In this document: positions 1 through 64,000 of the stretch, one piece after another | Layout: each line of letters begins with the position of its first letter | Position numbering within the stretch: position 1 is the first letter of the stretch | NCBI RefSeq assembly: GCF_000177215.2 | Contig: NZ_CM001368.1 | Coordinates: 1,240,001-1,304,000 of the forward strand | DNA from: Solidesulfovibrio carbinoliphilus subsp. oakridgensis | Lineage (GTDB): Bacteria > Desulfobacterota > Desulfovibrionia > Desulfovibrionales > Desulfovibrionaceae | Reading direction: 5' to 3' | DNA length: 64,000 nucleotides | Translations under genes and position numbers: made by a program | Notes under the pieces: generated by a model | Told to the model about the DNA's origin: nothing | What the model saw: the letters and a program-made list of their open reading frames with translations, nothing else | Database searches by the model: none

Positions 1-309
1 TCCTTTCTCGGCGGCAAGTACCTGGCCACCTACGCCCGGCAGGGCAGCGGCACCTCCTGGGACACCACCACCCGCACGGGCGGGCGCTACGTGCCCCACA
101 CCCCGTCGGACGCGATCATCGAGCTGGCCCGCAAGGCCCAGGGCCTTTTCCCGGGCATGGCCTTTACCTGCGTGGACGTGGTCGAAACCCCGGACGGGGC
201 GGCCATCTACGAAGTGTCGGCCTTTGGCGGCTTTCGCGGCCTGCTCGACGCCTGCGGCCTGGACGCGGCCGGGGCCTACGCCGACTACGTGCTGGAGAAC
301 ATACGATGA
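1..309 (+). CDS. GAK-system ATP-grasp protein, C-terminal fragment
   Basis: The gene enters from the left edge of the window and only its last 102 codons are present. The visible part (GGKYLATYARQ near the edge, YEVSAFGGFRG near the end) resembles the C-terminal part of an ATP-grasp ligase, where an acidic/asparagine metal site would precede a small-molecule binding loop. Assignment to the GAK system (a poorly understood set of CofD-like, ATP-grasp and HprK-related proteins found in Desulfovibrio) rests mainly on the next gene, an HprK-related kinase B, whose start codon overlaps this stop codon (ATGA). The substrate is unknown. It could be another ATP-grasp family. Confidence 0.6.
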   Translation, partial: SFLGGKYLATYARQGSGTSWDTTTRTGGRYVPHTPSDAIIELARKAQGLFPGMAFTCVDVVETPDGAAIYEVSAFGGFRGLLDACGLDAAGAYADYVLENIR

Positions 310-1394
310 CGACCACCCTGCCGACGCTTGCCCACCTCCTGGCTCCCATCCTCGCGTCCACTCCGGCCCCCCACCGGCTGGAGGTGACCTTCGACGACGT
401 GACCGTGGCCGTCTCGTCCAACTCCCAGGCGCTGATCGACACGCTCGCCCACTACTTCCGGGACTTCGCGGGCGGTGGCGGCGCGACCGTGGTGCCGGTC
501 GTGGCCATCGAGGCCGCACCTCCGGAGCTGGACCTGCCCTTTGCCGTCCAGGAACGCGAGGGCGGCAAGAGCCTCAAGGAGGCCTACGCCGAACTGCCGG
601 ACGGCCGGGTGGTGCGAAAGCTCAAGACCGGGCTCGTCTTCGCCTTCGGGCACGGGGAGAACTACGCGGTCGGGCCCTGCCTCCAAAATGACAATCAAGT
701 CGTCAATTTCATCAACAACCGCTTCATCGAACTGCGCCTCAAGCGCGGGGCCCTGCTCTTTCACGCCGCCGGCATCGCCGAGGCCGGCCAGGGGCTGGTC
801 CTTTCCGGCTTCTCCGGGGCCGGCAAATCCACCCTGGCCCTCGAAATCATGCGCCACGGCACGGATTTCGTCAGCAACGACCGGATCATGGTGGCCCGGG
901 GCGACAGCGGCCGGCTGACCATGACCGGGGTGGCCAAGATGCCCCGGGTCAATCCCGGCACCGTGCTCAACAACCCGAACCTGGCCTCGGTCATGGGGGA
1001 AGCGGACCGCAAGCGGTTTTCCGCCCTGCCCCAGGCCGCGCTGTGGGACCTGGAGCACAAATACGACGCCTTCATCGACGACTGCTTCGGGCCCGGCCGG
1101 TTCACGCTTTCGTGCGCCATGGCCGGGCTGGTGGTCCTTCGCTGGAAACGCGACGCCTCGCCCATGACCGCGTCCCGGGTCGATCTGCGCCGCCGCCGCG
1201 ACCTCATGGCCGCCTTCATGAAGGACGTGGGCCTTTTCTACGAATTCGAGGATCCGTCGGAAGCCTCCCTGGCCAGCCAGGACAGCTACCTCGACCTCCT
1301 CGGCGACCTGCCGGTGCTCGAAATCGACGGCGGCGTGGACTTCCACCAGGCGGCCATGGCCTGCCTGGACTTCCTGCGGGACATTCGCCGCTAG
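306..1394 (+). CDS. HprK-related kinase B (GAK system)
   Basis: A 362-residue cytoplasmic protein. Residues ~168-176 carry a P-loop (GFSGAGKST), followed by a DFVSNDR motif like that of HPr kinase/phosphorylase, where the aspartate takes part in catalysis. HprK itself phosphorylates a serine in HPr; this protein is longer at the N terminus and belongs to a divergent branch found next to ATP-grasp and CofD-like genes. The real target is unknown. The start overlaps the previous stop by 4 bases (ATGA), so the two genes are translationally coupled. A terminator follows 124 bp downstream. The kinase fold is well supported; the physiological role is not. Confidence 0.8.
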   Translation: MTTTLPTLAHLLAPILASTPAPHRLEVTFDDVTVAVSSNSQALIDTLAHYFRDFAGGGGATVVPVVAIEAAPPELDLPFAVQEREGGKSLKEAYAELPDGRVVRKLKTGLVFAFGHGENYAVGPCLQNDNQVVNFINNRFIELRLKRGALLFHAAGIAEAGQGLVLSGFSGAGKSTLALEIMRHGTDFVSNDRIMVARGDSGRLTMTGVAKMPRVNPGTVLNNPNLASVMGEADRKRFSALPQAALWDLEHKYDAFIDDCFGPGRFTLSCAMAGLVVLRWKRDASPMTASRVDLRRRRDLMAAFMKDVGLFYEFEDPSEASLASQDSYLDLLGDLPVLEIDGGVDFHQAAMACLDFLRDIRR

Positions 1395-1517
1395 GGCCGT
1401 CCACGCCGGCGGCCGCCTTCGTTCCCACGCCCCGAACAGCCAGGAGGGCCCCCAAGTCCCCCGAGCACGGCCGATTCGAGCCTCGGGACCGCAAAGGCCG
1501 GAGTGGCCGCCAAAACG

Positions 1518-1547
1518 AAAAGGCCCGGCGCATGACCGGGCCTTTTT
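1518..1547 (+). terminator. Rho-independent terminator after the GAK operon
   Basis: An 11-bp stem (AAAAGGCCCGG / CCGGGCCTTTT) with an 8-base loop, ending in a T run. It lies 124 bp downstream of the HprK-related gene. Confidence 0.85.
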
Positions 1548-1850
1548 CGCAGCAAAATCTCTTTGCCGGCGCTGCAGTGCCAGATACTCATAGCCAGGCT
1601 CAAGCGGGAAGGGGTGCAGGCCATGCCCGAGTCCATCGACCAGTTGAGGCTGCTGGAGGGGATTGGCCAAATACGGGCTGCGCACTGGGATCGACGGCCG
1701 CTTTGACCGGCTGGCTCTGCGCAAGGTTCGCGAAAAAATACAGCATTCCTCACGCCAAAAGCCGCTTCGCGAGAAAAAGACCTCCCTGGCGCTCCCTGCA
1801 AAGCCGCGGCATGGGACGCCGCACCTCCCGCCCTCTCCCCCTCCTTTGCC

Positions 1851-1870
1851 CGTAAATGAAAATTTATGCG
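1851..1870. promoter_or_regulatory. AT-rich inverted repeat upstream of kdp (possible KdpE or promoter element)
   Basis: CGTAAAT and ATTTATG face each other across a short A-rich spacer (6 of 7 bases match) about 80 bp upstream of the first small kdp gene. It is the only AT-rich dyad in this GC-rich leader. E. coli KdpE also binds an AT-rich site upstream of kdpF, so this is a reasonable operator candidate, but no consensus was tested. Confidence 0.35.
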
Positions 1871-1950
1871 GCTCCCCTGCAGCTATACATCGCCTAAACA
1901 TCCCATGGGCTATACGGTTGCCATCGATGGCCACTTCAAGGAGTTTTTCG

Positions 1951-2040
1951 ATGGACATCCTTTTCGTCGTCCTCACCCTGGTCCTGGTTCTCGGCCTTTA
2001 CGGCCTGATCGAACTTCTCGAACGGTTGCAAAGGAGCTGA
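1951..2040 (+). CDS. Small single-span membrane peptide upstream of kdpF
   Basis: A 29-codon gene with a clear ribosome binding site (AAGGAG, 7 bases before ATG). The peptide is one hydrophobic helix (VLTLVLVLGLYGLIELL) with a short charged tail. It sits 2 bases before kdpF and its last codons contain the kdpF ribosome binding site. It resembles KdpF in size and topology but lacks the ALxxPExF-like end. It may be a second small subunit or stabilising peptide of the Kdp pump. It is not recognised as a named family. Confidence 0.6.
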   Translation: MDILFVVLTLVLVLGLYGLIELLERLQRS

Positions 2041-2042
2041 CA

Positions 2043-2126
2043 ATGGACATTGCCGTCCTGGTCATCGCGGCCGCGTTGTTCGCCTACCTGCTGGCAGCCT
2101 TGTGCAAACCGGAGTGGTTTGAATGA
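2043..2126 (+). CDS. kdpF: KdpF, small subunit of the K+-transporting ATPase
   Basis: A 27-residue hydrophobic peptide ending in the motif ([13 protein letters not shown]) typical of KdpF, a single-span membrane peptide that stabilises the KdpABC complex. A ribosome binding site (AAGGAG) lies 6 bases upstream inside the preceding small gene. The stop overlaps the kdpA start (ATGA), as expected for a coupled first gene of kdpFABC. Confidence 0.85.
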   Translation: MDIAVLVIAAALFAYLLAALCKPEWFE

Positions 2127-3877
2127 ACCAGATCAGTATGCTGCAATTATTATTTTTTATCGCTCTTCTCCTCGTCCTGTCCTGGCCTTTGGGGTTGTAT
2201 GCCGCCCGGGTGTACCAGGGGCGGCCGTGCGGCCTGGACAGTGTCCTCGGCCCGATCGAGCGGCTGCTGTACCGGCTTGGCGGCGTTAACGCCGCCCGGG
2301 AGATGGACTGGAAAACCTATGCCCTGGCCGTGACGGGGATCAATGCTCTCGGCATCTTCGCGGTCTATGGCCTGGAGCGGCTCCAGGGAGTCTTGCCGCT
2401 CAATCCCCTCCACCTCCCGGGCGTGGACCCGTTCGTGGCCCTGAACACGGCCATAAGTTTCGCCACCAACACCAACTGGCAGGCCTACGGCGGTGAGACG
2501 ACCATGAGCATCCTCACCCAGATGCTGGCCCTGGCCGTCCAGAACTTCCTTTCCGCCGCCACCGGCATGGCCGTCGCCGTAGCCTTGATCCGGGGGCTGG
2601 CGCGCCGGGAGACGGCGAATCTGGGCAATTTCTGGTATGACCTCACCCGCTCCGTGCTCTACGTGCTGCTGCCGCTTTCCCTGGTGCTGGCCCTGGTCCT
2701 CATCTGGCAGGGCGTCCCCCAGACGTTCGAGGGACAGGTCGATGCCGCCTGGCTCGATCCCGCGCCCCGCGTTGCGCCTCCCACGGAACAGGCGCCCTCC
2801 CAGGCCGACCAGCCGCCCGCCCGCCAGACCATCATCCTTGGCCCCGTGGCCTCCCAGGTGGCCATCAAGCAACTCGGCACCAACGGCGGCGGCTATTTCA
2901 ACGTCAATTCCGCCCACCCCTTCGAGAACCCGACGCCCCTGACCAATCTCCTGGAAATGCTGGCCATCCTCCTCATTCCGGCGGCCTTTTGCCATACCTT
3001 CGGGGCCATGATCGGCGACAGGCGGCAGGGATTGGCCGTGCTCGCGGCCATGACCCTTCTTTTCGCCGGATTCGCCGTGCTGACGCTCCAGGCCGAATCC
3101 GTTCCCAATCCGGCCCTGGCCGGCATCGGCATCCCGGCCACGCCCAGCCTCGAGGGCAAGGAGGTGCGCTTTGGCGCGGCCGGTTCCGCCCTGTGGGCCG
3201 CCGCCACCACCGCCGCCTCCAACGGCTCGGTCAACGCCATGCACGACAGCTTCTCGCCGCTTGGCGGCATGTGGCCCATGCTTTTGATGCAGCTTGGCGA
3301 GGTGGTCTTCGGGGGCGTCGGGTCCGGCCTGTATGGAATGCTGGTCTTCGCCGTGGTCACGGTCTTCGTGGCCGGGCTCATGGTCGGGCGCACGCCGGAA
3401 TACTGCGGCAAGAAGATCGAACCCTTCGAGACCAAGATGGCCGCCCTGGTCATCCTGATCCCGCCCTTCCTGTGCCTGGCCGGCACGGCCCTCGCCTCCG
3501 TGGCCGGACCGCCGGACGCCGTGTCCAATCCCGGCCCCCACGGCTTTTCCCAGATGCTCTACGCCTTCTCGTCCATGGGCAACAACAACGGCAGCGCCTT
3601 TGCCGGCCTGACCGCGTCCTCGCCTTTCTGGACGCTTGCCGGGGCGGTGGCCATGTTCGTGTCCCGCTACTGGCTGATTCTACCCGTACTGGCCCTGGCC
3701 GGCTCCCTGGCCGGGAAAAAGCGTCTCGCCCAGGGGCCCGGCACCCTGCCGACCCACGGGCCGATTTTCGTCACGCTGCTTATGGTCGTGGTGCTGGTGG
3801 TCGGGGCCCTCACCTTCGTGCCCGCCCTGGCCCTTGGCCCCGTGGCCGAACATCTGGCGCTTTTGCGAATCGAATAA
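2123..3877 (+). CDS. kdpA: K+-transporting ATPase subunit A (KdpA)
   Basis: A 584-residue polytopic inner-membrane protein, slightly longer than E. coli KdpA (557). It carries the potassium-selectivity loops of the SKT superfamily, seen as glycine-rich re-entrant segments such as [14 protein letters not shown] (~residues 112-125), [19 protein letters not shown] and [14 protein letters not shown]. KdpA binds K+ on the outside and passes it to the P-type ATPase KdpB. A proline/glutamine-rich periplasmic insert around residues 205-235 explains the extra length. The gene overlaps kdpF by 4 bases and is followed by kdpB after 13 bp. Confidence 0.97.
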
Positions 3878-3890
3878 CGAGGTTGTCGCC

Positions 3891-5960
3891 ATGTCCAAGA
3901 ATACCAAACGTCCGCTGTTCGATCCCGCCATCGTCCGCCAGGCCGGCATCGATTGCCTGCGCAAGCTCGCTCCGGCCCGGCAAGCCAGGAATCCCGTCAT
4001 GTTCACCGTGTATGTCGGCAGCCTCCTGACCACGCTGCTGGCCGTCCAGTCGGCCCTGGGCCACGGGGAGGCTCCCTTCGGTTTCGTGGCCGGCGTTGCA
4101 GCCTGGCTCTGGGCCACGGTGCTTTTCGCCAACTTCGCCGAAGCCATGGCCGAGGGGCGGGGCAAGGCGCAAGCCGCCGCCCTTCGCGGCCTGCGCCGGG
4201 ACGTGGCCGCCAGGAAACTGGCCGCGCCGCGCCGGGACGCCGTCTGGAACGAGGTCCCGGCCAGCAGCCTGGGACGGGGCGATCTGGTCCTGGTGGAAGC
4301 CGGGGACACCATTCCTTCCGACGGCGAGATCGTGGAGGGCATCGCCTCGGTGGACGAGTCCGCCATCACGGGCGAGAGCGCCCCGGTCATCCGCGAGGGC
4401 GGCGGCGATCGCAGCGCCGTCACCGGCGGCACGCGGCTGCTCTCGGACTGGCTGGTGGTCCGGGTGGCGGCCGATGCCGGCGAAACGTTTCTCGACCGCA
4501 TGATTTCGCTGGTGGAAGGGGCCAAACGCCGCAAGACGCCGAACGAAATCGCCCTCAATATCCTGCTCGCCTCCCTGACCCTGATCTTTCTCGTGGTCTG
4601 CGTGACACTTCGGCCCATGTCGGCCTATGCCGTGGCCGCCTCCGGCCAGGGCCAGGCCGTGACCATCACCGCCCTGGCCGCGCTTTTCGTCTGCCTGGCC
4701 CCGACCACCATCGGCGGCCTCCTTTCGGCCATCGGCATCGCCGGCATGGACCGGCTGATCCAGGCCGGCGTCATCGCCACTTCGGGCCGGGCCGTGGAAG
4801 CCGCCGGCGATGTGGACGTGCTGCTCCTCGACAAAACCGGCACCATCACCCTTGGCAACCGGCAGGCCGCCGCCTTTTTGCCGGCCAGGGGCGTAAGCGA
4901 GCGGCAGCTGGCCGAGGTGGCCCAGCTTGCGTCCCTGGCCGACGAGACGCCCGAGGGCCGTTCCATCGTGGTCCTGGCCAAGGAGCGCTTCGGCATCCGT
5001 GGCCACGACCTGGGGGCGCTTGGCGCCGACTTTGTGCCGTTTACGGCCCAGACACGGCTGTCCGGCGTGGACCTGCCGGGACGGGCCATCCGCAAGGGCG
5101 CGGCCGATGCCGTCAAGGCCCTGGCCGAGGCCGCGGGCCACCGGCTGTCCGAGGAGATCGAGGGCGCCATCCACGAGGTGGCCAAATCCGGCGGCACGCC
5201 GCTGGTGGTGGCCGAAAACGGCCGGCCGCTCGGCGTGGTCTGGCTCAAGGACATCGTCAAGGGCGGCATCCGCGAGCGGTTTGCCGAGCTTCGGGCCATG
5301 GGCATCAAGACCATCATGGTCACGGGCGACAATCCGCTGACCGCCGCCGCCATCGCCGCCGAAGCCGGCGTGGACGACTTCCTGGCCGAGGCCACGCCCG
5401 AGGCCAAGCTCTCCCGCATCCGCCAGTACCAGGCCGAGGGGAAGATGGTGGCCATGACCGGCGACGGCACCAACGACGCCCCGGCCCTGGCCCAGGCCGA
5501 CGTCGGCGTGGCCATGAATTCCGGGACCCAGGCGGCCAAGGAGGCCGGGAACATGGTGGACCTCGACTCCAACCCCACCAAGCTCCTGGAAGTGGTGGCC
5601 ATCGGCAAGCAATTGCTGATGACGCGCGGGTCGCTTACCACCTTTTCCATCGCCAACGACATCGCCAAATACTTCGCCATCATCCCGGCCGTGTTCGTCG
5701 GCATCTACCCCCAACTGGCCGTGCTCGACGTCATGGGACTGGCCACGCCCAAATCGGCCGTGCTCTCGGCCGTGGTTTTCAATGCCCTCATCATCGTCTT
5801 TCTGATCCCCCTGGCCCTCAAGGGGGTCAAATACGTGCCGGTTCCGGCCGCGACGGCCCTGCGGCGCAATCTTCTCCTCTACGGGCTGGGGGGACTTGCC
5901 GTGCCCTTTGTCGGCATCAAATGCATCGACCTCGTTATCGCCGCCCTGGGCTGGGCCTAA
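3891..5960 (+). CDS. kdpB: K+-transporting ATPase subunit B (KdpB)
   Basis: A 689-residue P-type ATPase that powers KdpA. The phosphorylation motif DKTGT lies at about residue 314, the actuator loop reads ITGES, and the hinge motif reads [12 protein letters not shown] chose the ATG at 3891 because it gives [11 protein letters not shown], like other KdpB starts, and follows an ACGAGG ribosome binding site; an in-frame ATG 57 bases upstream would sit inside kdpA. kdpC begins 11 bp downstream. Confidence 0.97.
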
Positions 5961-5971
5961 AGGAGCCTTGT

Positions 5972-6559
5972 ATGTTCACCAAGATTTACGAACAGTTGAA
6001 GCCCTCCTGCCTGATGTTCCTGTGGCTAAGCGTCCTGACCGGACTGGGCTATCCCCTGGTCGTGACCGTCCTCGGAACGGGGCTTTATCCCGCCCAGGCC
6101 CGGGGTTCCCTCCTGCGCCAAGACGGCGTCGTCCTGGGATCGGCCTGCATCGGCCAACCCTTTTCCTCGGACCGGTACTTTTGGGGACGGCCTTCGGCCA
6201 CGGCTCCATTTCCAGGCAACGCGGCCAGCTCCTCCGGCTCCAACCTCGCACCCTCCAATCCGGCCCTGCGCGAGGCGGTCAGGGACCGGGCCGCCGCCCT
6301 CGGCAAGGACAATCCCGGCGGGGAGGTCCCCATGGATCTGGTCACGACCTCGGCCAGCGGCCTCGATCCCCACATCAGCCCCCAAGCCGCCGCCTGGCAG
6401 GTCGACCGGGTCGCCAAGGCCCGGGGACTGTCCCGCCAAGTGGTGGCCGATCTCGTCGCCCGTCACGCCGAGGGCCGTCTCTGGGGTTTTTGGGGAGAAC
6501 CGCGCATAAACGTCCTGGGCCTGAACCTGGCCCTGGATGGCCTGGCCGGCTCGAAGTAG
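5972..6559 (+). CDS. kdpC: K+-transporting ATPase subunit C (KdpC)
   Basis: A 195-residue protein with one N-terminal membrane helix (~residues 13-33) and a periplasmic domain containing the family motifs FSSDRYFWGRPS and VPMDLVTTSASGLDPHIS. KdpC is needed for assembly and high-affinity function of KdpFABC. A strong ribosome binding site (AAAGGAG) precedes the ATG by 7 bases. The spacing to kdpD is only 9 bp, so sensor and pump are cotranscribed. Confidence 0.96.
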   Translation: MFTKIYEQLKPSCLMFLWLSVLTGLGYPLVVTVLGTGLYPAQARGSLLRQDGVVLGSACIGQPFSSDRYFWGRPSATAPFPGNAASSSGSNLAPSNPALREAVRDRAAALGKDNPGGEVPMDLVTTSASGLDPHISPQAAAWQVDRVAKARGLSRQVVADLVARHAEGRLWGFWGEPRINVLGLNLALDGLAGSK

Positions 6560-6568
6560 GGTGGCGGC

Positions 6569-9259
6569 ATGCGCAACGAGGACAAACGCCCCGACCCGGA
6601 TGCCCTGCTGGACATGGTGCAGCGCGAAGAGGAACGCGAGCGCCGTGGGCAGTTGCGCATCTTTCTCGGCATGGCCCCTGGCGTCGGCAAGACCTACGCC
6701 ATGCTGGAAGCCGCACGCCTCAAGATGGCCGAAGGCATCGAACCGCTGGTCGGCGTCGTGGAGACCCATGGCCGCCAGGACACCGAGGCCCTTTTGTACG
6801 GCATGGCCGTGTTGCCCAAACGGCCTGTCGCGTACCGGGGGCATGTCCTTTCCGAGTTCGACCTGAATGCCGTCCTGGCCAGGCGTCCCGCCCTGGTCCT
6901 GGTCGACGAACTGGCCCACACCAACGCCCCCGGCTCCCGTCACCCCAAGCGGTGGCAGGATGTGGAAGAGCTGCTTGCGCATGGCCAAAACGTCTGGACG
7001 ACGCTCAACGTCCAGCATCTGGAAAGCCTAAACGACATCGTGGCGCAAATCACCGGCGTGCGCGTGCGCGAGACCGTGCCGGACGCCGTCTTGGCCAAGG
7101 CCCAGTCCGTCATCCTGGTGGACCTGCCGCCCGAGGACCTGCGCCAGCGCCTGAAGGAAGGCAAGGTCTACCTGCCCCGGCAAGCCGAATGGGCCGGGGA
7201 GAACTTCTTCCGCCCGGGAAACCTGAACGCGCTTCGGGAACTGGCCCTGCGCCAGACCGCCAACCGGGTCAACACCGAGGTGCTCGTCTACCGCAAGGGC
7301 CATGCCATCGAAACCACCTGGCCCACGGCCGAACGCATCCTGGTCTGCGTCGGGCCCTCGCCCTCCTCGGCGACCCTGGTGCGGGCCGCCAAGCGCATGG
7401 CCGACAGCCTGCACGCCTCCTGGCACGCCCTGTTCATCCAGCAGCGGCCGGAAGGAAACCCGACCGCAAGAGCCCTGGCCAATCTGCATCTGGCCCAGGA
7501 ACTGGGCGCCGAGACCCATGTCCTGACCGGGGCGGACGTGGCCAGGCTCATCGTCGGCTTCGCCAGACAGCACAACGTGACCCGGATCGTCATCGGCAAA
7601 CCCTTGCGCCGCACCATGCTCGACATGTTCCGGGGCAGCCCGGTCGATCGGCTGGTACGCGAAAGCGGGGAAATCGATATCCACGTCATCAAAGGGCAGG
7701 ACTCTCGGCGTCCTGCCTCGCGCAATCCCGGCGTCGTCCGAAAGCCCCGAGGCAAAGACCTGCTCGCGGCGCTTGGCATCGTGGGCGCGTGCACCGGGGC
7801 CTGCTTCGGCATGTACCCCTATTTCGAACTGGCCAACCTCATCATGGTCTATCTGGTCGGCGTCATGGCCGCCTCGGTCTGGCTGTCCCGGCCTGCCTCG
7901 CTCCTGACCTCGTTTGCCAGCGTCCTGGCCTTCGATTTCTGCTTCGTGCCGCCGCGGTTCAGCTTTTCGGTGACGGATATGGCCTATCTGGTCACGTTCG
8001 CCGTGATGTTCCTGGCGGCCCTGGTCGTGAGCAGCATGGCTTCCCGCATCAAGGCCCAGGCGGACAGCGCCGTCCAGTTGGAACGGCAGGCTTCGGAGTT
8101 GAGCGATTTCTCCCGGAGTCTGGCCACCACGCGCGGGGCCGGCAACCTCCTGCGGGTGGCCCGGGAACATATCGCCCGGGTCTTTGGCTGCACGGCTTTC
8201 ACCCTGCTGCCGAACCCGGAAGGCAAGCTCGCCAACGCCTTTGTCTCCGAAACCGAGGAAACGCTTTCCGACAAGGATGTCGGCGTGGCCCAGTGGGTTT
8301 TCGACAACGGCAGGCCCGCCGGCCTCTCCACCCAGACCCTGGCCGAATCCGATGCCCTTTATCTGCCCCTGCCGGGGACAGAGGCGATTCTCGGCGTCAT
8401 GGGTCTGCGCCCCGACGACCTGGCGACGGGCGAGGCCCTGGAACTCCCGGATCAACGCCGCCTGCTCGAGGCCGTGGTGCACCAGACGGCCCTGGCCCTG
8501 GATGTGGACCGCCTGGAAGAGAAGGCCAAGGCCACGCTGGTGGAGGCGGAACGGGAAAAACTGCGGGCCGCGCTCCTTTCCACCGTCACCCACGATTTCA
8601 AGACGCCGCTGGCCGCCATCGCCGGTTCCGCCGAAAGCCTCCTGGCCCTTGGCGAGGCCACGACAGCGACCGTCCGCCGTTCCCTGGAGGAAAATATCGT
8701 CGCCGAGGCTTCCCGCCTGGAACGGCTGGTGGACAATCTGCTGCGCATCGCCGCCCTGGAGTCCGGTTCCGTGGCGCCCGACATCAAGCCCATCCCCATC
8801 GAGGAAGTGGTGGGGAGCGCGCTGACCCGCCTGGAGGGACTGCTCGTCGGGCACGAGGTTCGCCTCGACATCCCGGATGACCTGCCGCCGATTCCCATGG
8901 ACGAAGTCCTCATGGAACAGGTACTCATCAACCTGCTGGAAAACGCGGCCAAGCACACGCCGCCGGGGACGGAGATACGCGTTGGCGCAGCCGTGCGCGG
9001 CCGTCAGGCCCTTGTCACGGTCAGCGACACCGGTCCCGGCCTGCCCCCGGGCGACCCGGAAAAACTTTTCGAGCGCTTCCAGCGGGGCGACCGGGCGAGC
9101 GCCGCCGGCTATGGCCTGGGCCTGGCCATCTGCCGCGCCGTGGTCAAGGCGCACGGGGGCACGATCACGGCGGATCAGACCGGCGGGCAGACCGGAGCCG
9201 CATTCACCATCACCCTCCCTCTCCATGAGCACGAGCAAGAAAACCATCCTCATCGTTGA
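6569..9259 (+). CDS. kdpD: Osmosensitive K+ channel histidine kinase KdpD
   Basis: An 896-residue sensor kinase with the full family architecture. An N-terminal KdpD domain has a P-loop (GMAPGVGKT, ~residues 33-41). A universal-stress-like domain (~250-365) and four closely spaced membrane helices (~390-490) follow, then a GAF-like linker, the phospho-acceptor H-box (STVTHDFKTPLA, ~670-680) and an ATPase domain (VSDTGPGLPPG, GYGLGLAIC). KdpD senses K+ limitation and osmotic state and controls KdpE. The kdpE start lies 35 bases inside its 3' end. Confidence 0.96.
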   Translation: MRNEDKRPDPDALLDMVQREEERERRGQLRIFLGMAPGVGKTYAMLEAARLKMAEGIEPLVGVVETHGRQDTEALLYGMAVLPKRPVAYRGHVLSEFDLNAVLARRPALVLVDELAHTNAPGSRHPKRWQDVEELLAHGQNVWTTLNVQHLESLNDIVAQITGVRVRETVPDAVLAKAQSVILVDLPPEDLRQRLKEGKVYLPRQAEWAGENFFRPGNLNALRELALRQTANRVNTEVLVYRKGHAIETTWPTAERILVCVGPSPSSATLVRAAKRMADSLHASWHALFIQQRPEGNPTARALANLHLAQELGAETHVLTGADVARLIVGFARQHNVTRIVIGKPLRRTMLDMFRGSPVDRLVRESGEIDIHVIKGQDSRRPASRNPGVVRKPRGKDLLAALGIVGACTGACFGMYPYFELANLIMVYLVGVMAASVWLSRPASLLTSFASVLAFDFCFVPPRFSFSVTDMAYLVTFAVMFLAALVVSSMASRIKAQADSAVQLERQASELSDFSRSLATTRGAGNLLRVAREHIARVFGCTAFTLLPNPEGKLANAFVSETEETLSDKDVGVAQWVFDNGRPAGLSTQTLAESDALYLPLPGTEAILGVMGLRPDDLATGEALELPDQRRLLEAVVHQTALALDVDRLEEKAKATLVEAEREKLRAALLSTVTHDFKTPLAAIAGSAESLLALGEATTATVRRSLEENIVAEASRLERLVDNLLRIAALESGSVAPDIKPIPIEEVVGSALTRLEGLLVGHEVRLDIPDDLPPIPMDEVLMEQVLINLLENAAKHTPPGTEIRVGAAVRGRQALVTVSDTGPGLPPGDPEKLFERFQRGDRASAAGYGLGLAICRAVVKAHGGTITADQTGGQTGAAFTITLPLHEHEQENHPHR

Positions 9260-9917
9260 CGACGAACCGCCCATCCGTCGTTTTCTGTCCCCCTTCCTGG
9301 AAGCCGAGGGGTACGCGGTCATCGAGGCCGGCTCGGGGCATGAGGCGCTTTCCCTGATCGCCTCCCACGGGCCGGACGTCATCCTTCTCGATCTGGGGCT
9401 GCCGGACATGGACGGCGAGGAGCTCTTGCGCACGCTGCCCGTGTGGCTTCGCGCCAAGGTCATCGTCCTGTCCGTCCGGTCGCGGGAGCGGGACAAGGTG
9501 ACGGCTCTGGACCTCGGCGCTTCCGATTATCTCACCAAGCCCTTCAGCCTGGGCGAGCTGGCCGCGAGAATCCGGGTTTGCCTGCGGCGGGGAGGGAGCG
9601 ACGGGGAGTCGCCGCCTTCCCGTTATACGTTCGGGGAACTGAGCCTCGACCTGGAGGCCCATGTGGCAAGCCTCAAGGGAGAGGACCTCCATCTGACTCC
9701 GACGGAGTTCAAGCTTCTGGCCTATCTGGCCCGCCATGCCGGCAAGGTGGTCACCCACAGCCAGCTGCTGCGGGAAGTCTGGGGGAAACAGAGCCAAGGG
9801 CAGGAACATTACGTCCGCATCCACATCCATAAGCTGCGGCAGAAAATTGAATCGGACCCGGCCCGCCCCCGCTATTTGCACACGGAAACAGGCATCGGGT
9901 ATCGGCTCGTGGACTGA
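9225..9917 (+). CDS. kdpE: KdpE, response regulator of kdp
   Basis: A 230-residue OmpR/PhoB-type regulator. The receiver domain has the acidic pair in ILIVDDEPP, the phospho-acceptor in VILLDLGLPDMDG and the conserved lysine in YLTKPF. The C-terminal winged helix (HLTPTEFKLLAYLARHAGKV, HIHKLRQKIE) binds DNA. The ATG at 9225 was chosen because it starts the canonical receiver domain. It overlaps kdpD by 35 bases, as is common for kdpDE. The regulator probably activates the upstream kdp promoter. Confidence 0.95.
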   Translation: MSTSKKTILIVDDEPPIRRFLSPFLEAEGYAVIEAGSGHEALSLIASHGPDVILLDLGLPDMDGEELLRTLPVWLRAKVIVLSVRSRERDKVTALDLGASDYLTKPFSLGELAARIRVCLRRGGSDGESPPSRYTFGELSLDLEAHVASLKGEDLHLTPTEFKLLAYLARHAGKVVTHSQLLREVWGKQSQGQEHYVRIHIHKLRQKIESDPARPRYLHTETGIGYRLVD

Positions 9918-9962
9918 CAACGCCCAGGCTTTTCACCGCTCGTTTCGAACGCGATTGCAAAT

Positions 9963-9992
9963 AAAAAGGCCCGGCGACAAACCGGGCCTTTT
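9963..9992. terminator. Bidirectional terminator between kdpE and tRNA-His
   Basis: AAAAGGCCCGG and CCGGGCCTTTT form a strong stem flanked by A and T runs on both sides, so it can end the kdp transcript and the converging tRNA-His transcript. Its stem is almost the same as that of the terminator at 1518-1547, pointing to a reused terminator type in this genome. Confidence 0.85.
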
Positions 9993-10006
9993 CAAAAGGA
10001 AATTCG

Positions 10007-10083
10007 TGGGGTGACTGATGGGACTCGAACCCACGGCAACCAGGGCCACAACCTGGGACTCTACCAACTGAGCTACAGTCACC
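10007..10083 (-). tRNA. tRNA-His (anticodon GTG)
   Basis: The minus strand folds into a full cloverleaf: acceptor stem GTGACTG/CAGTCAC, D-loop AGTTGGTA, anticodon stem CCAGG/CCTGG around TTGTGGC, and T-loop TTCGAGT. The extra 5' G (position -1) opposite the discriminator C is the hallmark of bacterial tRNA-His. The CCA end is encoded. Confidence 0.96.
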
Positions 10084-10234
10084 ACTGGCGAACGAACGTC
10101 TTAGCCCCGGCATCCCCCCGCGTCAACAACTTTTTTGATTCCCTTGCCCATCAGGACGGCCCGGGCTATGGTCCGCCCCGCAAGCCCTTCTCCGGTTCTT
10201 GCCATTTCCACGCAAATCAGACAAGGATTCTACC

Positions 10235-11485
10235 ATGGATACTCTCCTCATCCGGGGCGGTAAACCCCTTCGTGGCACCGTCCGCATCAGCGGCTCCAAA
10301 AACGCCGCCCTGCCCATTCTGCTCGCCGCCCCGCTTCTGACCAGGCAGGCGGTCATCGAGAACGTCCCCAGACTCCGCGACATCCATACCACGCTCAAAC
10401 TTCTCGATATCCTCGGCTGCCCCTCGACCTTCACGGACAACACCGTCACCCTGGAGCCGAGCAAAAGCCTGAGTGCCGAGGCCCCCTACGACCTGGTGCG
10501 CACCATGCGGGCCTCTGTCCTGGTCCTGGGGCCGCTTTTGGCCCGCACCGGCCAGGCCCGGGTGGCCCTGCCCGGCGGCTGCGCCATCGGGGCCCGGCCC
10601 GTGGATCTGCACCTGACGGCCCTGGAAAAGATGGGCGCGACCTTCAACCTGGAGGCCGGCTACATCGAGGGCCGTTGCGACGGCCTTACCGGCGCGCACA
10701 TCACCTTCGACTTTCCGACCGTCGGCGGCACGGAAAACCTCATTATGGCCGCGAGCCTGGCGAGTGGCGTCACGGTTCTCGAAAACGCGGCCCGCGAGCC
10801 CGAGGTGGCCGACCTGGCCGATTTCCTGAACGCCATGGGGGCCAGGATCACGGGCCACGGCACCTCGGTCATCACCATCGAGGGCGTGCCGCACCTCGGC
10901 GGCGGCAGCTACTCCGTTATGCCCGACCGGATCGAGGCGGCCACCTACATGATGGCCGCGGCCATCACCGACGGCGAACTGCGGCTCGAATGCTGCCCGT
11001 ACATGGAACTCGACGCCGTGGTCTCGAAGCTGCGGGAAATGGGCGTCCATTTCGAGGCCACCAACGCCGGGGTGCTGGTGCGCCGGGGCGAGCAGCTCAT
11101 CGGCGTGGACGTGGCCACCCAGCCCTATCCCGGCTTTCCCACCGACGTGCAGGCCCAGATCATGGCCCTTATGTGCGTGGCCATGGGCGCGGGGTCGATC
11201 CGCGAAACCATTTTCGAAAACCGCTTCATGCATGTCCAGGAGCTGGTGCGCCTGGGCGCGCAGATCCGCATCTCCGCGCAAAACGCGTTTATTCGAGGCG
11301 TCAAGGGGCTCACCGGCGCGCCGGTGATGGCCTCGGACCTGCGGGCCAGCGCTTCGCTGGTCCTGGCGGGTCTGGCGGCCCGGGGGGAGACGCTCATCCA
11401 GCGCGTCTACCACCTGGACCGGGGCTACGAGGCCGTGGAAGTCAAACTGCGTAACGTCGGGGCGGACATCGCACGCCTCGCCTGA
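10235..11485 (+). CDS. murA: UDP-N-acetylglucosamine 1-carboxyvinyltransferase MurA
   Basis: A 416-residue cytoplasmic enzyme that transfers enolpyruvate from PEP to UDP-GlcNAc, the first committed step of peptidoglycan synthesis. The N terminus has the family motif [10 protein letters not shown], and the active-site cysteine that fosfomycin modifies is present at about residue 116 ([11 protein letters not shown]). I used the ATG at 10235 because it gives the usual MDTLLIRGG start and follows an ACAAGGA site. It is followed by a small secreted-protein gene. Confidence 0.97.
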
Positions 11486-11499
11486 GCAAGGAGGCCACC

Positions 11500-12069
11500 A
11501 TGTCTGTGTCACGCGTCCTTGGCCGGCTCGTCCTTACCGCCGTCCTCGTCTGTCCGGCCGTGCCGGCCGGCGCGGTCGGGCTTTTCACCTGCGTGAACGC
11601 GGCCGGACAGCAGGTCTGCGTCGTGGACACCGGGACCCTGACCGATTTTTCGCCCTCCCAGCTGTGCAACGCCTCGTGCCCGCCCTGCGCCGGCCGGTGC
11701 GACGGGGCAAGGTATTATCCGCCCCAGGGCGGCCAGTGGGAACAGACCTGGCAGGGCGCGCCCGGCATCGGCGACAACAACATCCTGGTCCCTGGCGCGA
11801 GTCCCCAGGAGGACGCCCGGAGCATCGTGCGGGAAGGCCTGGCCACCCAGGTCCCGCCGCCGGCCGGCACCCCGTACCCGCAGCCCGGGACGACGTACCA
11901 ACAGCCAGGCACACCGTACCCACAGCCGGGAACCACGTACCAGCAGCCCGGGTCCGCATATCCGCAACCCGGGACCACATACCAGCAACCGGGCACAGCC
12001 TACCCCCAGCCCGGCACGCCCTACCAGCAACCCGGGACCTACCAGCAGCAGCCCGGCACGGGCTACTGA
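11500..12069 (+). CDS. Secreted cysteine-containing protein with Pro/Gln/Tyr tandem repeats
   Basis: A 189-residue protein of unknown function. It has a signal peptide (hydrophobic stretch ~residues 8-27, cleavage likely after PAGA), then a domain with several cysteines (FTCVNAAGQQVCVVD, LCNASCPPCAGRCDG) that could form disulfides in the periplasm or bind metal. From about residue 124 it is a low-complexity repeat of 14 residues, YPQPGTTYQQPGTP. A strong ribosome binding site (AAGGAGG) precedes the ATG, and a terminator follows. It lies 14 bp after murA, so it may be cotranscribed and could act at the envelope; this is inference. Confidence 0.75.
   Translation: MSVSRVLGRLVLTAVLVCPAVPAGAVGLFTCVNAAGQQVCVVDTGTLTDFSPSQLCNASCPPCAGRCDGARYYPPQGGQWEQTWQGAPGIGDNNILVPGASPQEDARSIVREGLATQVPPPAGTPYPQPGTTYQQPGTPYPQPGTTYQQPGSAYPQPGTTYQQPGTAYPQPGTPYQQPGTYQQQPGTGY
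11873..12066 (+). repeat. 42-bp coding tandem repeat (YPQPGTTYQQPGTP units)
   Basis: About four and a half near-identical 42-base units encode the proline/glutamine/tyrosine tail of the preceding protein. The last units are shortened and varied. Such arrays change length by slippage, so unit number probably differs between strains. Confidence 0.85.
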
Positions 12070-12087
12070 TCCCCCTGGGCGGACAGT

Positions 12088-12128
12088 AAAAGGCCGGGTC
12101 CTCGTCACCGAGGTCCCGGCCTTTCTTC
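12088..12128 (+). terminator. Rho-independent terminator after the repeat-protein gene
   Basis: AAAGGCCGGG and CCCGGCCTTT enclose an inner stem (CCTCG/CGAGG), followed by T-rich sequence. It lies 19 bp after the stop codon, in front of the converging nifS gene. Confidence 0.8.
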
Positions 12129-12252
12129 TCGATCATCGATCATTCAGCGCCTCCGCCGCCAGGCCGAAAATGCCCGCCGGCGACTCGCCTCCCTCCCGGG
12201 AATCCAAAGGGGGCAATCCTTTTTGGCCGCCGGAGGCATTTTCCCTACCCCC

Positions 12253-13437
12253 CTAACAGGTGCAGGCGGGCTTGGGCATGGATTCCTCGGTAAAGGGCGA
12301 CATGCGGCGCAGGGTCTCGATGATGCCCGGCAGCTTGTCGAGGACCAGGTCGATCTCGGCGTCCGTCGTATACCGCGAGAGGCTGAACCGGATCGAGCCG
12401 TGGGCAAAGGTGAAGGGCACGCCCATGGCCCGCAGCACATGGGACGGCTCGAGGCTCCCCGAGGTGCAGGCCGAGCCCGAACTGGCGCAGATGCCGTACT
12501 GGTCGAGCATGAGGAGGATGGCCTCCCCTTCCACGAACTTGAAGGCGATGCTCGAAGTGTTGGGCAGCCGGTGGCCGATGTCGCCGTTGATCTGGCTGTG
12601 GGGGATACTGGCCAGAAGTCCCGATTCCAGTCGGTCGCGCAGGGCCTTGACCGTGGAATTCTCGCTGGCCATGTTCGCCTTGGCCAGCTTCATGGCCGTG
12701 GCCAGGCCGATGATGCCGGCGGTATTTTCCGTGCCGGCCCGACGGCCCCGCTCCTGGTGGCCGCCGATCAGAAACGGCCGAAACGGCGTGCCTCGGCGCA
12801 CGTAGAGGACGCCAACGCCCTTGGGGGCATGGAGTTTGTGGCCGGAAAGGACCAGCATGTCGACCGGAAGCTTTTCCAGATCGATGTCCACCTTGCCGAC
12901 GGCCTGGACCGCGTCGGTGTGGAAAAGGACGCCGCGGGCCTTGCACAGGGCCGCGATCTCCGGGATGGGGAAGATCGTGCCGGTCTCGTTGTTGGCGTAC
13001 ATGACGGAGACAAGCGCCGTGTCCTTGCGGATGGCGCCTTTGAGCTCCTCGATGTCGAGCCGGCCGGACTCGTCCACCCCGAGCAGGGTGACTTCGTAGC
13101 CCTTCTCCTCCAGATGCTTGGCCAGGCTGAGGACCGCCGGGTGTTCCACCCGGGTGGTGATCAGGTGGCGCTTTTCCGGCTGGGCGGCCAGGGCGCTCAA
13201 AATGGCCGTGTTGTCGCCCTCGGAGCCGCAGGAAGTGAATATCAGTTCGTCGGCCCGGCAGCCGAGCACCTCGGCGATGTCGGTCCGGGCCTGTTTGAGC
13301 CGGATGCCGACCTGGCCGCCAAAGGTGTGCATGCTCGACGGATTGCCGTAAAGCTCCCCGAAAAAGGGCAGCATCTCTTCCAGGACTTCCGGAGCCACCA
13401 TGGTGGTGGCGTTGTTGTCGAGATAGACCGGCTTCAT
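12253..13437 (-). CDS. nifS: Cysteine desulfurase NifS
   Basis: A 394-residue PLP enzyme that removes sulfur from cysteine and passes it as persulfide to a scaffold protein for Fe-S cluster assembly. Seen are the N-terminal YLDNNATT motif, the PLP lysine in LSGHKLHAPKG and the catalytic cysteine loop SSGSACTSGSLEPSHVL. It lies directly after nifU with a 4-base overlap, so the pair works as a sulfur donor/scaffold module. No nitrogenase genes are nearby; in Desulfovibrio this NIF-type pair serves general Fe-S assembly. Confidence 0.95.
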   Translation of the reverse strand: MKPVYLDNNATTMVAPEVLEEMLPFFGELYGNPSSMHTFGGQVGIRLKQARTDIAEVLGCRADELIFTSCGSEGDNTAILSALAAQPEKRHLITTRVEHPAVLSLAKHLEEKGYEVTLLGVDESGRLDIEELKGAIRKDTALVSVMYANNETGTIFPIPEIAALCKARGVLFHTDAVQAVGKVDIDLEKLPVDMLVLSGHKLHAPKGVGVLYVRRGTPFRPFLIGGHQERGRRAGTENTAGIIGLATAMKLAKANMASENSTVKALRDRLESGLLASIPHSQINGDIGHRLPNTSSIAFKFVEGEAILLMLDQYGICASSGSACTSGSLEPSHVLRAMGVPFTFAHGSIRFSLSRYTTDAEIDLVLDKLPGIIETLRRMSPFTEESMPKPACTC

Positions 13438-14285
13438 CGGCCCGCCTCCTTGACCACGATCTCCGGCTCCACCAGTTCCCGCAGTCTGTTTTGGACGAAT
13501 TCGGTCAGGGTCAGGTTGCTCTTGGGGCAGCCCTTGCAGGCCCCGCGCAGGGAGACGACGACCGTGTGGCCGTCGATGTCCACCAGTTCGATGTCGCCAC
13601 CGTCCTTTTTGAGGTTGGGCCGGATCTCCTCCTCCATGACCTTGGTGACGAGCTTCATGCGCTCCAGGTTAGTGAGATTTTTCCCGGCCTGGGCCTCGGT
13701 AGCGGCGGCGGCCGGCGCGGCCTGGCCCAGTTCCTCGTCGAGGATGGCTTGCAGGCGTTCCTGGCAATCGCCGCAGCCGCCGCCGGCCTTGGTGAAGTCC
13801 GTGATCTCCTCGACGCTCGTGAGCTTGTTTTCCCGGATGGCCCGGCGGATCTGGCCGTCGTAGACGCCAAAGCACTTGCACACCAGTTCGCCTTCGGGCT
13901 CGGCCTGGGGGACCTTCTCGCCCAGGTAATTGGCCAGGGCCGCTTCCAGGGCCTCCTGGCCCATGACCGAGCAGTGCATCTTCTCCTTGGGCAGCCCGCC
14001 CAGGAATTCCGCGATATCCTTGTTGGTGAGCGCCTTGGCTTCCGCGATGGTCTTGCCCTTGAGGAGTTCGGTCAGGACCGAACTCGAGGCAATGGCCGAG
14101 GCACAGCCGAAGGTCTGGAAGGTCGCGTCCTCGATGACGCCGGCGTCGTTGATTTTGAGAAACAATTTGAGCGCATCGCCGCAGGCAAGCGACCCCACCT
14201 CGCCCACCGCATTGGCGCCCTCGAGGCTCCCCACGTTGCGGGGATGTAAAAAATGGTCCCTGACCTTATCGGTGTATTCCCACAT
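13434..14285 (-). CDS. nifU: Fe-S cluster scaffold protein NifU (three-domain)
   Basis: A 283-residue scaffold with three parts. An IscU-like domain (~1-125) has its cysteines in SLACGDALK, TFGCASAI and MHCSVMG. A central [2Fe-2S] ferredoxin-like BFD domain (~130-185) has LVCKCFGVYDG and GGGCGDCQ. A C-terminal NFU domain has ACKGCPKS. This full-length form is the NIF-type scaffold rather than IscU. A ribosome binding site (GGAGGA) precedes the ATG. nifS follows with overlapping ends. Confidence 0.96.
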   Translation of the reverse strand: MWEYTDKVRDHFLHPRNVGSLEGANAVGEVGSLACGDALKLFLKINDAGVIEDATFQTFGCASAIASSSVLTELLKGKTIAEAKALTNKDIAEFLGGLPKEKMHCSVMGQEALEAALANYLGEKVPQAEPEGELVCKCFGVYDGQIRRAIRENKLTSVEEITDFTKAGGGCGDCQERLQAILDEELGQAAPAAAATEAQAGKNLTNLERMKLVTKVMEEEIRPNLKKDGGDIELVDIDGHTVVVSLRGACKGCPKSNLTLTEFVQNRLRELVEPEIVVKEAGR

Positions 14286-14470
14286 GGTCTCCTCCGTATA
14301 CCAAGGCTTGGCGCCCTTTCGCGCCCATCCAGTGTATGCCCCAACGCGGGCCGGGGAAAGGGGCGGCGGCCCTCTTTTTCATTCGAGCAACCCTCGGTTT
14401 CATACCATAATGAGAGGATTTCCCAAGTCAATCGCCTCCTTTACCCCAACCGGGCTCTGGGCTATGGATC

Positions 14471-14502
14471 GGCCAGGGAAATCCGTACGGTTTTCCCTGG
14501 CC
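14471..14502. repeat. 32-bp nearly perfect palindrome between nifU and crcB
   Basis: GGCCAGGGAAA faces TTTCCCTGGCC across a 10-base centre that itself contains the palindrome CCGTACGG; only the central T-T pair breaks symmetry. It lies 185 bp upstream of nifU and 77 bp upstream of crcB. It has no T tract, so it is not an ordinary terminator. An operator for a dimeric regulator is possible, as is an RNA hairpin in the crcB leader. Confidence 0.7.
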
Positions 14503-14579
14503 AGGCGCCACTGCCGACGTCCGGGGCACGTGGGAAAAAAAGCGATGCGGCGGTCCGGTTTCCGTCGCGGAGAAACGCG

Positions 14580-14957
14580 ATGTGGGAAAAAATCGGGCTC
14601 ATCGCCCTGGCCGGCTCGGCCGGCACCCTGGCCCGCTACTGGCTCTCGGGGTTGGTCTACGACGTGTTCGGCCGGGATTTCCCCTGGGGCACGGCCGTGG
14701 TCAACATCCTCGGCTGTTTTCTCTTCGGCCTGGTCTTCGAGCTTGGCGAGGATCGGATGCTTTTGCGCACCGAGGCCCGGGCCGTGATCCTGACGGGATT
14801 CATGGGCGCCTTCACCACGTTTTCCACCTTCATTTTCGAAAGCGCCGGGTTTCTGGAAGACGGCCGCTATCTGCCGGCCCTGGCCAATGTGGCCTTCCAG
14901 ACCGTCCTCGGCTTTGCCGCCCTTTTCGCCGGGCTCATGCTCGGCCGGATGCTGTAG
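14580..14957 (+). CDS. crcB: Fluoride channel CrcB/FluC
   Basis: A 125-residue inner-membrane protein with four hydrophobic helices, the size of FluC-type channels that export fluoride as antiparallel dimers. Family signatures present are GTLARYWLSG near the N terminus, NILGCFLFG and the pore motif GFMGAFTTFSTF with the phenylalanine/threonine track. It was started at ATG 14580 because this places the first helix at the N terminus. I did not find a convincing fluoride riboswitch upstream. A CBS-domain protein gene follows after 137 bp. Confidence 0.93.
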   Translation: MWEKIGLIALAGSAGTLARYWLSGLVYDVFGRDFPWGTAVVNILGCFLFGLVFELGEDRMLLRTEARAVILTGFMGAFTTFSTFIFESAGFLEDGRYLPALANVAFQTVLGFAALFAGLMLGRML

Positions 14958-15094
14958 CCGGACCCACGTCCGGCCCGGCGGCACCCAGCACCGACAAAAC
15001 CGCCCCCGCCACAGGGGGCCGGAGGGAGTCCCCCTCCGCGGGAGCGTCCGGAACGGGCACCACCCTTCCGGCTCCCGGCTCCAGGGAGAACGCC

Positions 15095-16321
15095 ATGGCG
15101 GAATTTACCGAGGTCGAGGTCCTGCGCGTCTATTGCGGTGAATCCGACCGCACCGACGGCCGGCCCGTCTACGAGGTCGTGGTCGAAGCGGCCAGGCGGC
15201 ACGGCGCGGCCGGGGCCACGGTCCTTCGCGGGGTGCTCGGGTTCGGGGCCGGGAGCCTGCTCCACACGGCCAAGATTCTGCGCCTGTCCGAAGACCTGCC
15301 CATGATGGTCGAGATCGTGGACCGGCCCGAACGCGTCGAGGCCCTGCTCCCCCGCATCCAGGCCGTGACCAACGGCGGGCTCATCACCCGCCAACGCCTG
15401 TCCGCCCATTTCCACTGTCCGGTCCGGGTGCGCGACGTCATGGCCGTGGACGTGGCCTCGGTGTCCCCGACCGATCCTTTGCCCAAGGTCGTGGACCTGC
15501 TGCTCGCCCGGGGAGTCAAAGCCGTGCCGGTCATCGGCGAAAACGGCAAGGTGGCCGGCGTGGTCACGGGCGGGGATCTGCTCGCGCGCGGCGGCATGGA
15601 CACCCGGCTTTCCCTGCAAAACATCCTGCCCGACGATGTCCGGGCCGGCGAACGGGCCCGGATGGCGGGCCTGACGGCCCGGGACGTCATGACTTCGCCG
15701 GCCGTGACCATCGGCGAGCGGGCCGGGCTTCGCGAGGCGGCCCAGGTCATGTCGCGAAAGGGGCTCAAGCGGCTGCCCGTGGTGGACGAGGCCGGGGAAC
15801 TGATCGGCATCGTCAGCCGGGCCGACATCCTGCGCTCGGCTTCGGACTTGGCCCCGGCGGCCGAGGCCCTGCCCCGTTTCACGGCCGGGCTTTTCCAGCA
15901 GGCCCGGGACGTCATGTTCACCGACGTGCCGACGGCCGCCCCGGACACGCCCCTGCCGGAGGTGGTGGCCAGGCTCGTGGCCTCGCCGCTTAGGCGGGTG
16001 GTGGTCATCGACGCGGACCGGAAGGTGCGCGGCATCGTCCTTGACGGCGATCTCCTCGGCCGGTGCGGCCCGGAGCGCAAGCCCGGGCTTTTAAAGGCCC
16101 TGTTCTCGTTTGGCCGCGAGGAAGCGGCCTGCCCCATGGGCCGGGCTTCCGAGGTCATGCAGGCAAACGTCTACACCGTCTCCGAGGACACGCCGCTCAT
16201 GGACGTCCTGCAACGGATGCTGACCACCCGGGCCAAGCGGCTGGTGGTGGTGGACGACGAGGGGAAGCTTCTGGGCATGGTGGACCGGGAGTCGCTGCTG
16301 CGGGTCATCGCCGGCGGCTAG
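15095..16321 (+). CDS. DUF190 and four-CBS-domain protein
   Basis: A 408-residue cytoplasmic protein. Residues ~1-100 form a DUF190 (PII-like) domain (EVEVLRVYCGESDR, GATVLRGVLGFG). Four CBS domains follow in two pairs, with motifs VRDVMAVDVASV, ARDVMTSPAVTI, ARDVMFTDVPTA and ASEVMQANVYTV. CBS pairs usually bind adenosine nucleotides and act as energy sensors. DUF190 proteins often sit beside crcB, as here, which suggests a link to fluoride response or to signalling in the same operon. No enzyme domain is seen, and the effector is unknown. Confidence 0.85.
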   Translation: MAEFTEVEVLRVYCGESDRTDGRPVYEVVVEAARRHGAAGATVLRGVLGFGAGSLLHTAKILRLSEDLPMMVEIVDRPERVEALLPRIQAVTNGGLITRQRLSAHFHCPVRVRDVMAVDVASVSPTDPLPKVVDLLLARGVKAVPVIGENGKVAGVVTGGDLLARGGMDTRLSLQNILPDDVRAGERARMAGLTARDVMTSPAVTIGERAGLREAAQVMSRKGLKRLPVVDEAGELIGIVSRADILRSASDLAPAAEALPRFTAGLFQQARDVMFTDVPTAAPDTPLPEVVARLVASPLRRVVVIDADRKVRGIVLDGDLLGRCGPERKPGLLKALFSFGREEAACPMGRASEVMQANVYTVSEDTPLMDVLQRMLTTRAKRLVVVDDEGKLLGMVDRESLLRVIAGG

Positions 16322-16447
16322 TGTGGCCTTTTCCCTTTGCCATGGCGGCCGTTTCGGGGTAAGCCCCGGCACGCCGGGCCGTGGCCTGGCCCTGGCGGCG
16401 ACGCCCCGGGCACAGCCCCCCTACAACACCACACAAGGAGCAACCCC

Positions 16448-16864
16448 ATGGAACGCACCCTTTCCATCATCAAACCCGACGCCGTTTCCCGCAACCTGGC
16501 CGGAGCCATCCTCAAAATGATCCAGGACGCCGGCCTCAAGGTCGTGGCCATGAAGATGATCCAGCTTTCCAAGGCCGAGGCCGAGGGCTTTTACGCCGTG
16601 CACAAGGAACGTCCGTTTTTCGGCAGCCTCGTGGACTTCATGATCTCCGGCCCGGTGGTCGTCTCCATCCTGGAAGGCGACGACGCCATCGCCCGCTACC
16701 GCAAGCTCATGGGCGCGACCAACCCGGCCAATGCCGAGGAAGGCACCATCCGCAAGATCCACGCCCTGGACATCGAGAAGAACTCCGTCCACGGCTCCGA
16801 CGCCCCGGAAACCGCCGCCTTCGAGACCTCCTACTTCTTCAGCAAACTGGAAATGGTGGGTTAG
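16448..16864 (+). CDS. ndk: Nucleoside diphosphate kinase
   Basis: A 138-residue cytoplasmic enzyme that moves the gamma-phosphate of ATP to nucleoside diphosphates through a phosphohistidine. The N terminus [13 protein letters not shown] and the active-site histidine in [10 protein letters not shown] (~residue 115) are both present. The ATG at 16448 gives the standard N terminus. proC starts 4 bp after the stop codon, so the two are cotranscribed. Confidence 0.97.
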
Positions 16865-16868
16865 GGCC

Positions 16869-17669
16869 ATGGCCGCGGTCATCGGATTTCTCGGCGCGGG
16901 GAACATGGGCACGGCCATCATCAAGGGCCTGGCCGGCGTTACCGGCGTGTCGGCCGTGGCCTACGATGTGGACGCGGCCAAGGTCGAGGCCCTGGCCGGG
17001 GACGGTCTGGCCACACGGGCCGAAACGCCCGAACTTCTGGGCAGACAGAGCGATTACGTCATTCTTTGCGTCAAGCCGCAGTACCTCGAGGCGGCCATGG
17101 ACGCCCTGGCCCCGCACCTGCGGCCGGAGACGGTGGTCCTGTCCATCGTTGCCGGCGTGACCATGACCCGGCTGCGGGCCCTTGCCGGCGAGAACAATCC
17201 GGTGGTCCGGGTCATGCCCAACACCCCGGCCCTGGTCGGGGCGGGCCAGTTCGCCCTGTGCCTGGACGACCCGGCCCTGCCGGCGGAGAAAAAGGCCTTT
17301 GTCCGGGAACTCTTCGCCCGCCTCGGCCGGACCTACGTCCTGGAGGAAAAGCACTTCGACGCCTTCACGGGCCTGGCCGGTTCGGGCCCGGCCTACGTGC
17401 TCTACTTCATGGAGGCCCTGATCGAATCCGGCGTCCTCATGGGCTTTCCCCGGGAGGCGGCCACGGACATCGTTTCGGGGCTGATCGAGGGCACGGCCAA
17501 GCTGGCGGCCCAGTCCGGCATCCATCCGAGCATCCTTCGCGAGATGGTGACCTCGCCGGCCGGCACCACCATCGAAGCCCTCATGCACCTGGACCGGCAG
17601 GCCGTGCGGGCCTCGGTCATCGACGCCGTGGCCGCCTCGCGGGACCGTTCCAAGGCGCTTGGCGCGTAA
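16869..17669 (+). CDS. proC: Pyrroline-5-carboxylate reductase
   Basis: A 266-residue enzyme that reduces pyrroline-5-carboxylate to proline with NAD(P)H. The Rossmann motif is GFLGAGNMGTAI at residues 6-17. The C-terminal family signature starts at FTGLAGSGPAY and ends near TSPAGTTIEAL. It lies 4 bp after ndk and ahead of a strong bidirectional terminator. Confidence 0.96.
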   Translation: MAAVIGFLGAGNMGTAIIKGLAGVTGVSAVAYDVDAAKVEALAGDGLATRAETPELLGRQSDYVILCVKPQYLEAAMDALAPHLRPETVVLSIVAGVTMTRLRALAGENNPVVRVMPNTPALVGAGQFALCLDDPALPAEKKAFVRELFARLGRTYVLEEKHFDAFTGLAGSGPAYVLYFMEALIESGVLMGFPREAATDIVSGLIEGTAKLAAQSGIHPSILREMVTSPAGTTIEALMHLDRQAVRASVIDAVAASRDRSKALGA

Positions 17670-17787
17670 GGACCTTTTCCTGGCCCAATGCGGTCGTAGC
17701 CTGCTGGCGCAACAATGGCGTACGCGTCCTTTCGTCCGTTCCCGAGCCCAGCCGGCCGTTCCCCGGATCGGTCCGGACTCGGCCATC

Positions 17788-17827
17788 AAAAAAGTCCCTG
17801 CCTGAAAACCTCAGGCAGGGACTTTTC
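17788..17827. terminator. Bidirectional terminator between proC and the cold-shock gene
   Basis: An A run, AAGTCCCTGCCTGA, a 4-base loop, TCAGGCAGGGACTT and a T run form a long perfect stem that serves both converging genes. Confidence 0.92.
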
Positions 17828-17841
17828 TTGCCGGCGCGGCA

Positions 17842-18048
17842 CTAGGCCGGTTTGACCACATTGGTGGCCTTGGGCCCCCGTTCGCCGTCGATAATTTCGA
17901 AATTGACGATTTCCCCTTCGCGCAAGGTGCGGAAGCCCTCGCCCTCGATGGACGAATAATGGACAAAAACGTCATCCTGGCCCTCGCGCATGATGAAACC
18001 GTAGCCCTTCTTGTCGCTGAACCATTTGACCGTGCCTTCAAAGCCCAT
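17842..18048 (-). CDS. Cold-shock protein (CspA family)
   Basis: A 68-residue single cold-shock domain. The RNA-binding motifs KGYGFI and DVFVHYSSI are present and the sequence begins [10 protein letters not shown]. The start at 18048 is fixed by an AGGAGG site 7 bases upstream; a longer reading would add an unlikely leader. These small proteins bind single-stranded RNA and melt structure at low temperature or during growth. The paralogue identity (CspA, CspC and so on) cannot be told from sequence. Confidence 0.95.
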
Positions 18049-18189
18049 ACGTCTGCCCTCCTGAAAAAATCGTACTTTATCAGGTAGCATTTCGACCTTG
18101 AATGCGTCAACGAAAAATCATATTCGCATCGCCGGACTGACCATTGCCTGGCCGGGCCGGCCGTGCAACAACCGCCACGGCCGCAACCG

Positions 18190-19134
18190 TCACAACGGCC
18201 ACAGGAAAGGCGCCAGATTGCATACCGCCATCATTATTATGGCAACCATAATCCCTGCAACAAGGACCAGCCTGTCAAGCGCCGCGAACCGTTTTGCATT
18301 CCAGGGCCGGCCGACGGGACCCAGGGCCGGCTTGTCCACCAGTACGCCACCGTAGACCGTGGGACCGCCCATGCCGGCGTTGCAAAGCCAGGCGGCGGCG
18401 GCCATGGGCCAGCCGGCATTGGGGCTGGCGCTTTTCCGGGCGTCCCGGGCCATGGCCCCAAAGGTGCCGCCTGCCTCCATCCGGAGCAGCCGGGCGGCCA
18501 GCCACAGGCCAAGGGCCGTCAGCCGGGCCGGCACAAAGGCCAGGACGTCGTCGGCCCGGGCCCCGAACCAGCCGAGCCGGCCGTGGCGGGGGGTGCGGTA
18601 GCCCCACATGGAGTCGGCGGTGCTGACGGCCTTGTACGCCCATAGGCCGGCCGGCCCGCCAACGGCCAACCAGAAGAGCGGAGCCACGAAGGCGTCGTTG
18701 GCGTTCTCGGCCACGGACTCGGCCACAGCCCGCCACAGACCGGCGGCGTTCTCGGCCGCGACATCGCGGCTGACCAGCCCGGCCACGACCGGCCTGGCCG
18801 CTGCGACGTCCCCGGCTTCGAGCAGCCGGGCCGCCCGCCGGCCCTCGCGCAACAGCCCGCCCAGGGCCAGGCCGGCGTAGGCGAAATAGAGCCCCACAAG
18901 CCCGCCCACGGCCGGCAGACGGGTGGCCAGCCAAACGACGCCGACACTCGTGGAGGCCACGGCCACGACGCAGGCCGCGCCGAACGGCCGGGTGCGCCGG
19001 CCCAGGCGATCGGCCAGGACGTCCAGGCCGGCATAGGCCGCGCCCTGCCACCGCACCGGATGGGGCAGCCACAGCGGATCGCCGAAGACCAGATCCAAGA
19101 GCACGGCCAGAATCAGAAGCACGGTGGTGTCCAT
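18190..19134 (-). CDS. cbiB: Adenosylcobinamide-phosphate synthase CbiB/CobD
   Basis: A 314-residue membrane protein with several hydrophobic helices, the usual CbiB length. It attaches the aminopropanol (phosphate) side chain to adenosylcobyric acid in cobalamin synthesis. Signatures seen are LDLVFGDP near the N terminus, the central SRDVAAENAAGLWRAVAESVAENAND (cut here to the key SRD and ESVAEN residues), the SMWGYRT region and the late SPNAGWPMAA motif. It is alone among unrelated genes. I saw no cobalamin riboswitch in the 100 bp upstream. Confidence 0.93.
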   Translation of the reverse strand: MDTTVLLILAVLLDLVFGDPLWLPHPVRWQGAAYAGLDVLADRLGRRTRPFGAACVVAVASTSVGVVWLATRLPAVGGLVGLYFAYAGLALGGLLREGRRAARLLEAGDVAAARPVVAGLVSRDVAAENAAGLWRAVAESVAENANDAFVAPLFWLAVGGPAGLWAYKAVSTADSMWGYRTPRHGRLGWFGARADDVLAFVPARLTALGLWLAARLLRMEAGGTFGAMARDARKSASPNAGWPMAAAAWLCNAGMGGPTVYGGVLVDKPALGPVGRPWNAKRFAALDRLVLVAGIMVAIIMMAVCNLAPFLWPL

Positions 19135-19236
19135 GCGGTTCCCGGAATGGATGCAGGGTTTGGTCGCGAAGTGGCGGCCGGAGACGCCGGCTGTCCGGGG
19201 ACGGAGAAGGCAACCCGACTGTCCGGCGGTCCGCCG

Positions 19237-19800
19237 CTACCGGGGCGGGACAGCCGGCGGGCGGCCGAGCTTTTTGGCGTAGCGGTCCAGTTCGCTGAGG
19301 ACACAGCCGCAGTACGGCTGGCGGTAGAGGCCCCATGCCTTGGACAGGGCCACGCCCTCGTCCCACAAGACCCGGAAGTCCTCATACAGAAACGGCAGGC
19401 CCGTGGCCTCGGCCCGGGCCTCGCCCTGGGCCTTGATGCCCGCGTGGTCCTGGTACCGGCTGTAGAGGAGCGTCGTCGTAAAGGCGTCGCAGCCAAGCGT
19501 TCGGGCCGTGGCCGCCGTCCGGCCCAGACGCTCGTCCGTGCACGGGCCGCACCGGCCCTGCGGGTCGGCCAGGGACCGCCGCAGGTGCGGGAGGGGCTCG
19601 TAGTCGTCGTACAGGACTTCCATCTCCAGCCGGGCCGCGGCTGCGGCCAGGGCGTCGCGGCGGCGCAGGTACTCGGCCGCCGGCTGGATGTTGGGATTGT
19701 AAAAGAGGCCGGTCACGAGCCAACCGGCCTCCTTCAAGCGCAACACCGGAGCCAGGGCGCAGGGCCCGCAGCAGATATGGAGCAGGACCCGGGCAGCCAT
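19237..19800 (-). CDS. queH: Epoxyqueuosine reductase QueH
   Basis: A 187-residue DUF208-family protein that carries out the last step of queuosine synthesis in tRNA, replacing the unrelated QueG. Cysteine motifs of the family are seen in order: LLHICCGPCA (residues ~6-15), GRCGPCTDERL and YCGCVLSE. They bind a [4Fe-4S] cluster and an adjacent metal. The gene starts only 4 bp after the stop of the RNase G-type gene, so it is probably translated from the same message. Confidence 0.93.
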   Translation of the reverse strand: MAARVLLHICCGPCALAPVLRLKEAGWLVTGLFYNPNIQPAAEYLRRRDALAAAAARLEMEVLYDDYEPLPHLRRSLADPQGRCGPCTDERLGRTAATARTLGCDAFTTTLLYSRYQDHAGIKAQGEARAEATGLPFLYEDFRVLWDEGVALSKAWGLYRQPYCGCVLSELDRYAKKLGRPPAVPPR

Positions 19801-19804
19801 GGCG

Positions 19805-21271
19805 TTACAAGGCGGTGATGACGATCTTCTTCTTGAACTCCTCTTCCAGGGCCGACAGCCGCGCCCGCTTGGAGTTGAGGAGATAGAGGGCCAGCTCTTC
19901 GGACACCTTGGCCGTGACGCACTCCAGGCCGGAGTCCTTGCGCATCTGGCGGTAGATATCCTTGAGCACGGTGAGCGCCTGCCACTCGTGGTTGCGGCGC
20001 TGTCCCGATCCCCGGCAGTGGGGACAGGTTTCGGAAGTGATGGAGAGGGCCGAGGACCCGAGGCGCTGGCGCACGATCTCCAGGAGCCCGAAACGGGAGA
20101 CGCGGCCGACGTCGGTGCGGGCCCGGTCGTTTTTGAAGGCGGCGCGCAGGGTCTTTTCCACCTCGGCCACGTGCTTGCGGTCCTTCATCTCGATGAAATC
20201 GATGACCACCTGGCCGCCGATGTCGCGAAGGCGCAGCTGCCTCGCCACTTCCTCGGCCGCCTCCACGTTGGTCTTGAGCGCCATCTCGCGGAAATTCGAT
20301 TCCCCGCCGATCTTGCCGGAGTTGATGTCCACGGCGGTCAGGGCCTCGGTATGGTCAAAGGCCAGGACGCCGCCGCTTGGCAGGGTGACCTCGCGGCCAT
20401 AGAGCTGCTCGATCTGCTTGCGCAGGTTGAACCGGTCCCACAAGGGCGTGTCCATGTCGGTGTGCTGTTTGACGATGCCGGGACGACGCGGATAGACGAG
20501 CGTGGCCATTTCCGCCACCCGGCCGGCGGTCTCGGGCTCGTCCACCCAGATCTCGCCCACGTCGTCGGTCAGATAATCCCGCACGGCCCGGGAGGACAGG
20601 TCGAGTTCCTGGTAGATGAGGCTTGGCGTCTCGGCCGTGGTGCCGCGCTGGCGCACGTCCTTCCACAGGCGCTTTAAATACGACAGGTCGCGCTCAAGGG
20701 ACGTCTTGGACTGGGACAGGGCGGCGGTGCGCACGATGATGCCAAGCCCCTCTTCGAGCTTGAGCCCGGCGATGGCTTCCTTGAGGCGCTTGCGCTCGGC
20801 CTCGTCCTCGATCTTTCGCGACACGCCCCGCTGCTCCCGGCCCGGGGTCAGGACGAAATAGCGGCCCGGCAGGGACAGGTAGGTGGTCAGGAACGCGCCC
20901 TTGTGCCCGGTCGGCTCCTTGACCACCTGGACGAGGAGTTCCTGGTTTTTCTTGAGCGCCTTCTGGATGGGCGGATATTTGGGCCGGCGGTCGCCGCCGT
21001 GGACGATCTGGTAGTATTCCGGATGGACCTCGTCGATCTGCAAAAAGCCGTTGCGTTCCGCCCCGTAGTTGATGAAGGCGGCCTGCAGGGCGGGATCGAT
21101 GTTGTGGATCTTGCCCTTGTAGATATGGCCGCGCGTCTTGGCCTGGTGGACCATCTCCACGTAGTATTCCAGCAGCAGGCCGTCCTCGGCCACGGCCACC
21201 TCGACCTGCTCTCCGGGCAGCACGCTTATAAACATCTTCTGCTTGCGCTTCTTGCCTCTGGTCATCGTCAT
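19805..21271 (-). CDS. rng: Ribonuclease G/E family protein
   Basis: A 488-residue endoribonuclease, the length of RNase G (no long RNase E scaffold tail). Seen are the S1-like domain (~40-120, GHIYKGKIHNIDPALQAAFINYG), a DNase-I-like catalytic region (VDINSGKIG, VIDFIEMKD) with its metal aspartates, and the zinc-link motif CPHCRGSG. RNase G processes 16S rRNA ends and decays mRNA. The start at 21271 was chosen because AGGGAGC lies 6 bases upstream. It is followed by queH. Confidence 0.93.
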   Translation of the reverse strand: MTMTRGKKRKQKMFISVLPGEQVEVAVAEDGLLLEYYVEMVHQAKTRGHIYKGKIHNIDPALQAAFINYGAERNGFLQIDEVHPEYYQIVHGGDRRPKYPPIQKALKKNQELLVQVVKEPTGHKGAFLTTYLSLPGRYFVLTPGREQRGVSRKIEDEAERKRLKEAIAGLKLEEGLGIIVRTAALSQSKTSLERDLSYLKRLWKDVRQRGTTAETPSLIYQELDLSSRAVRDYLTDDVGEIWVDEPETAGRVAEMATLVYPRRPGIVKQHTDMDTPLWDRFNLRKQIEQLYGREVTLPSGGVLAFDHTEALTAVDINSGKIGGESNFREMALKTNVEAAEEVARQLRLRDIGGQVVIDFIEMKDRKHVAEVEKTLRAAFKNDRARTDVGRVSRFGLLEIVRQRLGSSALSITSETCPHCRGSGQRRNHEWQALTVLKDIYRQMRKDSGLECVTAKVSEELALYLLNSKRARLSALEEEFKKKIVITAL

Positions 21272-21321
21272 AAAGCTCCCTGACTCCGGGACCGGGTCCC
21301 GGGGCGAAATTTGTTTTCCGG

Positions 21322-22374
21322 TCACCCGGAATAAAAAATGTCCTGGCCCGACCGCTCCCGCCGGACCGCACCGGTCCGCAGAAGGGCGTCAAGGGCCGAT
21401 TGGATGCGCGGGGCCGGCTGGCCAAGGGCCGTGGCCAGTCCCGCCGCCGTCTGCGGACGGCGGGCTACGGATGCGGCGATACGGGCCGCGAGGTCTGCAT
21501 CCGTGAGCCCGGGGTCGCGCGGAGCCCGGGCGGCGCCGTCTCCCAAAAGGCCGGCCGGACCGTGGCCGTCGCCGCTGGGGGCCCAAGGCCCGGGCCGGGC
21601 GGCGCCGAGAGCCTCCCGAAAACGGGCCAGGACGTCGCCGGCGACGGCCTTGGCCCCGGGATAGGCGCCGGGCCGGGACAGGGTGACGACATCCACGCGG
21701 GTGGGCGCGAGTTCGCGGCAAAATTCCCGCAACAGCCCCAGATTTTCCGCGGAGTCGTTTTGTCCGGCCACAAGGAGGATTTCGAGAAAGATCGATCCGG
21801 CGAAACCGCCCCGAAAATCGAGCAGTCCCTGGCGGATGGCGTCCAGGCCGAGGGTTTGGTGGGGCCGGTTCAGGCGTTGGTACTCGGCCGCGACCAATGT
21901 GTCCATGGAGGGCAGCACGATGTCGGCCCCGGAAAGGGCCGACCGGACGTCCGGATCGGACAGCAGGCTCGAATTGGTGAGCACCGCCACCGGGACGTTG
22001 GGGAAAAGTTCCCTGGCTCCGGCGATGATCTCGCCGCAGTCGGTGTTGAGGCACGGTTCGCCGAGGCCGCCGAGGGTGACCGCGTCCGGAAGGCCGTGTC
22101 CGGCCGCTTTCCAGTCCGCCAGTTCGCCAAGGATGCGCCGGGCCGGTACATACGGTTTGCGGGCCGTGGTCAGGGCCTCGGTCACGCCCGCCTCGCAATA
22201 GAGGCAGTCAAACGTGCAAATCCTGGCGCCAAGCAGGTCAAGACCCAGCGACAGACCGAGGCGGCCCGATGCCACCGGGCCGAAAACGTGGCGTGTGGAG
22301 TCCGTGGCGCGATCCTCCTTGTCGCGTCTACTTGACAGGTCCGCCCCCTCCGTGCTCAAGGGCCGTCGACGCAT
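21322..22374 (-). CDS. Radical SAM protein of unknown function
   Basis: A 350-residue protein with a radical SAM cluster motif CTFDCLYC (CX3CX2C) near residue 53 and the following GLGEPCLN glycine region that helps bind SAM. The N-terminal context (HVFGPVASGRLGLSLGLDLL) places it in a family of small radical SAM proteins found beside tRNA or RNA modification genes, none well characterised. The last ~70 residues look like a winged-helix domain (AARIAASVARRPQTAAGLATAL). It lies 50 bp upstream of the RNase G-type gene on the same strand. The exact start is unsure because a good ribosome binding site (AAGGAGG) lies about 20 codons downstream without a standard start codon after it. Confidence 0.75.
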   Translation of the reverse strand: MRRRPLSTEGADLSSRRDKEDRATDSTRHVFGPVASGRLGLSLGLDLLGARICTFDCLYCEAGVTEALTTARKPYVPARRILGELADWKAAGHGLPDAVTLGGLGEPCLNTDCGEIIAGARELFPNVPVAVLTNSSLLSDPDVRSALSGADIVLPSMDTLVAAEYQRLNRPHQTLGLDAIRQGLLDFRGGFAGSIFLEILLVAGQNDSAENLGLLREFCRELAPTRVDVVTLSRPGAYPGAKAVAGDVLARFREALGAARPGPWAPSGDGHGPAGLLGDGAARAPRDPGLTDADLAARIAASVARRPQTAAGLATALGQPAPRIQSALDALLRTGAVRRERSGQDIFYSG

Positions 22375-22394
22375 CGAGCAAACCGGGGTGCCAT

Positions 22395-23312
22395 GTGAAA
22401 CAGGGCGATTTGATACTTCTGGTCTCTCCCAAGGGCAAGCGATATCTGCGGCGTTTCGAGCCGGATATGGTCCTGCACACGCACGAAGGCATGATTCGCT
22501 TCGCGGATGTGGAGCAGGCCGGTTGCGGCGGTGCGGTCACCACCCACCTCGGCCACCTGTTCCGGATCCTGCGCCCCTCCACCTACGACCTGGTCAAGGG
22601 CGTCAAACGCTCGACCCAGATCATGTACCCCAAGGAGATCGGGTATGTCCTGCTCAAATTGGGCATCGGCCCGGGCGTGCGGGTCATCGAGGCCGGCAGC
22701 GGCTCGGGCGGCCTGACCCTGGCCCTGGCCTGGCACGTGGGCGCGACGGGCCGGGTCTACACCTTCGAGCGCCGGCCGGAATTTTTCGCCCTGTCCGGCG
22801 AAAACCTAGAGGCGGTCGGGCTTTTGGATCAGGTCAGCCGGTTCAACCATGACATCGCCACGGGTTTTTACCCCGAGGAGTACGTGGCCGGCGACCCGCT
22901 GCGCGATCCCTCGGACGCCGACGCCCTGTTTCTGGATGTCCGCACCCCCTGGGATTACCTCGAAAGCGCGGCCCGGGTCGTGCGCCCGGGGGCCCCGGTC
23001 GGCTTTCTCCTGCCCACGGTCAACCAGATCAGCGAGCTGCTGGCGGCCATGGAAGAGTCCCCGTTCGAGGACGTGGAAGTCCTGGAAATCCTGGTGCGCC
23101 GCTACAAGCCCGTGCCCGAGCGGCTACGGCCCGAGGACCGGATGGTGGCCCACACCGGCTTTCTGGTCTTCGCCCGCCACGGGGGCCTGGCCGCCTACAC
23201 CCGGCCGGCCCCCCTGCCCCCGGCCCCGGACCTGGACCTGCTGGACCAGCCCTGCGGCGACACCCCGGCCCCGGAGGAAGAGTCTTCTCCGAATTCCGGC
23301 CAATCCGATTGA
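22395..23312 (+). CDS. trmI: tRNA (adenine-58-N1)-methyltransferase TrmI
   Basis: A 305-residue SAM-dependent methyltransferase that forms m1A58 in the T-loop of tRNA. Seen are the small N-terminal beta domain (LILLVSPKGKRYLRRF), the STQIMYPKEIGYVL segment and the SAM motif VIEAGSGSGGLT, followed by YTFERRPEF. A GTG at 22395 was chosen because the N-terminal domain begins right after it; longer readings add a non-conserved proline/arginine leader. The tail after residue ~275 is acidic and proline-rich. Confidence 0.9.
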   Translation: MKQGDLILLVSPKGKRYLRRFEPDMVLHTHEGMIRFADVEQAGCGGAVTTHLGHLFRILRPSTYDLVKGVKRSTQIMYPKEIGYVLLKLGIGPGVRVIEAGSGSGGLTLALAWHVGATGRVYTFERRPEFFALSGENLEAVGLLDQVSRFNHDIATGFYPEEYVAGDPLRDPSDADALFLDVRTPWDYLESAARVVRPGAPVGFLLPTVNQISELLAAMEESPFEDVEVLEILVRRYKPVPERLRPEDRMVAHTGFLVFARHGGLAAYTRPAPLPPAPDLDLLDQPCGDTPAPEEESSPNSGQSD

Positions 23313-23344
23313 CCTCGGCGGGGCCAGCGTCTAAGAAACCTACC

Positions 23345-24994
23345 ATGCCCCTCAATGCGCCGCGCACGGAACTGCCCCAGACCTTCAAGCGACTTCTCGA
23401 CCCGCTGACGTCGCTGCTTGGCATCCCGGTTTCCGTCTCGGCCGCCGCTGACGCGCCCCTCTGGCCGGATCCGGGGCGCGAGGCGCATGACATCCTGCAC
23501 CGCGAGTTTCCCGAATACGGCCCCTGCCCCATACTGGCCGACCCGGACGCCATTCCCCTCGACGGCACGGCGCCGTCGGCCGTCTGCCCCCTGGGGCTGA
23601 CCGTGCGCCGCTTCGCCCTGCCCCTTGGCGACGACGGGACGGGCCTCCTGACCCTTGGCCCCTATTTCATGTGCCCCGACGATCGGGAAGCGCTTGCCGG
23701 CCGCTCGGTCGCCGCCGACGCCGCCCTGACGCTCATTCCCTGCGTGCCCGCCGACAAGCACACCCTGCTCAAAAAATTTTGCGAGGAGTTTTCCTCCTTT
23801 GCCGGCATGGCCGTCCGGGCCGGCGCGGCCAAGGAGATCTTCCTGGCCAACATGAGCCATGAACTGCGCACGCCCTTAAACGGCATCATGGGCATGCTGA
23901 GCCTCCTGCTCCAGGGGGAGCTGGCCTCGCGGCAGCGCCAGTTCCTGGAGCTGGCCATGGAGGCGTCCAACCAGCTGCTCGGCGTGGTCAACGACCTCTT
24001 GGAACTGACCAATATCTCCATGGGCCGCCTGGAGCTGGCCGAAGTCCCGTTTCGGCTGCGCCAGGGACTGTCCGGGCTGCTGACCGCCTGCGCCGAGGAC
24101 GCCACCCGCCGCGGCCTGGCCTTCACGGCGGCCATCGACGACGAGGTGCCCGATGTCCTGGTGGGCGACCTGGCCAGGCTGCGCCAGATCCTCCTCAACA
24201 TCATCGGCAACGCCATCAAATTCACGGAGAAAGGCGCCGTCTCGGTCCACGTCTCCCTCGGGAATTGCCCGCCACGGCAAAACGCCTCCACCCTGCGCTT
24301 TTGCGTGCGCGATACCGGCGTCGGCATTCCCCCGGACAAGCATGGCCACATTTTCGAACGGTTCGCCATTGGCGAGGATTTCCTCAACAAACGCTACGCC
24401 AAAACCGGGCTTGGCCTTTCCATCTCCAAGGAGATCGTGGAAAAAATGGGTGGGGCCATGCGCCTTGAAAGCGTCCAGGGCCAGGGAAGCGCTTTTTCCT
24501 TCACAGCCGTCTTCCGCCACGGCGACGTCCTGTCCCGCCCGGACACCGCCCCCTCCGGGGGGGGCACGCCCTATGCCTGCCAGGGAGCGGTCGTTGCCTA
24601 CGCCGAGGACGAGCCCGTCAGCCAGCTGCTCGTGCGGCGCATCCTGGAAGACCGGGGCTATCTCCCGATCCTGGCCGATTCCGGGGAAAAGCTCCTGGAG
24701 ATCCTCCGGACCCAGCCCGTGGACCTTGTGCTCATGGATATCCAGATGCCGGGCATCTGCGGCCTGGAAACCACCGCCCGCATCCGGGCCGGCGACATCC
24801 CCTGCGTGGCGCCGGACATCCCCATCGTGGGGCTGACCGCCTTTGCCACGGTCGAGGACCGCAAACTCGGGCTGGCCTCCGGCATGACCGACTACATCAC
24901 CAAGCCCGTCACCCGCCAGGTGCTCCTGCATGTTCTCGAACGCGCCCTGACGGGACGCCGGCTGACAAGCGACTTGAAATCCCTGCCGGCCTAG
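23345..24994 (+). CDS. Hybrid sensor histidine kinase with PocR-like input domain
   Basis: A 549-residue soluble signalling protein. Residues ~15-160 look like a PocR-type ligand-binding domain (conserved CPLGL and LGPYF motifs), though this is tentative. Then come a phospho-acceptor box (MSHELRTPLNG, ~175), an ATPase domain (DTGVGIPPD, KTGLGLSISKEI) and a C-terminal receiver (LVLMDIQMPG, ITKPV). No membrane helices are seen, so the signal is cytoplasmic. It starts 32 bp after trmI; a TTG overlapping the trmI stop is an alternative start. The output partner is unknown. Confidence 0.85.
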   Translation: MPLNAPRTELPQTFKRLLDPLTSLLGIPVSVSAAADAPLWPDPGREAHDILHREFPEYGPCPILADPDAIPLDGTAPSAVCPLGLTVRRFALPLGDDGTGLLTLGPYFMCPDDREALAGRSVAADAALTLIPCVPADKHTLLKKFCEEFSSFAGMAVRAGAAKEIFLANMSHELRTPLNGIMGMLSLLLQGELASRQRQFLELAMEASNQLLGVVNDLLELTNISMGRLELAEVPFRLRQGLSGLLTACAEDATRRGLAFTAAIDDEVPDVLVGDLARLRQILLNIIGNAIKFTEKGAVSVHVSLGNCPPRQNASTLRFCVRDTGVGIPPDKHGHIFERFAIGEDFLNKRYAKTGLGLSISKEIVEKMGGAMRLESVQGQGSAFSFTAVFRHGDVLSRPDTAPSGGGTPYACQGAVVAYAEDEPVSQLLVRRILEDRGYLPILADSGEKLLEILRTQPVDLVLMDIQMPGICGLETTARIRAGDIPCVAPDIPIVGLTAFATVEDRKLGLASGMTDYITKPVTRQVLLHVLERALTGRRLTSDLKSLPA

Positions 24995-25050
24995 GCTATA
25001 AGGCCTCTCTTTTTCCCGCCACGGGATTTCGCCTCCAAAGGAGACCCGTC

Positions 25051-26316
25051 ATGACCCGTAAGGACCGCACCGAGGGCATCTACTCCCGCCGGGAAGTGCT
25101 CGACGAATCCGAACGCCGGCAGTATTACCAGATCCAGATCAAGGATCTGCTGTCCTACGCCTACCGGTATTCCGAGGACGTCAAGAAACGCTTTGACCGC
25201 GCACAGTTCCAGGCCTCGAAGTTCAAGACCCTCTCGGACCTCAAGCACATACCCATTCTCAAAAAGAAGGAACTCATCTTTCTGCAGTCCATGGGTCCGC
25301 GCCTGGGAGGGCTTCTCACCAAGGACATGGGCGAATTGCGCCGCATCTTCCTGTCCCCCGGCCCCATCTTCGATCCCGAAGACCGCGAGGAAGACTACTG
25401 GGGTTGGACCGAAGGCTTCTATGCCTGCGGCTTCCGCTCCGGCGACCTCGTGCAGGTGACCTTCAACTACCACCTGACCCCGGCCGGCCTCATGTTCGAG
25501 GAGCCGCTCAAAAACCTCGGCTGCGCCGTGGTTCCGGCCGGCCCCGGCAACTCGGCCACCCAGCTCGAAATCATGCAGAAGCTGCGGGCCACGGGCTACG
25601 TCGGCACCCCGAGCTACCTCATGCACCTGGCCCAGAAGGGCGAGGAGATGGGGCTTAACCTGCGCAAAGACCTGTACATGGAAGTGGCCTTTGTCACGGG
25701 CGAGAAGTTTTCCGAAAAGCTTCGGACCAACCTCGAAAAGAAATTCGACATCATCATGCGCCAGGGCTACGGCACGGCCGATGTCGGATGCGTGGGCTAC
25801 GAGTGTTTCCACAAGACCGGGCTGCACATCGCCAACCGGGCCTTTGTGGAAATCTGCCACCCGGACACGGGCATTCCGCTCAAGGACGGGGAAGTCGGCG
25901 AGATCGTGGTCACGGCCTTTAACAAGACCTATCCGTTGATCCGCCTTGCCACCGGCGACCTGTCCTACATCGAGCGCGCCCCCTGCCCCTGCGGCCGGAC
26001 CTCGCCGCGCCTTGGGTCCATCGTCGGCCGGGTCGACACCACCGCCCGCATCAAGGGCATGTTCGTCTACCCGCACCAGGTCGAGCAGGTCATCACCCGG
26101 TTCGAAGAGATCAAACGGTGGCAGATCGAGGTCACCAACCCGGGCGGCATCGACGAGATGAACCTCATCGTCGAGGCCTCGAACTTCAAGCGGGAGGAAG
26201 ACCTGCTCCACAAGTTCCGGGAGAAGATCAAGCTGCGTCCGGGCCTGACCGTGGTCGCCCCCGGCACCCTGCCGCCCCAGATCCGTCCCATCGAGGACAA
26301 GCGCAAGTGGGATTAG
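25051..26316 (+). CDS. Phenylacetate-CoA ligase-like AMP-forming enzyme
   Basis: A 421-residue adenylate-forming enzyme of the PaaK/CapK group. The N-terminal half is typical (SYAYRYSEDVKKRF, LKHIPILKKKEL). The ligase core has QGYGTADVG and a later GDLSYIE with cysteines in CPCGRTSPR, and the C-terminal domain reads GRVDTTARIKGMFVYP. Such proteins activate aryl or other acids to CoA thioesters, and several copies are common in Desulfovibrio. Its substrate cannot be told, and there is no phenylacetate degradation cluster nearby. A strong AAAGGAG site precedes the ATG. Confidence 0.88.
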   Translation: MTRKDRTEGIYSRREVLDESERRQYYQIQIKDLLSYAYRYSEDVKKRFDRAQFQASKFKTLSDLKHIPILKKKELIFLQSMGPRLGGLLTKDMGELRRIFLSPGPIFDPEDREEDYWGWTEGFYACGFRSGDLVQVTFNYHLTPAGLMFEEPLKNLGCAVVPAGPGNSATQLEIMQKLRATGYVGTPSYLMHLAQKGEEMGLNLRKDLYMEVAFVTGEKFSEKLRTNLEKKFDIIMRQGYGTADVGCVGYECFHKTGLHIANRAFVEICHPDTGIPLKDGEVGEIVVTAFNKTYPLIRLATGDLSYIERAPCPCGRTSPRLGSIVGRVDTTARIKGMFVYPHQVEQVITRFEEIKRWQIEVTNPGGIDEMNLIVEASNFKREEDLLHKFREKIKLRPGLTVVAPGTLPPQIRPIEDKRKWD

Positions 26317-26330
26317 CGGAAGACGGGAAG

Positions 26331-27602
26331 ATGCCTCCGGCGGCCGGGGGGAATCATCCCCCCCGACCCCCCTGGACCGGCCAGGGCGCGGGACTTCCCC
26401 GCGTCCTGGCCGGTTTGTTCCTGGCCGGAAGCCTCGTTGCCGGCCTTGGTGGCTGCGCCCCGCGCCAGACGGCCGATCCGGCCGCCATGGCGGCCCCCCG
26501 GATCTCGCCGGAAGCCTTGCTCGCCCCGGCCGGCGGGCCGGTCGCGGCCGCGGCCTTTGCCTCGGGCCTGGCCCGGGCCGACTACATCCTCCTTGGCGAG
26601 GAGCATCCCAACCCCTGCGACCATCTGGCCCAGGCCGGGGTCCTGCGCCGCCTGGTCGCCGCCGGCGTGCGTCCGGCCGTCGGCTTCGAGATGGTGCCCG
26701 CCGATTACCAGGATGTGCTCGACGCGTTCAACGCCGGCAAGCTTTCGGTCGCCGACCTGCCCCACGCCCTGTCCTGGAAAAAGACCTGGGGCTATGATTT
26801 CGCGCTCTACGCGCCCATTTTCGAGACCGCCCGGGAGTACGGCCTGCCGGTCTTCGCCCTGAACGCGCCGTCCGGCCTGGCCCGGAAGGTCGGCCGCGTC
26901 GGCCTCGAAGGGCTCACGCCCACCGAACGGGCCGCGCTTCCGGGCGCCATCCTGCCGCCGGCCCCGGCCCAGGTCGAGGAGCTGCGGGAACTGTTCGCCC
27001 AGCATGCGGCCATGCTCGAAAAGGCGGCCAAGGCTCCGGCCGACCGCGACCGGCTGGCCGATTTCCTGGCCGTCCAGTCGCTGTGGGACACGCAGATGGC
27101 CGCCCGGGCCTTCCTCGCCCGGGCCCGGACCGGCCGGCCGGTGGTGGTCATCGCCGGCGGCGGCCATGTGGAGCGGGGTTTCGGCATCGCCCGCCGTCTG
27201 GCCGTCTTTGATCCCAAGGCCCGGGTCGAGACCGTCATGCCCTGGCGCGGCGGCGAAAACCCGGATCCGGCCCAGGCCGGAACCTTTTACGCCTGTCCGG
27301 CCGTCCACAAAAGCCGGCTCGGCATGACCCTGTCCCACGAGGCCCCGGCGCCGGGCCAGCCGGCCCAGGCGCTCCTGGTCACGGCCGTGGCCCCCGGCTC
27401 TCCGGCCGCCGCCGCCGGCCTCCTGGCCGGGGACGCGGTCACCGCCGCCGGCAGCCACGCGGCGTCGAGCCTCGGCGTGCTCCACACCGCGGCCGTGGAG
27501 GCGGCCCAGGCGGGAACGCCGCTCGCTCTGACCGTCTTCCGGGCCGGTGAGACCCTGACGCTCTCCATCCCTCTGGCCATGCCCGCGACCTCGAAGAAGT
27601 AG
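26331..27602 (+). CDS. ChaN-family lipoprotein with PDZ domain
   Basis: A 423-residue envelope protein. The N terminus has a hydrophobic signal ending in a lipobox (LVAGLGGC, cysteine at ~residue 43). Residues ~70-310 match the ChaN/haem-binding uptake fold (DYILLGEEHPNPCDH, VGFEMVPADYQ, VIAGGGHV), and residues ~340-415 form a PDZ domain (VTAVAPGSPAAAAGLLAGDAV). ChaN homologues bind haem cofacially; the PDZ addition suggests a partner at the membrane. It lies 14 bp after the ligase gene and 2 bp before mutM. Confidence 0.85.
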   Translation: MPPAAGGNHPPRPPWTGQGAGLPRVLAGLFLAGSLVAGLGGCAPRQTADPAAMAAPRISPEALLAPAGGPVAAAAFASGLARADYILLGEEHPNPCDHLAQAGVLRRLVAAGVRPAVGFEMVPADYQDVLDAFNAGKLSVADLPHALSWKKTWGYDFALYAPIFETAREYGLPVFALNAPSGLARKVGRVGLEGLTPTERAALPGAILPPAPAQVEELRELFAQHAAMLEKAAKAPADRDRLADFLAVQSLWDTQMAARAFLARARTGRPVVVIAGGGHVERGFGIARRLAVFDPKARVETVMPWRGGENPDPAQAGTFYACPAVHKSRLGMTLSHEAPAPGQPAQALLVTAVAPGSPAAAAGLLAGDAVTAAGSHAASSLGVLHTAAVEAAQAGTPLALTVFRAGETLTLSIPLAMPATSKK

Positions 27603-27604
27603 CC

Positions 27605-28474
27605 ATGCCCGAACTGCCCGAGGTGGAAACCATTGCCCGGGCCCTGGCTCCAGGGCTCGTCGGCCGCGTGGTCGTCGGCATCGAGGCCCCGGACCGCAAG
27701 GTCCTGGCCGCGCCCAAAACCCGGGCCGCCTGGGCCAGGGCCGCGGCCGGCCGCACCGTCACCGCCGTCTCCCGCCGGGCCAAGCTCCTGCTCGTCCACC
27801 TCGGCCCCGCCCCTGCCCCCGGCTCCCTCCCCGGGGCTCCGGACCTCGACGAAGACACGCTCCTTTTCGCCTTTCACTTGAAGATGACCGGCCGCTTCCA
27901 CATCGCCCCCACCGACGCCCCGCCGCCGGCCTACGCCCGGCTGCTCGTGCGCCTGGACGACGGCCAGTCCCTGGTTTTTTCCGACATGCGCCGCTTCGGC
28001 ACGGCCCGCCTCCTCACGCCCCAGGCGCTTTCCGACTGGCCCTTTTACGCCACCCTCGGCCCCGAGCCCTGGGACATGACGCCGGAGGCCTTCGAGGCCG
28101 CCCTCTCCCGGCGCACCACCCGGATAAAAGCGGTCCTCCTCGACCAGACGGTCATGGCCGGCATCGGCAACATCTACGCCGACGAGTCCCTCTTTGCCGC
28201 CGGCATCCGGCCGGACACGCCGGCCAAATCCCTTTCCGCCGGACAGCGGCAAAAGCTCCTGGCCGCCGTCCAGGCCGTCATCGGGCGGGCCATCGCGGCC
28301 GGCGGCAGCACCATCCGCGACTACCGGACCCCGGACGGGGTCGAAGGCGGCTTCCAGCACCAGTTCACGGTCTACGGCAAGGCCGGCGAGCCGTGTCCGG
28401 GCTGCCGGGCGGTCCTTGTTGCGGCCAAGGTGGCCGGCCGCACCTCCACCTTTTGCCCCCATTGCCAAAAGTAA
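27605..28474 (+). CDS. mutM: Formamidopyrimidine-DNA glycosylase (MutM/Fpg)
   Basis: A 289-residue DNA repair enzyme that excises 8-oxoguanine and formamidopyrimidines and nicks the DNA. The N-terminal catalytic proline and glutamate are in MPELPEVE. The helix-two-turns-helix is in LLDQTVMAGIGNIYADE, and the C-terminal zinc finger has CPGC and CPHC pairs. A short alanine/proline-rich insert around residues 62-80 makes it a little longer than E. coli Fpg (269). It starts 2 bp after the ChaN-like gene. Confidence 0.96.
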   Translation: MPELPEVETIARALAPGLVGRVVVGIEAPDRKVLAAPKTRAAWARAAAGRTVTAVSRRAKLLLVHLGPAPAPGSLPGAPDLDEDTLLFAFHLKMTGRFHIAPTDAPPPAYARLLVRLDDGQSLVFSDMRRFGTARLLTPQALSDWPFYATLGPEPWDMTPEAFEAALSRRTTRIKAVLLDQTVMAGIGNIYADESLFAAGIRPDTPAKSLSAGQRQKLLAAVQAVIGRAIAAGGSTIRDYRTPDGVEGGFQHQFTVYGKAGEPCPGCRAVLVAAKVAGRTSTFCPHCQK

Positions 28475-28624
28475 GGAAAAGGGGCAGGTCCGGGCGGGAT
28501 CGCTCCGGCCGGCTCCCGCGTCCGGGGACCAAGCCAATATCGACTTTGCGGTCGGCCCTGCATGGGGCCGCCATGACGACAATATTCAACGATACCCATT
28601 GAAAGTTTTTAGGGGAGGGAGGGG

Positions 28625-28668
28625 TGTGGGGAGGGACCCTGTTTTCAAAAAGGGGGTTCCCTCCCCAC
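28625..28668. repeat. Long inverted repeat between mutM and murJ
   Basis: TGTGGGGAGGGA-CCCT and its complement face each other around an A/T-rich centre (GTTTTCAAAA), with one bulged base. It lies about 20 bp before murJ. No T tract follows on the plus strand, so it is unlikely to be a simple terminator. It could be a transcript hairpin that limits read-through into murJ or a dispersed intergenic repeat. Confidence 0.6.
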
Positions 28669-28687
28669 ATTCCCACAGACCACACCT

Positions 28688-30232
28688 ATGTCGCAGCATG
28701 TGAGACAGATCGCCAAGGACGCCTCCATTGTCGGGGGCGCGACCTTGCTCTCAAGGCTCCTCGGTTTTTTCCGGGACATGATCCTGGCCTACGTCCTTGG
28801 CACCGGCATCGCGGCCGACGCCTTTTACGTGGCCTACCGCCTGCCGAACATGATGCGCCGGCTTTTCGCCGAGGGCTCCATGACCATGGCCTTTGTGCCG
28901 GTTTTTTCCAGGCTGCGGGAAGAAGAGGGCGATGAGCGGGCCTTTGCCATGCCGCGCGCGGCCCTGGTCTGGCTGCTCATGATTCTGGGCGTGCTGACGA
29001 CGCTCGCCATCGTTTTCGCCCGGCCGCTGACATTGCTCATCACGCCCGGGTTCGCGGATGACCCCAAACTTTTCGAACTGACGGTGGAACTGACGCGCAT
29101 CGTCTTCCCCTACATCATCGAGATCTCGGTCGTCGCCTTGTGCATGGGCGTGCTCAATTCCTACGGGCATTTCCTGGCCCCGGCCCTGGCCACCTCCGAG
29201 CTCAACACCATCATCATCATCGGCGCGGGCGTGGCCTGGCTCTTTCACCTCGACGTGGCCCACACCCTGGCCTGGGCCGTGGTCGTCGGCGGCTTTGGCC
29301 AGGTGCTCATGCAGCAGCCGCAGATGCGCAAATTCGGCTTCACCTGGCGCGGGCCCTGGTCGCTTCGGGACAAGGGCGTGGCCCGGATGGGCAAGCTCAT
29401 GGTGCCGACGGCCTTTGGAGCGGCCGTCTACCAGCTCAACATCGTCATCGGCACGCTCCTCGCCTCCTACCTGCCGACCGGCAGCATCTCCTACCTCTAC
29501 TACGCCGACCGGCTGGTCCAGTTTCCCCTCGGCGTCTTCGGGGTGGCCGTCGGCACGGTGGCCCTGCCGGGTCTGGCCAAGCTCGCCGCCTCGGGCAAGA
29601 CCGGCGAATTCACCGATACGCTCAACGCCTCCCTGCGCCTGACCCTTTTCATCTGCCTGCCGGCCACGGCCGGGCTCATCGCCCTGGCCGACCCCATGGT
29701 GCGGGTCCTTTTCGGCCGGGGGGCCTTCGGGGCCGACGCCATTGCGGCCACGGCCGGGGCCCTCGTGGCCTACGGCGCGGGGCTGCCGGCCTTCGCCTGC
29801 GTGCGGCCGCTCTACGCCGCCTACTTCGCCCTCTCCGACACCCGCACCCCGGCCGTGACCGCGGCCGCCTGCCTGATGGTCTACGTCGTCGCGGGCCTGG
29901 CCCTCATGGGGTCCACGGCCCATGTGGGACTGGCCCTGGCCACCTCCATCTCCTCCTGGTTCAACGTCCTGGTCCTTGGCTTCGTTCTGCGCAAGAAGCT
30001 CGGCGGCTCGTGGTTCGCGCCCGGCCGCACCACCCTCTGGGGCGCGATCCTGAGCCTTGGCGTCGGCATCGGCGCCTATGCCACGGCCGGCCATCCTTAC
30101 CCGGCCCTGGCCGGCATCGCGGTGTGGGCCGTGGCCTACATGGCCCTGGCCTCCCTCTTTCGGGTCGAGGAGGCCCGGATGCTGACGGACTTCGTCTGCC
30201 GCCGGCTGCGACGGCGCAAGGGGCAGGCCTGA
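28688..30232 (+). CDS. murJ: Lipid II flippase MurJ (MviN family)
   Basis: A 514-residue polytopic inner-membrane protein with about 14 helices, the MOP-superfamily exporter that moves lipid II across the membrane for peptidoglycan synthesis. Family motifs are SRLLGFFRDMILAYVLG near the N terminus, DAFYVAYRLPNMMRRLFAEG and RVLFGRGAFG in the second half. I see only a weak ribosome binding site before the ATG. The gene stands alone after an inverted repeat. Confidence 0.95.
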   Translation: MSQHVRQIAKDASIVGGATLLSRLLGFFRDMILAYVLGTGIAADAFYVAYRLPNMMRRLFAEGSMTMAFVPVFSRLREEEGDERAFAMPRAALVWLLMILGVLTTLAIVFARPLTLLITPGFADDPKLFELTVELTRIVFPYIIEISVVALCMGVLNSYGHFLAPALATSELNTIIIIGAGVAWLFHLDVAHTLAWAVVVGGFGQVLMQQPQMRKFGFTWRGPWSLRDKGVARMGKLMVPTAFGAAVYQLNIVIGTLLASYLPTGSISYLYYADRLVQFPLGVFGVAVGTVALPGLAKLAASGKTGEFTDTLNASLRLTLFICLPATAGLIALADPMVRVLFGRGAFGADAIAATAGALVAYGAGLPAFACVRPLYAAYFALSDTRTPAVTAAACLMVYVVAGLALMGSTAHVGLALATSISSWFNVLVLGFVLRKKLGGSWFAPGRTTLWGAILSLGVGIGAYATAGHPYPALAGIAVWAVAYMALASLFRVEEARMLTDFVCRRLRRRKGQA

Positions 30233-30421
30233 CCGGAATTGTTTTGGCGGTCCGCCCTTGCGCAGGCAGGCGGGCATCGGCTATCCTTTTCCAAGGTCTG
30301 CCTATACCGCCCACGCGTTCGGAAGCGGCCAGGACCGCGGCGGCCCCGGCCGTCCGCCCCGGCAGCCGCGACAGGACCGGCGGACCCCTCACGTCCCTGA
30401 GTCGGCCATGAGGATATTCCC

Positions 30422-32149
<1,728 letters not shown>

Positions 32150-32303
32150 CCCAACCCTCGCCGGGGCAGGCCCGGGTGACGCGCTCGTCGCCGGAGACTC
32201 CGGGACGGCAAGCGGCAGGGGCAGTCCGTGGCATGGAAACCGGGAAAAACCCTCAAGATCAGGCATGTTGCCCTCCCCGCAGGCCGGTCCCGGTCAGGCG
32301 GGC

Positions 32304-32678
32304 CTATTCGTAGGGATAGGTCGTGCCCTCGAATTCCTTGGCCCGGGGGTTGGGGTATTTCCCTTCGGCCGTGATCCGGGACAGGCCCTTGGAGCGGTCC
32401 GTCCAGGTCGTGTGCAACAGGTGCTCCGATTTATGCCCCAGGGGATGCTCCAGGTAGCCCTTATAGAGGGCTTGGACCTGGGCGTTGTCCTGGGAGGCCC
32501 GGACCTTGAACTTCCCGTCCGCGCCGTAGACCCCGCCAATCCGGTCCTGCATGTATTCCTTGAGCTGCTTGGCCGCGGCCAGGGCCTTGCCCGTGAAGCG
32601 AAGACCCATAAGCGCCCCGCCGGAGAGCACGCAGGCGGCCTTGACGAATCCCCGCCGGGTGAAGTGGACAATCGACAT
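32304..32678 (-). CDS. hydB: Periplasmic [FeFe] hydrogenase small subunit
   Basis: A 124-residue protein very like Desulfovibrio HydB. It starts with a Tat signal (TRRGFVKAA at residues ~7-15, then a hydrophobic stretch). The mature part wraps around the large subunit and has the family end [18 protein letters not shown]. The large subunit has no signal of its own, so it should be carried across the membrane by this subunit. The gene starts 11 bp after hydA. The complex oxidises or evolves H2 in the periplasm, linked to cytochrome c3. Confidence 0.96.
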
Positions 32679-32689
32679 GGACCGCCTCC

Positions 32690-33955
32690 TTAGGCTTTGT
32701 TTTCGTTGTACAAGGCCAGACGATTTTTCATGGACGCATAGAACCGGGACACGCGCCTGTCCATGGCCTCAAGGACGCCAGGCATGATCGGCTGTCCGCC
32801 GCCCATGACGCAGCCGCCGGGGCAGGCCATGAATTCGATGAAGTGATACGGCGACTTGCCGGCCTTGACCTGCTCGCAGACCTCCTTGAAGCGTTTGGCC
32901 CCGTGGACCACCGCCACCTTGACGTCCGTGCCTCCCACGTCGACGGTCGCTTCCTTGAAGCCGGCCAGGCCGCGCACGGCCTTGAAGTCCCAGCTTTCCG
33001 GCTGTTTGTTCGTCACGGCCTGGTAGGCGAAGCGCAGGGCGGCCTCCATGACGCCGCCGGTCACCCCGAAGATGGTGGCCCCGCCGGTGGACTCGCCCAT
33101 GACCTTGTCGCGCGCGCCTTCGGGCATGGCCTTGAGGTCGATGCCGGCTTTTTTGAGCATGTAGGCCAATTCCCGGGTGTTGATGGTGGCGTCGATGTCG
33201 CGAAAGCCGCTGGAATCGTTTTCGGGCCGCAGGCCTTCGTATTTTTTGGCCGTGCAGGGCATGATGGACACGGTATAGACCTTGGCCGGATCGTATTTCG
33301 CCTTCTCGGCTCCGTAGGTCTTGGCCAGGGACCCCATCATGCCGATGGGGGACTTGCAGGAGGAGAAATGGGGCAGGAGCTCCGGGTAGAAGGTCTCGGC
33401 GTATTTCTGCCAGCCCGGACAGCAGGAGGTGAACTGAGGCAGGGGCTTGTCGCTTTTTTTGGTCAGCCGAGCCAGGAATTCCGAACCCTCCTCCCAGATG
33501 GTCACATCGGCCGCGAACTCGTTGTCCCAGACGTTGCTGCAGCCGAGCTTTTGCAGGGCGGCCAGCATCTTTTCCGTGGTCACGGCGCCGACCGGCAGGC
33601 CGAAGGCGTCGCCCAGGGCGTAGCGCACGGCCGGAGCGGGCATGGCCACGACCTGGACGTTTTTATCCTTGAGCCTGGCTTCGATCTCCGGGACCCAGGA
33701 CTGCTCCTCGTAGATGGCCCCCTGGGGGCAATGGGTGAGACACTGGCCGCAGTGGATGCAGGCTTCGGGCGCAACGATCTTGTGCGGTTCGCCCATTTCC
33801 CCGACAATGGCCCCGGTCGGGCAGTAGGACAGGCAGGCGTCGCAGCCGATGCATTTGCTTTCGTCCACCTGCACGAAAAAAAGCTTGTCCAGGTCCGCGC
33901 CCGGAGCGGGTGTCCGCTGTTCGTAAAAAATCTTCTCCATCTCGATTCTGCTCAT
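32690..33955 (-). CDS. hydA: Periplasmic [FeFe] hydrogenase large subunit
   Basis: A 421-residue catalytic subunit closely resembling Desulfovibrio HydA. Two ferredoxin-type [4Fe-4S] motifs are at ~residues 33-44 and 63-74 ([24 protein letters not shown]). The H-cluster motifs are TSCCPGW, MPCTAKK and [14 protein letters not shown], with all four bridging/terminal cysteines present. D. vulgaris has a further cysteine where this protein has Met in GGCVMGG; that residue is not a cluster ligand. The start at 33955 follows a GGAGG site and gives the known MSR… N terminus. hydB follows. Confidence 0.97.
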
Positions 33956-34117
33956 CACAATTTCCTCCAGGGTTGTTTGCACACGCGACCAGATGCCCTT
34001 GCGTATTCCCTGCGCCCCCTCCTTTCCCGTTGTCCCGGATGATGCGCCCGTGACGGCCGGCTTCCCTTGGCGGTGGACGGCCAGGGAACCCGGCCCCCGA
34101 TGCGCCCCGGCCGGCCG

Positions 34118-34705
34118 TCAGACGATGCCGTCGAGGTCCGGCAGGGCATACAGCCCGGGCTTGATTCCCATCCGTTTCGTTGCCGCGGCGCATTGCGCGA
34201 GATGGTCGAGAATTGTTTCAACCACGCTCCGCAAGGCTTTTCTGGCGGAGGAGGAAAGCCCGACGCCGTGAGTCGTCTCGACTTCGACCAACACCAGCAG
34301 CAAGGATTCGGGGAGCGAACCGCTCAGTTCCAGGCGTTCCAGGCTATCCACGAGCGAACGCAGGCCGCAGGGCTCTTCCGGAATGCCGCGCAGGTGTCTG
34401 CGCAGCCGGTCCAGGCCCCAGGCACGGATGGTCCCGGGCTTTTTCCCAAGCCGAACGCCAGTGACGATCACCCCCGCAGCGGCCTGGCCCAACATCGGCA
34501 GCAGGCTGTGATAGGCCCCGGCCAGGCAGGCCAACCCGACGTCCCGGCCGGCCAGGGGGCCAAGATCCGCTTTGGCCAGGAGGTCCAAGGCGTAAAGTCC
34601 AATGCCGAAATCCCCCCCGCACAGGTTGCCGCAGCCGACCACGACCATGGCCGGCGCGGCGGATCGTGCCGCTTCAGGCTGCCACTCAATCCGGCATTCG
34701 CACAC
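34118..34705 (-). CDS. Hydrogenase maturation protease-like protein with altered metal site
   Basis: A 195-residue protein with the M52/HybD peptidase fold, upstream of hydAB on the same strand. The motif GCGNLCGGDFGIG matches GxGNxLxxDDGxG, but the second acidic residue, a nickel ligand in HybD, is Phe. The later VDA-type aspartate is replaced (VIVTGVRLGKKPG). The third ligand, His in ETTHGVGL, is kept. Two of three metal ligands therefore seem lost, so peptidase activity is doubtful. The GTG at 34705 was chosen because AAGGAG lies 5 bases upstream; an ATG at 34738 is possible. [FeFe] hydrogenases do not need this protease. Confidence 0.7.
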   Translation of the reverse strand: MCECRIEWQPEAARSAAPAMVVVGCGNLCGGDFGIGLYALDLLAKADLGPLAGRDVGLACLAGAYHSLLPMLGQAAAGVIVTGVRLGKKPGTIRAWGLDRLRRHLRGIPEEPCGLRSLVDSLERLELSGSLPESLLLVLVEVETTHGVGLSSSARKALRSVVETILDHLAQCAAATKRMGIKPGLYALPDLDGIV

Positions 34706-34941
34706 GTGTGCTCCTTGTGCCGCGCTCCCGACGGCCATGCTTGTCCACGGTTATGGTGATTGAAATTAAAAAATTATGACTATTTGAATATTATTTAAAT
34801 AAATGTGTCACGAAAAAGACACCTATACCGCAGGCGAAAAAAACGCAAGGCCAAGGGGCTGTCACACTTGCGGAGAAACGCCAAAAAGCCGCCGTCGCAC
34901 GACAGGCGGGAACCGCCAGCCTCCCTATCGGACGCGGCGCC

Positions 34942-35334
34942 GCCGCCTCGCTCATCGTCCCCAAGCCCCTCCGCCGGGGAAAAATCGATGAAATCCTGGA
35001 AGCAAAACGCCTGATGAAATCCTGGAAGCCCAACGCTTGTGGATTTACCGAGGCCTGGCCGACTGGCGCGAGCGCAACCCCGCCCGAATAAGCCGCGAGT
35101 TCGTCAACGGCGAGTTGGGCCTCCTGCTCGACTGCCGCCGTGCTCAATTTCCATTGGAAGTGCCTAATGGCCCCGCTCAAAGTGCTCGACGACCTCGTAG
35201 TCCACGAACTCGCCCACCGAATACATCCCAGGCATACGGTGGAATTCTGGAGTTCGGTTGACAGGATTTTGCCGGATTATCGGGAACGAAGGGATTGGCT
35301 GCGAGACAATGGATCATTGATGGCCATCAAATAA
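34942..35334 (+). pseudogene. Decayed YgjP/DUF45 (SprT-like) metallopeptidase gene
   Basis: Pieces of one gene can be read in different frames. First comes LIVPKPLRRGKIDEILEAKR. A direct 26-bp duplication (GATGAAATCCTGGAAGC units near 34987 and 35013) then shifts the frame. Next is LWIYRGLADW…RISREFVNGEL, then a deletion and second frame change, and finally SWASC…LNFHWKCLMAPLKVLDDLVVHELAHRIHPRH…DYRERRDWLRDNG, the zinc-site half (HExxH) of a YgjP/DUF45 protein. No single frame is intact. It sits exactly at the left border of the accessory locus. Confidence 0.8.
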
Positions 35335-35611
35335 GGACATATTACTGGGTCAAAAACTATTTTAACACGTCTTGTTCAATTTGGCGCAAACACTGTCCTC
35401 CTTTCCAGCTTCGCTGAGACTTGTTAAAAGATAACATGTTCCAAGAAAATATCAGATCGCCAAACAGGTTGACAAATAAACCCAAATAATAAATAACTTG
35501 GACATTATTCCACAAAGATACAATCGCCTTTGTCAATTAAAATAATCGACAAGCAATATACGCCACCCCCAGTTCATCTGCTGATTTCATTTGCACAACA
35601 TCTTTTTCAAG

Positions 35612-35657
35612 ACCAAGCACGAATTTTCGTTGTTTTGAACGAAATTTCACGCTTGGT
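35612..35657. promoter_or_regulatory. Likely enhancer (UAS) for the cluster's sigma-54 activator
   Basis: Two 20-base arms match at 17 positions (ACCAAGC…TTTCGTT facing AACGAAA…GCTTGGT) around a 6-base centre. It lies about 100-140 bp upstream of a -24/-12 promoter, where NtrC-type activators bind. The segment 35619-35648 shares 21 of 30 bases, without gaps, with 52507-52536 in front of the other arm of the locus. Confidence 0.65.
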
Positions 35658-35754
35658 TTCATTATTTCGTTGCCCTGCCCTTAGCAACCGACACCTTTGC
35701 GCAGATTGCCATTTAACAAATTGATATAATTGATAATACAAGAAAACAATCGAA

Positions 35755-35770
35755 TGGCATGCATCTTGCC
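35755..35770 (+). promoter_or_regulatory. Sigma-54 (-24/-12) promoter of the YlbE-like operon
   Basis: TGGCATGCATCTTGCC matches the RpoN consensus TGGCAY-N5-TTGC, with GG and GC exactly 10 bases apart. It lies about 165 bp before the first gene of the left arm, giving a leader of roughly 155 bases. The AAA+ activator encoded at 47769 is the obvious candidate regulator. Confidence 0.75.
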
Positions 35771-35935
35771 AAAACAAATCCAATACAACATCCCATGACC
35801 AGAGAGAGACTTCTCTGATCTTCAGGAAAAAATTGGCCTAAATCGAAAGCAGGCAACGTGCGTAGGACAATTCTCCGGCATAATGCCAACAAATCTTGCC
35901 GGCTTGAAACATTGAACAGACGGGAGCCGAACGCC

Positions 35936-37336
35936 ATGACAGACATCAGTCAGGAATTGCACGTCATAAACGTTGGTCTTGAAGGGTTCTACACAGAACT
36001 TCAAGAACAGAACGTACCCACGGTGCAAGTGGACTGGCGACCGCCGGCCGGCGGCGATGTGGCGCTTATCGACAAGCTGGCCAGGCTGCAGACGCCGGAA
36101 GTGGAGGAGGCCAACGCCAAAACCATCTCCCGCATCAGAGACAGCCGGCCGATGTGGATCGACGTGCAGCCGGCACTGGCGGCCATACCGGGCATGGAAG
36201 GCAACGCCCTGCTGCATTCCGGACCGCCTATCGACTTTGGCGACATGTGCGACCCCCAGCAGCGCGCCGTGGAAGCCGCCGCCATCTTCGAAGGCTGGGC
36301 TGTCGACCGCGAGGGCCTTCTCGCGAAACTCCGCTCCGGCGACATCCGCCTGCGCCCCAACTACGCCTACGGCAGCGTCGGGGCCATGTGCGGCGTCATC
36401 TCGCCCTCCATGCAGGTCATCGTTACCGAGAACGCCCCCTACGGCAACCGCTCGTGGTCCACGTTCAACGAAGGCAAGGGCAACGTCATCTGGATGGGGA
36501 CCTACGACAAAGGAACCATCGAACGGCTGCGCTGGATGCGCGACGTGCTGGCCCCGAGTCTGCGCGCCGCACTACGCACCCGCAACGAAGGGCTCGACAT
36601 CTTTAAGATCATCGCCGAGGGCACGCTTATGGGCGATGAAGTCCATGCCCGCAGCGCCGCCTGCACCTTGCTGCTGTTGCGCGAGCTGACTCCCATGCTC
36701 CTCAACGCCGGCGTGAAACGCGACGTCATTACCCGCATCGTGGAATTTATCAGCCAAAACAACCACTCGTTCCTGAGCCTGACGCTCACCGCCTGCAAAA
36801 CCGCCTGCGACGCCGCCCACGGCATCCCCCATTCCACCGTGGTCACGGCAATGAGCCGCAACGGCGTCAATTTCGCTCTGCGCGTGGGCGGCATGAAGGA
36901 CGACTGGTTCATCGCCCCGACAGCCCCCATGGACGAGGCCATCTACTATTCCGGCTACGGTCCGGACGACGCCGCCGGCGACATCGGCGACAGCGCCATC
37001 GTGGAGACCGCCGGCCTTGGCGGCATGATCATCGGCGCGGCCCCGAGCATCAGCTCCTTTGTGGGCGGCTCCATGGGACACTCCCGCCAGGCCATGGCCG
37101 CCATGCGCTCCATCTGCGCCGGAGACAATCCGGCCTTTGCCCCAGGTGCGGTGGACTTCACCCCGGCCCCCTTGGGCATCGACATTCGCAAGGTGGTGCG
37201 CCTGGGCTTTACCCCCATCATCGACACAGGCGTGCTCCACAAAGCCTCGGGCGTGGGCCAGATCGGCACCGGCATCGCCCGCGCGCCCATGGCGGCCTTC
37301 ATCAAGGCGCTGCGCGCCATGCCTCTCCCGGCTTGA
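35936..37336 (+). CDS. YlbE/AllG-like (DUF1116) carbamoyltransferase component
   Basis: A 466-residue DUF1116 protein, homologue of E. coli YlbE. In E. coli, YlbE (AllG) acts with FdrA (AllF) and YlbF (AllH) as oxamate carbamoyltransferase, which splits oxalurate with phosphate into oxamate and carbamoyl phosphate during anaerobic allantoin use. Conserved stretches here include YAYGSVGAMCGVISPSM, FNEGKGNVIWMG and GDEVHARSAACT. The ATG at 35936 follows a GGGAG site; an in-frame upstream start would lie in the AT-rich leader. It is the first gene after the sigma-54 promoter, 40 bp before the carbamate kinase. Confidence 0.88.
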   Translation: MTDISQELHVINVGLEGFYTELQEQNVPTVQVDWRPPAGGDVALIDKLARLQTPEVEEANAKTISRIRDSRPMWIDVQPALAAIPGMEGNALLHSGPPIDFGDMCDPQQRAVEAAAIFEGWAVDREGLLAKLRSGDIRLRPNYAYGSVGAMCGVISPSMQVIVTENAPYGNRSWSTFNEGKGNVIWMGTYDKGTIERLRWMRDVLAPSLRAALRTRNEGLDIFKIIAEGTLMGDEVHARSAACTLLLLRELTPMLLNAGVKRDVITRIVEFISQNNHSFLSLTLTACKTACDAAHGIPHSTVVTAMSRNGVNFALRVGGMKDDWFIAPTAPMDEAIYYSGYGPDDAAGDIGDSAIVETAGLGGMIIGAAPSISSFVGGSMGHSRQAMAAMRSICAGDNPAFAPGAVDFTPAPLGIDIRKVVRLGFTPIIDTGVLHKASGVGQIGTGIARAPMAAFIKALRAMPLPA

Positions 37337-37376
37337 GTCCGACGGACCACCTTCCCACCAGCCCAGGAGCAAGAAC

Positions 37377-38321
37377 ATGACCAAACCCATTGCCGTGGTG
37401 GCCTTCGGCGGCAACGCCATCTTGGACGCCGGAGACGACGGCTCGTTCACCACCCAGCTCGAAAAGGCCAAGGCGGCCTGCCGGCAGATGCTCGCCATCC
37501 TGCACCAGGGCTATCAGCTTATTTTGGTGCACGGAAACGGTCCGCAGGTCGGCAACCTGCTCATCCAGTTCGAAAAGGCCAGCGACGTCATTCCCGTCCC
37601 CCCCCTCGACGTGGCCGTGGCCACGTCCCAGGGCCTGCTCGGCCACATGCTCGAAATCAGCATGCGCACGGTCCTGGAAGAGGACCGGATGCAGCGCGAG
37701 GTGGCGACCGTGCTGACCCAGGTGGTCGTCAGCCGCGACGACCCGGCTTTTGCCCAGCCCACCAAGCCCATCGGCCCCTTTTACAGCCGGGAGCAGGCCG
37801 AACACTACCGGCAAACCGAAGGCTGGCACGTGGTCGAGGACTCCGGACGGGGCTGGCGGCGGGTGGTCTGCTCGCCCCTGCCGCGCAAGGTGCTGGAACT
37901 CAATACCATCAAATACCTCGCCGAAAACGACACCGTGGTCATTGCCTGCGGCGGCGGCGGCATCCCGGTCAACTACCTCACCGACAGCGTGGTCGGCACC
38001 GACGGCGTCATCGACAAGGACGCCACAGCCGCCCTGCTCGCCTACAACATTGGCGCGGAACGTTTCATCATCCTCACCGGCGTGCCCCAGGTCTGCCTGG
38101 ACTACGGCAAGCCGACCGAGCGAACCGTGGACGCCATGACCGTGGCCGAGGCACGGTCATGGCTGGAGGCCGGCCAGTTTCCGTCCGGCAGCATGGGGCC
38201 CAAGATCCGAAGCGCTGTGGAATACGTGGAAAAAGGCGGCGCGGAAGCCATCATCACCTCCCAGGACAACATTGTCGCGGCCATGCAGCAATCCGGAACC
38301 TGCACCAGGATCGTCAAATAG
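37377..38321 (+). CDS. Carbamate kinase (YbcF/AllK/ArcC type)
   Basis: A 314-residue amino-acid-kinase fold enzyme that makes ATP from carbamoyl phosphate and ADP, releasing carbamate. Signatures are the N-terminal AFGGNAIL, the LVHGNGPQVGNLL loop, CGGGGIPV and the DKDATAALLA motif. The FPSGSMGPKIRSAV region near residue ~270 is also typical. AGGAGC precedes the ATG by 6 bases. Its place between YlbE-like and FdrA-like genes matches the E. coli fdrA-ylbE-ylbF-ybcF set, so a catabolic role is likely rather than arginine deiminase metabolism (no arcA or arcB here). Confidence 0.93.
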   Translation: MTKPIAVVAFGGNAILDAGDDGSFTTQLEKAKAACRQMLAILHQGYQLILVHGNGPQVGNLLIQFEKASDVIPVPPLDVAVATSQGLLGHMLEISMRTVLEEDRMQREVATVLTQVVVSRDDPAFAQPTKPIGPFYSREQAEHYRQTEGWHVVEDSGRGWRRVVCSPLPRKVLELNTIKYLAENDTVVIACGGGGIPVNYLTDSVVGTDGVIDKDATAALLAYNIGAERFIILTGVPQVCLDYGKPTERTVDAMTVAEARSWLEAGQFPSGSMGPKIRSAVEYVEKGGAEAIITSQDNIVAAMQQSGTCTRIVK

Positions 38322-38350
38322 GACGCCCAAACCACCAACGAGGCACGCCC

Positions 38351-39859
38351 ATGCTCTTGCAAGCCACCGTTCGCAAAAATCAGTACCAGGACTCGGTCCG
38401 TCTCATGCAGATTTCCCGGCAGGCCAGCCAGCTTCCCGGCGTCGGCAAAGTGCTGGCCCTGCTTGGCACGGACAGCAATAAGAAGGTGCTGGCCGATCTC
38501 GGACTCATGGACGACGTCGTTGCCGCTGCCACGGCCAACGATCTGGTCATCTGCGTGGAGGCCGAAAACGCCGAAGCCGTGGCCGCCGCCCTGGCCGACG
38601 TGGACGGAAGGCTGCGTTCCGTGGCCGCCGCCGGCCCGGCCGAAGCAAATCCGAAGTCGCTGGAGGAGGCCGTGGCACGCCTGTCGGGAGCCAACTTCGC
38701 CATGATCTCGCTGCCCGGCCAACTCGCCAAGCTCGACGTGGTCACGGCCCTGGAGCAGGGCCTTCACGTCATGCTCTTTTCCGACAACATCTCCCTGGCC
38801 GACGAAGCTGAGCTCAAGGCCCTGGCCGCGAAAAAAGGCCTGCTCCTCATGGGGCCGGACTGCGGCACGGCGATCATAAACGGCGTGGCCCTGGCCCTGG
38901 CCAACGTGGTGCGGCGTGGCGAGATTGGCCTGGCCGCCGCCTCGGGCACCGGCATCCAGGAGGTGACCTGCCTCATCGACCGTTTCGGCGGCGGCGTCTC
39001 CCACGCCATCGGCGTCGGCGGACGCGACCTCAAAAAGGAAGTCGGCGGAACCATGATGCGCCAGGCCATCCGCATCCTGGCCGCCGATCCGGCCACCAAG
39101 ACCCTGGTTGTCCTGTCCAAGCCCGGCGCTCCCGAGGTCATGGAAACCGTGCTGGACGAAGCCCGGCAAAGCGGGCTTCGCGTGGTGACCTGCCTCCTTG
39201 GCGGTGACGCGTCCGCCGCGCCCGAAGGCATGGTCTGCGTCTCCACCCTGGAAGAGGCCGCCTTCGCCGCCCTGGACCGCGACCTGCCGCCGCTGGCCAT
39301 TCCCCCGGGCCTTCGGGAACGCGCCGCCGCGCTGTCGTCTGGCCGCCAGTATCTGCGCGGCCTCTACAGCGGCGGCACACTGTGCTACGAAACCCTGTTC
39401 CTGCTCAAGGACGACCTGGACATCCAGTCCAACGTGGCGATCAAGCCCGAACTCAAGCTCGGCTATCCGGTCAAAGGCACGGGACACTGCTGCGTGGACC
39501 TCGGCGAGGACGAGTTCACCCAGGGCCGGCCCCACCCCATCATCGACCTCTCCTTGCGCCTGGAACGGCTGGCCGAGGAAATGGCCGACCCCAGCGTCAA
39601 GGTCGTTCTCCTCGACTTGGTCCTCGGCTACGGCGCCCACCGCAACCCGGCGGCCGAACTGGCCGAGGCCATCGCCGCCGCAAGCCAGGCCCGGCCCGAC
39701 GGCGGCCCCGTCGTGCTGGTCCATGTCTGCGGCACGCAGGCCGACCCCCAGGATCTCCAGGCCCAGGAAAAGCTCCTGGCCGAGGTCGGGGCCTTCCTTT
39801 TCCCCACCAACGCCCAGGCCGCCAAGGCCGCCAGGGCCATTGTCGCGGGCGAACTGTAA
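38351..39859 (+). CDS. FdrA/AllF-like protein of the carbamoyltransferase complex
   Basis: A 502-residue protein related to acyl-CoA synthetase (succinyl-CoA synthetase-like) folds and to E. coli FdrA. Seen are the N-terminal RKNQYQDSVRLM, the family stretch LLMGPDCGTAIINGVAL, the SGTGIQEVTCLIDRFGGGVSHAIGVGGRD nucleotide region (key GTGIQE and GGRD) and GLYSGGTLCYE in the second half. In E. coli, FdrA (AllF) is one of three proteins needed for oxamate carbamoyltransferase. It lies 29 bp after the carbamate kinase and before the FAD oxidase. Confidence 0.88.
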   Translation: MLLQATVRKNQYQDSVRLMQISRQASQLPGVGKVLALLGTDSNKKVLADLGLMDDVVAAATANDLVICVEAENAEAVAAALADVDGRLRSVAAAGPAEANPKSLEEAVARLSGANFAMISLPGQLAKLDVVTALEQGLHVMLFSDNISLADEAELKALAAKKGLLLMGPDCGTAIINGVALALANVVRRGEIGLAAASGTGIQEVTCLIDRFGGGVSHAIGVGGRDLKKEVGGTMMRQAIRILAADPATKTLVVLSKPGAPEVMETVLDEARQSGLRVVTCLLGGDASAAPEGMVCVSTLEEAAFAALDRDLPPLAIPPGLRERAAALSSGRQYLRGLYSGGTLCYETLFLLKDDLDIQSNVAIKPELKLGYPVKGTGHCCVDLGEDEFTQGRPHPIIDLSLRLERLAEEMADPSVKVVLLDLVLGYGAHRNPAAELAEAIAAASQARPDGGPVVLVHVCGTQADPQDLQAQEKLLAEVGAFLFPTNAQAAKAARAIVAGEL

Positions 39860-39912
39860 GCCAGCGCCGAACGGCCCGGCGACGGCGTCGCCGGGCCATG
39901 GAGACTCCCGCC

Positions 39913-41343
39913 ATGACGTATCAGGAAGCCGTCCAACAGGCCTTTGGCGAGGCCGCAACCTTCGACCCCGAAATTCTTCGCAGTTACGACCATGACCTCG
40001 GCGAAATGCCCCGCCCGCTCATGGCGCTGATTTCGCACCGCCCCCATACCGTGGTCGTGCCCCGCACGGCCGCCGATGCGGCCAAGGCCCTCGCAATCGC
40101 CGACCGCTACGACGTCCCGGTCACCCCGCGAGGCCAAGCCTCGTCGGGTTACGGCGGGGCGATACCCAGCCAGGGCGGGATGGTCCTCGACCTGTGCGGC
40201 CTAAACCGCGTCCTGGCCGTGGACCCTATCGCCGGAACCGCGGATGTGGAGCCCGGCGTGGTCTGGGAGGAACTTTCCCGCGCCTTGGCCGGACATGGCC
40301 TGGACAACCGCGTCTGTCCGACCAGCGCCCCGTCCTCCACCGTCGGCGGCTGGTTCGCCATGGGCGGTGTCGGCATCGGCAGCCTGCGCTACGGCGACAT
40401 CCGCGACAATGTCCTGGAAATCGACGTGGCCGGCCTGGATGGGACCATCCACACCCACGCCGGAACTGAAATGGAAGCCTTCCACCAGACCTGCGGCGCG
40501 CTTGGCGTCATCACCCGGCTGCGTCTGGTCTGCCGGCCGGCCGAAGCGCTTACCCCTTTGGCCGTGGGCCTGCCCGACGCCGCAAGCGCCGTCCGGTTTT
40601 TGGAATTGCTGCAACCATGGCCGGCGGCCTATTCGGCCAGCCTACTCTCGGCCGGCTACTGTGCCATGCGCGCGGCGGCCGAGGGACATGCCCCGGCCGC
40701 CCTGTCGGGCTATGTCGTCTCCCTGGCTGTCGCGGGTCCTGGGGATCACGCCGCCGAGGCCGCTCGCCTGGCCGCGCGCTGCGGCGGCGCACTGCTTGAC
40801 GTGGCCACAGGCCAGGCCGAATGGGACGGCCGGTACTATCCCATGCGCATCCGCCGCGTCGGCCCATCGGCCCTGGTCGGGGAGTTCTACGTCCCCTTGG
40901 CCGGCTTCGCCCCGGCCATGGCGGCACTCTCCAGGGCGTTGCGGCGCGACGCCCTGGGCGTTGAGGCCTTTGCCGTGCGCGGAGGCCGTCTGGCCGTGCT
41001 GGTTTATCTCCTCGACGACGCCGGTTCGCTGCTCTACCCCCTGCGCATGGCCAAGGCCATGGTCCCCCTGCGCCTGTCCCGGCGTTTCGGCGGCGCGCCC
41101 TATGCCACGGGCATGTGGTTTTCCGCCCTGGCCGAGGCCGCCTTCGGCCGGGAAAAGCTGGCCCGGGTCCGTCGGCTCAAGACCGAGCGCGACCCCCGCG
41201 AACTGCTCAACCCCGGGAATCTCGGCGGCCCCTGGCTCCCCCTGCTCCCGTGCCTGAGCCTTTCGCGACTGATTGTCTGGGCCACGGCCTGCATGGGCCC
41301 CCTGGCCGCCCTTTTCCCCTCCCCGCGCCATCGTTCCTCATAA
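39913..41343 (+). CDS. FAD-linked oxidase, GlcD-like
   Basis: A 476-residue flavoprotein of the PCMH/GlcD type. The FAD-binding domain (~residues 35-215) has PRTAADAAKALAIADRY, TPRGQASSGYGG and PTSAPSSTVGGWFAMGGVGIG. The cap domain follows, and the usual C-terminal ERDPRELLNPGNLG motif is present at about residue 430. A short hydrophobic C-terminal tail follows. Such enzymes oxidise 2-hydroxy acids. The paired Fe-S protein starts 14 bp later. Given its place in an Alf/All-type set, ureidoglycolate or a related hydroxy acid is a plausible substrate, but this is inference. ATG 39913 is preferred to 39898 for its ribosome binding site. Confidence 0.85.
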   Translation: MTYQEAVQQAFGEAATFDPEILRSYDHDLGEMPRPLMALISHRPHTVVVPRTAADAAKALAIADRYDVPVTPRGQASSGYGGAIPSQGGMVLDLCGLNRVLAVDPIAGTADVEPGVVWEELSRALAGHGLDNRVCPTSAPSSTVGGWFAMGGVGIGSLRYGDIRDNVLEIDVAGLDGTIHTHAGTEMEAFHQTCGALGVITRLRLVCRPAEALTPLAVGLPDAASAVRFLELLQPWPAAYSASLLSAGYCAMRAAAEGHAPAALSGYVVSLAVAGPGDHAAEAARLAARCGGALLDVATGQAEWDGRYYPMRIRRVGPSALVGEFYVPLAGFAPAMAALSRALRRDALGVEAFAVRGGRLAVLVYLLDDAGSLLYPLRMAKAMVPLRLSRRFGGAPYATGMWFSALAEAAFGREKLARVRRLKTERDPRELLNPGNLGGPWLPLLPCLSLSRLIVWATACMGPLAALFPSPRHRSS

Positions 41344-41357
41344 GCCCGGAGCACCTC

Positions 41358-42524
41358 ATGAGCACTCGCGAGCATGCCGGCATTGTCCGGGAACTGGACC
41401 GCATTGTAGCCACCTGCGCCCGCTGCGGCTTTTGCAAGGTCGCCTGCCCCACCTTTCCCTTTGGCGGCGGCTTTGAAACCTTCTCCCCGCGCGCCAAGGC
41501 CTATTTCCTCCGGGAGTATCTGGCCGGGCGCGAGGCGCTTTCCCCGGCTTGGGTCGACCGTTTCTACCGCTGCACCACCTGCGAACGTTGCCAGACCGTT
41601 TGCCAGACGGCCATTCCCTTGGTGGAACTCTGGGAGACCGTGCGGGCCGACATCGTGCGCCAGGGGCTTGGCCCCATGCCGGCCCACAAAAAGCTGCGCG
41701 CCTTGGCCGAGGCTCACGGCAACCCCTACGGCGAACCGGCCGCCAAGCAGTCCCAGTGGCTTTTGCCCGAGCACGCCCCCACGAACCGGGCCGAAATCCT
41801 CATCTTCGGCGGCTGCACCGCGTCCTACCGGATGCCGGCCATGCTCCAGACCGGCGTGACCATCCTCACCCGACTGGGCATCCCCTACGCCTATGCCGGC
41901 GGCGACGAACACTGCTGCGCCAGCCCCCTGCTGCGCACGGGCCAGCTCGACATCGCATCGGAGCTTATCGGCAAGAATCTCGATCTGTTCGCCCGCACCG
42001 GAGCCACGACCATCGTCACCCCCTGCGGGGGCTGCTCCAAGACGCTCAAACACGACTACCCGGTCTACGCCCGCAAGCTCGGCAAGCCTTTCATGGCCAC
42101 GGTGCGACACTTCTCTGAAATCTACGCGGAGCTGCTGGGCTGCGGCCGCTTGCAGCCGCGCGTCCCAGTCAACATGACGGTCACGTTTCACGACCCCTGC
42201 CATGTGGGCCGTTCCCAAGGGCTTTTCAACGAACCACGCGCCATCCTGGCCGCCATCCCGGGCTTGAACCTCGTCGAAATGCCGCGCAGCCGCGAAGCGT
42301 CCCGGTGTTGCGGCGCCGGTGGCGGGGTCAAGGCCAACTATCCGCAAATGGCGGCGGCCATCGCCCGGGAACGCCTGGAAGAGGCCGTGGCCACCGGCGC
42401 CGACACGTTGGCGACCATGTGTCCGTTTTGCCAGGCCAGCTTCGCCCAGGCCATCAAGGAGACCGGCGCGCCCATCGGTCTTTGCGGCCTGGAGGAACTG
42501 CTGCTGGCCTCCCTGGAGGCCTGA
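41358..42524 (+). CDS. Fe-S and CCG-domain oxidoreductase subunit, GlcF-like
   Basis: A 388-residue protein. Two [4Fe-4S] motifs lie near the N terminus (CARCGFCKVACP at ~20-31, CTTCERCQTVCQ at ~72-83). Two cysteine-rich CCG domains follow (HCCASP, PCGGCSKT; FHDPCHVGR, RCCGAGGG). This is the GlcF/HdrD-like architecture that takes electrons from a GlcD-like flavoprotein and passes them to quinone or another carrier. No membrane helices are seen, so it may be soluble or peripheral. It lies between the flavoprotein and the YlbF-like gene. Confidence 0.88.
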   Translation: MSTREHAGIVRELDRIVATCARCGFCKVACPTFPFGGGFETFSPRAKAYFLREYLAGREALSPAWVDRFYRCTTCERCQTVCQTAIPLVELWETVRADIVRQGLGPMPAHKKLRALAEAHGNPYGEPAAKQSQWLLPEHAPTNRAEILIFGGCTASYRMPAMLQTGVTILTRLGIPYAYAGGDEHCCASPLLRTGQLDIASELIGKNLDLFARTGATTIVTPCGGCSKTLKHDYPVYARKLGKPFMATVRHFSEIYAELLGCGRLQPRVPVNMTVTFHDPCHVGRSQGLFNEPRAILAAIPGLNLVEMPRSREASRCCGAGGGVKANYPQMAAAIARERLEEAVATGADTLATMCPFCQASFAQAIKETGAPIGLCGLEELLLASLEA

Positions 42525-42525
42525 T

Positions 42526-43434
42526 ATGGCCGTCGGGATCGCGGGCGAGCGGGTGGTTCCGGCCCCGGGCGCAAGCCTTCGGGGCCGGGTGTGGGCCGTG
42601 TTTCAACGAAGCATCCACGTGGCTCTGGGCGATGGCTTCCTGACCTTGGGCAACCCGGACCTGCCGCCCCATCCCTACTCCATCCTCTGGGACGGCTATC
42701 CGGGCGGCTTCGTCCCAGGACAGACGGTCACGGTCACGGACGACGGCGTTTTCACGGACGACCGCAGACTCGTCGCCCTGGCCGGCCTGGCCCGCTTCCG
42801 GCCGGCCCTGGAACATCCCCGGCCGGCCGGATTTCGTTCGATCCGTCACGCCCTGGCCGCCAGCCGCCAAGCCGCCGCCGTCCTGCCCGACAAGGGGGGC
42901 TTTCATACCCTGTTCCTCCAGCGTCCGAGGCCTGCTCCCTCGGACGTCGCCTGTCGTCTGCCCGGGGCTTTCGCCGACCTGGGTGGCAGGCTTTACCTCC
43001 GGATTGCCGAAGCCTTGCGCCAGCGCCGCCTGGAAGACCTTGGGCAGGCCGCCCGTGCCATGGCCGGCCTGGGCATCGGCCTGACGCCGTCCGGAGACGA
43101 TTTTCTAGCCGGTATGCTGGCGGCGTCGCGCTTTCATGGGTTGAGCCTGGGCCGGCCGGTCTTGAGCCAGGTAACGCTGACGACACTCGCGCTCGACTGC
43201 GCGGCCCGCACCACGGCCTTTTCCGGCTTCCTCCTGCGCTGCGCCGCCGAGGGCCAGGTGGCTGGCCCGGTTGGCGACTGGCTGGAAGCGGTCCATGCCG
43301 GCGACGCCGACCGGGCCGCAATCGCCGTAGGAGCCCTGGCCTGCATCGGACACGCCAGCGGCCTGGACACCCTGATGGGCCTTATTTTGGTCATGGATAT
43401 CTGCCTGGGAGAACGCGCATGGATCGAAGCCTGA
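42526..43434 (+). CDS. YlbF/AllH-like (DUF2877) protein
   Basis: A 302-residue DUF2877 protein, homologue of E. coli YlbF (AllH), the third component needed for oxamate carbamoyltransferase. The family signature GLGIGLTPSGDDFLAG is at about residues 183-198. It starts 1 bp after the Fe-S gene stop with GGAGG upstream. It is separated from the other All-type genes by the oxidase pair, unlike in E. coli, which suggests that oxidation and carbamoyl transfer are consecutive steps of one pathway. Its stop overlaps the next gene by 16 bases. Confidence 0.88.
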   Translation: MAVGIAGERVVPAPGASLRGRVWAVFQRSIHVALGDGFLTLGNPDLPPHPYSILWDGYPGGFVPGQTVTVTDDGVFTDDRRLVALAGLARFRPALEHPRPAGFRSIRHALAASRQAAAVLPDKGGFHTLFLQRPRPAPSDVACRLPGAFADLGGRLYLRIAEALRQRRLEDLGQAARAMAGLGIGLTPSGDDFLAGMLAASRFHGLSLGRPVLSQVTLTTLALDCAARTTAFSGFLLRCAAEGQVAGPVGDWLEAVHAGDADRAAIAVGALACIGHASGLDTLMGLILVMDICLGERAWIEA

Positions 43435-44387
43435 CCCTGGCCGCCCTGGCCGACGCCCTGCGGCGTGCGGAAGTCTTCCGCAACAAGTGCCGCATCCGGC
43501 CCATGGTCGCGCTTTTCGGCGGCCAGGAACAGGCGGCGGGCATCCGCAACGGCGACGATGCCGCCGCCATCCCCGACGGCGACGGCTTCCTGCTTTTGGC
43601 CGCTGAGGGCATCGTGGACTCCCTGGTGCGCCGTAACCCCTATCTGGCCGGACGCTGCGCCGTCTTGGCCAACATCAATGATATATACGCCATGGGCGGC
43701 CGGCCCCTGGCCATGGTGGACGTGGTCGGAACCCCCGACGAGGCCACGGCCCGGGAGATCTGCCGGGGCATGCGCGACGCCGCCGCCCGCTACCGGGTTC
43801 CCGTCGTCGGCGGCCATCTCCTGCGCACGGCCTTCGACCACTCGGCCTCCATGGCCATCCTCGGAAGGGCCAAGACCTGCCTCACGAGCTTCGACGCCCG
43901 CCCCGGCGACAGCTTGGTGCTGGCGACGCGCCCAAACGGCGCCTGGCTTGGCGACCTGGGGTTTTGGAACGCCACGCTGCCCGAGGACGACGCCACCCTC
44001 ATAGCCCATCTCGAACTCTTGCCCGCCTGCGCCGAGGCCGGACTGGCCCGGGCCGGCAAGGACGTCAGCATGGCCGGCCTGGCCGGCACGGCGCTGATGC
44101 TGGCCGAATCCTCCGGCGTGGGCTGCCGCCTCGACGTCGACGCCCTGTCCCCGCCGCCCGGCGCGCCGCTCACCCCGTGGCTGCTGGCGTTTATGTCCTA
44201 CGGCTTCCTGCTGGCCGTGGCTCCGGACAAGCTCGACGCCGTCGTCGCCCTTTTCACGGCCGGCGGCGTACGGACTGTTCCCGTGGGCGAGGTCTGCCGG
44301 GAACGACAGGTCTGGCTGACCCGGGGCGAAGAGCGGGAGCTGTTGTGGGATCTGGAAACGACGCCCTTTGTCGGAGGCGCGCCGTGA
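43419..44387 (+). CDS. AIR-synthase-like protein of the Nit1 cluster type (sll0787-like)
   Basis: A 322-residue protein with the PurM/AIR synthase fold. Seen are the N-terminal glycine/aspartate ATP loop (IRNGDDAAAIPDGDGFLLLAAEGI), VLANINDIYAMGGRPLAMVDV, the PVVGGHLLRT motif and the late KDVSMAGLAGTALMLAESS. PurM-like proteins use ATP to activate an amide or similar group. This subgroup is found in Nit1-type clusters beside a radical SAM protein and a GNAT domain; both occur 10 kb downstream here. It overlaps the DUF2877 gene by 16 bases and couples to the next gene by GTGA. The reaction is unknown. Confidence 0.8.
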   Translation: MDRSLTLAALADALRRAEVFRNKCRIRPMVALFGGQEQAAGIRNGDDAAAIPDGDGFLLLAAEGIVDSLVRRNPYLAGRCAVLANINDIYAMGGRPLAMVDVVGTPDEATAREICRGMRDAAARYRVPVVGGHLLRTAFDHSASMAILGRAKTCLTSFDARPGDSLVLATRPNGAWLGDLGFWNATLPEDDATLIAHLELLPACAEAGLARAGKDVSMAGLAGTALMLAESSGVGCRLDVDALSPPPGAPLTPWLLAFMSYGFLLAVAPDKLDAVVALFTAGGVRTVPVGEVCRERQVWLTRGEERELLWDLETTPFVGGAP

Positions 44388-45157
44388 CGCGCCAGGAACC
44401 CGATTGGGGCGAAGGCAGCCGTTTCTATCTGCCAAACGAGGACGCCGGCGTGGTGCGGGCCGCCTTGCGACGGTTGCGCCGCCGGCCGAGACGCCCGGTC
44501 TTCGTCGGCGGCTCGGGCATGGCCCTTCTGGAAGGGGCCCGCACCTTGCCGCACCTGGAAAGCGCCGTCTACGTCGATGTGGCCGCCTTCCAGTTCGAAT
44601 ACTTCCGGCTGCTGCTACGCGCCGTGGCATGCAGCCAGGGCCCTGGAGAACTGCGGTCCTGGTTCGCCCGGACCGTCGTTCCTGAATTGCACCGCCATCA
44701 GTCCGGGCGGGGGCGGTCTTACGCCCCGGATCAAATCCTGGCCGCCATGCAGCATCTGTTCGGTCTCGATTTCTTTTTCGATGCGGCGGCCTTTGGCCAG
44801 GCGAGAGCCATCCTTGGCCGCGTGGTGGCCGTGCGGTCGGGCATCGGGGCTTACTTGGCCGCCGCGCCGGTCAACCACGACTTCATCTATCTGAGCAACG
44901 TGCCGGATTATCTCGTCCCGAACGATCTGGCCGCCCTTTTCGCTGCCTGCCGCCGCCACAAGGCGGCGGTCTATCTCCTGGCCACCAGCGCCTGTCCGGA
45001 CCGGGCCGTCCTGGCCAGCGCCTGGCAAACCGCCGGGTATCGCCCTCACGAAGCCTCGGCGCGCCTGGACGCCGCCAATCGCGGCCTGGGCTCCCCCTAT
45101 CTGGAGCGTCCCTGGAACCGCCCAGGAACCATTCACCTCCTGTTGCCCACGTCGTAA
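44384..45157 (+). CDS. Uncharacterised protein, possibly a SAM-binding Rossmann fold
   Basis: A 257-residue soluble protein I do not recognise with certainty. RPVFVGGSGMALLEGARTLPHLESAVYVDVAAFQFEYFRLLLRAV (key VGGSG and YVDVAAFQ) looks like the first half of a SAM-binding Rossmann fold. DFIYLSNVPDYLVP recalls DUF3419/BtaA-like 3-amino-3-carboxypropyl transferases. The rest is basic and aromatic-rich. The GTG start overlaps the previous stop (GTGA), so it should be made together with the AIR-synthase-like protein and is likely part of the same reaction sequence. The family assignment is weak. Confidence 0.6.
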   Translation: MTRQEPDWGEGSRFYLPNEDAGVVRAALRRLRRRPRRPVFVGGSGMALLEGARTLPHLESAVYVDVAAFQFEYFRLLLRAVACSQGPGELRSWFARTVVPELHRHQSGRGRSYAPDQILAAMQHLFGLDFFFDAAAFGQARAILGRVVAVRSGIGAYLAAAPVNHDFIYLSNVPDYLVPNDLAALFAACRRHKAAVYLLATSACPDRAVLASAWQTAGYRPHEASARLDAANRGLGSPYLERPWNRPGTIHLLLPTS

Positions 45158-45169
45158 AGGAGCACCCAC

Positions 45170-46156
45170 ATGATTCGTCCCAGCCTCGCGCTTGCCTTTC
45201 GCCTGACGGCGGCGATCCTGGCCGTCTGCCTCGTCCTTGCCGCCGCCCCTGCCCCGGCCGGTCCGTCGGCCGCAGACAGTCAGCCGGTTCGGCTGGCCTA
45301 CCTGCAAAACGACCTGCACCATCTGGCTTTGTGGATCGCCCTGGACAAGGGGTTTTTTTCCGAGGAAGGCCTGCCCGTGGAGGTGGCAGGCATCTTCCGT
45401 TCCGGCCCGGAACTCATGACCGCTTTCGGCGCGGGCGAACTCGACGCCGCCTATGTGGGCCAAGCCCCGGCCACCATCGCCGCCGTGCGCGGTACGGCCC
45501 GGATCAAGGTCCTGGCCCAGGCCAACACCGAGGGTTCAGCCCTGGTCGGCTCCAAGGCCCTGGCCGAAGGCAAGGTCCCGCGTCCGACCCTGGCCATCCC
45601 GGGCCATGGTGGCGTGCAGGAACTCCTCCTGCAAAAGGCCCTGCCCACTTTGGGTCTGTCCGCCGACGGCGTGGAGCTCGTGGTGGTGAGTCCACCGGAA
45701 ATGCTGCCGGCGCTCCAATCCGGCCAGATCGACGGCTTCATCGCCTGGGAGCCCTATCCGGCGCGGGCCGTCCTTCAAGCCATTGGCACGACGATTGCTA
45801 ATTCAACCGCCATCTGGGCCGGCCATCCCTGTTGCGTGCTCGCCGCCGCCGATGATCTCATCGACAAGCGGCCGGCCGTCGCCAGGAGCCTTATCCGCGC
45901 CCATGGCAAGGCAACCCGATACATCGCCGACCATCCCGAGGAGGCTTTGGCTGTGGCCGTAAAATATACAGGCATGGACGAGGATGTGGCGCGCCGAGCT
46001 ATGGCCCATGTCACCTACGTCGAAACGCCGAGCCTGGTCGGCGAGGAAGAGTACGTCCGCTTCCTCATCACCCGGGGCGTCATCAAGGTCGAGGACGCCG
46101 CAGCCTTCACCCGGAGCTTCATTGACCTGCCCACCCGGGAGGCTGCGGCCCGATGA
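45170..46156 (+). CDS. ABC transporter substrate-binding protein (NitT/TauT type)
   Basis: A 328-residue periplasmic binding protein with a signal peptide (~residues 1-31, cleavage after PAPAG). The SsuA/NMT1-like start of the mature chain reads VRLAYLQNDLHHLALWIALDKGFFSEEGL, and later motifs are AYVGQAPATIAAV and GFIAWEPYPAR. This family binds small anions or nitrogen and sulfur compounds such as nitrate, taurine, sulfonates or pyrimidine precursors. AAAGGAGC precedes the ATG. The ligand of the locus should be the compound bound here; it cannot be read from sequence. Confidence 0.9.
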   Translation: MIRPSLALAFRLTAAILAVCLVLAAAPAPAGPSAADSQPVRLAYLQNDLHHLALWIALDKGFFSEEGLPVEVAGIFRSGPELMTAFGAGELDAAYVGQAPATIAAVRGTARIKVLAQANTEGSALVGSKALAEGKVPRPTLAIPGHGGVQELLLQKALPTLGLSADGVELVVVSPPEMLPALQSGQIDGFIAWEPYPARAVLQAIGTTIANSTAIWAGHPCCVLAAADDLIDKRPAVARSLIRAHGKATRYIADHPEEALAVAVKYTGMDEDVARRAMAHVTYVETPSLVGEEEYVRFLITRGVIKVEDAAAFTRSFIDLPTREAAAR

Positions 46157-46908
46157 TGCTGTCCCCGCTGGTCTCCGCCCTGGCCGTGGCAGGCGTCTGG
46201 CAGGCCGTGTGCCAGACGGGGCTGGTTCCGCCGGCCCTGCTCGCCTCCCCGGCCGCAGTGGGCCTGGCCCTGGTCGACTTGTGCCGGACCGGGATGCCGC
46301 CCGGCCGCACCCTGCCGATGCATGCCTGGATGAGCCTGACCCGGGTGTTGGTCGGCACGGGCTTGGCCGTGGTCCTGGGGGCGCCGGTCGGGCTGGCCCT
46401 CGGGGCCAGCCCCCGGCTGCGGGGGGGGTTCATGCCGCTGGTCGACTTCATCCGCCCCATCCCTCCCTTGGCCTGGGTTCCCCTGGCTATCCTGTGGTTG
46501 GGGCTCGGCCTGGCCTCCGCAGCGGCGCTCATTTTCCTGGGCGCTTTTTTCCCCGTGGTGCTGGCCACCTGTTCCGGCGTGCGGGCGGTGGACCGATCCT
46601 ATGTGGAGGCAGTGCGCATCCTTGGCGGGGGGCGGCTGGCCGTGTGGCGCAAGGTGCTGTTGCCCGGCTGCCTGCCGGCGGCCTTGACCGGCGTGCGGGT
46701 GGGGCTTGGCATCGGCTGGATGACCCTGGTCGCGGCCGAATTCGCCGGCGTGCGCGGCGGCTACGGTCTGGGCTACATGATCTTAAGCGCCCGGGATCTG
46801 CAACGCATCGACATGGTCATGGCCGGCATGGTCGCCATCGGACTGGTCGGCCTGGCCATGGAACTTGGCCTGAAACGGCTTTCGGCGCACCTTGTGCGGT
46901 GGCAGTGA
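46153..46908 (+). CDS. ABC transporter permease (NitT/TauT type)
   Basis: A 251-residue inner-membrane protein with about six helices. The cytoplasmic coupling loop typical of the family is present (VEAVRILGGGRLAVWRKVLLPGCLPAALTGVRVGLG; key residues EAVRILG and LPGCLPAAL). It is the membrane channel for the binding protein encoded just upstream, and the start overlaps that gene (ATGA). The ATPase gene follows 2 bp later. Confidence 0.92.
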   Translation: MMLSPLVSALAVAGVWQAVCQTGLVPPALLASPAAVGLALVDLCRTGMPPGRTLPMHAWMSLTRVLVGTGLAVVLGAPVGLALGASPRLRGGFMPLVDFIRPIPPLAWVPLAILWLGLGLASAAALIFLGAFFPVVLATCSGVRAVDRSYVEAVRILGGGRLAVWRKVLLPGCLPAALTGVRVGLGIGWMTLVAAEFAGVRGGYGLGYMILSARDLQRIDMVMAGMVAIGLVGLAMELGLKRLSAHLVRWQ

Positions 46909-46910
46909 CC

Positions 46911-47684
46911 ATGGCTTCGGCGCTCTCCATCCGGGGTCTGCAAAAGACTTATCCCGCTGTCGGCGGCAAGCCGCCGGTGACCGTCCTTGGCGGCGTGGAC
47001 CTCGACGTCCCCCCGGGGGCCATCGTGTCGCTGGTGGGGCTCAACGGCTCGGGCAAGACCACGCTGCTTCGCCTCGTGGCCGGCCTGGAAACGCCGACCG
47101 GCGGCACGGTCCGCATCGACGGACGCGAACCCGTCGCCGGCGCGGCCGGAGGCATCGGGCTGGTGAGCCAGGATCTGGCCCTGCTCCCCTGGCGCACGGT
47201 GCGGGCCAACATTGCCCTGGGCCTGGAACTCCAGGGGCTGTCGCGAGCCCGGCGCGAAGTCGTGGCCCGGGAGTACGAGGCCGCCTTCGGCCTGTCGGCC
47301 TGCGCCGAACGCTACCCGAAAGAACTTTCCGGCGGCATGCGCCAGAAGGCGGCCATCGCCCGAACCCTGGCCGCCGGCCCCGGGGTTGTCCTCATGGACG
47401 AACCCTTCAGCGCCCTGGACTGCCAGACCCGAAACCGCATGCAGGCCTTCCTTCTCGACATCTGGACGCGGCGACGCGACACCATCATGTTTGTCACCCA
47501 CCATATCGAGGAAGCGGCCTTTTTAAGCGACCGCATCGTGGTCCTGACGCCAAGGCCAAGCACGGTGGCGGCCGTCCTTGACGTCAACCTCCCCCGCCCC
47601 AGAACCCGGATCGATCCCGGGCTGACGGCCCTTCGGGCCAAGACCCTTGCGATCCTTAACCGCCTTAGCCGTCAGGAACATTGA
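46911..47684 (+). CDS. ABC transporter ATP-binding protein (NitT/TauT type)
   Basis: A 257-residue ATPase. The Walker A motif is GLNGSGKTT (~residues 45-53), the signature is [12 protein letters not shown] and Walker B is [12 protein letters not shown]. The H-loop histidine lies in FVTHHIEEA. It powers the two preceding proteins. ATG 46911 was chosen because it starts the canonical nucleotide-binding domain and follows the permease stop by 2 bp. Confidence 0.93.
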
Positions 47685-47768
47685 CCGGCCGGGACAAGCC
47701 TTCGTAAGGTCGCCGGACACGACGCCGGCCAATCTGGAAAACCCGAACGCCGCCGCAAGGATGCCCCC

Positions 47769-49403
47769 ATGGCGATACTGGGATTTGTCAACGTCCGAAA
47801 GCTGCTCCTGGAACTGGCCCAGCACCAGTCCGTGGAGGTGGTCCTCAAGATCGCCGTGGACACCCTGGCCGCCGCCTCCGGGGTGGCCCTGGTGCGGGTA
47901 TGGCTTGTCGAGCCCGGCGACGACTGCGCCCGGTGCAAGGACAGCCTCCTGTGCCCGGACAAGAGCCGCTGCCTCCACCTCATGGCCAGCGCCGGCAAAT
48001 CCCTGTCGGACGGGCAAGACTGGCGGGATATCGCCGGCTCCGCCTTCAGCCGCTTTCCCGTCGGCATCCGCAAGGTCGGCGAGATCGCCAAGGCCGGCAA
48101 GCCCATCGAAATCCTGGACATCGATCCAAACGCCCAGTGGGTGGCCGATCCCGCCTGGATCAAGCGGGAAAAGATCGTCGGCTTCGCCGGCCAGCCGCTT
48201 ATCTGCCGCGACGAAGTGCTGGGCGTGCTTTCGGTCTTCACCCGCCAGCCCCTGGAACAGGGCGTGCTCGAAATGCTGCGCATGGTGGCCGACCATTTGG
48301 CCTACGCCCTCGCCAACGCCCGGGCCTTCGAGATGGTGGACCGGCTCAAGCAGCAGATGGAGCTTGAAAACGCCTATCTGCGCGAGGAGATCAACGAAGC
48401 CCAATCGTTTAAGGGCATTATCGGCCAAAGCGAGGGCATCGAGCAGATCCGCAAGCTTATCCGCATGGTCGGCCCCACCGACGCCAACGTGCTCATCTAC
48501 GGCGAGTCCGGCACGGGCAAGGAGATGATCGCCCGGGAAATCCACAACCACAGCGGGCGTTGCGACAAGCCGATGATCAAGATCAACTGCTCGGCCATCC
48601 CGCGCGAGTTGTTCGAGAGCGAATTTTTCGGCCATGCCCGGGGAGCGTTCACCGGCGCGGTCAAAAGCCGCATCGGCTATTTCCAGGCCGCCGACGGCGG
48701 CACGCTGTTCCTCGACGAAGTGGGCGAGATTCCCATTTACCTGCAAAGCAAGCTCCTGCGCGTGCTCCAGGAAGGGGAATACCAGCGGGTCGGCGAGGAG
48801 ACCGTGCGCAAGGTCGACGTGCGCATCGTCTCGGCCACCAATCGCAACCTCCATGCCGAGATCCAGGCCGGCCGCTTCCGTGAGGACCTTTACTACCGGC
48901 TGCAGGTGTTCCCGGTGGTGGTGCCGAGCCTCAAGGACCGCAAGATGGACGTTCCGCTCCTCACCGACCACTTCATCAAGCTCAGCTGCAAGAAGATGAA
49001 CCGCCCCCTGGTGCGCCTTTCCGAGGCCCAGCGACGCCGCATGGCCGCCTACGACTGGCCCGGCAACATCCGCGAGCTGCAAAACTTCGTGGAGCGCATG
49101 GTCATCACCGGCCAGCCCGATCAGGTGTTGCTTGAACTGGACCATGGGCCGGCCGCGCCGCAGGAAGCCGCACCGGCCCGGCCCGAGGTCGTCGTACCCG
49201 AACGCATCCTGACGGAAAAGGAAATGCGGGAACTGGAAAAGGCCAACATGCAGGCGGCCCTGCGCCAGACCAACTGGCGCATCTACGGTCCCAGGGGCGC
49301 GGCCAAACTCCTTGGCGTCAATCCCACCACGCTGATTTCGCGGCTTAAAAAGCTCGGCATCTACCTGCCGCGCCTCCAGGCCGAGGACGACCCGGCCTTG
49401 TAG
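47769..49403 (+). CDS. Sigma-54-dependent transcriptional activator (GAF-AAA+-Fis)
   Basis: A 544-residue regulator. Residues ~20-190 form a GAF sensor with a four-cysteine insert ([16 protein letters not shown], ~57-72) that could hold a metal or Fe-S cluster. The AAA+ domain has a Walker A GESGTGKE (~245) and the sigma-54 contact loop GAFTGA (~292). The C terminus has a Fis-type helix-turn-helix ([20 protein letters not shown]). No receiver domain is present, so it is controlled by ligand or redox binding to GAF. It lies 84 bp after the ABC genes and most probably activates the three -24/-12 promoters of the locus. Confidence 0.92.
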
Positions 49404-49415
49404 AGGACTGCGGCC

Positions 49416-50111
49416 CTAGAGCAGGCCGAGCAGCCGCACCACCAGCGGTGCGAAACCGGCGGTGAAAACCCCGGCCAGGATCATGGCCAGACCGGCCATG
49501 GCCCCCTGCTCCTCGCCTTCGAGCAGGGCCGTGGCCGTGCCCTAGGCGTGGGACACCGTGCCGAGGGCCAGCCCCCGGGCCACGGGATGGTCGATGCCGG
49601 AACGGTTGAGGAGCCAGGCGCCGAAAAGCGAGCCCAAGGTGCCCGTGGCCACGACAAAGGCGGCGCTAAGCGCCGGTATCTCATCGTATATTCGGCTGAT
49701 CTTCACGGCAAAGGGGATGGAGACGCTCTTGGGCAGGATGGACACCACCACCTCGCGGGGCAGGCCGCCGAGGCTGGCCACCAGCCCGGCCGAAACCATG
49801 GCGAGCAGCGCCCCGGCGCCGACGCTGGCCAGAATGGCCAGGCCATGGCTGCGCAGCAAACGACGATGGCGATAGAGCGGCACGGCCAAAGCCACCGTAG
49901 CCAGGCCAAGTAGCGTGGTCATGACCTCCCGGGCCGGGGCATAGGCGGCGTATGGCTGGTCGCAGGCCACGAGCACGGCGATGATGACCCCGGCGCTGAC
50001 CGCCACGACGTTGAGCAAGGGATGGTTCACCCAAAACGCCAGCCGGCGACAGGCCAAATAGACCCCGACCGTCAGAACGACAAACCAGAGGCCGAGCGCG
50101 AGTCCGCCCAT
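49416..50111 (-). pseudogene. lrgB: LrgB-family membrane protein with in-frame amber codon
   Basis: A full-length LrgB reading of 232 codons is interrupted by a single TAG at 49542-49544. The frame continues without a shift on both sides: …ARGLALGTVSHA, stop, GTATALLEGEEQGAMAGLAM…, which matches the conserved LrgB end (SHxxGTA). The codon in that place is normally a hydrophobic residue such as Leu or Ile, so one base change (for example TTG to TAG) explains it. LrgB works with LrgA in murein hydrolase control or pyruvate uptake. The gene overlaps lrgA by one base. It may be broken, or it may be a sequencing error. Confidence 0.8.
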
Positions 50112-50479
50112 CACCGCCTCCCCTGAAACACCAAGGTGAGATAGCCCACCGCGAAAAACGGCAGCACGGAACTGATCACCACGGCCACGAGCAGCATCAG
50201 GCCGTACTGGGCAAAGGTCGCGCCCCAGTCCATGAGTCCCACGGCGATGGGGATGAAAAAAAATACCAAATGGCGCAGAAGAAAATCGGCCGTCTCCGCC
50301 ACCTGTTCGAGCTTGACCACACCCAGGCACAGCAAACCGAAAAGCAGCAATACCCCGAGCACGTTGCCCGGCACGGGAAGCGCAAGGGCCTCGGCCAGAA
50401 ACCGGCCGGCCAGGGAAATGCCCCACAGCAAGCCAAGCTGCCCCAGGCATTTGGCGCAATGCACAAACCGTTGCGTCAC
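50111..50479 (-). CDS. lrgA: LrgA/CidA-family membrane protein
   Basis: A 122-residue inner-membrane protein with four hydrophobic helices. The conserved LrgA/CidA core is VPGNVLGVLLLFGLLCLG, followed by FFFIPIAVGLMDW. Family members are holin-like or, in Bacillus, part of a pyruvate transporter with LrgB. It lies first in a two-gene unit, with its stop overlapping the lrgB start (TGATG). Why it sits inside the nitrogen locus is unclear; a role in moving a small organic acid product is possible. Confidence 0.88.
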   Translation of the reverse strand: MTQRFVHCAKCLGQLGLLWGISLAGRFLAEALALPVPGNVLGVLLLFGLLCLGVVKLEQVAETADFLLRHLVFFFIPIAVGLMDWGATFAQYGLMLLVAVVISSVLPFFAVGYLTLVFQGRR

Positions 50480-50576
50480 ACAAATCTCCGAGAAACGATG
50501 TCCGGCCAGGGCTCTTTATGCCTCTTGGCCGGCCCCAACAAGCCCGGGCCGGCCGGCTTTGGCGGCTTCGTGTAGC

Positions 50577-50609
50577 GGCCACGAAAAGCGCCTATGGCGT
50601 TTCGCGGCC
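50577..50609. repeat. Inverted repeat upstream of lrgA
   Basis: GGCCACGAAAAGCGCC and GGCGTTTCGCGGCC face each other across TAT. It lies about 100 bp upstream of the lrgA start and just downstream of the ferredoxin-like gene. The minus-strand reading from the ferredoxin side ends in no clear T tract. It could stop read-through from the fabH-like operon or act as an operator. Confidence 0.5.
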
Positions 50610-50674
50610 ACCATACTAAAACCATAATTTTTCTTAAAAAATGCTATCATTTACAAGGAACGCGACACGAGGCT

Positions 50675-50908
50675 TCAAGCGCCGCCGGTTGGCCAGGAAC
50701 AGGGGCCAAGGTTCAGCGCGTCGGCGCTGCAATGGCCCAGGCACCGCCCCCGGCCATCGCAGCGGGCGGCGTCGGTCAGGACGGCCAACCCGCCGCGCAC
50801 GGCCAGAAGGCCGTTTGGGCAGCTCGGCAGGCACTGGCCGCAACCGAGGCAACGCTGCCGGTCGACACCGGCCACCAGCCGGCCGGCCAAGGCCGGCTCA
50901 GCGGCCAT
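50675..50908 (-). CDS. Small ferredoxin-like protein with one altered cluster site
   Basis: A 77-residue protein. The first [4Fe-4S] motif is complete (CLGCGQCLPSCP, ~residues 20-31). The second reads CDGRGRCLGHC, with Arg where the second cysteine of CxxCxxCxxxC should be, so this site could hold a [3Fe-4S] cluster or none. There is also a late cysteine (GPCSWP). It is the last gene of a three-gene operon with a FabH-like enzyme and overlaps the preceding small gene. The partner is unknown; it may carry electrons for the radical SAM or oxidase enzymes of the locus. Confidence 0.75.
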   Translation of the reverse strand: MAAEPALAGRLVAGVDRQRCLGCGQCLPSCPNGLLAVRGGLAVLTDAARCDGRGRCLGHCSADALNLGPCSWPTGGA

Positions 50909-51146
50909 GGCCGGCGGCGTGGCCCCGCAACCCGGCCAGTTCCTGTTCCAGACGGCCGACCACCGTGCACAGACGGGCGAAATGTTCCTCCAGCCTGGCC
51001 AGCCGCCCGGCCAGCGCCGTTTCCGTGGCGACCGGCGCGCCGCAAAGGCCCGCGACCATGGCGGCCATGATCGCCTCTTCCCCGTCCATTGCCCTTTCGG
51101 GCTCGTGGACGCGGTCGTTGGCCATGCTGTCCGTTTCCTGGCTCAT
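50898..51146 (-). CDS. Small uncharacterised helical protein
   Basis: An 82-residue protein of unknown function. The N-terminal half is acidic (ETDSMANDRVHEPERAMDGEEA). The second half looks like an amphipathic or coiled-coil helix (ETALAGRLARLEEHFARLCTVVGRLEQEL) with two cysteines overall. The start at 51146 follows an AAGGAG site; a longer reading reaching 51176 is less likely. It sits between the FabH-like gene and the ferredoxin-like gene, overlapping the latter by 11 bases. Confidence 0.65.
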   Translation of the reverse strand: MSQETDSMANDRVHEPERAMDGEEAIMAAMVAGLCGAPVATETALAGRLARLEEHFARLCTVVGRLEQELAGLRGHAAGHGR

Positions 51147-51175
51147 GTCCTTCTCCTTGCTGTTTAAAAGGCGCA

Positions 51176-52249
51176 TTACGATGCCGCCGCGTCCACGCGC
51201 ACAAGCGCCGCGCCCCAGGTGAAGCCCGCGCCGAAGCTGGCCAGAAGCACCCGCCCGCCAGGCCGGAGCCGCCCCTGGGCTCGGGCCTGCTCCAGGGCCA
51301 GGGGGATGGAAGCGGCCGAGGTGTTGCCGACGTCCTCGATATATGCCGCCGTGCGTGCGGCCGGGATGCCGAGGCGATCGCCTACGGCCTCGATGATGCG
51401 GCCGTTGGCCTGGTGGGGTACGAAAAGGTCCACGTCCGCAGGCGAGAGCCCGTTGCGGGCGAGCAGGGCCAACGACACCCCGGCCATGCGCGAAACGGCC
51501 AGCCGGAACACTTCGCGGCCTTCCATACGCAGGAAATAGTCCTCTCCCACCCGGCTGTCCGGCGAGGCGTACGCGGCCCGGCTGCCGCCGCCGTTGGCGG
51601 TGAGGATGCCGGCGTTTTTTCCGTCAGAAGAAACCACAATATCCTCCACGACCAGCGCCCCGCGCCGGGCCGTGACCACCGCCGCCCCGGCCCCGTCGCC
51701 GAAAATGACGTTGACGCTTCGATCCCCCGGAGCGCACAGCCGGCTCATGGCCTCGGCAGCCACCAGCAGCACGACGGCCCCAGGCTCCAGGCGCACGATG
51801 GCCGAGGTGAGATAGAGGCCGTAGAGAAAGCCCGAGCAGGCCACGTTGAAGTCCAGGGCCACGAGGCCGGACAGACCGAGCTTGCGCTCCACGGTGCAGG
51901 CGGTGTTGGGCACGAGCCCGTCCGGGGCGCAACTGGCCACCAGCACATGGGTGAGATCGGCCGGGTCCGTGCCGCTGTCGGCCAGGGCGGCCCGGGCCGC
52001 TTCCACGGCCATGTCCGAGGTGTTTTGCCCGGCCGGCAGGATGCGCCGCCGGCGGATGCCGGTGCGGCTGTAAATCCAGTCTTCCGTCACCCCGTAGGTC
52101 TTGGCCAGTTCGGCGTTGTCGCGCCCGTCCCGGGGCAGGTAGCCGCCCATCCCAGCCAGGACGCACAGCCCTGCCCCTTGTCCCCAAGCCCCCCCCAAAC
52201 GTCCCAGGGCCTGCCGCCGCGTCCCTTCGCCGTCGTCGTTCATCCGCAT
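51176..52249 (-). CDS. 3-oxoacyl-ACP synthase III (FabH)-like enzyme
   Basis: A 357-residue thiolase-fold enzyme. The catalytic triad of FabH is intact: cysteine in NVACSGFLYGL, histidine in PHQANGRI and asparagine in DVGNTSAASIP. FabH condenses an acyl-CoA with malonyl-ACP; paralogues outside fatty-acid operons often make special acyl chains or C-C bonds in other pathways. About 27 N-terminal residues precede the usual start. GGGAG precedes the ATG. It is the first gene of an operon driven by a minus-strand sigma-54 promoter, so it is probably co-induced with the locus. The acyl donor and acceptor are unknown. Confidence 0.88.
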   Translation of the reverse strand: MRMNDDGEGTRRQALGRLGGAWGQGAGLCVLAGMGGYLPRDGRDNAELAKTYGVTEDWIYSRTGIRRRRILPAGQNTSDMAVEAARAALADSGTDPADLTHVLVASCAPDGLVPNTACTVERKLGLSGLVALDFNVACSGFLYGLYLTSAIVRLEPGAVVLLVAAEAMSRLCAPGDRSVNVIFGDGAGAAVVTARRGALVVEDIVVSSDGKNAGILTANGGGSRAAYASPDSRVGEDYFLRMEGREVFRLAVSRMAGVSLALLARNGLSPADVDLFVPHQANGRIIEAVGDRLGIPAARTAAYIEDVGNTSAASIPLALEQARAQGRLRPGGRVLLASFGAGFTWGAALVRVDAAAS

Positions 52250-52371
52250 TTTCTCCCGCTTTCCAGCAATTCTCGACGCAACCCCTCGTCAGCGCCCACG
52301 TTGCTCGGTTTTGGCCATGCTTTGGCAAGATGTTGCGCCTGCCTCCAGACGCCAATGGTTTTGTAAGACAA

Positions 52372-52387
52372 AGCAAACATGATGCCG
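52372..52387 (-). promoter_or_regulatory. Sigma-54 promoter of the FabH-like operon
   Basis: On the minus strand the sequence CGGCATCATGTTTGCT fits GGCAY-N5-TTGC with GG and GC 10 bases apart. It lies about 125 bp before the FabH-like start codon. The shared element at 52507-52541 lies about 120 bp upstream of it. Confidence 0.65.
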
Positions 52388-52506
52388 CGTCGCATCGACA
52401 ACCCGGTCAAGCCGCTCCAGGGGCGTAGGAAACGGAAAATAACGATTCGTCATGCAGTCCGATCGGAAAAGGGTCCAGTCCGGACGCCCCTTCCGGGAAG
52501 GGAAAA

Positions 52507-52541
52507 ACGAGGATTCGCTGTTTTCAAGGAAGACTCGGCGT
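52507..52541. promoter_or_regulatory. Likely enhancer shared by the two divergent sigma-54 promoters
   Basis: The first 30 bases share ACGA, TTCG, TGTTTT, AA and GAA blocks (21 of 30 identical) with 35619-35648. Its outer arms form a weak dyad (ACGAGGATTC facing GACTCGGCGT, 7 of 10 paired). The first base is 140 bp from the -24 GG of the plus-strand promoter, against 137 bp in the left arm. Confidence 0.6.
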
Positions 52542-52645
52542 GAAAGGCACGAAATCTTGTTACCGCCGCCTGCCGCGCCAGTCCCGGACGGCCGGAAAAG
52601 CCCGCCAGCGCGCCGCAACCAGTTTCGCTGCCCCACGCACAAACC

Positions 52646-52661
52646 CGGCACACCCCTTGCT
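52646..52661 (+). promoter_or_regulatory. Sigma-54 promoter of the MSMEG_0572-like operon
   Basis: CGGCACACCCCTTGCT fits GGCAC-N5-TTGC with GG and GC 10 bases apart. It lies 49 bp before the first gene of the right arm, giving a leader of about 37 bases that includes the CAAGGAG ribosome binding site. Confidence 0.72.
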
Positions 52662-52709
52662 GTCTACAAAAAAGTCACAACACTCCAACCCATTATCAAG
52701 GAGTTCCGC

Positions 52710-53195
52710 ATGACCATGGTTTCCATCCCCGCCCCGTCCATCGGTGACGAAATCGTCAATCACGGTCCCAAAGTCTATGAGGACATCAAGGCCAACCCGG
52801 GCGAAAAAGCGCTCATCTGCATGCACACCATGCCCTTCGAGGGTTCCGTCGGGCTTATCAACATGCTCACCGCCACGCGGCTCGTGCGCAAAGGCTACGA
52901 TCTGACCTTCCTGCTCTATGGTCCGGGCGTGCTCATGGCTTCGGCGGCACGCGGCTTCCCCAAGGTCGGCGACGAGGGCTTTGCCGGCAACATGGCCTAC
53001 AACAAACAGCTGACCACCATCATGAACGAGGGCGGCAAGGTCGTGGCCTGCCGTTTCGCCATGGCCGCCCTGTACGGCATGCGCGAGACAGACCTCCTGC
53101 CCGGCGTTCAGGGCATCCATCCCCTGGACATCCTGGACTGCATTCTCACCCACCAACGGGCGGGCGCACTGATCCTGTCCACCTGGACCGTCTAA
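52710..53195 (+). CDS. MSMEG_0572/sll0783-like nitrogen-starvation response protein
   Basis: A 161-residue protein with a DsrE-like fold. It matches the first protein of Nit1-type clusters (sll0783 in Synechocystis, MSMEG_0572 in mycobacteria): HTMPFEGSVGLINMLTATRLVRKGY, LLYGPGVL, KVVACRFAMAALYG and the C-terminal LILSTWTV (key EGSVGL, ACRFA and TWT residues). These proteins are induced by nitrogen starvation; their reaction is not known. A CAAGGAG site precedes the ATG. It is the first gene of the right arm, directly behind a sigma-54 promoter, and is followed by an amidohydrolase instead of the usual nitrilase. Confidence 0.85.
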   Translation: MTMVSIPAPSIGDEIVNHGPKVYEDIKANPGEKALICMHTMPFEGSVGLINMLTATRLVRKGYDLTFLLYGPGVLMASAARGFPKVGDEGFAGNMAYNKQLTTIMNEGGKVVACRFAMAALYGMRETDLLPGVQGIHPLDILDCILTHQRAGALILSTWTV

Positions 53196-53244
53196 CCGAC
53201 AGCCGGCTGCCTACGGCCCGAACGCCAATCGCAAGGAGTGCTTC

Positions 53245-54114
53245 ATGGAACGCATGTTGTCTGGAGAAAAAGTCCGGCGCAAGGTCTTCGATGTGCACAA
53301 CCACATCGGTTTTATGGAAGGTTTCAAGTACTACGGCCTGCCCGAGCCGGTGAATCCCACGGTCTACTGCGACAACGACCGTGCGGCCAAAATCAAGATC
53401 ATGGACCAGCTGGGCGTGGACCGGGCCATCGTCATGTCCAACTACGGCATCCCGGATCCGTCCCAGCCGTTTGGCCTCAACGCCGTGGTGCTCGACGCCT
53501 GCGCCCACCCGGACAAGCGGATTCTCGGCGGCGTCTGGTTCTCGCCGTCGGTCAAGATGCAGGAAGCCAACGAGGCGGCCATGAAGCTGGCCGGGGAGCC
53601 GGGCATCAAGGTGCTCAAGGCCACCTGCCTGCTCGGCGGCACCTGGAACCCCGAGGAGTGGGACGAAGACACCAAGAAGATGTGGGAAGGCATCATCGAC
53701 GTGTGCGCCAGCCACGACCACGTCTTCCATTTGCACACCAGTCCCGGCGGCGGCTCCGACGTCAGCAACTGCATCAAGTTCGTCAAGGCCTACGGCAAGC
53801 GTGTCAAAGTGCATGTCGTCCACTGCGGTGGCGGCGTGTCCGGCCACATCAAGTTCATTCCGGAATTCATCAAGTTCGTGAAGGAAGGCTATAAGGTCTA
53901 TACCGACACGTCCTGGGCAGTCGGCTTCTGCAATCGCTATCTCTTCGATGAAATCGAGAAGAACGGCGTGGGCGACGACCGCGTCATGTTCAGCTCCGAC
54001 GAGCCCTGGAGCGACTTTTGGAGCGAATACTACAAGTTCGAGGGGCTTGGTATCTCCGAGGAGCTCAAAAACAAGCTCTTCTGGGAAAACGCCGAGAAAC
54101 TCTACGGCGTTTAG
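53245..54114 (+). CDS. Metal-dependent amidohydrolase (amidohydrolase-2 family)
   Basis: A 289-residue TIM-barrel hydrolase. Metal-site residues are visible in order: HxH in FDVHNHIG (~residues 17-20), HLHTSPGG, HVVHCGGG and the catalytic aspartate in FSSDEPW. The family includes decarboxylases as well as amide, lactone and nitrile-derived hydrolases, so C-N cleavage is likely but not certain. CAAGGAG precedes the ATG. It takes the position that nitrilase has in other Nit1-type clusters, which suggests it handles a related C-N bond. A perfect 12-bp hairpin follows before the radical SAM gene. Confidence 0.85.
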   Translation: MERMLSGEKVRRKVFDVHNHIGFMEGFKYYGLPEPVNPTVYCDNDRAAKIKIMDQLGVDRAIVMSNYGIPDPSQPFGLNAVVLDACAHPDKRILGGVWFSPSVKMQEANEAAMKLAGEPGIKVLKATCLLGGTWNPEEWDEDTKKMWEGIIDVCASHDHVFHLHTSPGGGSDVSNCIKFVKAYGKRVKVHVVHCGGGVSGHIKFIPEFIKFVKEGYKVYTDTSWAVGFCNRYLFDEIEKNGVGDDRVMFSSDEPWSDFWSEYYKFEGLGISEELKNKLFWENAEKLYGV

Positions 54115-54203
54115 CCCTTCTCTGAAACACAGGTCGCTCAAGCAAGCCCGCGTGTCCCGGCAGGCGACGCACGGGCAAACCTTGGGCCGGGCCATGTGCC
54201 AAC

Positions 54204-54234
54204 GGACCGGACCGCGCTCCGAGCGGTCCGGTCC
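54204..54234 (+). repeat. Perfect 12-bp hairpin between amidohydrolase and radical SAM genes
   Basis: GGACCGGACCGC and GCGGTCCGGTCC pair perfectly around a 7-base loop. No T tract follows, so complete termination is unlikely. It probably protects the upstream message or reduces expression of the downstream gene. Confidence 0.75.
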
Positions 54235-54260
54235 ACAACTTCTTGGACGGACGCCACGCC

Positions 54261-55832
54261 ATGAGCATGACCCTTGCCGACTATGTCGCCCTGCAAAGTT
54301 TCGGAGCCAGAATCATTGATCATGAGATCGTTCGGCGGGGCGGGGCTGGGCCGGCGGACGCCGGGTCCTACGTCATTGACGGCCACCCCGTGATGATCCC
54401 GGCCCTGAGCCCATCGGCGCGCAGTTCGGATTACGCGTTTGTCCAGGACGGCGACCGCCTGCGGCTGGAGCGCGACGGCCGTCCGCTGTGCCATGCGGCC
54501 GCCATGCCCAGGCCCCGTTTTTATGACGGCCATACCGCCGACGGCGTCCCCTATGACAAGATCGCCCGGCTCCACGGCCTGGACTGCCTGGCCTCCACCG
54601 TCATCCAGGAGTGCGTACGCTTTAGCAGCCGACGGACCCGCTGCCGCTTCTGCGCCATCGGCGCGTCTCTTGCCCGGGGTTCGACCATCCACACCAAAAC
54701 ACCCGAGCAGCTTGCCGAGGTGGCTTCGGCCGCCCGGGATCTCGACGGCGTGCGCCATGTGACCCTGACCGCCGGCACCACCGTCTGTCCCGACGACGGA
54801 GCGCGCTATCTCGGCCGCTGCGCCAAGGCCATCGCCGAGGCCACGGGGCTGCCGGTGGAAATCCAGTTCGAGCCGCTTCGCGACCAGGCCCTCTACGCCC
54901 GGCTGCGGGACATGGGCGTCACCGACGTCGGCATCCATGTGGAGAGCTTTGATCCGGCCGTGCGCCGCCGCATGACCCCGGGCAAGGCCGAAGTGGACCT
55001 GGAAACGTATTTTGAAGCCTTTGCCGCCGCTGTTGCCGTCTTTGGCCGCAACAAAGTCAGCACCTACGTGATTCTGGGCCTGGGCGAAAATCTGGAGGCC
55101 ACCCTGGACGGCTGCCGACGCGCGGCGGCCCTTGGCGTCTATCCCGTGGTGGTGCCGCTTCGCCCCTTACTCGATTCCTGCCTGGCCGAGGCCCGGCCGG
55201 TGGACCCGGACTATCTGGGCGGCATGTACCAGGCTGTTGGCAAGATGCTGACAGACCAGGGACTGTCTGCCGAGCGCAGCTCGGCCGGTTGCGTGCGTTG
55301 TCGGGCCTGCTCCCTGCTGCAATTCACCGAAACGGCGCCGTCCCGGGGCATCCGCGCCCCGGCGGCCGTGGCCGATGCCAACGCCGTCAGCCTTCGCGTG
55401 GCCGAGACCCCGGAGGACATCGAGGAATATTGGCGTCTGCGCCACGAGGTCTTCGTGTCCGAACAGGGCATCTTCCCCGTCACCGACCGCGACGCCCATG
55501 ACGACCAGGCCATTCCCCTCATTGCCGAGGTAGCCGGCCGTCTGGCCGGGGTGGTGCGTTGTTATCGCCATCGGGGCGGGGTGTGGTACGGCGGCCGGCT
55601 GGCCGTGCGCCCGGAATACCGCAACGGCGTCAACATCGGCGCGCTTCTCGTCCGCAAGGCCGTGGAGCTCGTGCGCGCCCGGCCGGACGTCAAGCGTTTC
55701 CTGGCAACTGTGCAGTTCCAAAACGTGCGTTTCTTCCAGCGCCTCGGCTGGCTGCGCCTGGGCAAACCATTTTTGCTGCAAGACAGGAAGCATCAACTCA
55801 TGGAAAAGAAACTTCATGAGGAGGCGTTGTGA
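54261..55832 (+). CDS. Radical SAM protein fused to a GNAT domain (MSMEG_0568-like + sll0786-like)
   Basis: A 523-residue fusion. Residues ~100-365 are a radical SAM domain of the MSMEG_0568/sll0785 type. Its cysteines are spaced CX8CX2C (ECVRFSSRRTRCRFCAIG) instead of the classic CX3CX2C, and a second motif CVRCRACS (~residue 352) could bind an auxiliary cluster. Residues ~375-515 are a GNAT acetyltransferase domain (VRCYRHRGGVWYGGRLAVRPEYRNG; key GGRLAV and R residues). In cyanobacteria these are separate genes, and in mycobacteria GNAT is fused to the AIR-synthase-like part instead. The chemistry is unknown. The stop overlaps the next gene (GTGA). Confidence 0.85.
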   Translation: MSMTLADYVALQSFGARIIDHEIVRRGGAGPADAGSYVIDGHPVMIPALSPSARSSDYAFVQDGDRLRLERDGRPLCHAAAMPRPRFYDGHTADGVPYDKIARLHGLDCLASTVIQECVRFSSRRTRCRFCAIGASLARGSTIHTKTPEQLAEVASAARDLDGVRHVTLTAGTTVCPDDGARYLGRCAKAIAEATGLPVEIQFEPLRDQALYARLRDMGVTDVGIHVESFDPAVRRRMTPGKAEVDLETYFEAFAAAVAVFGRNKVSTYVILGLGENLEATLDGCRRAAALGVYPVVVPLRPLLDSCLAEARPVDPDYLGGMYQAVGKMLTDQGLSAERSSAGCVRCRACSLLQFTETAPSRGIRAPAAVADANAVSLRVAETPEDIEEYWRLRHEVFVSEQGIFPVTDRDAHDDQAIPLIAEVAGRLAGVVRCYRHRGGVWYGGRLAVRPEYRNGVNIGALLVRKAVELVRARPDVKRFLATVQFQNVRFFQRLGWLRLGKPFLLQDRKHQLMEKKLHEEAL

Positions 55833-56281
55833 TCGTCACCGCAACCACGCTTGGCCAAACCGCCTTCGCCATGGCCTCGGAGCGACACAGCCTGATTTCC
55901 GACCAATCGCCGGAATACGGCGGCGAAGGCCTTGGCCCCATGCCGAGCGAACTGCTGTTGTGGGCCGTGGCCGCCTGCTTCGGCCAAGCCGTACGCTATG
56001 TCGCGGCCCGGCGGCGGCAGCCGATGGAGGCTCTTGCAATCACGGTCAGCGCCGATAAAGATGCCGCCGCCTTCCACTTTGGCGAAATCACCATCACCGT
56101 GCGTGCCGCCCTCCTCCGGGGACGGCTGGAGGCGATCGTCGAGCAGGCCAGGCGTTACTGCTTCGTCACGGCCAGCCTGTCCGTACCGGTTCGGCTGGAA
56201 GTGCAATCGATTGCTCTCCCTTCTCACATAGAAAGCGCAACCAGGGGCGCATCGCCTGACGGTTTCAATGAAATTTCCTAG
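55829..56281 (+). CDS. OsmC-like protein
   Basis: A 150-residue protein with the OsmC/YhfA pattern (SDQSPEYGGEGLGPMPSELLLWAVAACFGQAVRYVA; key PSELLLWAVAAC). The conserved cysteine that acts in peroxide reduction is in AACFG, and a second cysteine in RRYCFVTASL completes the pair. OsmC proteins detoxify organic hydroperoxides, and some are thiol hydrolases. The GTG start overlaps the radical SAM stop and has GAGGAGG upstream. It closes the right arm of the locus. Confidence 0.85.
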   Translation: MIVTATTLGQTAFAMASERHSLISDQSPEYGGEGLGPMPSELLLWAVAACFGQAVRYVAARRRQPMEALAITVSADKDAAAFHFGEITITVRAALLRGRLEAIVEQARRYCFVTASLSVPVRLEVQSIALPSHIESATRGASPDGFNEIS

Positions 56282-56630
56282 TATACACGGAAAATTCCCG
56301 AACCAACAACGAACTTTCGCTGTTTCTTCTCTGCTGGAGGGCGAATGGTCAAGGCAGATGCCGAGGCCATCCGTCCTCTTTCTTGTCAACAGCTCAAACA
56401 ATATAATTAATAAGAATAAAATAAATATGTTAGACAGAAAAACCTGCCCCGGCATTGTCCTTGCTTAGCAAGGTCGCACTTGTGGCGCGCCCGCCTGATT
56501 CGGGTCTTCATCGCCCAATCGGGCCAAAGCTGTCGTCGGCCGTCCGATGTCGCAGACATGATTCGGGGATTCGTCCGGCCTGTCCCTTGGCGACGCGCCT
56601 AACTATCTGTTTTCGCAAAGGAGAATGTTC
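56282..56630. other. AT-rich leader of the dsr operon
   Basis: A 349-bp stretch without a gene. It includes a very AT-rich segment (56396-56440) with an exact TATAAT at 56402-56407, which could be the -10 of a sigma-70 type promoter although no good -35 is seen at 17 bases. A long leader of about 220 bases to dsrA would follow. No terminator was found after the OsmC-like gene. Confidence 0.5.
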
Positions 56631-57944
56631 ATGGCCAAACACCAGACCCCTCTGCTGGACCAGCTGGAGACGGGCCCGTGGCCCAGCTTCGTGTCTGACG
56701 TCAAGCAGGAGGCCGCCCATCGGGCCGCAAATCCCGACGGGCTCGACTACCAAATCCCGGTCGGCTGCGCCGACGACCTGCTCGGCATCCTCGAACTCTC
56801 CTTCAAGGACAAGGAGACCCACTGGAAGCACGGCGGCATCGTCGGCGTCTTCGGTTACGGCGGCGGCGTCATCGGCCGGTACTGCGACCAGCCCGAAATG
56901 TTCCCCGGCGTGGCCCACTTCCACACCGTGCGCGTGAACCAGCCAGCGGGCAAGTACTACACCACCGAGTATCTGCGCGGCATCATGGATATCTGGGACC
57001 TGCGCGGCTCGGGTCTGACCAACATGCACGGCTCCACCGGCGACATCGTCCTGCTCGGCACCACGACGGCCCAATTGGAAGAGGTCTTCCACGATCTCTC
57101 CCACAAAATGCGCACCGACCTCGGCGGCTCCGGCGGCAACCTGCGCACCCCGGCCGACTGCCTGGGCTCCTCGCGTTGCGAATTCGCCTGCTACGACACC
57201 CAGGACCTCTGCCATACCCTGACCACCGACTACCAGGACGAGCTGCACCGCCCGGCCTTTCCTTATAAATTCAAGTTCAAGTTCGACGGCTGCCCCAATG
57301 GCTGCGTCTGCTCCATCGCCCGCTCCGACTTCTCGGTCATCGGCACCTGGAAAGACGACATCCGCATCGACCAGGACCGCGTGAAGGGCTATGTCGCCGG
57401 CGAGTTCAAGGCTGGCGGCGGCTCCCATGCCGGCCGTGACTGGGGCAAGTTCGACATCGTCCAGGAAGTCGTGGATCGCTGCCCCACCGGCTGCATGAGC
57501 TACGACGGCGCCAAGCTCTCCATCGACAACGCCAACTGCACCCGCTGCATGCACTGCATCAACACCATGCCGGCGGCGCTCAAAATCGGCAAGGAAACCG
57601 GCGCTTCAATCCTGCTCGGCGCCAAGGCCCCGATCCTCGACGGCGCCCAGATGTCCTCGCTGCTCGTGCCCTTCGTGGTCGTCGAGAAGCCCTACGACGA
57701 GATCAAGGAAGTCATCGAGAACATCTGGGACTGGTGGATGGAAGAAGGCAAGAACCGCGAGCGCGTGGGCGAGACCATGAAACGGCTGTCCTTCCAAAAG
57801 CTGCTCGAGGTCACCAACATCAAGGCCATGCCGCAGCACGTCAAGGAGCCGCGCTCCAACCCCTACATCTTCTTCAAGGAAGATGAAGTTCCCGGCGGCT
57901 TTGCCCACGATGAGGCGGCCTATCGCCAGAGACACATGAGATAA
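56631..57944 (+). CDS. dsrA: Dissimilatory sulfite reductase alpha subunit
   Basis: A 437-residue cytoplasmic subunit closely matching Desulfovibrio DsrA. DsrAB reduces sulfite, with DsrC, as the last step of sulfate respiration. Seen are the sirohaem/[4Fe-4S] cysteine motifs SRCEFACYDTQ with its partner cysteines, and a ferredoxin domain (CPTGCMSY, CTRCMHCINTMP). The ATG at 56631 is preferred because AAAGGAG lies 7 bases upstream and the product starts MAKHQTP; ATG 56625 is too close to that site. dsrB follows after 15 bp. Confidence 0.97.
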   Translation: MAKHQTPLLDQLETGPWPSFVSDVKQEAAHRAANPDGLDYQIPVGCADDLLGILELSFKDKETHWKHGGIVGVFGYGGGVIGRYCDQPEMFPGVAHFHTVRVNQPAGKYYTTEYLRGIMDIWDLRGSGLTNMHGSTGDIVLLGTTTAQLEEVFHDLSHKMRTDLGGSGGNLRTPADCLGSSRCEFACYDTQDLCHTLTTDYQDELHRPAFPYKFKFKFDGCPNGCVCSIARSDFSVIGTWKDDIRIDQDRVKGYVAGEFKAGGGSHAGRDWGKFDIVQEVVDRCPTGCMSYDGAKLSIDNANCTRCMHCINTMPAALKIGKETGASILLGAKAPILDGAQMSSLLVPFVVVEKPYDEIKEVIENIWDWWMEEGKNRERVGETMKRLSFQKLLEVTNIKAMPQHVKEPRSNPYIFFKEDEVPGGFAHDEAAYRQRHMR

Positions 57945-57959
57945 GCGGGGGACACAGAC

Positions 57960-59123
57960 ATGGCATTCATTTCTTCCGGATACAATCCCGACAAGCCCAT
58001 GGAAAACCGGATCACGGATATCGGCCCTCGCCATTTCGAGGAGTTCTATCCGCCGGTCATCAAGAAAAACAAAGGTCAGTGGGACTACCACGAGATCGTC
58101 AAACCCGGCGTGCTCAAGCACGTGGGCCTCTCGGGCGACGTGGTTTATACCGTGCGCGTCGGCGGCGCGCGACTCATGAGCGTCACCCATGTCCGCGAAA
58201 TCTGCGCCATCGCCGACAAGCACTGCGGCGGCCACCTGCGTTTCACCACGCGCAACAACGTGGAGTTCATGGTCGAGACCGAGGCCGCCCTTGACGGCCT
58301 GCTGGCCGATCTGGCCTCCCGCAAGTTCGCCGGCGGCAGCCAGAAGTTCCCGGTCGGCGGCACCGGCGCCTGCGTCTCCAACATCGTCCACACCCAGGGG
58401 TATGTCCACTGCCACACCCCGGCCACCGACGCCTCCGGCCCGGTCAAGGCCGTCATGGACGAGATGTTCGAGTACTTCCAGTCCATGACCTTGCCGGCCA
58501 TGGTCCGCATCTCCCTGGCCTGCTGCCTGAACATGTGCGGCGCGGTCCACTGCTCCGACATCGGCATCGTCGGCATCCACAGGAAGCCCCCCATCGTCGA
58601 GCACGACCGCCTGGACAACATCTGCGAAGTGCCCCTGGCCGTCTCCGCCTGCCCCACCGGCGCCATCAAGCCGGCCAAGGTCGAGATCGACGGCAAGAAG
58701 GTCAACTCGGTCGCGGTCAACGCCTCGCGCTGCATGTACTGCGGCAACTGCTACACCATGTGCCCGGCCATGCCGCTCGCCTCCGGCGAGGGCGACGGCA
58801 TCGTGCTCATGGTCGGCGGCAAGGTGTCCAACCGGATCTCCATGCCCAAGTTCTCCAAGGTCGTTGTGGCTTATATCCCCAACGAGCCCCCGCGCTGGCC
58901 GACCCTGACCAAGATGGTCAAGCACATCGTCGAGGTCTACGCCGCCAACGCGCAGAAGTACGAGCGCCTGGGCGAATGGGCCGAGCGCATCGGCTGGGAG
59001 AAGTTCTTCGAGCTGTGCGATCTGGAATTCACCCACCACTGCATCGACGACTTCCGTGATCCGGCCTACTACACGTGGCGCCAGAGCACCCAGTTCAAGT
59101 TCACCAAGCACATCGAAGCCTAG
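57960..59123 (+). CDS. dsrB: Dissimilatory sulfite reductase beta subunit
   Basis: A 387-residue partner of DsrA. The sirohaem-Fe-S cysteines are in [13 protein letters not shown] and [14 protein letters not shown], and the ferredoxin domain has [15 protein letters not shown]. The N terminus ([10 protein letters not shown]) is canonical. The heterotetramer DsrA2B2 is the desulfoviridin-type enzyme of this group. A hairpin and then dsrD follow. Confidence 0.97.
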
Positions 59124-59132
59124 CAACCACTT

Positions 59133-59158
59133 CCGGGCGGGGACCTGTCCCCGCCCGG
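59133..59158 (+). promoter_or_regulatory. Perfect hairpin between dsrB and dsrD
   Basis: CCGGGCGGGGA and TCCCCGCCCGG pair around CCTG (11 bp). It has no T tract and lies 21 bp before dsrD. It probably stabilises the dsrAB message and sets a different dsrD level. Confidence 0.8.
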
Positions 59159-59179
59159 ATCAAACAAAGAGGGGACGCC

Positions 59180-59404
59180 ATGCCTTCCGAGAAAGAGCAA
59201 GTTCTCGAGTTCCTTACGGGAAAGACGGGCAAGTCCAAGTTCTACTTCAGCGATTTCTGCAAGATTTTCCCGGACAAGAAGCAGCGCGAAGTGAAAAAGG
59301 TCCTCACCGAGCTGGTCAACGAAGGCAAGCTCGAGTTCTGGTCCAGCGGCTCGACCACCATGTACGGCATGACCGGCGCCGGCAAGCAACAAGCTGAAGA
59401 ATAA
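59180..59404 (+). CDS. dsrD: DsrD
   Basis: A 74-residue winged-helix protein always found after dsrAB in sulfate reducers. It has no sulfite-binding motif; reported work indicates it stimulates DsrAB. The usual sequence pattern is seen (KSKFYFSDFCKIFPDKKQREVKKV). A GGGGA site precedes the ATG. A terminator follows at 59604. Confidence 0.95.
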   Translation: MPSEKEQVLEFLTGKTGKSKFYFSDFCKIFPDKKQREVKKVLTELVNEGKLEFWSSGSTTMYGMTGAGKQQAEE

Positions 59405-59603
59405 AAAAGCCAACTTCTATTACGCTCCAAATTTATTCTTCCAAGCCACTAGTCACCGACTCCCGCTTACTTTCGTCTAGGCGGTCGTTATAAACCCGCT
59501 TTGGACCAAGCCACAGATCATCGTTCCTGCCCCGGTAATCCCCCCAGATATAGCTTGGACCAGAAAATGGGGAGACGATGGGGAGAAAATCCCCGGACAA
59601 CGC

Positions 59604-59645
59604 AAAAGGGGCTGGACTTCGTCAGTCCAACCCCTTGATTTTTTA
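59604..59645. terminator. Terminator after dsrD, abutting tRNA-Arg
   Basis: AAGGGG-C-TGGACT and AGTCCA-ACCCCTT form a stem around a short loop, followed by a T run. The stem is flanked by an A run on the other side, so it could also end the converging tRNA-Arg transcript. The 200 bp between dsrD and this site holds no gene I can support. Confidence 0.85.
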
Positions 59646-59647
59646 AG

Positions 59648-59724
59648 TGGTGCTCCCGGCGCGATTCGAACGCACGGCCTATCGCTTAGGAGGCGATCGC
59701 TCTATCCTACTGAGCTACGGGAGC
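59648..59724 (-). tRNA. tRNA-Arg (anticodon CCT)
   Basis: The minus strand folds with acceptor GCTCCCG/CGGGAGC, D-loop AGTAGGAT, anticodon stem ATCGC/GCGAT around CTCCTAA and T-loop TTCGAAT. The discriminator is A and CCA is encoded. The anticodon CCT reads AGG. Its 3' end is a common integration site for islands, but no integrase is present here. Confidence 0.95.
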
Positions 59725-60131
59725 ACGGGTAGTGTATGAAACGATGTTCATCCACCTTTCAGATTGCGCCTTTCCGATACTCTCAAGAACGCAATAACAT
59801 CTTGATTTTTCAGAAATATTTTCATAACCGCACGAAACTCGCAGCCCACCCGGGGCTGCTTTCGCCGATTGACGCGCGCCGAACAAACTTTACTATTTGC
59901 CCGGCCGCGACTTGTCAAGAAACGACACCCGCGCGACCCTTGGCGAAGGCACGCCGGAAGGGGGCGTGCGCAGGCATTCCCCAGTCCCTTCGGCATTTGG
60001 TTTACAACCGCCGCAAACGGCGTATAACGGGCATGCTCGGTTTGGACGCTCCTTGGCGGACGCCGGAAACAGAGCATCTCCACATGGTCCGGCTCCCGAA
60101 CGGGCAGCCATCAACGAGACAGGAGTTCACC
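59725..60131 (+). promoter_or_regulatory. Leader of the HtrA protease gene with two sigma-70-type promoters
   Basis: No gene is supported in these 407 bp. Two promoter-like pairs are visible: TTGACG (59869) with TACTAT (59891), 16 bases apart, and TTTACA (60001) with TATAAC (60023), 16 bases apart. The second would give a leader of about 100 bases ending in AGGAG before the ATG at 60132. Confidence 0.55.
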
Positions 60132-61592
60132 ATGGCGAAACGCTTCCTCATTCCCCTCTCCGCCACTCTGATGTTGCTGGCCTGGACCGGTCTGGCCGCA
60201 GCCCGCATTCCGCTGCCGGACATCACAGAACTGGTCGACAAGGACGGTCCGGCGGTCGTCAACATCTCGACCACCAAGACCATCAAGGCGCAGGAAAACA
60301 TGCGCGACCTCTTCGAGCAGTTCCACAAGCGCGGCGGCCCCATGGACGACTTCTTCGACCAGTTCGAGAAGTTCTTCGGACCGCAAGGCCGGGGCGGCAA
60401 GCCGCACAAGCAGCGTTCCATGGGTTCGGGCTTCGTCATTTCGGCCGACGGCTACATCGTGACCAACAACCACGTCATCGACAACGCCGACGAGGTCAAG
60501 GTCCAGTTCAGGAACAACGAAAAGCCGCTTTCCGCCAAGATCGTCGGCCGCGACCAGGAGACGGATCTGGCCCTGCTCAAGATCGAAGGCCGCACCAACC
60601 TGCCCTTCCTGGAGTTCGGCGATTCGAGCAAGGTCAAGGTCGGTGCGTGGGTGCTGGCCATCGGCAATCCCTTTGGCCTGGAAAACACCGTCACCCTCGG
60701 CATCGTCAGCGCCAAGGGACGCATCATCGGGGCCGGCCCCTTCGACAATTTCATCCAGACCGACGCCTCCATCAATCCCGGCAATTCCGGCGGCCCCCTG
60801 ATCGACCTTGACGGCAAGGTCGTCGGCATCAACACCGCCATCGTGGCCTCCGGGCAGGGCATCGGCTTCGCCATTCCGTCCGACATGGCCCGCGACGTCA
60901 TCGCCCAGCTGCGCGAAGGAAAGTCCGTGCGGCGCGGCTGGATCGGCGTCACCATCCAGGACATCGACGACAACACGGCCAAGGCGCTCGGCATGGAAAA
61001 CACCAAGGGCGCGCTCGTGACCTCGGTCCTTGAAGGCCAGCCCGCGGCCAAGGCCGGCGTCAAGACCGGGGACGTCATCACGTCCGTGTCCGGTGAAAAA
61101 GTCGACGATTCCAATCAGCTCTTGCGCCGGGTGGCCACCCTCAAGCCCGGGGAGTCGGCCGAGATGACGCTTCTTCGCAAGGGACAGCCCATGACCGTCT
61201 CCGTGACCCTTGGCGAACGCGACGCCAAAAAGCTGGCCCAGCAGGGCGCGCCCGGCGACGAGAACGGCGAGGACGACGCCGCCCCGGACAAGGCGGCCAC
61301 GGTGATCGGCCTGGCCGTGCGCTCCGTCACCGCCAAGGAGGCCAAGGCCCTGGGCATGGACAAGGCACGGGGCGTGCTGATAACGGAAGTGGGCGATGGC
61401 ACCGAAGCGGAACAGTCCGATGTCCGCCCCGGCGACGTCGTGCTCGAGGTCAACCAGCGGGCGGTCAACACCCCCGATGAGTTTAAAAAGGTGGTCGCCG
61501 AAGACGGCAAGCAAAAGGGCGTGGTCATGCTCCAGATCAAGCGCCAGCGCCAGACCATCTTCAGGACCGTGCCCCTGGCGGAATCCAAATAA
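60132..61592 (+). CDS. Periplasmic serine protease Do/DegP (HtrA family)
   Basis: A 486-residue HtrA protease. A signal peptide (~1-24, cleavage near AAA) precedes the trypsin-like domain, whose triad is His in VTNNHVIDNADE, Asp in DQETDLALLK and Ser in NPGNSGGPL. Two PDZ domains follow (GWIGVTIQDID at ~270 and a second at ~380-475). A glycine/lysine/glutamine-rich loop (~70-95) is the LA loop. It degrades or refolds damaged envelope proteins. ATG 60132 has AGGAG upstream; the frame stays open upstream but without a signal-peptide-like start. Confidence 0.94.
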   Translation: MAKRFLIPLSATLMLLAWTGLAAARIPLPDITELVDKDGPAVVNISTTKTIKAQENMRDLFEQFHKRGGPMDDFFDQFEKFFGPQGRGGKPHKQRSMGSGFVISADGYIVTNNHVIDNADEVKVQFRNNEKPLSAKIVGRDQETDLALLKIEGRTNLPFLEFGDSSKVKVGAWVLAIGNPFGLENTVTLGIVSAKGRIIGAGPFDNFIQTDASINPGNSGGPLIDLDGKVVGINTAIVASGQGIGFAIPSDMARDVIAQLREGKSVRRGWIGVTIQDIDDNTAKALGMENTKGALVTSVLEGQPAAKAGVKTGDVITSVSGEKVDDSNQLLRRVATLKPGESAEMTLLRKGQPMTVSVTLGERDAKKLAQQGAPGDENGEDDAAPDKAATVIGLAVRSVTAKEAKALGMDKARGVLITEVGDGTEAEQSDVRPGDVVLEVNQRAVNTPDEFKKVVAEDGKQKGVVMLQIKRQRQTIFRTVPLAESK

Positions 61593-61651
61593 CCACGCGG
61601 CCGCAGCCGCGGGGCAGATGTCCCGCGGCCGCGGCCGCAACAGGCTTTCCC

Positions 61652-62542
61652 ATGGCGCCCCTCCCGAACTCGATCGAGGAAACCGCGATCCCCATCCCCT
61701 GCAAGGTCAACCTGCGCCTTGCCGTGGGGCCCCGGCGCGCCGACGGCTACCACGACATCGACACCTTTTTCCTGCCCCTGCCGGAACCCGCAGACGCTTT
61801 CTACATCAGGCGTTTCGACGAACCGGGCGCCATCGATTTCACCTGCTCGGACCCGGAGCTCGAAACCGACGACAACTTGGTGGTCCGGGCCTACCGAGCC
61901 TTTGCCGCGGCCACGGGATTTTCCCCGCGCATCGAGGTGGGGCTCAAAAAACGCATCCCCCACGGCGCGGGCCTTGGCGGCGGGTCCTCGGACGCGGCGG
62001 CCATGCTGCGCTACTTAAACGACCGGGCCGGAGCGGCGGCCCTGCCGGAAACCGCCCTGTCCGATCTCGCCCTGGGCCTCGGGGCGGACGTCCCGTTTTT
62101 CCTGCTCGGCTCCCCGGCCGTGGCCTCCGGCGTCGGCGAACGGCTGGTGCCGACCGACCCGGGTTTGGCCGGCTGGTTTGCCGCCGTCGTCTGCCCGGCC
62201 TCCAAGGTCAGGACGGCCTGGGCCTATGCCGCCCTGGACGCGGCCCGAACTTTCCCGACGAAACTTGGGGGAGAGTTCTTGACAAGCGTTTTTGAGGCAA
62301 ATAAAAGGGCGTTTTGCGTGACCGGAGCGCCGCTTCGAAACGACTTTGAACCCGTCGTTTTTGCCGCCCACCCGGAACTCGGGCGGGTCAAGGAACGCCT
62401 GCTGGCCCTCGGGGCGGCGGGCGCGCTGCTTTCGGGTACTGGTTCCGCGGTTTTCGGACTCTTCAGACACCGCCACACGGCCGCCCTGGCCCTGGCGGAT
62501 TTGTCGGGAAACGGTCCCCGCACCTTTCTGGCGCCGCTGTGA
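61652..62542 (+). CDS. ispE: 4-diphosphocytidyl-2-C-methyl-D-erythritol kinase
   Basis: A 296-residue GHMP kinase of the non-mevalonate isoprenoid pathway. The N-terminal [22 protein letters not shown] motif (key lysine, RADGYH), the ATP loop [15 protein letters not shown] and the C-terminal [13 protein letters not shown] are all present. It lies 59 bp after the protease gene and 62 bp before tRNA-Gln. Confidence 0.95.
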
Positions 62543-62604
62543 GCGGCGGGCGGGCAGGAGTGGCTCACCGCGTTTTTTGTCCGCCTCCGGGCGGACCGGC
62601 ATGT

Positions 62605-62680
62605 TGGGGCGTCGCCAAGTTGGTAAGGCACGGGGTTTTGGTCCCCGCATTCGTGGGTTCGAGTCCTACCGCCCCAGCCA
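62605..62680 (+). tRNA. tRNA-Gln (anticodon TTG)
   Basis: A complete cloverleaf: acceptor TGGGGCG/CGCCCCA, D-loop AAGTTGGTAA, anticodon stem CGGGG/CCCCG around TTTTGGT and T-loop TTCGAGT. G is the discriminator and CCA is encoded. It lies between ispE and prs, the usual order in Desulfovibrio. Confidence 0.96.
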
Positions 62681-62766
62681 AATTTTCCCGAGCAACCAGG
62701 ACCGCCCCTTCGGGCGGCCCCGCCGTCCGGCCATGCCGGCGGCCAAAGCCCACCCCGAGGCCCGGC

Positions 62767-63711
62767 ATGGCGCAAGGCGATCTCAAGATTCTGACCGGCA
62801 CTTCCAATCCCGTACTGGCCGAGGCCATCTGCGACCATCTCGGGTGCACGCTTCTGCCGGCCAAGGTCGGCACGTTCAGCGACGGCGAAATCCGGGTGGA
62901 AATCGGGGCCAACGTCCGCGGCTCCGACATCTTCGTGGTCCAGTCCACCTCCTATCCGGTCAACTACAACCTGATGGAGCTGTGCCTGATCCTCGATGCC
63001 CTGAAACGGGCCAGCGCCCAGCGCGTCACGGCCGTGGTCCCCTACTACGGCTACGCCCGCCAGGACCGCAAGGTCGCGCCCCGGGCGCCCATAAGCGCCA
63101 AGCTCGTGGCCGATTTCCTGACGGTCGCCGGCATGAACCGGCTTTTGACCATCGACCTCCACGCCGGCCAGATCCAGGGCTTTTTCAACCTGCCCGTGGA
63201 CAACCTCTTTTCCGCCCCGATCATGGCCGAATATTTCAAGGAATTCACCGGGAAGAACCTGTGCGTGGTCTCCCCGGACGCCGGCGGCGTGGAACGGGCC
63301 CGGTCCTTTGCCAAGCGCCTCGGCGGCAGCCTCGCCATCATCGACAAGCGCCGGGACGCCCCCAACCAGGCCCAGGCCATGCACGTCATCGGCGACGTCA
63401 GGGACAAGCTGTGCGTGGTTTTGGACGACATGATCGACACGGCCGGCACCATGTGCCAGGCCGGCACGGTCCTCCTCGAAAACGGAGCCAGCGAAGTCAT
63501 GGCCGCCGCCACCCACCCGGTCCTGTCCGGCCCGGCCATCGAGCGCCTGGAAGACTCGCCCTTTTCCCAGATCGTGACCACCAACACCATCCCCCTAAAC
63601 GACAAGGCCAAGGCCTGCTCGAAGATAAAAACCTTGTCCATCGCCGGACTGTTGGCCAAGGCCATTCACAACATCCACACCGAGTCCTCGGTGAGCGTGC
63701 TTTTCACCTAG
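62767..63711 (+). CDS. prs: Ribose-phosphate pyrophosphokinase
   Basis: A 314-residue enzyme that makes PRPP from ribose-5-phosphate and ATP. Motifs seen are [10 protein letters not shown], the flexible loop [29 protein letters not shown] and the PRPP-binding loop [14 protein letters not shown]. The ATG at 62767 gives the usual short N terminus ([11 protein letters not shown]). rplY follows after 62 bp. Confidence 0.97.
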
Positions 63712-63773
63712 GGACCACGCCTCGCCTGACCGGAAATCATGTTTCGCCCCAGGGCGCAAAGGAGATACCTGCT

Positions 63774-64000
63774 ATGAAAGAGACCCATTCCCTCGCCGTC
63801 AAGACCCGTGCGGGCATCGGCAAGGGGGCCAACCGGAAGCTGCGTGCCGAAGACATGGTCCCCGGCGTCTACTACGATGCCACGGGCGTCAACATTCCGG
63901 TCATGGTGGAGCACCTCCCCCTCAAAAAGCTCTATGCCAAGACGGCCTCCGCCCACGTCTTCGATCTGCTGATCGAATCCGAGAACGGCAAGGAGACCAA
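63774..64000 (+). CDS. rplY: 50S ribosomal protein L25 (Ctc/TL5 type), partial
   Basis: The first 75 codons of a ribosomal L25 protein run off the right edge. The visible part (LAVKTRAGIGKGANRKLRAEDMVPGVYY; key GKGANRKLR and PGV residues) binds 5S rRNA. A strong AAAGGAGA site precedes the ATG. The usual gene order prs-rplY-pth is expected to continue outside the window. Confidence 0.93.
   Translation, partial: MKETHSLAVKTRAGIGKGANRKLRAEDMVPGVYYDATGVNIPVMVEHLPLKKLYAKTASAHVFDLLIESENGKET

Follow-up and report, generated by a model that had tools for sequence, protein, structure and literature searches.

The locus at positions 35936-56281 of the window, the 64,000-nucleotide stretch of the Solidesulfovibrio carbinoliphilus genome analysed here, raises the question of whether two sets of genes, those of the Nit1C type and those of the AllFGHK type, act in it as one system. 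The Nit1C clusters are tied to cyanide and nitrogen starvation. They have been known since 2005 (Podar 2005, PMC1199592), and nitBCDEFGH of Pseudomonas is described as such a cluster, some members of Nit1C being still without known function (PMC11049912). AllFGH of E. coli, to which a function was assigned only in 2024, converts oxalurate and phosphate to oxamate and carbamoyl phosphate (PMC11326118). AllG, carbamate kinase, AllF and AllH are encoded in the locus beside Nit1C-type NitB, radical SAM, GNAT and AIR-synthase-like proteins, and it further includes a GlcD/GlcF pair, an ABC importer, a sigma-54 activator, an amidohydrolase and an OsmC protein. A sequence-only reading had placed homologues of all four AllFGHK proteins and Nit1-cluster genes here, along with the GlcD/GlcF-like pair, the amidohydrolase, the importer and the activator, and the matches to Pfam and NCBIfam family models agree with it. 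The locus is best explained as a relative of Nit1C that lacks the nitrilase and is joined to a clade of AllFGH of its own, and it probably represents an unrecognised route to nitrogen from a small carbon-nitrogen compound.

The genes and sites given below with coordinates of their own all lie on the + strand. The carbamoyltransferase arm comprises AllG (DUF1116/YlbE, 35936..37336; PF06545, 247 bits), carbamate kinase (AllK/ArcC, 37377..38321; TIGR00746, 366.4 bits, above the equivalog cut-off of 358.25), a short form of AllF (FdrA, 38351..39859; PRK06091, 465 bits, above the cut-off of 433) and AllH (DUF2877/YlbF, 42526..43434; PF11392, 78 bits, above the cut-off of 25), and all three subunit genes of the AllFGH oxamate carbamoyltransferase are present. 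An operon-like run of the three subunit families plus the kinase is shared with E. coli (PMC11326118); the window locus differs in having an AllG clade of its own, in lacking allantoin genes, in being joined to Nit1C genes and in carrying the C-terminal segment of AllF at the head of AllG. Residues 3-52 of AllG correspond to the final segment of the longer AllF model, and residues 6-52 match residues 428-474 of FdrA. Among the 11 searched, AllH gave no match in three (G427, G485 and Methylocystis, of which the plasmid alone was searched), and no carbamate kinase has been seen in the Methylocystis cluster; both gaps weigh against a joint system.

The same run contains a GlcD-like FAD oxidase subunit (39913..41343; PF01565, 118 bits; TIGR00387, 91 bits, below the cut-off of 568) and a GlcF/TfrB/HdrD-like CCG iron-sulfur subunit (41358..42524; PF02754 and PF13183, with all NCBIfam matches below their cut-offs). 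The AIR-synthase-like protein of the sll0787 family (Nit1C ORF5, NitF, 43419..44387; TIGR04049, 343 bits, above the cut-off of 321) is encoded by a gene that overlaps allH by 16 bp. It is followed by a 257-aa protein (44384..45157) that has no match in Pfam and NCBIfam searches; its predicted model (pLDDT 89) has SAM methyltransferases as nearest PDB folds (TM about 0.5), suggesting a SAM-dependent-transferase-like fold. The importer is made up of an NMT1/SsuA-like binding protein (45170..46156; PF13379, 156 bits; TIGR01728, 130 bits, below the cut-off of 163.5), a TauC/NtrB-like permease (46153..46908; PF00528; best NCBIfam match TauC, 174 bits, below its cut-off) and an ATPase (46911..47684; PF00005). 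As the run from GlcF through the ABC ATPase is nearly gapless, with gaps of -16 to +12 bp, the Nit1C-type AIR gene sits within the carbamoyltransferase-arm operon.

The Nit arm proper begins with NitB (MSMEG_0572/sll0783, Nit1C ORF1, 52710..53195; TIGR04044, 212 bits, above the cut-off of 110), in which C114 is conserved. The amidohydrolase gene (Amidohydro_2, 53245..54114; PF04909, 77 bits) sits between nitB and the radical SAM gene, which is the nitrilase position in classic Nit1C. Its residues H18, H20, H164, H193 and D252, which we take to be the HxH, two further His and Asp metal ligands, are shared by 97% or more of 42 sequences, and its predicted structure has a low confidence (pLDDT 63). 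A radical SAM protein (NitD) with the cysteine motif C118-x9-C128-x2-C131 is fused to a GNAT domain (NitE) at 54261..55832 (TIGR04043, 405 bits, cut-off 304; TIGR04045, 132 bits, cut-off 68). The OsmC-like protein (55829..56281; PF02566, 61 bits) has both cysteines, C50 and C111, conserved in at least 90% of 27 sequences. This retention of catalytic residues in NitB, the amidohydrolase and OsmC favours the catabolic system proposed below.

The locus resembles Nit1C in that NitB, radical SAM, GNAT and AIR-synthase-like proteins are all above family cut-offs and in possessing a sigma-54 activator, as with NitA (PMC1199592, PMC11049912). It differs in having the amidohydrolase, OsmC and AllFGHK and in lacking the nitrilase, MSMEG_0570 and MSMEG_0569; the MSMEG_0569 flavoprotein (ORF7) and MSMEG_0570 (ORF6, about 100 aa) gave no match among 20 locus proteins at E 1e-3. 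A nitrilase hidden elsewhere has been rejected, the best match to the defining Nit1C nitrilase (subfamily 1) in the whole window genome scoring 49.5 bits where the cut-off is 502.6, a value exceeded in one of 14 control genomes. The sequence-only reading had mentioned neither this absence nor that the amidohydrolase takes the nitrilase's place. A classic Nit1C genome, G703, encodes a 41% relative of the amidohydrolase beside NitB; it lacks AllG and has one weak match of nitrilase type (26%), which weighs against a joint system.

The two arms in the window are 3.3 kb apart, and the unrelated genes between them (49542-52249) encode LrgB, LrgA, a small ORF and FabH. This spacing would suit a chance neighbourhood or a hitch-hiking island with the arms working independently, as would the occurrence of the Nit arm alone on a 6.7-kb contig of G387 and of AllG with no NitB above cut-off in six Desulfovibrionaceae. 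The AllG of these six genomes is, however, of the ordinary type (33-45% identity) and falls outside the hybrid clade, and the linkage survives rearrangement in two samples. Among 199 Desulfovibrionaceae genomes, NitB is above cut-off in eight, seven of which have AllG on the same contig with starts 3.9-17.6 kb apart (Fisher 6e-9; 8e-8 without the window genome). In Actinomycetota (n=296), AllG is present in 12 of 15 genomes with NitB, in eight cases on one contig within 11 kb (Fisher 6e-10; 3e-8 without the two seed genomes). These statistics reject chance adjacency in both samples, and we regard independent working of the arms as highly improbable. The inter-arm stretch itself is variable, lrgA and lrgB being found in two and fabH in four of seven relatives.

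NitB of the hybrid subtype (54-61% identity) is encoded in 11 of the Actinomycetota, with AllG linked in eight. Two others are on split contigs, where AllF, kinase and OsmC accompany AllG on its piece; the last, G614, has NitB on a 3.7-kb contig, and its genome gave no match to AllG, which weighs against a joint system. Both arms accompany the amidohydrolase in 28 of the 35 loci that contain it, spread over seven phylum labels. One of these is L145, in which the genes of the carbamoyltransferase arm gave weak, partial matches; four of the 35 (L156, L157, L161 and L164) have neither arm and likewise weigh against a joint system. Two-arm loci are found also under the labels Anaeromyxobacter, Anammoxibacter, Acidobacteria, Dormiibacterota and Dadabacteria and on two Methylocystis plasmids; a plasmid search for the amidohydrolase gave no match. 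The gene order differs among these loci and the linkage persists. The earlier reading had proposed a search for linkage across lineages within 25 kb, and such linkage is seen in Desulfovibrionaceae, Actinomycetota and the further loci; its claim that both sets belong to one system has strong support from this spread and from the several gene orders, and that reading as a whole is partly supported.

The hybrid loci have been compared in a table of 40 rows, which omits the duplicates L132, L133, L135, L140, L144 and L171, the short contigs that carry just the Nit arm (L131 of G387, and L139), the loci with neither arm and G614. The row of G487 is blank, its pieces L226 and L227 being outside that database, and its genes come from a separate listing; the G532 stretch starts inside the radical SAM gene, so that presence of the amidohydrolase cannot be judged there. 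The importer and the 257-aa protein are confined among hybrid rows to Desulfovibrionaceae, the latter occurring in 10 of the 40, and GlcD/GlcF to Desulfovibrionaceae and Anammoxibacter; this narrow spread weighs against a joint system.

In the AllG tree, 33 hybrid sequences separate from 20 ordinary ones as a single clade (SH-aLRT 99), and a recent move of an ordinary AllFGHK beside Nit genes has been rejected on this ground. Distances in the two arms are correlated (Spearman 0.43-0.81), with 0 of 500 permutations as high for each of nine pairs. In the radical SAM tree all seven classic sequences group with 33 of 36 hybrid ones (SH-aLRT 99); the drawn root is the midpoint, and the classic sequences nest inside that group if the Desulfobacterota set is the outgroup. 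On this grouping, classic Nit1C would, if the thiol-carrier pathway outlined below is true, be a simplified offshoot in which the energy-saving ending has been swapped for nitrilase.

The activator (47769..49403) has a GAF-AAA+-Fis organisation (PF00158, 239 bits; PF01590; PF02954); it differs from the Nit1C regulators in its sensor part, the match to an Acinetobacter Nit1C-adjacent regulator beginning at residue 137. Predicted sigma-54 -24/-12 sites are located upstream of allG (ATGGCATGCATCTTGCC, 35754..35770, score 23 of 27) and of nitB (CCGGCACACCCCTTGCT, 52645..52661, score 24 of 27). The nitB site is found in eight of eight genomes, starting at -56 to -73. Sites upstream of allG score 23-25 in five of seven genomes, where 2.2% of random 300-mers reach 23, and their position varies from -120 to -285, which weighs against a joint system; the two genomes lacking a good site are those with the Nit arm upstream of allG, within 1.2 kb. 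Predicted sites before both arms support a single co-regulated system. The contrary outcome named by the sequence-only reading, adjacency in this genome alone with separate regulation, has not been seen, as linkage occurs elsewhere and putative sites precede both arms.

We propose, with about an even chance of being right, that the arms constitute one conserved catabolic system leading from the C-N unit of a nitrile or cyanide through a carbamoyl group to ATP, ammonia and CO2. The substrate, carrier and flux that we infer are as follows. The activator would turn on both arms from the sites seen, and the importer would take up a small compound in the window organism. NitB, radical SAM, GNAT and the AIR-synthase-like protein may then make or handle a carrier-bound C-N unit from nitrile or cyanide, the carrier being perhaps a thiol. 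This unit would be hydrolysed or hydrated to carbamoyl by the amidohydrolase encoded in the window, or by the nitrile hydratase or nitrilase encoded in some relatives. AllF-AllG-AllH would transfer the carbamoyl group to phosphate, as the E. coli enzyme does with oxalurate, and carbamate kinase, going by its family, would yield ATP, ammonia and CO2 from carbamoyl phosphate. GlcD/GlcF may oxidise a hydroxy-acid or thiol intermediate and pass electrons to the respiratory chain. To our knowledge AllFGH acts on oxalurate alone, which weighs against this reading.

Nitrile hydratase is encoded inside the loci of three relatives (3/40 rows) and nitrilase in one row, so that the nitrile part of the proposal draws on few loci. 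A Nit6803 nitrilase is present on the two Methylocystis plasmids, which also hold AllG and AllF. Amidohydrolase and nitrile hydratase occur together in L160, which weighs against the proposal.

Salvage of a ureide would account for several of these genes in another way: the importer would bring in the ureide, GlcD/GlcF would replace AllD in oxidising ureidoglycolate to oxalurate, AllFGH and the kinase would act as in E. coli and the Nit arm would free nitrogen from another part of the compound. Oxalurate is the known substrate of AllFGH (PMC11326118), allFGHK adjoins biuret genes in nitrifiers (PMC12625717), GlcD/GlcF lies between AllF and AllH in the window, and amidohydrolase-type matches that fall short of the allantoinase cut-off occur in all 13 carriers searched (window genome 218 bits, cut-off 358). 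Against this, allantoinase is above cut-off in none of seven Desulfovibrionaceae carriers and in two of 13 carriers overall, a test blind to uptake of ready-made ureide; GlcD/GlcF is found in nine of 40 hybrid rows and, from the separate listing, in G487; and the nitrile hydratase, nitrilase and coenzyme M genes are left without explanation. We consider this route rather unlikely.

A narrower and equally doubtful form of the catabolic proposal is an undescribed pathway in which the C-N unit of cyanide or nitrile is hydrated on a thiol carrier to a thio-carbamoyl group, and phosphorolysis by a specialised AllFGH leads to ATP, ammonia and CO2. Relatives that make coenzyme M would use it as the thiol, and the sulfate reducer would use a different thiol or import one. 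As in bacterial coenzyme M synthesis, the five families ComA, XcbA, XcbC, XcbD and XcbE (NCBIfam) are all matched inside relatives' clusters; the ComA, XcbC, XcbD and XcbE relatives in L150 are all below cut-offs, and XcbA (L148) alone is above. The window genome differs in lacking ComA, and synthesis of coenzyme M by this organism has been rejected. In two of ten carriers searched (G427 and G489), ComA is encoded on a contig other than that of the locus, and its surrounding 19 kb gave no match to Xcb.

These genes would also suit a Nit core that makes a cofactor or small molecule, with AllFGH and the kinase running in reverse to supply carbamoyl groups from carbamoyl phosphate. An XcbD-like coenzyme M gene is present in 12 of 40 rows and the MSMEG_0565 glycosyltransferase in 18, the oxamate carbamoyltransferase is reversible (PMC11326118), and SelD, PurM and HypE are among the solved relatives of the AIR protein. 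The kinase belongs, however, to the ArcC family, the importer and sigma-54 control would better suit nutrient use, nitrile hydratase and nitrilase are degrading enzymes, and the glycosyltransferase occurs also in classic Nit1C clusters with nitrilase. Such a biosynthetic role appears unlikely, and we favour the catabolic system.

The nitrifier clusters with biuret or triuret genes share AllFGHK in a proposed nitrogen-salvage setting and differ in that BiuH and GatA-like hydrolases replace amidohydrolase 2, OsmC and radical SAM; a NIT1 nitrilase is described for some of these nitrifiers, with no link to allFGHK mentioned beside it (PMC12625717). Among the papers searched we found no description of a joined Nit1C and AllFGHK system; the sets have so far been described apart. 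Their rearranging yet lasting joint occurrence, with nitrile hydratase, nitrilase and coenzyme M genes among the relatives, would give Nit1C and AllFGH a common chemical frame, from C-N unit through carbamoyl to ATP, and points to particular genes and organisms in which it can be tested directly. A role for coenzyme M in bacteria is suggested as well, none of this kind having been met among the literature matches listed.

Radical SAM proteins of the same family have also been identified in other Desulfobacterota loci (L101-L125, 25 of 27 fetched); a relative of GlcF occurs in 18 of these and the three ABC components together in 13. NitB, amidohydrolase or AllG is found in none of the 25, several of which end at contig edges, and with this pattern they look like a third type of locus.

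The carbamoyltransferase arm of the locus (window 35936-49403) is comprised of allG, a carbamate kinase gene, allF, GlcD-like and GlcF-like genes, allH, an AIR-synthase-like gene, a 257-aa gene, an ABC importer and a sigma-54 activator; the gaps between consecutive genes are -16 to +84 bp. The Nit arm (52710-56281) has nitB, an amidohydrolase gene, a radical SAM-GNAT fusion and osmC, with intergenic gaps of -4 to +146 bp. The two are separated by lrgB, lrgA, a small ORF of 92 aa and fabH on the other strand (49542-52249), and dsrA and dsrB, ORFs recognised by eye, come after the locus. Residues 3-52 of AllG (window 35942-36091) match the final 50 positions of the longer AllF/FdrA model; this end segment, now at the N-terminus of AllG, is, as judged by that match, a segment that changed subunit.

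The Nit1 nitrilase (TIGR04048) has not been found in the 4.22 Mb genome of the window, available as three contigs (best 49.5 bits, cut-off 502.6; of the 14 control genomes one did score above it), and the other two Nit1C members have no match among 20 scanned proteins of the locus. In Podar et al. (PMC1199592), Nit1C is defined by seven genes, nitrilase among them. The locus of the window is therefore referred to as Nit1C-like and not as a Nit1C cluster.

The sequence-only reading had placed the two arms in one pathway, and their association recurs in relatives. Among 199 genomes of Desulfovibrionaceae, NitB is over the cut-off in 8, AllG in 13 and both in 7, and in all seven the two genes share one contig with starts 3.9 to 17.6 kb apart. 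The eighth NitB genome (G387) has the Nit arm only, on a 6.7-kb contig, and no match to AllG anywhere in the genome. AllG of the remaining six genomes has 33-45% identity, and no Nit genes were seen in its surroundings. Of seven relatives, four were found to have fabH and two lrgAB. G385 has no match to lrgA, lrgB or fabH between the arms, and G427 and G322, which likewise have none of these inter-arm genes, have the Nit arm upstream of allG, within 1.2 kb. Since the arrangements in these three genomes differ, the order shifts while the association of the arms persists.

The amidohydrolase (mean column identity of 90% in eight sequences) was searched against the contigs of 84,980 species; the closest named records belong to Solidesulfovibrio, and identity is 49-97% in 35 of the 40 loci that the search gave. 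Of these 35, 28 have one or more genes of each arm within the fetched stretch, including L145, whose matches to the carbamoyltransferase genes are weak and partial. Three have the Nit arm only (two 6.7-kb contigs and the contig of G453, where allG is present farther out, beyond the fetched stretch), four have neither arm and none of the 35 stretches has the Nit1 nitrilase. By title the 28 loci belong to Desulfovibrionaceae, other Desulfobacterota/Deltaproteobacteria, Anaeromyxobacter, Candidatus Anammoxibacter, Acidimicrobiia, other Actinobacteria, Acidobacteria, Dormiibacterota and Dadabacteria, thus spanning seven phyla by label, although many are metagenome bins whose label may be wrong. 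The label 'Acidobacteria' of L150 may be such a case because its AllG lies near that of the Acidimicrobiia locus L148 in the AllG tree. The loci from isolates are those of Asanoa hainanensis and of two Pseudonocardia (L160, L165). Pseudomonadota are represented in addition, by complete Methylocystis iwaonis plasmids.

Linkage is also evident in 296 genomes of Actinomycetota, of which 15 have NitB, 36 AllG and 12 both (Fisher 6e-10; 3e-8 after removing two seed genomes), within 11 kb of each other in eight. The NitB subtype of the window (54-61% identity to it) accounts for 11 of the 15: eight are linked to AllG, two are in genomes where the contig is split and AllG, on the other piece, is accompanied by AllF, the kinase and OsmC, and one (G614) is on a 3.7-kb contig in a genome with no match to AllG. 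The other four NitB (41-43%) are unlinked, in classic-type or short clusters, and two of their genomes (G590, G611) have AllG elsewhere.

In the AllG tree, made by a quick method without bootstrap, 33 hybrid loci, which carry both arms, fall on one side of a branch (SH-aLRT 99) from 20 ordinary AllG (Desulfobacterota 8, Actinomycetota 12). Distances of AllG, AllF and kinase correlate with those of radical SAM, NitB and AIR proteins (Spearman 0.43-0.81, none of 500 permutations equally high for each of nine gene pairs), a correlation to which shared ancestry of the hosts contributes. The radical SAM tree (68 rows) needs four changes for 36 hybrid rows, 33 of which form one group with all 7 classic rows (SH-aLRT 99). 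The Methylocystis radical SAM groups with Agrobacterium (91), yet its AllG is in the hybrid clade. Nor do the hybrids form a single clade in the AIR and NitB trees, which need 4 and 2 changes.

All eight genomes, including that of the window, have a -24/-12 type site (score 22-25 of 27) whose start lies 56-73 bases ahead of nitB, and one scoring 23-25 precedes allG in five of seven, at a distance varying from -120 to -285. Among 300-base stretches drawn at random from these loci, 2.2% score at least 23 and 5.9% at least 22. The two genomes with no good site before allG, G427 (best 16) and G322 (best 21), are those with the Nit arm upstream of it. Best scores are 18-20 before the activator gene and 19-22 before the importer. 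Classic Nit1C likewise has a sigma-54 regulator, NitA (PMC11049912). Compared with the regulator beside an Acinetobacter Nit1C, the activator of the window matches from residue 137 on, at 49%, whereas the sensor part is unmatched.

Conserved residues include H18, H20, H164, H193 and D252 of the amidohydrolase (42 sequences), C114 of NitB (45 sequences, classic included) and C50 and C111 of OsmC (27 sequences, at 90%). The usual cysteine motif of radical SAM proteins is C-x3-C-x2-C. The cluster protein (54261-55340) differs in having C118-x9-C128-x2-C131, in at least 97% of 67 sequences of all types. HypE, which combines carbamoyl with cyano chemistry on a thiol, is a distant relative of the AIR protein. 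Nitrile hydratase alpha and beta genes occur within three actinobacterial loci, two of them without a visible amidohydrolase, and the Methylocystis plasmids encode NitB, AllG, AllF, OsmC, radical SAM, GNAT and AIR proteins with a Nit6803 nitrilase adjoining the radical SAM. Cytochrome bd genes adjoin this hybrid cluster (L171 7102-9537); bd-type oxidases are often cyanide-tolerant. Such genes also adjoin the classic Nit1C of Komagataeibacter (L173 18867-20447).

The possible interchange of nitrilase, nitrile hydratase and amidohydrolase, the AllFGH reaction and the likeness to HypE fit a route that is proposed for this reason. The C-N group of a nitrile or cyanide would be opened by nitrilase, nitrile hydratase or amidohydrolase as alternatives, and the carbamoyl group would be transferred to phosphate by AllFGH, a transfer that the E. 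coli enzyme carries out on oxalurate (PMC11326118). These steps could fit the genes of the cluster. Against the nitrile reading, its support comes from four of the 40 hybrid loci scored for gene content, L160 has amidohydrolase and nitrile hydratase together, the classic Nit1C of G703 also has an amidohydrolase relative and the amidohydrolase occurs in the four loci lacking both arms. AllH has no match in 3 of 11 genomes or records searched. Salvage of an imported ureide, with GlcD/GlcF oxidising ureidoglycolate to oxalurate, is a less probable alternative to the nitrile or cyanide route: of 13 carriers, two have allantoinase over the cut-off, neither of them among the seven from Desulfovibrionaceae, although weaker matches of the broad allantoinase family occur in all 13. 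In the literature covered, outside which most subscription papers and all preprints lie, no description was found of Nit1C with carbamate kinase, a carbamoyltransferase term, oxalurate, AllFGH or coenzyme M, nor of coenzyme M together with phosphosulfolactate synthase and nitrilase; the papers listed for cyanide, nitrilase and the nitrogen source of Desulfovibrio hold no description of the combination.

Coenzyme M synthesis genes are part of the clusters in several actinobacterial-type relatives and Methylocystis (ComA in 8 and XcbD-like in 12 of the 40 hybrid loci), which may point to a new use of bacterial coenzyme M; ComA has not been found in the window genome. Relatives of ComA and XcbA, C, D and E lie inside clusters L148, L150, L152, L153, L158, L203, L204 and L221. 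Two further proteins recur in the clusters, one of about 90 aa (19 of 40 hybrid loci; for example L150 4241-4486) and one of about 210 aa (17 of 40; for example L151 4626-5285), and neither has a match in Pfam or NCBIfam.

In Desulfobacterota (L103, L104, L110, L116, L120 and others of L101-L125) the radical SAM-GNAT-AIR core occurs in yet another, third context. These 25 loci have no match to NitB, AllG or the amidohydrolase; 18 have a GlcF relative, 13 all three parts of an NMT1-type ABC importer and some an FMN-reductase-like ORF recognised by eye.
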